This document shows positions 1-22,478 of a stretch of 22,478 nt of DNA, piece after piece. The stretch's first letter is position 1. Each line of letters opens with the position of its first letter. The notes under the pieces are model-generated. The model did not search any database. It saw only the letters and a program-made list of their open reading frames with translations, and had not been told where the DNA came from. A program made the position numbers and the translations under genes. Source of the stretch: a virus; the IMG/VR virus record IMGVR_UViG_3300003702_000043, positions 7,258 through 29,735 of that record, one strand, 5' to 3'.

Positions 1-1576
1 ATGTGGCAACTTCCGCGGCTGGGATATATGACGTTCCTGCATATCGTTTAGGGTATACAGATTTAATAAAATAAAATTCGTTACCATAAATATCACTTTT
101 TAACTTTATTCCGGTTTTATTTGTAATTAATAAATCCTCGAGCCTTGCAGATTCAGGATAAATGTTTAATACACTTATTGGATATGTGTCTGTATTTTTC
201 CATGTTATTTGATCTGATGTATTATCCCAAAAACTGATTGAATCTTCTCTTTTATTAATACCCGTATATGAATAATCTAGACTATTTTCTTTGCTTTGAT
301 ATCCATAATTACGTAATAATTTATTATTATAAAAACTAACTGAATCACTTAGTTCAGTATTTTTATATGGAGCATTTTTTGATTTAAATAGTAAGGGTGT
401 TACTTGCTTGGCTTTTACGTTCCGTAAAATTTCACCAGTTCTACTATTTCTGATATGACCTACATTTTTAACTCCTGGTTCATACTTAGATGGATCTGGA
501 ATAATATATTCTCTTCCTTTAAAGGCTGATAAGTTAATTGTAAATGAAAGGTTAGCTGAATGAAAATTAGTAACCCCTGTATTATTAAATGATAATTGTC
601 TTGGATAAATTTGCTTGTTTTTTAGTTCAGTAAGATCTAAGGATAAATTAGGGTTATATCTTTGAGATAAATTATTTGTTGTATTTACATGATCAAATAA
701 TTTATATACAGTTGCATAATTTTTATTTCCGATTGCGTGATATAAATCATTAGCTAGATATTTTTTTATTATTTCCTTTTCATAAATAAATTTTAAATTA
801 TTTAAAGTCTTATTTTCTCCTCTAAAATATCTATCAGGCAATCTTTCAAAATTAACAAAGTTTTGATTAATACCTAAAATACTATCAGGAGAAGATATAC
901 TATTAGTTTTTAATTTTAATTTTTTACCATCTTTATTTATGGATACCACTTGTAATATATTTGGTACTTGCTTTAATACCATTCTCTCCATATCTAAAAT
1001 TAAATCTTTATCTGTATTATGTATTTTTTGAACAAAATGATCAGAAGCATATGAATTTAAATTTATTTGTATATTATTAGATATTTTTTGTACATTAATA
1101 CTTGTTAACTCTGTATCAGTATTTTCTTTAATAAATTCATTATTGCTGAGTAAACGTATAATAAAGTTTTTAAGGTATTTTTGTATGCCTAATTTAGATG
1201 ATTTTAATTTATTTTTAGTTGGTGAAAATTTTACTTCTTCTCTTAAATTACTAACATCTTTTAATTGAGTTTTTATTAATTGTACAAAATAAACTACTGC
1301 TAGTTCTAATTCGTAAATATCATCAACATCAATTTTTGATAAAAATCTCGAAACATCACTATGTAAGCTACTTAAATTTATATTTTTTAAAAATTGAGTA
1401 TAAATACCTTTTACATAATCTGTGTTAGTAGTAGTGTTAACTACTTTCTGATCTTTCCATTCTATAAGATATTTGTTATATGATAATGATAGTTCTGAGG
1501 CTTCGCGAATATCTGCATAATAGGTTTTCCATTGCAAAAACGATAATGGGTTAGTTGTATTTAAATCTACCGTCAT
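1..1576 (-). CDS. Large virion-type protein, 3' end outside window
   Basis: An open frame runs from an ATG at 1576 to the left edge without a stop (525 codons visible), so the C-terminus is missing. I do not recognise the family. The N-terminal 200 or so residues look helical and charged, with an aromatic start (LQWKTYYADIREASEL). The rest is Asn/Ser/Tyr-rich and probably beta-rich. No signal peptide or membrane segment is visible. The start overlaps the stop of the upstream PKD gene as ATGA, and a good Shine-Dalgarno (AAAGGA) lies 8 bases upstream, which fixes this start. Its place at the end of the gp25-gp6-PKD series makes a baseplate-periphery or tail-fibre-attachment role likely, but that is inferred from position only. 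Confidence 0.85.
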   Translation of the reverse strand, partial: MTVDLNTTNPLSFLQWKTYYADIREASELSLSYNKYLIEWKDQKVVNTTTNTDYVKGIYTQFLKNINLSSLHSDVSRFLSKIDVDDIYELELAVVYFVQLIKTQLKDVSNLREEVKFSPTKNKLKSSKLGIQKYLKNFIIRLLSNNEFIKENTDTELTSINVQKISNNIQINLNSYASDHFVQKIHNTDKDLILDMERMVLKQVPNILQVVSINKDGKKLKLKTNSISSPDSILGINQNFVNFERLPDRYFRGENKTLNNLKFIYEKEIIKKYLANDLYHAIGNKNYATVYKLFDHVNTTNNLSQRYNPNLSLDLTELKNKQIYPRQLSFNNTGVTNFHSANLSFTINLSAFKGREYIIPDPSKYEPGVKNVGHIRNSRTGEILRNVKAKQVTPLLFKSKNAPYKNTELSDSVSFYNNKLLRNYGYQSKENSLDYSYTGINKREDSISFWDNTSDQITWKNTDTYPISVLNIYPESARLEDLLITNKTGIKLKSDIYGNEFYFIKSVYPKRYAGTSYIPAAEVAT

Positions 1577-4425
1577 AAGCTAAGTCCTTTCCTAAGTTGA
1601 TAATCTAGATTATTAAAAATTATACCACCATCATTTTCCCAGCTTGCACTAAGAGAAGATGTTGATCTTGAGATTGTTGTATAAGGATTATTATAATCTA
1701 TGATACTGTTTTCAATATTTTCAGCCGATAAGGTTGTATCATATGCTGTATATGGATAAAATTCATACAATAAATCTAAACCACTAGCACCAGATACTGT
1801 TGTATCTAATTCCCAGCCCCAGTTACTATATACATTATACGTAGACAGTGGATATGTAGCTGACACACCAGCTGTTGAACCATCTACACTTTTTGCAGGT
1901 ACTTGTTGAGGTTTAATTAAAATATATTCACTATTAAATTTTTGTAATGCTACAAATTTTGTATCTGCTGTCACTTCATAAGTTAATGAAGTGATGGGAG
2001 ATGTAAAATCTATATTTCTACCAGCAGCAGAGCTTGTATAATATTGTGTGTCGAAATTATCATTAACTCTATGGTAGTCACCTAAAAGTTTAGAAATTTT
2101 AATACTAAATAAGTTATATAATCTTTTTAATTCAGGCGGTGGATTAGGTGATACAAAATCAATATCTTCATTAAAAAAGTCATAGAATGCTTGTATATTT
2201 TCTATTTTACAAAAATCAATATCAGTATTATTTGAAACAAAATTAGCTGTTTTCTCAAATATAGTTTTACCGAATACAGTAGGGCTTGAACTTGCTTGAC
2301 CTACAAACGATGTAAAAACACCATCAAATAAATTATCATATTCATGTAAGAAGGATTGAAATCTATAACTTTTTAATACTTGAGAATAATCTATATCTTC
2401 GTTTATTTTATATATTTCAACGTCATTAGTCGACGGGCTTATTGTAAAGGTATATGAACCTGTTATTATATTAGTGCCTTTTACTCCCAGAGACACAGAA
2501 CCATATGGTCCTGTAGAATCATAATCTATAGTTTGTCCATATGCAGAAAGTGAAGATAGAGAGGAAAAATTGTTTTGACGGCCAGTTACATTTAATGTCC
2601 ATGTACCAGAGTCAACTGGATCAATATTAAGATATAAAAAGCTACTTAATTCTGTTTTTTCTGTTGTTAGATTATACGGTAAACTGGTAGTACTTAAACT
2701 ACTTATATTACTTGTTGATGTTGTAGCCCCACTAACCCACTCAACAAAAAATTGATTACAATCAATTGAAACATCACTTACTATACCGTCAAAATCCTCA
2801 GTGGCTTGTATGTACAATCTTTGAGGTTGAGTATTATCTGCATCAACAAGTATAATGTGAGTCTTATTTTCTGTTAATCCATCTTGACTGTATGGTGGTG
2901 ATGGGTCAGTAGTACCTAAAAATAACCTTACCCACCCTGTGGAGCGACTAGATATGGTTAAAGAAACTTCATATTCTTTTCCTAGAACTGTATTTACATC
3001 TTGATATAAATTGTTAACACCACCGGTGTGTGCAAAGTGAGCAGCTCCAATACCGGCTGATAAATGCCATCCTGTAAGCGGAGTTCCATCTGCAGAGATT
3101 GTAGCGGTCCAGGCGCTTAATGTGCTAGTGTGATCATCAGCAAAATTTCCATTAGAGAGAGATATGAAATTACTAGTAGGTTCATGGAAAAATTGTGAAA
3201 AATATTTACCTATGTTTAATTCTTCATCTGCTAAGCCGATAAATAATTGAAATTTATCACCTTGTCTTTTATATTGTATAGCAGACATTTCCTTCATTCC
3301 GGTAGATGTAAAAGATAATCTTGTCGGCGCCGACGGTATTATTTTTATTGGGATTCCGGCAATAGCATTAACGTTATCAGTGCTTACTCCTGCAAAGTTT
3401 GTTTCTAAGTGATTTCTTTCGCTTAAGTTTATATCTGTAACTAAATTATCTATATAAAAGTTTTTTAATTTATGTGTACTTGTATCTAATCTAATTAATA
3501 AATTTACACGATCACTTCCAATATAATTAATTATATCATCATAATAATAAAACTTTTCTCCAGTGTCACTAGCAGTATGTATTCTAGCCCTATAGGTTGC
3601 TAGATCTAAACCATAAGAATCATTGAGTGCTCGTTTCGTACTTGAATAAAGTAAGAATTTATCCGCTTCCGGTTGGTCTTCGGATGTTATAGGAGAAACT
3701 TGACTATTAGTATCTATAAAAAAATATTGTGGATTTAATTGATATTGTACTCCGTCAATACTATTTATAAGATTTATATTTTTATCATAAAATGCGCTAT
3801 ATGGTATTAAATGAGCATATTTATTATTAATATCATATGGTTTTGCCTTACTACCACTAGCTGTGAAATATACTGTATGAGGTTCATCTGGGTCGGGGAC
3901 ATCTTGCCAGCTTGCTGTGAGACCAACACCTAAAGATCTATCTCCTTGTACTGGTTTTTTACCGACGGTAATAGATATTGGATTATCTGTATCTACATCT
4001 TTTACGCTTATGCTTATTCTAGTACTTGCATAATTATATACACTTAATTGTTCTGTTAATGTATTAATATGAGAATTACCGTCTTTATCATAAAAGAAAA
4101 CTGTTACAGTATATACACCCGGTACATTATATGTATGTGTTGATGAAAATACATTATCACCACTTAATGTATGTCCATCTCCAAAATCCCATACAGCTGT
4201 TGAGATTGATAGATCTATCAAGGAGTCTTGTATAGACAGTCCAGTGGTGCCAACGGGACCGAGTAGAGGGTTAAAAGTAAATTTTGATATACGAGTAAAT
4301 CCACTATGTGAACTTGCTAAAGAATGTCCAGCTATTGGAGTGGGAGCGTCCGCAGATGTATTAACAGTAATCGATATAGGTACTGGTAAAGAGAGAGGAC
4401 AATTAGAATCATTTGGATCACTCAT
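1573..4425 (-). CDS. PKD-domain virion protein, probable baseplate or tail-fibre component
   Basis: 950 residues. Near the N-terminus is a clear PKD-type immunoglobulin-like domain (about 45-130), with the signature WDFGDG at 79-84 and HTYNVPGVYTVTV at 97-109. Residues about 424-560 read like a carbohydrate-binding jelly roll: NGNF, then W, then GW, then NLYQDVNTVLGKEYEV. The last part (about 680-950) contains aromatic and helical stretches and ends DYQLRKGLSL. There is no signal peptide or membrane segment. The gene starts one base into the gp6 stop (TAATG) and overlaps the next gene, so the three are translationally coupled. PKD and jelly-roll modules in virion proteins commonly mediate adhesion. 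A peripheral baseplate or fibre role is inferred from these modules and the position after gp6. Confidence 0.85.
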   Translation of the reverse strand: MSDPNDSNCPLSLPVPISITVNTSADAPTPIAGHSLASSHSGFTRISKFTFNPLLGPVGTTGLSIQDSLIDLSISTAVWDFGDGHTLSGDNVFSSTHTYNVPGVYTVTVFFYDKDGNSHINTLTEQLSVYNYASTRISISVKDVDTDNPISITVGKKPVQGDRSLGVGLTASWQDVPDPDEPHTVYFTASGSKAKPYDINNKYAHLIPYSAFYDKNINLINSIDGVQYQLNPQYFFIDTNSQVSPITSEDQPEADKFLLYSSTKRALNDSYGLDLATYRARIHTASDTGEKFYYYDDIINYIGSDRVNLLIRLDTSTHKLKNFYIDNLVTDINLSERNHLETNFAGVSTDNVNAIAGIPIKIIPSAPTRLSFTSTGMKEMSAIQYKRQGDKFQLFIGLADEELNIGKYFSQFFHEPTSNFISLSNGNFADDHTSTLSAWTATISADGTPLTGWHLSAGIGAAHFAHTGGVNNLYQDVNTVLGKEYEVSLTISSRSTGWVRLFLGTTDPSPPYSQDGLTENKTHIILVDADNTQPQRLYIQATEDFDGIVSDVSIDCNQFFVEWVSGATTSTSNISSLSTTSLPYNLTTEKTELSSFLYLNIDPVDSGTWTLNVTGRQNNFSSLSSLSAYGQTIDYDSTGPYGSVSLGVKGTNIITGSYTFTISPSTNDVEIYKINEDIDYSQVLKSYRFQSFLHEYDNLFDGVFTSFVGQASSSPTVFGKTIFEKTANFVSNNTDIDFCKIENIQAFYDFFNEDIDFVSPNPPPELKRLYNLFSIKISKLLGDYHRVNDNFDTQYYTSSAAGRNIDFTSPITSLTYEVTADTKFVALQKFNSEYILIKPQQVPAKSVDGSTAGVSATYPLSTYNVYSNWGWELDTTVSGASGLDLLYEFYPYTAYDTTLSAENIENSIIDYNNPYTTISRSTSSLSASWENDGGIIFNNLDYQLRKGLSL
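1585..1590 (-). promoter_or_regulatory. Shine-Dalgarno for the left-edge virion gene
   Basis: AAAGGA on the minus strand lies 8 bases before the ATG at 1576, inside the end of the PKD gene. It supports that start and shows that this phage does use canonical ribosome-binding sites at some coupled junctions. Confidence 0.7.
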
Positions 4426-6260
4426 TAATATTCAACTATACTTTTGGTTGTTACAGTACTTGTTACTTTTATTTTATTTTTAAACGATTGCTCGTTTTCT
4501 ATATATGGTATTTGAAACGGTTTTAATGTTAATCTCGTATCAATAAATTTTATATCCCTACCATTATAAATAGGATTAAATACAGCAAAAGACAATCCAG
4601 GGACGCCTTTATTTATGTCCGTTCTCCATGTTTTAAATTCTAATATACCATCTATTTTTTCGATCTCATTATTTAAATAACGGACATCTATAGTATCACC
4701 TAATTTTAATCCTTTTATATAAGTCGTAATTATATTAAACACTTTAGATTTTAATTCTTCTTCATTTATTAATGTTCTAGCACTTCTAACTAAATGCAAT
4801 TCTGTATAATCCTTATAACGTACCTTGGTTGATTCACTAGTAAATTTAAGACATAGATCGAAAGTAAGGTATATTGGATCTATAAATGTTATTTCACTAT
4901 TAAGTAGCTTATAATTTGTAAGTTCGTTTTGTATTTTCTCCTTTAATGATGGCGATAGATAATTCGACCGCGTTACAACGGATTTATTTTTTCTTAAATT
5001 AGGTACTATGGTTAAATATATATTATTTGCATCAGAACTATCGGCGTAATAATACTGATTAAATAATGCGTTTGTTTCTAAAGAGTAATCCGTTAATCCT
5101 AATTCATCATTTAGGTATTTTAAATATCTATTGGTATAATCACTATTATTATATACTGTTACATCATAAATTAAATTTTTATAATTACGTTGAATAAATG
5201 ACTTATAATCACCCTTTGTAGTTAGTTTATATTCTGAACTAAAGAATCGAGGTGAATTTTGTTTAATCTCTGCTGTAGTTTCCTCTACACCGAAATCAGT
5301 ACTATCCTCATTGTTGCTTACTGTTATATTAACAGATTCTGCCACGGTTATATAATTAAGAGAAGTATCTTTTATATCTGTAAATATTGTATCAAATTGT
5401 GTAGTATTATATACATTTGTTGAGCTACCAGAAAAGGCATTTTTTGTCATTTTACCAACCGGGCCGTTTGATTTTAAATAATAGATAGCAACTGTATCGT
5501 TTAAATTTAATTTCTTACCATTAACATTATTACCAAGTTTTAATTCGTAATTTTTATTTTCATTATACCGAACTTCAAAATGTCTACTATTAGGGTCAGA
5601 TAAGAATAAACTAGGTACTCGGCTCCATTCATACCATTTATTTTCCTCGTTAACTTCTTTCACGAAAACAAAAATATTAAAGTGATCTATTATAGTGTTT
5701 GATCCGGGTAATAAGTTTATTGTTTCAAACTGTTCACCTAATGGTTTAATTAACGGATGTTCTACTATTGTACCTTCATATAATAGCGGAGAATCAGTAG
5801 TAGAAGAAATAGATTCAGTATCAGAGGTTATTTTTTCAAAGGTTAAGTCTTTTACGAACGTATACGTTTTACCTTGACTGGAGGAGAATGTAAATCTTGG
5901 AATTGTATAATACCCGGCTGATAGATCGGATGTACCTTTAATTTCTATTGGTAACACGCACGATTGTTTACCAACTGGTTTATAGTCTATGAGTTTAACT
6001 ATACGGTTTATATTTTCATATAATTCGGCGTCATTAAAATTACTTTCTGAACTAGTTTGATTTAAGTAAAATAATAGAGTATGGTAAGAGTATGCAATGA
6101 TGTCAATCAGCGCAGAAATATTACTGCCTTCGAAGTTTTGATCAGTAAAATTTATTGTGTCGTCATTATTGAGACGTTCAATAATTAGGTCGCGCATGCT
6201 TTGTGCATCAAAGCCCGTGTATGCATTTGTCGGTAATTTGAAATTTGTAAAATTAGCCAT
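4425..6260 (-). CDS. 6: Baseplate wedge protein, gp6 / gpJ-like family
   Basis: 611 residues, compared with 660 for T4 gp6. The N-terminus (FDAQSMRDLIIERL then EGSNISALIDIIAYSYHTLLFYLNQTSSESNF, 18-75) is the helical start typical of this family. The middle has the usual block of Y-E-L-K-L-G-N-N-V-N-G-K-K followed by an isolated G-P-V-G-K (about 238-270). The family's DY hallmark appears as TTKGDYKSFIQRNY (347-360). The domain after that (ISPSLKEKI-like helix, 436-450, then a DPIYLTFDL strand) is also typical. In T4, gp6 dimers form the inner iris of the baseplate and hold gp25, gp53 and gp7 around the hub. The gene follows gp25 by two bases and overlaps the PKD gene by one. Confidence 0.9.
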   Translation of the reverse strand: MANFTNFKLPTNAYTGFDAQSMRDLIIERLNNDDTINFTDQNFEGSNISALIDIIAYSYHTLLFYLNQTSSESNFNDAELYENINRIVKLIDYKPVGKQSCVLPIEIKGTSDLSAGYYTIPRFTFSSSQGKTYTFVKDLTFEKITSDTESISSTTDSPLLYEGTIVEHPLIKPLGEQFETINLLPGSNTIIDHFNIFVFVKEVNEENKWYEWSRVPSLFLSDPNSRHFEVRYNENKNYELKLGNNVNGKKLNLNDTVAIYYLKSNGPVGKMTKNAFSGSSTNVYNTTQFDTIFTDIKDTSLNYITVAESVNITVSNNEDSTDFGVEETTAEIKQNSPRFFSSEYKLTTKGDYKSFIQRNYKNLIYDVTVYNNSDYTNRYLKYLNDELGLTDYSLETNALFNQYYYADSSDANNIYLTIVPNLRKNKSVVTRSNYLSPSLKEKIQNELTNYKLLNSEITFIDPIYLTFDLCLKFTSESTKVRYKDYTELHLVRSARTLINEEELKSKVFNIITTYIKGLKLGDTIDVRYLNNEIEKIDGILEFKTWRTDINKGVPGLSFAVFNPIYNGRDIKFIDTRLTLKPFQIPYIENEQSFKNKIKVTSTVTTKSIVEY

Positions 6261-6262
6261 GA

Positions 6263-6742
6263 TTAGTATTGAAATCCTTTCGTTGTAAGCGTACCATTAA
6301 CACTCTCTACTTGATTATTTAATGAAGGTATTGTAATAGATATATCTATTACGTATTCATTCCAATCTGGTCTAGCTAAAACATCAACACCGGTTACCTT
6401 TATACGTGGTTCATACAATGGTAACTCTTCAAAAATAGTAGTACCAATTAGGTCTCCGTTTTCTTTACTAATATTATCGAACAGGTATTGCTCTAGATCT
6501 AAACCAAAATTAGGATTAAGAATTTTTTGGCCTTTTTTTGTATTAAAAGCATTATGTATGGAGTTATAAATTGCTTCAGTATCGTAATCTACTTTAAAAT
6601 CTTGAGCATTTTTTGAGATCCCGGTTGGTTTACTTCCCAGCCGGGTATTAAATTGTATATCTAGGTGAATATCTGCATAAGTAAAATTACGATAATTATC
6701 CGTATTCTTTCTCTTTTTAAATATATCAAGTTTAATGGCCAT
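6263..6742 (-). CDS. 25: Baseplate wedge protein gp25-like
   Basis: 159 residues, slightly longer than T4 gp25 (132), mainly from an N-terminal extension rich in basic residues. The conserved core is clear: a helix containing IYNSIHNAFNTKKGQ (58-72), then KILNPNFGLDLEQYLFD (73-89), and the family's EPR motif as EPRIKV (111-116). A C-terminal strand pair follows. In contractile tails this protein sits at the wedge-sheath junction and nucleates sheath assembly. It heads the left operon (gp25, gp6, PKD protein, large virion protein), transcribed from the divergent gap on its right. No Shine-Dalgarno is visible. The start is preceded by a TAAATA box. Confidence 0.9.
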   Translation of the reverse strand: MAIKLDIFKKRKNTDNYRNFTYADIHLDIQFNTRLGSKPTGISKNAQDFKVDYDTEAIYNSIHNAFNTKKGQKILNPNFGLDLEQYLFDNISKENGDLIGTTIFEELPLYEPRIKVTGVDVLARPDWNEYVIDISITIPSLNNQVESVNGTLTTKGFQY

Positions 6743-6788
6743 GTATAATTATTTAATTTATAAGTGCTTAATACCATAAATAATTGAA
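6743..6788. promoter_or_regulatory. Divergent late-promoter region, gp25 / 165-residue gene
   Basis: A 46-base gap separates two divergent genes. For the minus strand, TATAAATT (6755-6762) overlaps TAAATA (6750-6755), 7 bases before the gp25 ATG. For the plus strand, ATAAATA (6776-6782) ends 6 bases before the ATG at 6789. Both match the core of the T4-type late promoter TATAAATA. If start-site spacing follows T4, the leaders would be only a few bases long. No Shine-Dalgarno is seen on either side. Confidence 0.6.
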
Positions 6789-7286
6789 ATGAGTACGTTC
6801 GATACATTATTTGAAGCCCAGATCGGTCGGTTTGTAAAATCAGGTCCTATTGCTGGTGATTATGTTAAATTAAAGAGTAATTTTAAATCATCTGATTGGT
6901 ATAAAGATTTAGACGAGTCTCGTAAGAAATATGTACAAGAAGTCTTAACTTTATCTGAGCAGGGTAAATCTCTTATGCTGTCTACTATTAAAAAGGGAGT
7001 TTATGAGACCGCTGCTACAGATTCTCAAGCCTGGAATGTAGCTGATATAGTTGTAGAGTATGCTCCTGGTTTTTATCATCAGTCTTTAACACTTCCTTTA
7101 GAACTTCTTGAATTTTCTGAGACATGGGATGAGCATAGAGCTACTGCAAAAGATCCAACTAACGATCAAGAAGATCATACTACATTAAAGCCGAAGGAAG
7201 TTGAAGATAAGGCTATTGATGTTGGACAGCAAACTCGCATACCTGATGGTGACTATAAGTTAGGTACGGCGAATTACATGCCTTAA
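6789..7286 (+). CDS. Unrecognised 165-residue phage protein
   Basis: I do not recognise this family. The protein starts MSTFDTLFEAQIGRFVKSG and continues with GDYVKLK and a helical stretch (YKDLDESRKKYVQEVLTLSEQGKSL, 38-62). It then has a beta-like segment (NVADIVVEYAPGFYHQSLTLPLELL) and an acidic, Lys/Asp-rich C-terminus. There are no membrane segments. It is a lone plus-strand gene among minus-strand genes, divergent from gp25 and convergent with the clamp loader, whose stop codon it overlaps by three of four shared bases. The T4-like late-promoter box in front suggests late expression, perhaps as a small virion or assembly protein. That role is inference. Confidence 0.8.
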   Translation: MSTFDTLFEAQIGRFVKSGPIAGDYVKLKSNFKSSDWYKDLDESRKKYVQEVLTLSEQGKSLMLSTIKKGVYETAATDSQAWNVADIVVEYAPGFYHQSLTLPLELLEFSETWDEHRATAKDPTNDQEDHTTLKPKEVEDKAIDVGQQTRIPDGDYKLGTANYMP

Positions 7287-8191
7287 GGGTGTAAGTCGAG
7301 TATGCAAGAATAGAAGTTGATCTCTTGATCAATACACTGACTATTCTGATAAAAGTATTTAGAGATTGTAATTAGACAGTCTCTCTTTTTTTCTTCATCC
7401 ATAGGATTTGCATACATATAATTAAATAAGCGTCTAAATAATTCATCATAATCACTGTTAAACGATGCTTCGTTCTCAATGATTGCTTTACGAATTAAAA
7501 AATATTTTCTCTGAGATAATAGGTCGATTAACCCGTCGAGAAATTCTGTTGTAATATTACTGGTAGTGTTTTCTCCATCAGATAAATAATATTTTTGTAA
7601 AGCGTTAATACCTTTTCTAAAATCCGGATAACAACTATTAACAATATTTGTAAAGTTTTCTTTGTTAATTTTTATCTCTTCAGCTTTAACAATAGATATT
7701 AATTTAGTTAAGTATTCATTTTTATCATAAGTAATATCAAATATTTGACATCTACTTTGTAGAGCTGGAATAATCTTATGCTTATAATTTGCTGTAAGTA
7801 TGAATCTTGTTAAGTCGTGATATTCTTCTATCGAGTTGCGTAGCGCTTTTTGTGCGTCAATAGATAATCCATCACACTCGTCAAGTACTATAACCTTAAT
7901 TTGCCCAAAGAGACTCTTTGTCTGCGCGAAGTTTAAAACTTTTGTACGGATTGTATCTATCCCGTTTTCATCAGATGCATTGATATAGAGATATTGACAC
8001 TTAAGAATATCCTTAACAATAATTTTAGCTAGAGAAGTTTTCCCAATACCAGGCTTTCCTACAAATAAAACATTAGGTATATTGTTATCTTCTTGTACTT
8101 TATTAAAATAATTTTTAGTACTTTTGTCTAGAACTATTTCATCTAAAGTACTCGGTCGATACTTTTCACACCAAATATCAGAAATTGTCAT
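7283..8191 (-). CDS. 44: DNA polymerase clamp-loader ATPase subunit, gp44-like
   Basis: 302 residues (T4 gp44 has 319). This AAA+ ATPase loads the sliding clamp onto primed DNA during phage replication. Visible motifs are the N-terminal WCEKYRPSTLDEIV, Walker A GKPGIGKT (45-52), Walker B VIVLDECDG (100-108), sensor 1 LTAN (132-135), and the SRC motif with its arginine finger at R147. A shorter helical collar region follows from about 200. It overlaps the upstream 63-residue gene by four bases (ATGA), so it is translationally coupled. The partner gp62 and the clamp gp45 are not in this window. It lies inside structural genes, unlike T4, where 44 sits in the 43-62-44-45 replication cluster. Confidence 0.95.
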   Translation of the reverse strand: MTISDIWCEKYRPSTLDEIVLDKSTKNYFNKVQEDNNIPNVLFVGKPGIGKTSLAKIIVKDILKCQYLYINASDENGIDTIRTKVLNFAQTKSLFGQIKVIVLDECDGLSIDAQKALRNSIEEYHDLTRFILTANYKHKIIPALQSRCQIFDITYDKNEYLTKLISIVKAEEIKINKENFTNIVNSCYPDFRKGINALQKYYLSDGENTTSNITTEFLDGLIDLLSQRKYFLIRKAIIENEASFNSDYDELFRRLFNYMYANPMDEEKKRDCLITISKYFYQNSQCIDQEINFYSCILDLHP

Positions 8192-8379
8192 TGTAGGGAA
8201 TGTACTATCTGATGTACTTCTGCATTTTTAATCCACTCACTATTAATACTCTTATCTATTTTTAATTGTTTAAATGCCTTTTCTTCAGCTTCAAGGACAT
8301 TTTGAGCTTTGACTGTATACTCTCGGCGCATAATTTTGCCTTTCCAATCGGGAGATTTAAATTCTACTTCGTAAATCAT
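8188..8379 (-). CDS. Small 63-residue protein between dUTPase and gp44
   Basis: This short frame is probably real because it lies tightly between two confident genes: 5 bases after the dUTPase stop and 4 bases overlapping the gp44 start. The predicted protein has a strand (MIYEVEFKS), a second strand (REYTVKAQ) and an amphipathic helix (VLEAEEKAFKQLKI), a small alpha/beta arrangement. I do not recognise a family. No Zn-binding or membrane features are visible. Its position suggests co-expression with nucleotide and replication functions, but that is only context. Confidence 0.65.
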   Translation of the reverse strand: MIYEVEFKSPDWKGKIMRREYTVKAQNVLEAEEKAFKQLKIDKSINSEWIKNAEVHQIVHSLQ

Positions 8380-8384
8380 AATAA

Positions 8385-8915
8385 TTATCCAGTCGATCCA
8401 AATCCATCTTCACCTCGCTCAGTGTCATCAATTTTATCTGCTTCAGAAATTGTTGCTGTAATATGAGGGTATAATACTAATTGAGCAATTCTGCTGCCTT
8501 TGTTTAAGGTTATATTTACATCGCTAAAATTATATAATTTAACACCCAGGTCGCCTCTGTATCCATTATCGATAATACCTAAATGGGGTTGAATGTTATG
8601 CTTAAATCCTAAGCCGCTTCTAGGTTCTACTCGAAACCAATATCCTGGTGTAATATATGCTAATGTTAGGCCTACAGGTACAACTACAGAGCCTCGTCCC
8701 GGTACTATAACCTCCTCTACGCTATATACATCATATCCGGAATCACTGTCATGAGCTCTATGTGGTAATTTGGCATCCGGATGAGTTTTCATTACTTTGA
8801 GTTCAATCTCTTTATTACAAAATGTTACATTCGCGCTACCATCATCATTTTCACCGATTGCGAATGAGCGAAGAGAAGATAATGATTGATATTGTAACGG
8901 CTGAAAATCGTCCAT
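8385..8915 (-). CDS. dut: Trimeric dUTPase (dUTP diphosphatase)
   Basis: 176 residues. The enzyme hydrolyses dUTP to dUMP and pyrophosphate, which keeps uracil out of phage DNA and supplies dUMP for thymidylate synthesis. All five motifs of the trimeric family are present: motif 1 DSDSGYDVYS (56-65), motif 2 EPRSGLGF (97-104), motif 3 GIIDNGYRGDLG (113-124, catalytic D116 and Y119), motif 4 GSRIAQLVLYP (140-150), and motif 5 RGEDGFGSTG (167-176), the C-terminal arm that closes over the active site. An extra N-terminal stretch of about 36 residues precedes the usual start. Met42 is the only alternative start nearby, but it falls inside the first core strand, so the long start is kept. Confidence 0.95.
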   Translation of the reverse strand: MDDFQPLQYQSLSSLRSFAIGENDDGSANVTFCNKEIELKVMKTHPDAKLPHRAHDSDSGYDVYSVEEVIVPGRGSVVVPVGLTLAYITPGYWFRVEPRSGLGFKHNIQPHLGIIDNGYRGDLGVKLYNFSDVNITLNKGSRIAQLVLYPHITATISEADKIDDTERGEDGFGSTG

Positions 8916-8961
8916 ACAATGAATATAGTATATAATTTAGATTTTTCAAGTAAATACTTTT
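8916..8961. promoter_or_regulatory. Divergent promoter region, dUTPase / small terminase
   Basis: A 46-base gap lies between divergent genes. On the plus strand, TATAAT (8931-8936) resembles a -10 box, and TAAATA (8951-8956) lies 5 bases before the ATG at 8962. On the minus strand there is TAAATT (8934-8939), and closer to the dUTPase ATG a run TATACTATATT that resembles host -10 elements. Early or middle control of dUTPase and late control of the plus-strand gene would fit, but this is inferred from motifs alone. Confidence 0.5.
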
Positions 8962-9441
8962 ATGGATGACATTGATCCTGCTGATTTAATATCGCAATTA
9001 AAAACCGTACCGAGAGCTAGTAGACAATTAGCACAACAGTCAGAGAGATTTAATATTTCTAAAGATGAAGTTGAAGATTTTATTATACAAAAATCATCTA
9101 AATTAATTCAAGATTCTTTAGAGTTAATAGATAATATGAAGGAAGTGGTTCATCATATGCCTGAAGCAGAAAATGTCTCTTCTCTCGCTGAACTTATTAA
9201 GGCTTCAACTGGTGCTATTGAAACATTAAATAAATTAGTCGTTCAAGATAAAAAATCTAATACTACTATAAAAGCAAAACAGTTAGATATAGATTCTAGA
9301 AAAGAACTTCAAAGCGCTGATCAACAGCATTCATTAATGTTAAGTAGAGATGAGGTTCTTGATCGTTTATTGAAAGATTCAAAAATAATTAATGTAGAGT
9401 CAGATGTAAAGGAACCCGATAAGCTAGACCCCCCTACCTAA
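8962..9441 (+). CDS. Probable terminase small subunit, gp16-like
   Basis: 159 residues, very close to T4 gp16 (164). The pattern fits gp16 proteins. A variable, acidic N-terminus is followed by a long helical hairpin (about 40-110), reading IIQKSSKLIQDSLELIDNM, a short loop with PEAENVSSLAELIKAS, then GAIETLNKLVVQDKK. In T4 gp16 the equivalent part is the central helices that build the oligomeric ring. A Lys/Asp-rich, probably disordered C-terminus ends KLDPPT. Small terminases recognise phage DNA and stimulate the large terminase. The assignment rests on length, helix pattern and a resemblance remembered from T4. No large terminase is in the window to support it. It is divergent from dUTPase and overlaps the convergent gene by 8 bases. 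Confidence 0.5.
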   Translation: MDDIDPADLISQLKTVPRASRQLAQQSERFNISKDEVEDFIIQKSSKLIQDSLELIDNMKEVVHHMPEAENVSSLAELIKASTGAIETLNKLVVQDKKSNTTIKAKQLDIDSRKELQSADQQHSLMLSRDEVLDRLLKDSKIINVESDVKEPDKLDPPT

Positions 9442-10513
9442 GAATACCCATATCAAATGGTCTTTGAAGAGTTTGTATTTTGTTTAATAAGATATCTACT
9501 TCTTCTTTAGAGTTTTCTATTACTACTTCATGTACCCCGGGTACTATTTTTTGAATATTATTTAATTTATTCATTGTAAGCCATGATAAAACGGTATAGG
9601 TTCCACCTAATGCAGTAGCAATATTTTCATTAATCTCAGGCTGATTTTTCTTTAATCTTTCATAATGGTAATGATCAGTAACTAAATTTTCTTTATGAGC
9701 ATCTGCGGCAACTTCTCCTGTGTTGATTATTTGCTGCATGTTTCGTTTAAATAAAGATTCAACTCGATTGCTTAATTGAACAATATTTGTTCGGGTTTCC
9801 ATTTCTAATTTATCATCAATGATACTATTATAAGGTAAAGGAGTTGTATCTTGCATAAATTCATCTGCATAATGCGTGTATCTACTTTGAGGGTATTGCC
9901 ATTGATAAAATAAAAAACCTACACTTTCAGATATTTCTTGTAAAATAGTATCTTCTACAGACAGTCTTTCTGATAATATTTCTTTTACTTTTAAGTGACA
10001 TTTACGGTACTTATCTAACCACCACGCGATGAATTCACCATTTTTATCTTCATTTGCTATATCAAAGCTATTTGAAATTTTGCTTATTTTTTCATTTACA
10101 TTTGTAGAGTCATTTTCAGTCAAAGGAATTTTTTTCCCTTTTACAGTTAATGCAACTAAGCCTAATTCTTTATCCTGAAATATAATCGGGTTTCCAGCGT
10201 CATCCTTTCGTAAGGAATCTCCATCGTCAACGTCCATTTCTTTTCTTTTAAGGTATTTTGTTGCTTTAGGAGATTTAGCAAATTTTTGTAAGTCTAAGTT
10301 TGCATTTGCTATACCTTCCCAAAAGTCTGCTTCCGCAGTAATAGGATCTGATTCATATTTTAAACTATCATAATATTTTGATAATGCTACAAAATTAATA
10401 TATTTTTCAATTATAGAATTAAAATTTGTAGATGCGATATGAAAATCTACTGAATTAGTTAATCGAGTATTTACTATATCAGGTATTCCAGTTTTTGATG
10501 GTATTGCGCTCAT
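9434..10513 (-). CDS. Unrecognised 359-residue structural-type protein
   Basis: I do not recognise the family. The protein is soluble, largely helical and acidic. The N-terminal 60 residues contain SVDFHIASTNFNSIIEKYINFVALSKYYDSLKY-like amphipathic sequence. A charged segment rich in D, K and N occupies about 100-165. A Trp/Tyr-rich helical region (AWWLDKYRKCHLK, LFYQWQYPQSRYTHYADEF) is at about 165-220. The C-terminus has an isolated hydrophobic patch (TALGGTYTVLSWLTMNKL). It starts one base after the hub-like gene, with a strong Shine-Dalgarno 9 bases upstream, so it belongs to that operon and is most likely a baseplate or tail component or an assembly factor. That role is inferred from position. 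Confidence 0.8.
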   Translation of the reverse strand: MSAIPSKTGIPDIVNTRLTNSVDFHIASTNFNSIIEKYINFVALSKYYDSLKYESDPITAEADFWEGIANANLDLQKFAKSPKATKYLKRKEMDVDDGDSLRKDDAGNPIIFQDKELGLVALTVKGKKIPLTENDSTNVNEKISKISNSFDIANEDKNGEFIAWWLDKYRKCHLKVKEILSERLSVEDTILQEISESVGFLFYQWQYPQSRYTHYADEFMQDTTPLPYNSIIDDKLEMETRTNIVQLSNRVESLFKRNMQQIINTGEVAADAHKENLVTDHYHYERLKKNQPEINENIATALGGTYTVLSWLTMNKLNNIQKIVPGVHEVVIENSKEEVDILLNKIQTLQRPFDMGILR

Positions 10514-10514
10514 A

Positions 10515-12161
10515 TTAACTAGCTCCTGCAGCTCGGGTTCCTATTCCTCTTTCAAATTTATCTATTTTACTACATACTAGTTTTGTATTAAATTGGCCTT
10601 CTTGTAAAGTTGTTATGTTTCGAAGGATAAACCAAAACCCAGGGACATTTTCCATAAATTTATCTAGCTTCTCACCTGCAACTTCTATACCTATAAATTT
10701 ACCTCCGGTCATCATCCAATTATTCTTACTACCAACTCCGGTGAGATTTATTGTTACTTTATCAGAGTTATCTAATATTTTTTGTTGTAGCATAATTTTT
10801 CCATAGCTACTATCTTGATCTGATGCAGTATGTAAGTTAAAAAATCTTTCTTTATTAGGCTTAGTGAGATCAGTTTTATTAACATTTGGAGCGAGTTCAC
10901 CATCGTTTGAATTTGCATCTGGAAATGCCGTCATATAAATTGAAAAATTTTCATTAAAATCTTGAACACTACCTTTCTTATTGTTTAATTTAAATAATTT
11001 TCGGCCGACATCATATGAAGTTATAGTATGATCTACTATTTTATCTGTAGCAGCGGTTGGTTGTTTTTTATGAAAAGTAACATTCTGTATATTTACTGGA
11101 ATTAGGAGATTTTGGATATCAGGATCTGCAAATATAGAATGAGATTGTCTTTTACTATAATGCATTCTTATATCGTCTGTTTCTATTTTTATAACACCAG
11201 CAAATTTTCTTTTAAAGTTTGTATCCGACCAGCTTTCTGCCATAGTATTAAGATCAATAGCATCATTAATTATATTAGTAAGAGATCTTAAACTAAACAT
11301 TCCATTATAATATAATAAAATACCCATATCGCCATGTATTTTAGAGACATACTTTGACATTAAATCAAACAATCCTACCATAGGAGCTGTATTTTGAGGT
11401 AAAGTATACATTATTTTTGAAGAACTTTCATCCCATTCTTGTTCATTAATTATAGGACTCCAATCTAAATTTTCTTCTGTGGTAGCTTCCATCCCACCGG
11501 TTCGACTGCAAAATCTTCGCAATAGATGTTTTATGGCGTCACTAACTTTTATACCGCATTGCTCTCGGCTAAATTGAGAGACACCTTCTGATATTGCAAC
11601 ATCGAGTGCTTCGTATGGGTTGTTCTCATCTGCACCCCATTCTGAATGATCCGGGCCCCAACTAACATAATCATTAGTACTCCATGGAAATTTCTGATAC
11701 ATTAAAGCACCGTATTCAACATCTGCAAAATAATATGTTATTGTTTTTTCATTGTTTACTAAACCTTCGACCATATTTTTAGTTATATATATTCTATCAA
11801 CTAAAGTTTCTCTCTCACATCTTGTCGCAGTAGATTGTTGTTCGATTTTTATATGTAGAAACTCTCCACCTGTAGCAATATTTTCATATTGACTATTCTC
11901 ATTTTCTCCCTTTATTTCGGCGGTGTCCATTCCCATTAGTATTTTATCAGAAAGCAATTGTAAGCTTCCAATTACAAATGGAGATTTATACGTAGAGTCA
12001 AATGTTATTTTTTTGAATTCTACTTTTCTTACATTTCTTTGTTGCGCCTTTTCATTTATAAACCTTATAGATATAAAAAAATCTGTAGCGTTAGAACTAA
12101 TTTGAAACGTGCCTTGTTCCGTTGATTGTTCTTGTATATCTTGTAAAGCTGGTTTTGCCAT
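10515..12161 (-). CDS. Baseplate hub-like protein (gp27-type candidate)
   Basis: 548 residues. The N-terminal part reads like a hub or tube-type beta domain: an FDSTYKSPFVIGSLQLLSD stretch at about 53-71, then EFLHIKIEQ and a YFADVEYGALMYQKFPWS helix. The C-terminal part has the pattern seen in hub proteins of contractile tails: KIMLQQKILDNSDKVTINLTG, then MTGGKFIGIEV, then PGFWFILRNITTLQEGQFNTKLVCSK. This matches a beta-barrel in which the ligand-exposed loops end with a G-x-W or G-x-F strand. In T4, gp27 trimers cap the tube and carry gp5. No lysozyme or needle domain is visible here. The position next to gp53-like and tube-like genes supports the call, but sequence identity to gp27 cannot be judged by eye. 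Confidence 0.55.
   Translation of the reverse strand: MAKPALQDIQEQSTEQGTFQISSNATDFFISIRFINEKAQQRNVRKVEFKKITFDSTYKSPFVIGSLQLLSDKILMGMDTAEIKGENENSQYENIATGGEFLHIKIEQQSTATRCERETLVDRIYITKNMVEGLVNNEKTITYYFADVEYGALMYQKFPWSTNDYVSWGPDHSEWGADENNPYEALDVAISEGVSQFSREQCGIKVSDAIKHLLRRFCSRTGGMEATTEENLDWSPIINEQEWDESSSKIMYTLPQNTAPMVGLFDLMSKYVSKIHGDMGILLYYNGMFSLRSLTNIINDAIDLNTMAESWSDTNFKRKFAGVIKIETDDIRMHYSKRQSHSIFADPDIQNLLIPVNIQNVTFHKKQPTAATDKIVDHTITSYDVGRKLFKLNNKKGSVQDFNENFSIYMTAFPDANSNDGELAPNVNKTDLTKPNKERFFNLHTASDQDSSYGKIMLQQKILDNSDKVTINLTGVGSKNNWMMTGGKFIGIEVAGEKLDKFMENVPGFWFILRNITTLQEGQFNTKLVCSKIDKFERGIGTRAAGAS
10523..10527 (-). promoter_or_regulatory. Shine-Dalgarno for the 359-residue gene
   Basis: AGGAG on the minus strand lies 9 bases before the ATG at 10513, within the last codons of the hub-like gene. 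It is one of the few canonical ribosome-binding sites in the window. Confidence 0.7.
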
Positions 12162-12163
12162 TA

Positions 12164-12529
12164 TTATACTTGCTTGTTAATTTCAGATAATATTCTACTT
12201 ACATATGTTGGTTTTATAACTGTATATTTGTCACCAGTAATAGGATTATTAATCGGATTTTGTATATTATTAGCAAGACATATCAACCACCATAAATTCT
12301 GATTTCCGTATACTTGATCTGAAAATGATGTCCATGGCATATTAGCTGTAACTCTTACTTCGAAAAATACTTGTGGATTAAGATCATCAGGAAATGATAT
12401 TTTTTTAATTATATTATAAAAAAAATACTTATCTGACCGAGCCATTTTAAAGATGTTCTCATATCTAGTATCATCTAGAGATTTTAACTCTGCTATATTA
12501 TTTCGAGTGAGTTGTAAATCTGTAATCAT
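12164..12529 (-). CDS. 53: gp53-like baseplate wedge protein with LysM-type fold
   Basis: 121 residues, shorter than T4 gp53 (196). The C-terminal half carries a LysM-like pattern that is characteristic of the gp53 family. It has a TANMPWTSFSDQVYG strand-helix start (61-75), LWWLICLANNIQNP (79-92) and a closing TGDKYTVIKP (98-107). The N-terminal half has an FFYNIIKKISFP helix-strand. In T4, gp53 clamps neighbouring wedges together around the hub, and the LysM fold here is structural rather than murein-binding. A GGAGAT Shine-Dalgarno lies 8 bases upstream, within the end of the previous gene. Confidence 0.75.
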   Translation of the reverse strand: MITDLQLTRNNIAELKSLDDTRYENIFKMARSDKYFFYNIIKKISFPDDLNPQVFFEVRVTANMPWTSFSDQVYGNQNLWWLICLANNIQNPINNPITGDKYTVIKPTYVSRILSEINKQV

Positions 12530-12532
12530 ATT

Positions 12533-13852
12533 TTAATCTCCATCGTTACCGCCTCTTCCCGTTGGCCAACCACCCGGGCCAGTGTTCATTCCTCCAGGTC
12601 TCGCTCCTACTGCTCCTGTTTGAGCCGCTTCATATGCTTTACCGTCATCTCCTTCATCCCAATTCCTATCACCATATACATCTGGATATGGTTCAGATTC
12701 TTCATGACTTCGAACTGGGTTATTAATACTATCAAACATTAAATTCTTTGTCTCTGGTGTAAGACTTGTGAGAGTTAGTTGTATTTCATAACCTTCAGGA
12801 ACAATTACTTCTGTTGCCGATGTGTTTTTTGTAACTTTAAATGGAGGCATTTTTCTTCTGACTCCAATAAAGTTTATCTTGATATTACTTAAAAAACTCC
12901 ATCTATAACTAAAGACACCCGGTAAGGAGGATTGATATATTACAGGCGGTGTTATTGCAGTTTTATTTACTCTATTAGGTAAATTTTGATATGTTAATAA
13001 AAATATAAATCTATAGTTTTTCATCCATTCAGACACGTCATCATATCTTGTGTTATCTAAATAAAACGTAATATTATAACTCGGACCAGAGTCGGAATAT
13101 TGAAATGTCTTTGCAAAATCAATACCAACACCAGGAGAAACTGCCGATGTTAATGCAGCCATGAATTCTATGGGCGTTTGAAGTATGGACCCTTCTTGAG
13201 ACCAATTATTAGATATTGTTTTATATGAATCTTCTAAATAAGGCAAACGGTATATAAACTTAGTTTTTTTGACACCATATATGTTTTCATATGATTTTAA
13301 ATATTCTGGCATCTCGAATTTAGTTGTACCAAATGCGCTATCAGCGCCACTAGTAATAGATTCAGATAATCCTTGAAATCCGCTCATTGTGTTGTTGAGC
13401 GCTTTGCCAAATGCACTTGGTAATTTATCAGCAATATTTTTTATACTTTTAGCATAACTTTCTGGATCATCGCCCCATTTTTTACCTGGACCGTAAATTT
13501 GTTCAGTAAAAAGTTTAAGGTTTTGAAAAAAGGCTGGGACAGTTACTATATACTCTCTTAATGTAACAGTTGGTATGGTTTTTACTGCTACTGAATCTTT
13601 AGCTGATTTTGTCCATCGAAATTGTTTTGTTATATTTATATCCATATGATCTGCACCGTCAGGTGGTACAGGTACATCTGCTACAGTATCTGATATAACG
13701 TTACTTTTTGCTCTTGATATTATTTTTCCGGCGGCCGCCTTTATTGTGTCATTAGTAGTAAGCTCCACACCATTTTTAGAATCTCCCTCCATATTTGTAC
13801 ATGTCGGCTTTGAAAACTCAAATAAATATCTATCGTTTATATTAGTAGGCAT
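12533..13852 (-). CDS. Tube-like baseplate junction protein (gp48/gp54-type) with Gly-rich tail
   Basis: 439 residues (T4 gp48 has 364 and gp54 has 320). The core, about 180-385, contains a block YNITFYLDNTRYDDVSEWMKNYRF followed by SLPGVFSYRWSFLSNIKINFIGVRR and then PEGYEIQLTLTSLTPETKN. That last block resembles the closing strands of tube-initiator proteins that stack on the hub and template the first tail-tube ring. The final 30 or so residues are a low-complexity Gly/Pro tail (GGMNTGPGGWPTGRGGNDGD). The gene sits directly before gp53-like and hub-like genes and after the candidate tape measure. In T4, genes 48 and 54 follow the tape-measure gene 29, so position agrees. I cannot say whether it is the equivalent of gp48 or gp54. 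Confidence 0.6.
   Translation of the reverse strand: MPTNINDRYLFEFSKPTCTNMEGDSKNGVELTTNDTIKAAAGKIISRAKSNVISDTVADVPVPPDGADHMDINITKQFRWTKSAKDSVAVKTIPTVTLREYIVTVPAFFQNLKLFTEQIYGPGKKWGDDPESYAKSIKNIADKLPSAFGKALNNTMSGFQGLSESITSGADSAFGTTKFEMPEYLKSYENIYGVKKTKFIYRLPYLEDSYKTISNNWSQEGSILQTPIEFMAALTSAVSPGVGIDFAKTFQYSDSGPSYNITFYLDNTRYDDVSEWMKNYRFIFLLTYQNLPNRVNKTAITPPVIYQSSLPGVFSYRWSFLSNIKINFIGVRRKMPPFKVTKNTSATEVIVPEGYEIQLTLTSLTPETKNLMFDSINNPVRSHEESEPYPDVYGDRNWDEGDDGKAYEAAQTGAVGARPGGMNTGPGGWPTGRGGNDGD
12536..12541 (-). promoter_or_regulatory. Shine-Dalgarno for the gp53-like gene
   Basis: GGAGAT on the minus strand lies in the last two sense codons of the previous gene. Its GGAG core (12538-12541) is 8 bases before the ATG at 12529. 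Confidence 0.65.
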
Positions 13853-13867
13853 AATTATTAATTAGTA

Positions 13868-15256
13868 TCAATTTAACCATTGTTTTAAGGTAGGACCTTC
13901 ACTAAACATATCAACTGGCGGAGGTTCAGGTGTATTAAGAAAGTTATTTGTTGTACTGTTTACATTTATTCCTTGTTGTACTGGATCCACTCCAGTACCC
14001 TCGTTCTTTTTTTCTCTCTTCATTTTTTGTTGAATTTCGATCCGACGTTGTTCCTCGTCGAACTTTTCGACTTCATGAAGTTTATCTTGCACCGTACCGA
14101 ATTCCGTAATGTTTTTGCGAATAAGCTCTTCAGCCGCGTTATATCTTAAGTCTTCTTCTTTAGTTCTTACAGGATCTTTTAGACCAGATAATTTTCTCAT
14201 TAACCATAATGCAGGTTCTCCTGTCCAAGCAGATCGTTCCGTTGTTGGGTCACCTAAACCACCTAACCTATGTCTAGTTTGCTGCGCTTCGACAAAACGT
14301 TTATACAGCGCATACTGATCATCAGTAAGTCTTTTTTTTGCCCATTTTAGTTTCTTCTTAGTACCTCCTGGATCATTACTACTTATATCAAGAGATTGTT
14401 CGGCCATTGAGTCAAAAATGCCAATACCAGAAGATAGAACATCATGAGTCATTACACCTTGGCCTATAAAAGGAATAGCTCTTACTCCGACTCTGGAACC
14501 AACGCTGAGCGCACCTTGACCGGTTTTACCGACCAGTCCCCATGTTTTGAAGGGACCGAGCTGCATCAGCTCCTTCCATTTTATTCCTCCTGTGAGAAAA
14601 GCCGATTTTTCCATCGCTTTTTCTATAGATTTCGCGAGTGGCTGCATTGCTTTTTGCCACATCGTCGAGCTTGTCTGCTGGAGGGCAACACTGGCAGCGT
14701 CACCAGCAGCATCTAGTTGGCCTTGCGATATAATAGACCTACGTGGACTTGGGTCATTGAAGCCGGGTTCGCCGTGGTGCCGCTCAGGATTTTCTGTAGA
14801 TGCCTGAGCTACTTGAGGCTGGTTATTGCCGTTGGTGCGGCGATATCCGACCCAATGCTCCTCCGTGGTTCTATTAGCAGCTTCGTCCCGTTCTCTTTGT
14901 TCTTGTGCTTTTTGCCACCATCGCTTTATACCTTCGCCCCATTTGGAGGTGTTAGGTTTTAAAGCATCATAAAGCCGCTGGAATGTTTCAATGGCCTTGG
15001 CTTTATTTTCTGGAGTATTAACTTTGTTGTTATAAAAATCTTTGGCAAGATCCTCACCCTTGTTGCCCAAGTCCTCGACGGTTTCGGTTACCGAGTCGAT
15101 GATCGACTCGGCGAGGGCGGATTCGGTAGCACGCAACTTGTCAAGTTGCCGTCTTTCGTCATACCATGAAGCTTCAGGGGCAGTATCTCTACCCATGATC
15201 ATATCTGTGGCAGCTTTTAAATAATCATCCATTTTATTCAATACTGCATCTTTCAT
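13868..15256 (-). CDS. Candidate tape-measure (gp29-position) protein, GC-rich
   Basis: 462 residues; T4 gp29 has 590. I do not recognise the family by sequence. It is charged and helical at both ends (1-130 and about 375-430, rich in E, K, R and Q). A Gly/Ala-rich, mildly hydrophobic centre lies at about 232-283 (GLVGKTGQGALSVGSRVGV, IPFIGQGVM), and disordered Pro/Asn stretches at about 140-175 and 435-455. This helix / hydrophobic centre / helix layout suits a tape measure, and the gene lies between a gp26-like gene and a gp48/54-type gene, where T4 has gene 29. It starts in the ATGA stop overlap of the 112-residue gene. Its base composition is far richer in G and C than its neighbours. The function is inference from layout and synteny. 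Confidence 0.45.
   Translation of the reverse strand: MKDAVLNKMDDYLKAATDMIMGRDTAPEASWYDERRQLDKLRATESALAESIIDSVTETVEDLGNKGEDLAKDFYNNKVNTPENKAKAIETFQRLYDALKPNTSKWGEGIKRWWQKAQEQRERDEAANRTTEEHWVGYRRTNGNNQPQVAQASTENPERHHGEPGFNDPSPRRSIISQGQLDAAGDAASVALQQTSSTMWQKAMQPLAKSIEKAMEKSAFLTGGIKWKELMQLGPFKTWGLVGKTGQGALSVGSRVGVRAIPFIGQGVMTHDVLSSGIGIFDSMAEQSLDISSNDPGGTKKKLKWAKKRLTDDQYALYKRFVEAQQTRHRLGGLGDPTTERSAWTGEPALWLMRKLSGLKDPVRTKEEDLRYNAAEELIRKNITEFGTVQDKLHEVEKFDEEQRRIEIQQKMKREKKNEGTGVDPVQQGINVNSTTNNFLNTPEPPPVDMFSEGPTLKQWLN
14070..14081. repeat. 12-base perfect palindrome in candidate tape-measure gene
   Basis: ACTTCATGAAGT is identical to its reverse complement. It is preceded at once by a 6-base hairpin GTCGAA-CTT-TTCGAC (14057-14071). 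Both lie in coding sequence for the charged C-terminal helix. They may be incidental to codon use. Confidence 0.6.
14782..14809. repeat. 7-base inverted repeat with 14-base loop
   Basis: GCTCAGG (14782-14788) and CCTGAGC (14803-14809) are perfect complements around a 14-base spacer within the candidate tape-measure gene. The effect on the mRNA would be a modest stem-loop. Function is unknown. Confidence 0.55.
15091..15111. repeat. Perfect inverted repeat, 10-base arms, 1-base centre
   Basis: CCGAGTCGAT (15091-15100) and ATCGACTCGG (15102-15111) are exact reverse complements around a single G. Short outer arms CCTCG (15073-15077) and CGAGG (15112-15116) are also complementary. It encodes residues 49-56 of the candidate tape measure (AESIIDSV). 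The one-base centre is more typical of a dimeric protein-binding site than of an RNA hairpin, but no function is known. Confidence 0.85.
15133..15149. repeat. Second perfect inverted repeat, 8-base arms, 1-base centre
   Basis: GCAACTTG (15133-15140) and CAAGTTGC (15142-15149) are exact reverse complements around a single T. The centre lies 40 bases from the centre of the 15091-15111 repeat. It encodes residues 36-42 of the same protein (RQLDKLR). Confidence 0.85.
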
Positions 15257-15591
15257 TTTCCCAGCGCGGCATCTGGGTTAAGTAAATCTCCAAACAATGC
15301 TAAAAATCCTAAACCAGCCCCTGCTCCTAAAACTTTCTTTCCGGTGAGTGCTTTAAAGAAATCTCTCATTTCTTTTTTTGCTACTCGAGCAGAGTGACCG
15401 GCGGTGACACTCGGTGGTATTGGTCGATCGGCATCACGAGTTGAACCAGATAATCTTCTGGCGCCGCCCGCTTGGTTTCTTATTGTTCTATGAAGAGATT
15501 TAATTTCAGAAACAAAATCAGATTGATTCCGTTCTAAGTTAATAGTTCTAGCATGTATATCTGCTAACAGTCGATCTCCAGCCGCTGACAT
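15253..15591 (-). CDS. 112-residue protein, possible tape-measure partner
   Basis: I do not recognise the family. The N-terminal 40 residues form a likely coiled-coil helix (LLADIHARTINLERNQSDFVSEIKSL, 8-33). A flexible Arg/Ser/Gly region follows, then a Lys/Arg-rich helix. Near the C-terminus is a hydrophobic Gly/Ala segment (VLGAGAGLGFLALFGDLL, about 87-104) that could cross or insert into a membrane. Coiled coil plus a hydrophobic segment is a common tape-measure theme, so this may be a separate N-terminal partner of the 462-residue protein that it overlaps by four bases. Both share the elevated GC. A TAAATA box is 7 bases before the ATG, and there is no Shine-Dalgarno. Confidence 0.75.
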   Translation of the reverse strand: MSAAGDRLLADIHARTINLERNQSDFVSEIKSLHRTIRNQAGGARRLSGSTRDADRPIPPSVTAGHSARVAKKEMRDFFKALTGKKVLGAGAGLGFLALFGDLLNPDAALGK

Positions 15592-15598
15592 ATGTAAT

Positions 15599-15604
15599 TA
15601 TTTA
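15599..15604 (-). promoter_or_regulatory. TAAATA late-promoter-like box before the 112-residue gene
   Basis: TAAATA on the minus strand lies in the 14-base gap (15592-15605), in the context TTAAATAATTACATATG, 7 bases before the start. It matches the -10-like core of T4-type late promoters. Confidence 0.5.
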
Positions 15605-15605
15605 A

Positions 15606-16250
15606 TTACAAATCTACGAAAAAAGAAAAATCTGCTTCAATGACTCTGAGTTTATTTAATTCCCCTAAAATAGAATTAGTATGATTTGCTAAGGAATTTA
15701 AGATTTTAATATCAAATAATAAGAACAAACTGTATATTTCATCTAACTCCATATCTTTTATAGTATATTCTTCAGTATCTAATGTAATAGTATCTATAAA
15801 TCTAAATGTATCAAAAAACATTATATCAGATTCAACTATTTCTTTTTTATTTAAAATATACTTGAGGATAATATTTTCATCTGTTAATAGTGGAAGTTTA
15901 AATTTAAATGTTAAATCTGCGTCTTTTAATTTTGTTATTAAAGGTTCATTTACAACTGTATTGAAATCTAGGTTTATACTTTCATCGCTTACCTCGTTTT
16001 TCCAATGTTGAATTAAATATAATTTATCTCGATATGTAACGGTATCTATTTTACAAATACTGAGAATATAATCATTTAAATACTGTAAATAAGATAAAGT
16101 AACTATATGATCATCTCGTATATTTCTAATTATAGCATATAGCTTATTTTGAAATTGAACATTTAGTTGTGGAGTAGAAATTGTGCCGCTATCCGGTAAT
16201 TCTATATCCTTAGTACAAAGGTCTTTAAATTTATCGAGAAGGTTGCTCAT
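15606..16250 (-). CDS. Possible hub assembly protein, gp26-like
   Basis: 214 residues, close to T4 gp26 (208). The N-terminus reads KDIELPDSGTISTPQLNVQFQNKLYAIIRN (14-43), which resembles the gp26 family's opening of L-P-S-x-G, a short strand, then a helix starting T/N-V-x-x-Q. The remainder is helical and hydrophobic-rich with an acidic C-terminal half (LDTEEYTIKDMELDEIYSLFLLFDIKILNSL). T4 gp26 works with gp51 in baseplate hub assembly, and in T4 genes 26 and 51 precede 27-29-48-54, a similar order. The gene overlaps the previous one by 20 bases. The call rests on a short N-terminal pattern and position, so it is tentative. Confidence 0.4.
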   Translation of the reverse strand: MSNLLDKFKDLCTKDIELPDSGTISTPQLNVQFQNKLYAIIRNIRDDHIVTLSYLQYLNDYILSICKIDTVTYRDKLYLIQHWKNEVSDESINLDFNTVVNEPLITKLKDADLTFKFKLPLLTDENIILKYILNKKEIVESDIMFFDTFRFIDTITLDTEEYTIKDMELDEIYSLFLLFDIKILNSLANHTNSILGELNKLRVIEADFSFFVDL

Positions 16251-16911
16251 TTTTAAGTCTTTTTATTAAAAGTGTTATATATTGTCTAAATTGATCATAT
16301 GTTATATAGTCAAAATCTTGATATGTAAAATTACCTCGTCGCATAAGAAATAGTTGCTCATCTAATAAATTTTCATATGAATATATCGTACATAAGTACA
16401 ATATGTAATTAATTATATCTAAGTTATATGAAAATCTACTATTAAATTCATCGTTTATATAATAGATATAAGAGTTATTTAATTTTTCTTTATATTCATT
16501 TATATATGGAGAACATTTTTTAATTAATGGTAAGGGAACATCTTCATAATTGTCCTTAGTTATAAAAGCTATAGTTCCGTTTTTTTCAATTTTTTTAATA
16601 AACGAGGCGTTTGAGAAAAAGTCTATTGATGGATAGCCAATAGTTATAAAATAGTCATCTATAATATGATTACTTTCTGAATAGGTAGGTAGATCTTTAA
16701 GAAAATTTTCTTTATAAATTAGTAGGTCACCTTTATTAGTGTTTAATTTTATTGCAGAATTTTTATTAATAAATTTTTCAGCTTTTAATTTTGTTACAAA
16801 TTCAATAATATTTTTACTAGAGAGTCTCTTAGCAAAAAATTCAATTAATTCTTTATATTTTTTCTCACTATGAAGGTTCGAAGCTTCAATTAAGTCATTA
16901 TAACTTATCAT
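16231..16911 (-). CDS. Unrecognised 226-residue protein, possible tail assembly factor
   Basis: I do not recognise the family. The protein is AT-codon biased, Ile/Asn/Tyr-rich and largely helical. A C-terminal helical block (LDIINYILYLCTIYSYENLLDEQLFLMRRGNFTY-type sequence, about 165-195) resembles the alpha-helical domain found in tail assembly chaperones. It overlaps the upstream tube-like gene by four bases (ATGA) and the downstream gp26-like gene by 20. It lies between the tube genes and the candidate tape measure, the usual place for assembly chaperones. The chaperone role is an inference from position and helicity. Confidence 0.75.
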   Translation of the reverse strand: MISYNDLIEASNLHSEKKYKELIEFFAKRLSSKNIIEFVTKLKAEKFINKNSAIKLNTNKGDLLIYKENFLKDLPTYSESNHIIDDYFITIGYPSIDFFSNASFIKKIEKNGTIAFITKDNYEDVPLPLIKKCSPYINEYKEKLNNSYIYYINDEFNSRFSYNLDIINYILYLCTIYSYENLLDEQLFLMRRGNFTYQDFDYITYDQFRQYITLLIKRLKNEQPSR

Positions 16912-18149
16912 GGTCCAGGAGGCTTAGTACCTCGAGTTTCACCAAACGACGGGTCGTTTGGATCTTCTAAGGGATTCTTCCGGGCTTCCTGATCCCGTAG
17001 GGCTTGTACATATGCTCGTTTCTGTTGTTTCGGGCTTTGATCTTTCAAAGGTGGTGTAACCGCCGGTCGAGTTGGTTTCTTCGGCTCCCATGCCTGGCCA
17101 GCTTTAAAGAAACTAGGGTTGTCACCTGGTCCCATAAATGCTCCTTCAGATTTACCAGTTCTTTCAACTAAATCACCAGTTTGAATGCCTATTTTTGACT
17201 TTTGTTCCGGAGTCATTACATCACCAGGTCCTATGAGCGTGGATTTACCGTTAACCTTGTATACACCTTTACTCTTAGCATCCGGTTTTTTTGCACTCGG
17301 ACTTGGCGGAACTTCGGCAGTCCATATATCATCAGACCAATCTCCTTTTGTTTTATCTAAAGCTGGATTATATTTTCCAGGCTCTGGTGCTGGTGCTGGT
17401 GCAGGCGGCGGAGGAGGAGCTGCTTCTATATGTGGAGTGAGTACCTCATAACGCGAAAATCTCCATTTAACAGAAATAGAACCAGTATCCATTTCACCAG
17501 TATATTCGTTTACACCTGCATCATTTATTTGATAAGGTATACAATCTTTATACTTATAAATTTTACGTACAACTGGACTGCTAGAACCTGGTGATCCAAA
17601 TAACATAGACATAAAACTTGTTTTACGAGATGTAACCATTTGTTTTGATAAGAAAAATATATCTATATTTGCTGTAAGAACAGGCTTATCTATATTTCCA
17701 TATACTCCATATAATTGAGCCCATGGTCTAAATATACCATCAATAACACTAACATTAGTTTCGTAAAATTGAACATCAAGATCATTATCAGGATAATCAT
17801 GACTCTCCATAAAAGGACCTGTAGGTAAAATACCATTAATAGTTTTTCCTCTATTTTGTACAGTATTGTGTTCAGTCGTTGTATCAACACCTGTAGCTAA
17901 GAACATATATCCTCCTCCCTTACCAAAAAACTTTTCATGAACTTTTCTATTTGTATCAATACCTGGTTTAGTATTAAATGGACGTAAACCTAATTTTTTA
18001 ATTGCTTTATCATTTATAGATGCAGGGAGGTTATCAATAGACACTAAGAAGAAGTTTTGTGCAGCGGGAAATGTAGAAAAATCCTGTAATAGTTCAAAGA
18101 AAGTTTCTCTTAGATTTCTTGCATCTGATGGAGGTAATTTAACGTCCAT
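16908..18149 (-). CDS. Tube-like tail/baseplate protein with proline-rich C-terminal extension
   Basis: 413 residues in two halves. Residues 1-240 are globular and end with SPVVRKIYKYKDCIPYQIN, then TGSISVKWRFSRYEV. This matches the closing strands of the tail-tube fold, where the tube protein has TYKLYGVFPTDCG and later TITVAYQFFRR. Residues 243-257 are a Pro/Ala linker, and 258-413 are low-complexity Pro/Lys/Gly/Asp sequence with no visible hydrophobic core. T4 gp48 and gp54 share the tube fold, so this could be a tube initiator or terminator. The long disordered tail is unusual for them. The gene directly follows the tube gene, with a TAAATA box 5 bases before its ATG. Which T4 protein it corresponds to cannot be decided by eye. 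Confidence 0.55.
   Translation of the reverse strand: MDVKLPPSDARNLRETFFELLQDFSTFPAAQNFFLVSIDNLPASINDKAIKKLGLRPFNTKPGIDTNRKVHEKFFGKGGGYMFLATGVDTTTEHNTVQNRGKTINGILPTGPFMESHDYPDNDLDVQFYETNVSVIDGIFRPWAQLYGVYGNIDKPVLTANIDIFFLSKQMVTSRKTSFMSMLFGSPGSSSPVVRKIYKYKDCIPYQINDAGVNEYTGEMDTGSISVKWRFSRYEVLTPHIEAAPPPPPAPAPAPEPGKYNPALDKTKGDWSDDIWTAEVPPSPSAKKPDAKSKGVYKVNGKSTLIGPGDVMTPEQKSKIGIQTGDLVERTGKSEGAFMGPGDNPSFFKAGQAWEPKKPTRPAVTPPLKDQSPKQQKRAYVQALRDQEARKNPLEDPNDPSFGETRGTKPPGP
17383..17423. repeat. GGTGCT-type short repeats encoding the Pro/Ala linker
   Basis: Repeated GGTGCT units followed by GGCGGCGGAGGAGGAG on the plus strand encode the A-A-P-P-P-P-P-A-P-A-P-A-P linker on the minus strand. Such repeats can change length by slippage. 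Confidence 0.75.
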
Positions 18150-18154
18150 ACAAA

Positions 18155-18160
18155 TATTTA
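18155..18160 (-). promoter_or_regulatory. TAAATA box before the tube-like gene
   Basis: TAAATA on the minus strand lies in the 17-base gap, 5 bases before the ATG at 18149, in the context TTAAATATTTGTATG. The sheath gene has the same TAAATATTTG core. Confidence 0.5.
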
Positions 18161-18166
18161 AGGCTA

Positions 18167-18757
18167 TTAACCTAATACTGCACCAGCTAATTTACCAATA
18201 GCGTTAACTGCAGTGTTAAGTTCATTATCTCTCCTGAAGAATTGATACGCTACAGTTATGGTAACAGTCGCGACTTCACCATCACCAGTAATGTTATAAC
18301 CTATATCACCACAGTCTGTAGGGAACACACCGTATAGCTTATATGTACGTAATGGTTCAAATTGAGTATCTAATTGAACTAAAGTAACTGTACTGTTATT
18401 ATGAAGTACTCCATCACCAGAGGTTGTTTCATCGTTATAAGTTTCAGTTATCCAATTTTCCATTGCAATACGAGCTTGAGTTGTTGCATCACAATAAAAG
18501 TCAATAGTAAAGGCATCGCTTGAATTATATGACACAGTGCCAGGAATTCGGAAGTTAAATCCATTATAAGGAACATCTTTTGTTGCAATTGTTTTACCGG
18601 GTAATGTAGCTGCCGTGGCATACACTAAATCGTCTTCTGTAAATACAGGTGTACCTTTATTAGAAACGTCTAATACACGAAACTGAAAGTCACGCGCAAA
18701 GTCTCTCGTTTGCGCTACTTTGTAAAAATCTTGAATTGTTTGTTTGATATCAGCCAT
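18167..18757 (-). CDS. 19: Tail tube protein gp19-like
   Basis: 196 residues (T4 gp19 has 163). Hexameric rings of this protein stack to form the inner tail tube through which DNA passes. The family pattern is clear: RDFQFRVLDV (22-31), then the loop with ATLPGKTIATKDVPYNGFNFRIPGTVSYN (about 49-78), FTIDFYCDATTQARIAMENWI (83-103), a YKLYGVFPTDCGDIGYN block (138-154) and the last strand TITVAYQFFRRDNEL (170-184). It directly follows the sheath gene after a 31-base gap that contains a TAAATA box, as in T4, where 19 follows 18. Confidence 0.93.
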   Translation of the reverse strand: MADIKQTIQDFYKVAQTRDFARDFQFRVLDVSNKGTPVFTEDDLVYATAATLPGKTIATKDVPYNGFNFRIPGTVSYNSSDAFTIDFYCDATTQARIAMENWITETYNDETTSGDGVLHNNSTVTLVQLDTQFEPLRTYKLYGVFPTDCGDIGYNITGDGEVATVTITVAYQFFRRDNELNTAVNAIGKLAGAVLG

Positions 18758-18768
18758 GATGTTATAAT

Positions 18769-18774
18769 TATTTA
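18769..18774 (-). promoter_or_regulatory. TAAATA box before the tail tube gene
   Basis: TAAATA on the minus strand is 11 bases before the tube ATG, in the context CTAAATAATTATAACATC. No Shine-Dalgarno is visible. It suggests independent late transcription of the abundant tube protein within the operon. Confidence 0.5.
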
Positions 18775-18788
18775 GTTTTTACTTTAAT

Positions 18789-21449
18789 TTATTGTCCAAC
18801 TATCTCCTCAAAATTAACCTCTGTGTTAACAGCATAAAAGTTAACCAATATAAACTCTGCCGCGCGAACAGGCTTCAAATAGATATCTACTCTCAACTCG
18901 TTTTGATCAATAACAGAAGGTGGGTTATTCCTTTCGTCACAAACAATAAGGTAATCATAAACACCTTCTGTTTGTTTGCAGTTCTCAAAAATCGGTGTTA
19001 ATGTATTAACGACCTTAGTCCTTGTTAGGAACGTATTAGGTTCAAAGACAAAGAATTTCAAGGTCTGCCGGGTTCTTTTCTCTAAATCAAGAAACAGTCT
19101 ACGAACATTAACTCTATCAAATGCCGTGGGTTTCCGTTGTAATGTCTTTTGACCAAATACAATAATACCTTCAGCGGGGAATTGTGTAACAGGATTAATA
19201 GCAATCCTATATAATTGATCTCTTTGACGTTGTGTCGGGCTAACCGCAATATCATTTACACCTGTGACAACGCCGCGATTGAAACCAGCCGGTGCATACC
19301 ATGGTGCAAAGTTTGAATCATTATTAGCATAAATTTTAGCTGCAACACCAGAGAACGGAATCCAGATTTGCTTACCACTTGTACCGTCCCAGACTTTTGC
19401 CCAGTTACCGTAAGTTGTAGCGAAGTTACTATTAGCAATACCAAATTGATGTCTTAATGGCCAGTATACATGCTTACTAAAGTTTTTAGTTTTATCATCA
19501 AGAACTTTACCAGCTTCACCTTGTACAACTAATGGCCTAAGCGCATCAGCAATAAAGATATGATCTTTTCTCGTCTGTCGAGCAAATGTCTCAAATCTAT
19601 TAAAGATAGTTCTATAATTATCTCTTTGAGTTATGTAGGTTGATCCTATCATATTTTGATCTGGTGTAAAGAACCCTGTACTTGTTCCACCAACATCTTG
19701 AAAATCAGTATCAATAAAGGACTCGCTATTATTTGCCGCAAATGCATGTATTGTACCTAACCCAGCTTCAATAGAAACATCAATAGTAAATACATCAACA
19801 TTCTGAGCAATTTCAAATATTCTATCTAATTTATCAGGAATACTGCCAACAAATTTAGTTGTATTATTAGTTGTATGATATACACCTAATGGAAATAATC
19901 CTTGTATTACTTCATAGTTTGGCGAATCGGTGCCATCTAAAGGCCCGCCAGAACCAACTACACTGTTTAAAATTGCAGCGTTACTATTACTAGCATGAGC
20001 AACTCTAACTGTCTTTGTAGGAACGTCTCCAACTGTTGAAGTCCAATCTCCACTGTATTCACTAATATTTGGATTTATTAAAATTTTTATATTTGGCGAC
20101 GCATTATCTTGATCTTCAAGGAAAAATGATCTTTGTTGACCTCCGTTCTCGTTTTGGACTTTTCGTCTAGAGTTAAGAGATCCAGTATATCCTTCTGCTA
20201 AGAAATTAGTTAATTCTAATTCAGAATTAGCAAACGGTGTATTTCGAATTTTGAAAACACCTAAACTTATGGTGTCGAGAAATTCTGGACCGTCAATATC
20301 AAATTTAGAAAATGTTTCTAAAGTTTTACTTGTACTACTCTTTTCTTCTGTGGCCAGGCTAGTTAAATTAAATCCTATTCTAGATCCTGGGACTGTTGCA
20401 TATCCTGTTCCGGAAATTTCAGTTGCTGTACTAGTAGTAGTATATACTGCATTTACTGTATCAAAGTTAGTTGCAGGATTACTATTAGAACCATCAGCTG
20501 TTCCAACATAATAACCTTCGAAATTATTATTAGTTATTGTAGCTCCTTTATTTAGTACAATAATACCTGCTCCAGCCGTGCTTGTAAAATCACCAGTAAA
20601 TGGAGCACCTTCAGGTGAACCTCCGATGTTTCCGTCATTACTCCAAGTTATGTTACCTTTGCTTGCCGAATTAAATTGAGCTTCAGTTAACTCAACAAGA
20701 GTAGGAGATCCGATAACATAATAATCTGCAGCACTTAAAGAGCTGTTTGAATCATCAAGAGCGCCAACGTCATTACTTTGTACTTGACCGGTAACAAGAG
20801 TTTTACCTATTATACTAGCAGCAAAATTAGCATCTGAATAAGAACTGACTCCAGTGGTTGTTAAATCTTTACCCATTGCACCGGTGTTGGCCGCTGATAA
20901 TCGAAATACTGCCGTTGAATCTGGTGAGGAGGCGAGCATGCCACTAAGACCGGTCATCGAAGTATTAACAAAAGATAAAGTGTCATTAGAATCCTTCATC
21001 ACTAATTCAATATTAATAGTATCAGTTGAAAGGGTGTCTGTGACTGTTATTTCCGTGCCCGCAGTAGTAGAGAGATCGATCCAGCTGCCATTGGTAGTAT
21101 CAACGGCTGTTATAGTTGCTGTTGTTGGAGATGCGACAGGATAAACTAGAGCAGAATATTTTCGATCGCCGGTCGAGGAACCATAAGGTAACCGAGAGAC
21201 AAAAACATTTGCGTCGCTATTAAAGACTTGTCGCGTAGAATGATAAAAATATCTCTCAGCTGCGTTTGTAGGTTTGCCGTAAATTTCTTCAAATTCCGCG
21301 AATGTGCCTACATTAAAAACCTCGTCTGTAGGTCCTTGATTGGAAAATCCAGCGACAAATACACCAGTACCTACTGGCGCTGCAGGCCGTTGCGTCAAAT
21401 CAATTTCTCTTATTTCTACTCCAGGTGATTGGATTGTTCTTCTACTCAT
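18789..21449 (-). CDS. 18: Contractile tail sheath protein gp18-like
   Basis: 886 residues, much longer than T4 gp18 (659). The N-terminus SPGVEIREIDLT, then GTGVFVAGFSNQGP and FAEFEEIYGKPT, is the conserved arm and first domain. The C-terminal part is strongly conserved: FNRGVVTGVNDIAVSPTQ (from about 723), GIIVFGQKTLQ, NVRRLFLDLEKRTRQTLKFFVFEPN, and DIYLKPVRAAEFILVNF near the end. This domain makes the inter-subunit strand exchange that links sheath rings. Residues about 110-480 are a long Ser/Thr/Asn/Gly-rich insertion, probably surface-exposed domains. The gene has the window's only combination of a TAAATA box and a good Shine-Dalgarno (AAAGG), consistent with very high expression. Confidence 0.97.
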   Translation of the reverse strand: MSRRTIQSPGVEIREIDLTQRPAAPVGTGVFVAGFSNQGPTDEVFNVGTFAEFEEIYGKPTNAAERYFYHSTRQVFNSDANVFVSRLPYGSSTGDRKYSALVYPVASPTTATITAVDTTNGSWIDLSTTAGTEITVTDTLSTDTINIELVMKDSNDTLSFVNTSMTGLSGMLASSPDSTAVFRLSAANTGAMGKDLTTTGVSSYSDANFAASIIGKTLVTGQVQSNDVGALDDSNSSLSAADYYVIGSPTLVELTEAQFNSASKGNITWSNDGNIGGSPEGAPFTGDFTSTAGAGIIVLNKGATITNNNFEGYYVGTADGSNSNPATNFDTVNAVYTTTSTATEISGTGYATVPGSRIGFNLTSLATEEKSSTSKTLETFSKFDIDGPEFLDTISLGVFKIRNTPFANSELELTNFLAEGYTGSLNSRRKVQNENGGQQRSFFLEDQDNASPNIKILINPNISEYSGDWTSTVGDVPTKTVRVAHASNSNAAILNSVVGSGGPLDGTDSPNYEVIQGLFPLGVYHTTNNTTKFVGSIPDKLDRIFEIAQNVDVFTIDVSIEAGLGTIHAFAANNSESFIDTDFQDVGGTSTGFFTPDQNMIGSTYITQRDNYRTIFNRFETFARQTRKDHIFIADALRPLVVQGEAGKVLDDKTKNFSKHVYWPLRHQFGIANSNFATTYGNWAKVWDGTSGKQIWIPFSGVAAKIYANNDSNFAPWYAPAGFNRGVVTGVNDIAVSPTQRQRDQLYRIAINPVTQFPAEGIIVFGQKTLQRKPTAFDRVNVRRLFLDLEKRTRQTLKFFVFEPNTFLTRTKVVNTLTPIFENCKQTEGVYDYLIVCDERNNPPSVIDQNELRVDIYLKPVRAAEFILVNFYAVNTEVNFEEIVGQ

Positions 21450-21530
21450 AGTAAACCTTTACAAATATTTATTGTTTTCCGCTGACATATTTTAGTTGAT
21501 TTGGCGAAATAAGCATTATAATATAAATAT
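21450..21530. promoter_or_regulatory. Divergent promoter region, sheath / thymidylyltransferase
   Basis: An 81-base gap. On the minus strand there is AATAAATATTTG (TAAATA at 21466-21471) and then the sheath Shine-Dalgarno AAAGG (21456-21460), 6 bases before its ATG. On the plus strand there is a consensus TATAAT (21517-21522) and an exact T4-type late box TATAAATA (21522-21529), ending one base before the ATG at 21531. Whichever is used, the plus transcript would have almost no leader. Confidence 0.6.
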
Positions 21531-22409
21531 ATGAAGGGCATCATCTTAGCTGGAGGTACTGGATCAAGAGTTTATCCTAGTACAAAAACAGTTTCAAAGC
21601 AACTTTTGCCTATTTATGACAAGCCTACAATTTATTATCCCCTATCGACTTTAATAAAATTAGGTATTAAAGATATAATGATTATAACAAATGCTCAAGC
21701 ATATCCTCATTTGTTACATTTGTTTAATCAAGCAGATAAGACAGTCGATCCATGGACGAATCGTCGACCGTATTTAGGGATTAATTTTACTTTTAAAGTA
21801 CAACTGTATCCAGCTGGTATAGCTGAGGCGTTAATTATTGCTGAACAATGGCAAGGAAGTGAGGATGTTTGTTTGATTTTAGGTGATAATATTTTTACGG
21901 GTATTACATTACCGGAATTCAGAGGGGCAAGTATTGTTGGTTATAAGGTAAAGAACCCGTCATTATATGGTGTTGTTGCTTTTAGCGATGATAAAGAAAT
22001 TCTTTCTTTAGAAGAAAAACCAGAATGTCCAAAAAGTAATTATGCAATAACAGGTATTTATTTTTATGATTTAACTGCGGGGGAAAGAGCCCGGCAATTA
22101 AAACCTTCTGATCGTGGAGAATTAGAAATAACTGATTTAAATAAAAATTATTTAAATGATAGCTTATTGCAATTAAATTTATTAGATAGTAATGATGCAT
22201 GGTTTGATACCGGGGATCCTGATGAAATGTTTGCGGCATCGATGTATGTAAAATCTATACAAGATAGAACTAATACAATGATTGGTTGTATTGAAGGTGA
22301 ATCATGGAAGCAGGGAAATATTACCGAACAGCAATTTAAAAAGATTGTTGAAAAAATGCCTAGTTGTTCTTATAAGACTAATGCTGCTATGAGCTATTTT
22401 TGGGGATAA
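21531..22409 (+). CDS. rfbA: Glucose-1-phosphate thymidylyltransferase (RmlA/RfbA family)
   Basis: 292 residues, the usual length. The enzyme joins dTTP and glucose-1-phosphate to give dTDP-glucose and pyrophosphate, the entry to dTDP-rhamnose and other deoxysugars. Motifs seen are LAGGTGSRVYPSTKTVSKQLLPIYDKP-type nucleotide loop (6-32, with R13 and K23), QLYPAGIAEA (91-100), LILGDNIFTG (115-124, metal-binding D119), EEKPECPKSNYAITG (161-175, K163), RGELEITDLN (195-204) and WFDTGDPDEM (224-233, D226). The second metal and sugar contacts appear intact, so it is probably active. The N-terminal MKGIILAGGTG fixes the start. It is divergent from the sheath gene and co-directional with the next partial gene. 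Phage use could be to modify host surface glycans, to decorate virions or DNA, or to supply dTDP-sugars. The window does not say which. Confidence 0.95.
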   Translation: MKGIILAGGTGSRVYPSTKTVSKQLLPIYDKPTIYYPLSTLIKLGIKDIMIITNAQAYPHLLHLFNQADKTVDPWTNRRPYLGINFTFKVQLYPAGIAEALIIAEQWQGSEDVCLILGDNIFTGITLPEFRGASIVGYKVKNPSLYGVVAFSDDKEILSLEEKPECPKSNYAITGIYFYDLTAGERARQLKPSDRGELEITDLNKNYLNDSLLQLNLLDSNDAWFDTGDPDEMFAASMYVKSIQDRTNTMIGCIEGESWKQGNITEQQFKKIVEKMPSCSYKTNAAMSYFWG

Positions 22410-22418
22410 ATATTAATA

Positions 22419-22478
22419 ATGAAAATCGTTACATATATGAAACCATCATGTGGCTGGAGTAATGGAGTTCGATCTATA
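22419..22478 (+). CDS. N-terminus of a glutaredoxin-like protein (partial)
   Basis: Twenty codons run off the right edge, reading MKIVTYMKPSCGWSNGVRSI. The first strand (KIVTYMK), then P-S-C-G-W-S and a helix start, match the glutaredoxin/thioredoxin-fold beginning. The CxxS active site is of the monothiol type (CGFS in classical members) rather than the CPYC of dithiol glutaredoxins. It starts 9 bases after the thymidylyltransferase stop, so the two are probably co-transcribed. With only 20 residues the assignment is tentative. Confidence 0.5.
   Translation, partial: MKIVTYMKPSCGWSNGVRSI

Follow-up and report, generated by a model that had tools for sequence, protein, structure and literature searches.

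The window analysed here is a stretch of 22,478 nucleotides of viral DNA (IMG/VR record IMGVR_UViG_3300003702_000043, positions 7,258 to 29,735). Its genes include those for a baseplate wedge subunit, a dUTPase, the tail tube, the sheath and an RmlA-like nucleotidyl transferase. Ahead of these lies either the hexamer TAAATA or a sequence that looks like a sigma70-type promoter. The genome is 33% GC and contains many TAAATA. An Rfam scan of the window had no match at gathering scores. In what follows, "gap" is the number of bases between a box and the ATG.

6750..6755, minus strand: putative late box TAAATA, gap 7 to the ATG at 6742 (baseplate wedge subunit gene); predicted leader about 2 nt
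6777..6782, plus strand: putative late box TAAATA, gap 6 to the ATG at 6789; predicted leader about 1 nt
8922..8949, minus strand: sigma70-type promoter TTGAAA-N16-TATATT (spacer counted by hand), gap 6 to the ATG at 8915 (dUTPase gene)
8951..8956, plus strand: putative late box TAAATA, gap 5 to the ATG at 8962; predicted +1 is the A of ATG
15599..15604, minus strand: putative late box TAAATA, gap 7 to the ATG at 15591
18155..18160, minus strand: putative late box TAAATA, gap 5 to the ATG at 18149
18769..18774, minus strand: putative late box TAAATA, gap 11 to the ATG at 18757 (tail tube gene); predicted leader of 6 nt, without Shine-Dalgarno
21456..21460, minus strand: AAAGG, resembling a Shine-Dalgarno, at the 5' end of the predicted sheath leader
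21466..21471, minus strand: putative late box TAAATA, gap 16 to the ATG at 21449 (sheath gene); predicted leader of 11 nt
21496..21522, plus strand: sigma70-type promoter TTGATT-N15-TATAAT, gap 8 to the ATG at 21531 (RmlA-like nucleotidyl transferase)
22407..22412, plus strand: putative late box TAAATA, gap 6 to the ATG at 22419; its TAA doubles as the upstream gene's stop codon

A sequence-only reading of this DNA had placed TAAATA before eight starts (6742, 6789, 8962, 15591, 18149, 18757, 21449 and 21531, at gaps 7, 6, 5, 7, 5, 11, 16 and 1), and all eight are present. The one at 21531 (21524-21529) is however not well described as a late promoter. It follows the -10 box of a sigma70-type promoter, and is best read as the tail of TTGATT-N15-TATAAT-N8-ATG. 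Three other starts had been credited with a relative of the box only. At 22419 this is not so: there is an exact TAAATA at gap 6, so this start belongs with the box-led ones. The same site is found in the large contig G001 at 47138; the motif-blind gene caller picked a later in-frame ATG. At 8915 the sequence in question is TTGAAA-N16-TATATT-N6-ATG, which is again of the sigma70 type. The start at 13852 is left over, with neither class of promoter assigned.

The gaps between box and ATG are conserved between orthologues. Among seven large contigs, one of them (G001) from the same virus, the gap is 6 in all seven for 6789 and 5 in all seven for 8962. For 6742 it is 7 in six contigs and 6 in the seventh, for 18149 it is 5-7 in six of seven, and for the tail tube gene it is 11 in six and 8 in the seventh. 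The sheath box lies at gap 16-19 in all seven (the G008 sheath frame was called as two pieces), and the sheath AAAGG is present in six, being absent from G005. The gap-1 TAAATA of 21531 also recurs in seven of seven. For 15591, gap 7 is kept in G001, and no orthologue was found in the other six contigs. Several relatives have a promoter arrangement like that of 8915, though the called starts differ there.

Spacing of TAAATA before called starts

G001 is 99.7-99.99% identical to the window's record, and the two were not pooled. Genes were called on seven of nine large contigs and on 11 of 13 named phages; G006, G009, P-SSM2 and KVP40 were pattern-counted only. First and last genes were dropped, as were starts 60 bases or less from an end. 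Sequences were read up to 200 kb for G007, 140 kb for Melnitz, 160 kb for immuto, 140 kb for Mosig and 120 kb for RM378. Checked on T4, the motif-blind caller matched on 11 of 15 called starts and left 3 of 18 genes uncalled. G004 and G007 have 72 of 133 upstream 22-mers in common, which means that the seven contigs are not independent.

Over the whole window TAAATA is not enriched (69, with 66.6 expected), and neither is TAAATA-N5-ATG taken by itself (2, with 1.25 expected). Whole-record counts of TAAATA-N3..9-ATG against a reversed control gave mixed results in nine relatives (53 vs 47 in G001, 50 vs 27 in G005). Position relative to called genes was therefore used instead.

Of the 14 starts preceded by an intergenic gap in the window's record, 7 have TAAATA at gap 5-7, where 300 dinucleotide shuffles give a mean of 0.24 and a maximum of 2. 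The comparison of boxes before starts with boxes elsewhere did not refute the earlier reading. The enrichment is positional, ahead of gap-preceded starts.

The seven large contigs provide 520 such starts. Boxes at gaps 5, 6, 7, 8 and 9 number 68, 66, 25, 13 and 19. Gap 5 is a hard lower edge, with no boxes at gap 4 and one at gap 3. A non-redundant count (466 starts) retains the peak, with 57, 52 and 19 at gaps 5-7 and again none at gap 4. Each of the seven contigs exceeds all 300 dinucleotide shuffles of the same upstream sequences.

Starts that abut an upstream gene behave differently. In the less closely related contigs G001, G002, G005 and G007, boxes precede 100 of 314 spaced starts versus 12 of 337 abutting ones (Fisher, P ~2e-23). 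At abutting starts, too, boxes form a minor peak at gap 5 (16/541, with 1.45 expected). The two bases preceding gap-5 boxes are A in 69% and A in 50%, instead of TA. A set of 119 near loci was de-duplicated as exact 55-mers only, so orthologues are counted repeatedly in it; its reverse-complement control yields 2, 0 and 0 at gaps 5-7, but 25 and 17 at gaps 1 and 27. The TAAATA box is confirmed to be real, positional and family-wide.

Sigma70-type promoters and Shine-Dalgarno use

The family has a second class of promoter-like sequence, TTG-N18/19-TATAAT adjoining the ATG. Of 330 starts with no late box, 62 have TTG-TATAAT at gap 6-9 (37, 11, 9 and 5 at the four gaps), and every other gap from 0 to 31 has at most 5. 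None of the 190 box-led starts has TTG-TATAAT at gaps 0-12. For 46 TATAAT at gap 5-8, the TTG was found with a spacer of 15 (13 cases) or 16 (30 cases) after the -35 hexamer. TATAAT at gap 6-8 exceeds every shuffle in 7/7 contigs (G001 has 6/62, with a shuffled mean of 0.72 and a maximum of 4), and does not do so in the window's short record (1/14). The -10 box of sigma70 promoters is numbered -12/-7 (compatible with PMC3160421) and the late box -13/-6, a numbering that predicts the one-base difference between their lower edges, 6 and 5.

Together the two classes account for 253 of the 520 gap-preceded starts (190 late, 63 early), leaving 267. Part of this remainder will come from wrongly called starts or overlooked upstream genes. 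Of 159 box-led starts, 16, partly orthologue repeats, have a TTG 18 bases ahead of the box, with at most 6 at other distances; some late-box promoters might thus have a -35-like element.

Strict Shine-Dalgarno motifs are found at 84 of 1061 starts in the family, versus 132 of 240 in T4. The earlier observation that box-led genes usually do without one is borne out, as 5 of 190 such genes (gap 5-9) have the strict motif. A companion claim was that good Shine-Dalgarno sequences precede abutting starts. It is partly true of the window's record (4/10) and fails family-wide (58/541, shuffled about 39). The exceptions to the scarcity are sheath genes, with a loose AAAGG, and capsid genes (4/6). Six of the eight distant boxes that come with a Shine-Dalgarno belong to orthologues of one gene, sheath. 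A Kozak-like context was also considered and rejected: A at -3 is raised at abutting starts (57%), yet about equally so in Shine-Dalgarno users such as T4 and HTVC008M (54-55%).

Predicted transcript starts and rival explanations

T4-type late promoters have the consensus TATAAATA, with TAAATA as its core. The T4 late box is numbered from -13, with an A(-13) at nine sites (PMC2988020). Gap 5 should therefore put the first transcribed base on the A of ATG.

Base composition is consistent with such a start. Six bases past the box (box+6), 79% of the 146 boxes at gap >=6 have a purine, versus 57% of 646 control boxes inside genes, and box+5 is a pyrimidine in 58 of 58 gap-5 cases. Purines are almost as frequent at box+7 (75%), partly because at gap 6 this is the A of ATG. 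The position of +1 is therefore not pinned to a single base.

A gp55 homologue is encoded in six of seven contigs (E 4e-46 to 3e-50), and that of G001 matches the PHROG 'late sigma transcription factor' (8e-27). None was found in the G003 contig, and the window itself has no gp55 gene. The sliding clamp gp45 had no sequence match and no PHROG or Pfam match. A conserved 243-aa protein may have a clamp fold (Foldseek E 5e-11 to a PCNA), in one moderate model with pLDDT 74, the other four models being at 42-62. For the coactivator gp33 there was no convincing match, weak ones (E 0.003-0.02) occurring only inside a 610-619-aa baseplate-type protein.

We propose, at a probability of roughly 85%, that many promoter-proximal messages of both promoter classes are leaderless or nearly so. 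A gp55-like phage sigma factor on the host RNA polymerase would read TAAATA as a T4-type late promoter core. As the box is often 5-9 bases ahead of the ATG, and transcription would begin six bases past its last A, the first base would be the A of ATG or at most 4 bases before it. Early-type genes would be arranged likewise, by TTG-N18/19-TATAAT 6-9 bases ahead of the ATG. With both classes in register with the ATG, many promoter-proximal messages would therefore lack a leader or nearly lack one. Ribosomes would engage the 5'-terminal start codon without Shine-Dalgarno pairing, and coupling would probably serve genes further down an operon. A Shine-Dalgarno-like motif is retained by a few genes, above all that for the sheath and, in most contigs, that for the major capsid protein.

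The earlier suggestion of a T4-type late promoter core and near-leaderless mRNAs is thereby upheld, as far as placement can tell: +1 is predicted on the ATG or within a few bases of it. The further idea, that the mode of translation is linked to the late promoter, is not. Sigma70-type starts are arranged alike and few starts anywhere in the family have a Shine-Dalgarno motif, so leaderless initiation looks general. It is probably a trait of early- and late-type genes alike and not a late-promoter speciality.

The boxes could also be late promoters while most functional late mRNA comes from read-through of upstream promoters and has ordinary leaders, closeness to the ATG merely reflecting compact intergenic DNA. 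Intergenic gaps are short indeed, and T4 gene e lies under longer early as well as late transcripts (PMC3014915). Compactness would however give no edge at gap 5 with zero boxes at gap 4. Orthologue gaps are moreover constant in divergent pairs 42-46 bases apart, where read-through would cross the opposing gene, and the Shine-Dalgarno motifs such mRNAs would need are scarce. This makes read-through quite improbable.

TAAATA might instead be no promoter at all, and act as an AU-rich translation-initiation element, such as an S1-binding or Kozak-like signal. It occupies the position expected of a ribosome-binding site, and PMC6847099 describes Kozak-like contexts in some bacteria poor in Shine-Dalgarno sequences. 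Abutting starts argue against this, since they need initiation but no promoter, and the box is rare there. Starts without the box often have a TTG-TATAAT promoter instead, not another ribosome-binding site; the box is also the core of the T4 late consensus in a family that encodes gp55, and T4 and Syn9 hold it mostly 20-29 bases from the ATG. A translation element is thus very improbable. Chance or AT-rich composition, suggested by a TAAATA-rich 33% GC genome and a window total equal to expectation, has a negligible probability, as shuffled upstream sequences never match the counts in any of seven contigs and the reverse-complement control is low (1/62 vs 24/62 in G001).

Beyond the leaderless reading itself, we tentatively suggest, with the odds somewhat against it, that this whole T4-like family is built on leaderless expression and uses Shine-Dalgarno sequences chiefly for the handful of virion proteins made in very large amounts (sheath, capsid). 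The route of initiation, not promoter strength alone, would then set protein dosage, and the hosts would by implication be an uncharacterised lineage with 5'-AUG initiation as a main route. Our confidence in this reading is lowered by the predominance of sheath orthologues among the distant boxes that have a Shine-Dalgarno.

In search of the host, a terminase alignment against genome contigs, using two peptide patterns, found no relative. A sugar enzyme (Pfam Polysacc_synt_2), which we take to be PseB-like by role, had two matches at 61-64%, one in Terrimonas ferruginea, which is too weak to name a host. For the bS21 protein of one relative, the nearest PDB entries are 9i5v and 7jil, the latter presumably from Flavobacterium johnsoniae. 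The promoters, on the other hand, do not fit the consensus of Bacteroidota, TTG/TAnnTTTG. Judging from IMG sample numbers, we assume the phage family to be marine.

Comparison with known systems

With T4-type late promoters the family shares the TAAATA core, a gp55 homologue, possibly a clamp-fold protein, and an AT-rich stretch past the box (TAAATA-A/T-T-T-A). The late promoter of cyanophage S-PM2 is NATAAATA (PMC2984593). The difference is in the distance: most boxes of T4, Syn9 and CP220 are 15-29 bases from the ATG (mostly 20-29 in T4 and Syn9), and those of the family are often at 5-9. In addition, the family's first two positions are A-rich and not TA, no gp33 was detected, and box-led genes mostly have no Shine-Dalgarno. 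Unlike those of T4, many messages here seem to begin at the start codon without a ribosome-binding leader, which would be another way to initiate protein synthesis. A literature search, largely of papers outside subscription, turned up no description of T4-type late mRNAs that lack leaders.

A precedent for leaderless phage mRNAs is Thermus phage phiYS40. Its middle and late mRNAs are leaderless (review PMC3594737), so that it is alike in having most messages of some classes without leaders. Its host group is different, a phylum rich in leaderless genes according to PMC3160421. The family has T4-type late boxes and sigma70-type promoters in one register, and some genes retain a Shine-Dalgarno-like motif. 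In Thermus phage phiLo, TATAAT stands at gap 6-11 in 15 of 148 starts. Leaderless TA-led genes are also described for Actinobacteria and Deinococcus-Thermus (PMC3160421 and PMC12340547), with a TATAAT-like -10 box beginning about 12 bases ahead of the ATG. Those genes are cellular, whereas the two promoter classes that share a register here are those of a virus.

Flavobacterium phage immuto is alike in its scarcity of strict Shine-Dalgarno motifs (9/211). Most of its sites are however TTG...TATATTTAG at gap 26-31, where the family has TTG-N18/19-TATAAT beside the ATG. Membership of a Bacteroidota-type class of phages without Shine-Dalgarno was therefore rejected: the scarcity is common to both, but promoter sequence and position differ.

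With the spacing rule, what looked like a quirk of the sequence becomes a testable account of how a phage group starts translation, and an aid to start-codon annotation in such phages. On this evidence the much-studied T4 late system may be able to run without leaders. The rule also bears on the choice of start codons in bacteria and phages that have few Shine-Dalgarno sequences. In the SAR11 phages HTVC008M and Mosig a subset of genes (8 and 5) has the box at precisely gap 5, those of HTVC008M including 6280, 7562, 16007, 18916 and 19456, and their box-led starts (gap 5-9) mostly have no strict Shine-Dalgarno (2/12 and 0/6 have one). Unlike in the family, their other gap-preceded starts are mostly led by a Shine-Dalgarno (52/88 and 46/76), and there is no sigma70-type promoter peak near the ATG. 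Growing on Pelagibacter, they are cultured phages in which the rule can be tested.

Relatives of the virus and gene calling

The window, which carries T4-like tail genes, comes from an IMG/VR virus record that is 29,735 bases long and has 33% GC. Among the matches listed, its sheath is 30-43% identical to those of T4-like phages, and its gp6-like protein 22-26%. A DNA-level search of the window against phage records gave no match. PHROG profiles found in the window are baseplate wedge subunit, tail tube, dUTPase and clamp loader.

At 99.7-99.99% identity, the 122-kb contig G001 represents the same virus, and a further eight contigs, 75-201 kb long, come from relatives. Genes were called on seven of these nine contigs with a script that relies on codon usage and ignores motifs; the seven are not independent of one another. 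Checked against the public T4 annotation, this script missed 3 of 18 genes; of the 15 that it called, 11 had the identical start and 4 differed. "Gap" here means the bases between a promoter hexamer and the start codon. In a 16-kb stretch of phage HTVC008M, 5 of 5 called starts with a TAAATA box at gap 5 agree with public annotation; for a sixth, whose box is at gap 10, the annotation puts the start elsewhere.

The adjoining window frames 13868-15256 and 15253-15591 correspond to a single 585-aa frame in G001, where the matching region is about 33 bases longer. Either the strains differ here or one assembly contains an error.

Two probable promoter types and their distance to the start codon

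The sequence-only reading had reported TAAATA, the core of the T4-type late promoter, before eight starts; with T4-like start-site spacing, many late messages would then be nearly leaderless, which hinted at a promoter-linked mode of translation. All eight boxes are present at the claimed gaps; one more, at 22407-22412, had been overlooked. TAAATA is strongly positioned before gap-preceded starts, though its total across the window is not above expectation. In the window's record, 7 of 14 such starts have it at gap 5-7, compared with 0.24 in shuffled sequence. The seven contigs give 22/62, 20/70, 19/79, 24/70, 21/60, 20/57 and 33/122, where shuffles average 0.61-1.32 and reach 4-6 at most.

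Pooled over these 520 starts, gaps 0 to 4 hold 1, 15, 2, 1 and 0 boxes, gaps 5 to 9 hold 68, 66, 25, 13 and 19, and any later gap at most 9. A non-redundant start set retains this profile. At 119 further loci, many of them orthologue repeats, there are 65, 49 and 12 boxes at gaps 5-7 and none at gap 4; nine loci with 56-64% terminase identity have 7, 5 and 2, and again none at gap 4. Among abutting starts, 16 of 541 have a box at gap 5. Where the box lies at gap 5-7, the start codon is ATG in 152 of 159 cases and GTG in 7. Baseplate, tube, sheath and terminase genes are among those led by a box.

PMC2988020 describes the T4 late box as eight bases, about one helical turn 5' of the start site, numbered from -13. 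This means that its last A is -6, with five bases between it and +1, so a box at gap 5 would put the first base of the message on the A of ATG. Of 146 boxes with a gap of at least 6, 79% have a purine as the sixth base after the box, versus 57% of 646 control boxes inside genes, and the base preceding ATG is a pyrimidine in 58 of 58 gap-5 cases. The seventh base is close to the sixth (75% purine), in part because it is the A of ATG at gap 6. This pattern fits a +1 at the sixth base, so that gaps of 5-9 would give leaders 0-4 bases long. At 16 of 159 box-led starts, some of them orthologue repeats, TTG lies 18 bases 5' of the box.

Starts without a box were scanned for any hexamer over-represented at a fixed gap. 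Among 308 of them, TATAAT occurs at gap 6 in 26 (1.6 expected) and TTGATT at gap 29 in 13 (0.6 expected). For 46 TATAAT at gap 5-8, TTG is found at spacer 15 in 13 and at spacer 16 in 30. With TTG required and at most one mismatch to TATAAT, 330 no-box starts have 37, 11, 9 and 5 sigma70-type sites at gaps 6-9, with no other gap exceeding 5. None was found among box-led starts at gaps 0-12. These putative promoters are a second class, independent of the late box. The -10 box is usually numbered -12 to -7, so TATAAT at gap 6 would place +1 on ATG here too. The gap edges of the two hexamers are one base apart, exactly as their two numberings require.

The gap-1 TAAATA at 21531 and its orthologues follows such a sigma70-type promoter (TATAATATAAATATATG; TACAAT in the related contig G005). 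A putative promoter of one class or the other accounts for 253 of 520 gap-preceded starts. The gap-preceded start 13852 (window 12533-13852) has neither, and its arrangement differs from that of its orthologues.

Sigma70-type-led genes include RmlA-like, dUTPase, FolE and QueD, in line with expected early functions. We infer early timing for these genes, and late timing for the box-led ones. A gp55 homologue is present in 6 of 7 contigs, and the G001 copy matches the PHROG late sigma factor; gp33 was not found in the family contigs, and a sequence search for gp45 gave no match. A conserved 243-aa protein (L093:217-945 in G001), which matches nothing in Pfam or PHROG at E up to 0.001, is modelled as a sliding clamp (pLDDT 74; PCNA, E 5e-11).

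Translation signals and other genes

A strict Shine-Dalgarno (SD) motif precedes 84 of 1061 starts across the family. The comparison phages have 132/240 (T4), 113/184 (CP220), 98/185 (Melnitz), 55/168 (Syn9) and 9/211 (Flavobacterium phage immuto), and the SAR11 phages 88/182 (HTVC008M) and 83/182 (Mosig). Box-led starts have it in 5/190 at gap 5-9, 0/27 at gap 10-14 and 2/24 at gap 15-29, and gap-preceded starts without any box in 19/279. If AAGG is allowed, gap 15-29 rises to 8/24 against 6/190 at gap 5-9 (P about 1.5e-5); this is mostly a single gene, since six of the eight are sheath orthologues. The sheath leader is conserved, with AAAGG at its 5' start in 6 of 7 contigs. Of six contigs, four have a strict SD before the major capsid gene (the G005 start is probably miscalled), and only G008 has an exact TAAATA there, at gap 19.

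The 541 abutting starts overlap by -4 in 136 cases and by -1 in 69, and 58 have an SD. Frequent overlaps with few SDs make it likely that these genes are translated by coupling.

Genes for ribosomal protein bS21, which influences start-site choice in other systems, occur in 2 of 9 large contigs (L165:969-1163 in G007 and G003:C1:60388-60537), as well as in HTVC008M, Mosig and Melnitz. Phage-encoded bS21 may therefore be relevant to translation of leaderless or SD-led messages.

G001 also has homologues of FolE (GTP cyclohydrolase I; L094:481-1116), a PTPS-type, QueD-like protein (L094:2943-3440) and QueC (L093:7552-8253). This gene content suggests 7-deazaguanine DNA modification. A large sugar-gene cluster (L094:6071-19152) includes glycosyltransferase, epimerase, cytidylyltransferase and related genes; many of them lack relatives in the other six contigs, as would be the case if surface-sugar genes had been gained recently.

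Comparison with other phages

Boxes were counted within 54 bases of gap-preceded starts. At gap 20-29 lie 21 of 32 boxes in T4, 19 of 25 in Syn9 and, less clearly, 14 of 30 in Melnitz; CP220 has 46 of 61 at gap 15-29. HTVC008M and Mosig are mixed: 8 and 5 genes, respectively, form a spike at precisely gap 5, alongside ordinary SD genes.

Annotated HTVC008M genes with a box at gap 5
6280, 2OG-Fe(II) oxygenase
7562, CsgF
16007, putative tape measure
18916, DNA end protector
19456, baseplate tail tube cap

HTVC008M, a cultured SAR11 phage, is thus a ready system for testing. Immuto (NC_055915) repeats an upstream motif, TTG...TATATTTAGGTATCAATAATTAAAAC, whose -10-like portion lies at a gap of about 26-31; judged by this motif, it has a clear putative promoter class different from the family's.

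Thermus phage phiLo has TATAAT at gap 6-11 and lacks TAAATA. The phylum of its host is rich in leaderless genes, according to PMC3160421. For phiYS40 of Thermus, a review (PMC3594737) gives most middle and late messages as leaderless, so leaderless phage messages are already known. In literature searches covering few subscription papers, none of the papers listed was seen to report both promoter classes in one register. What looks new here is a T4-type late box and sigma70-type promoters sharing one register, family-wide.
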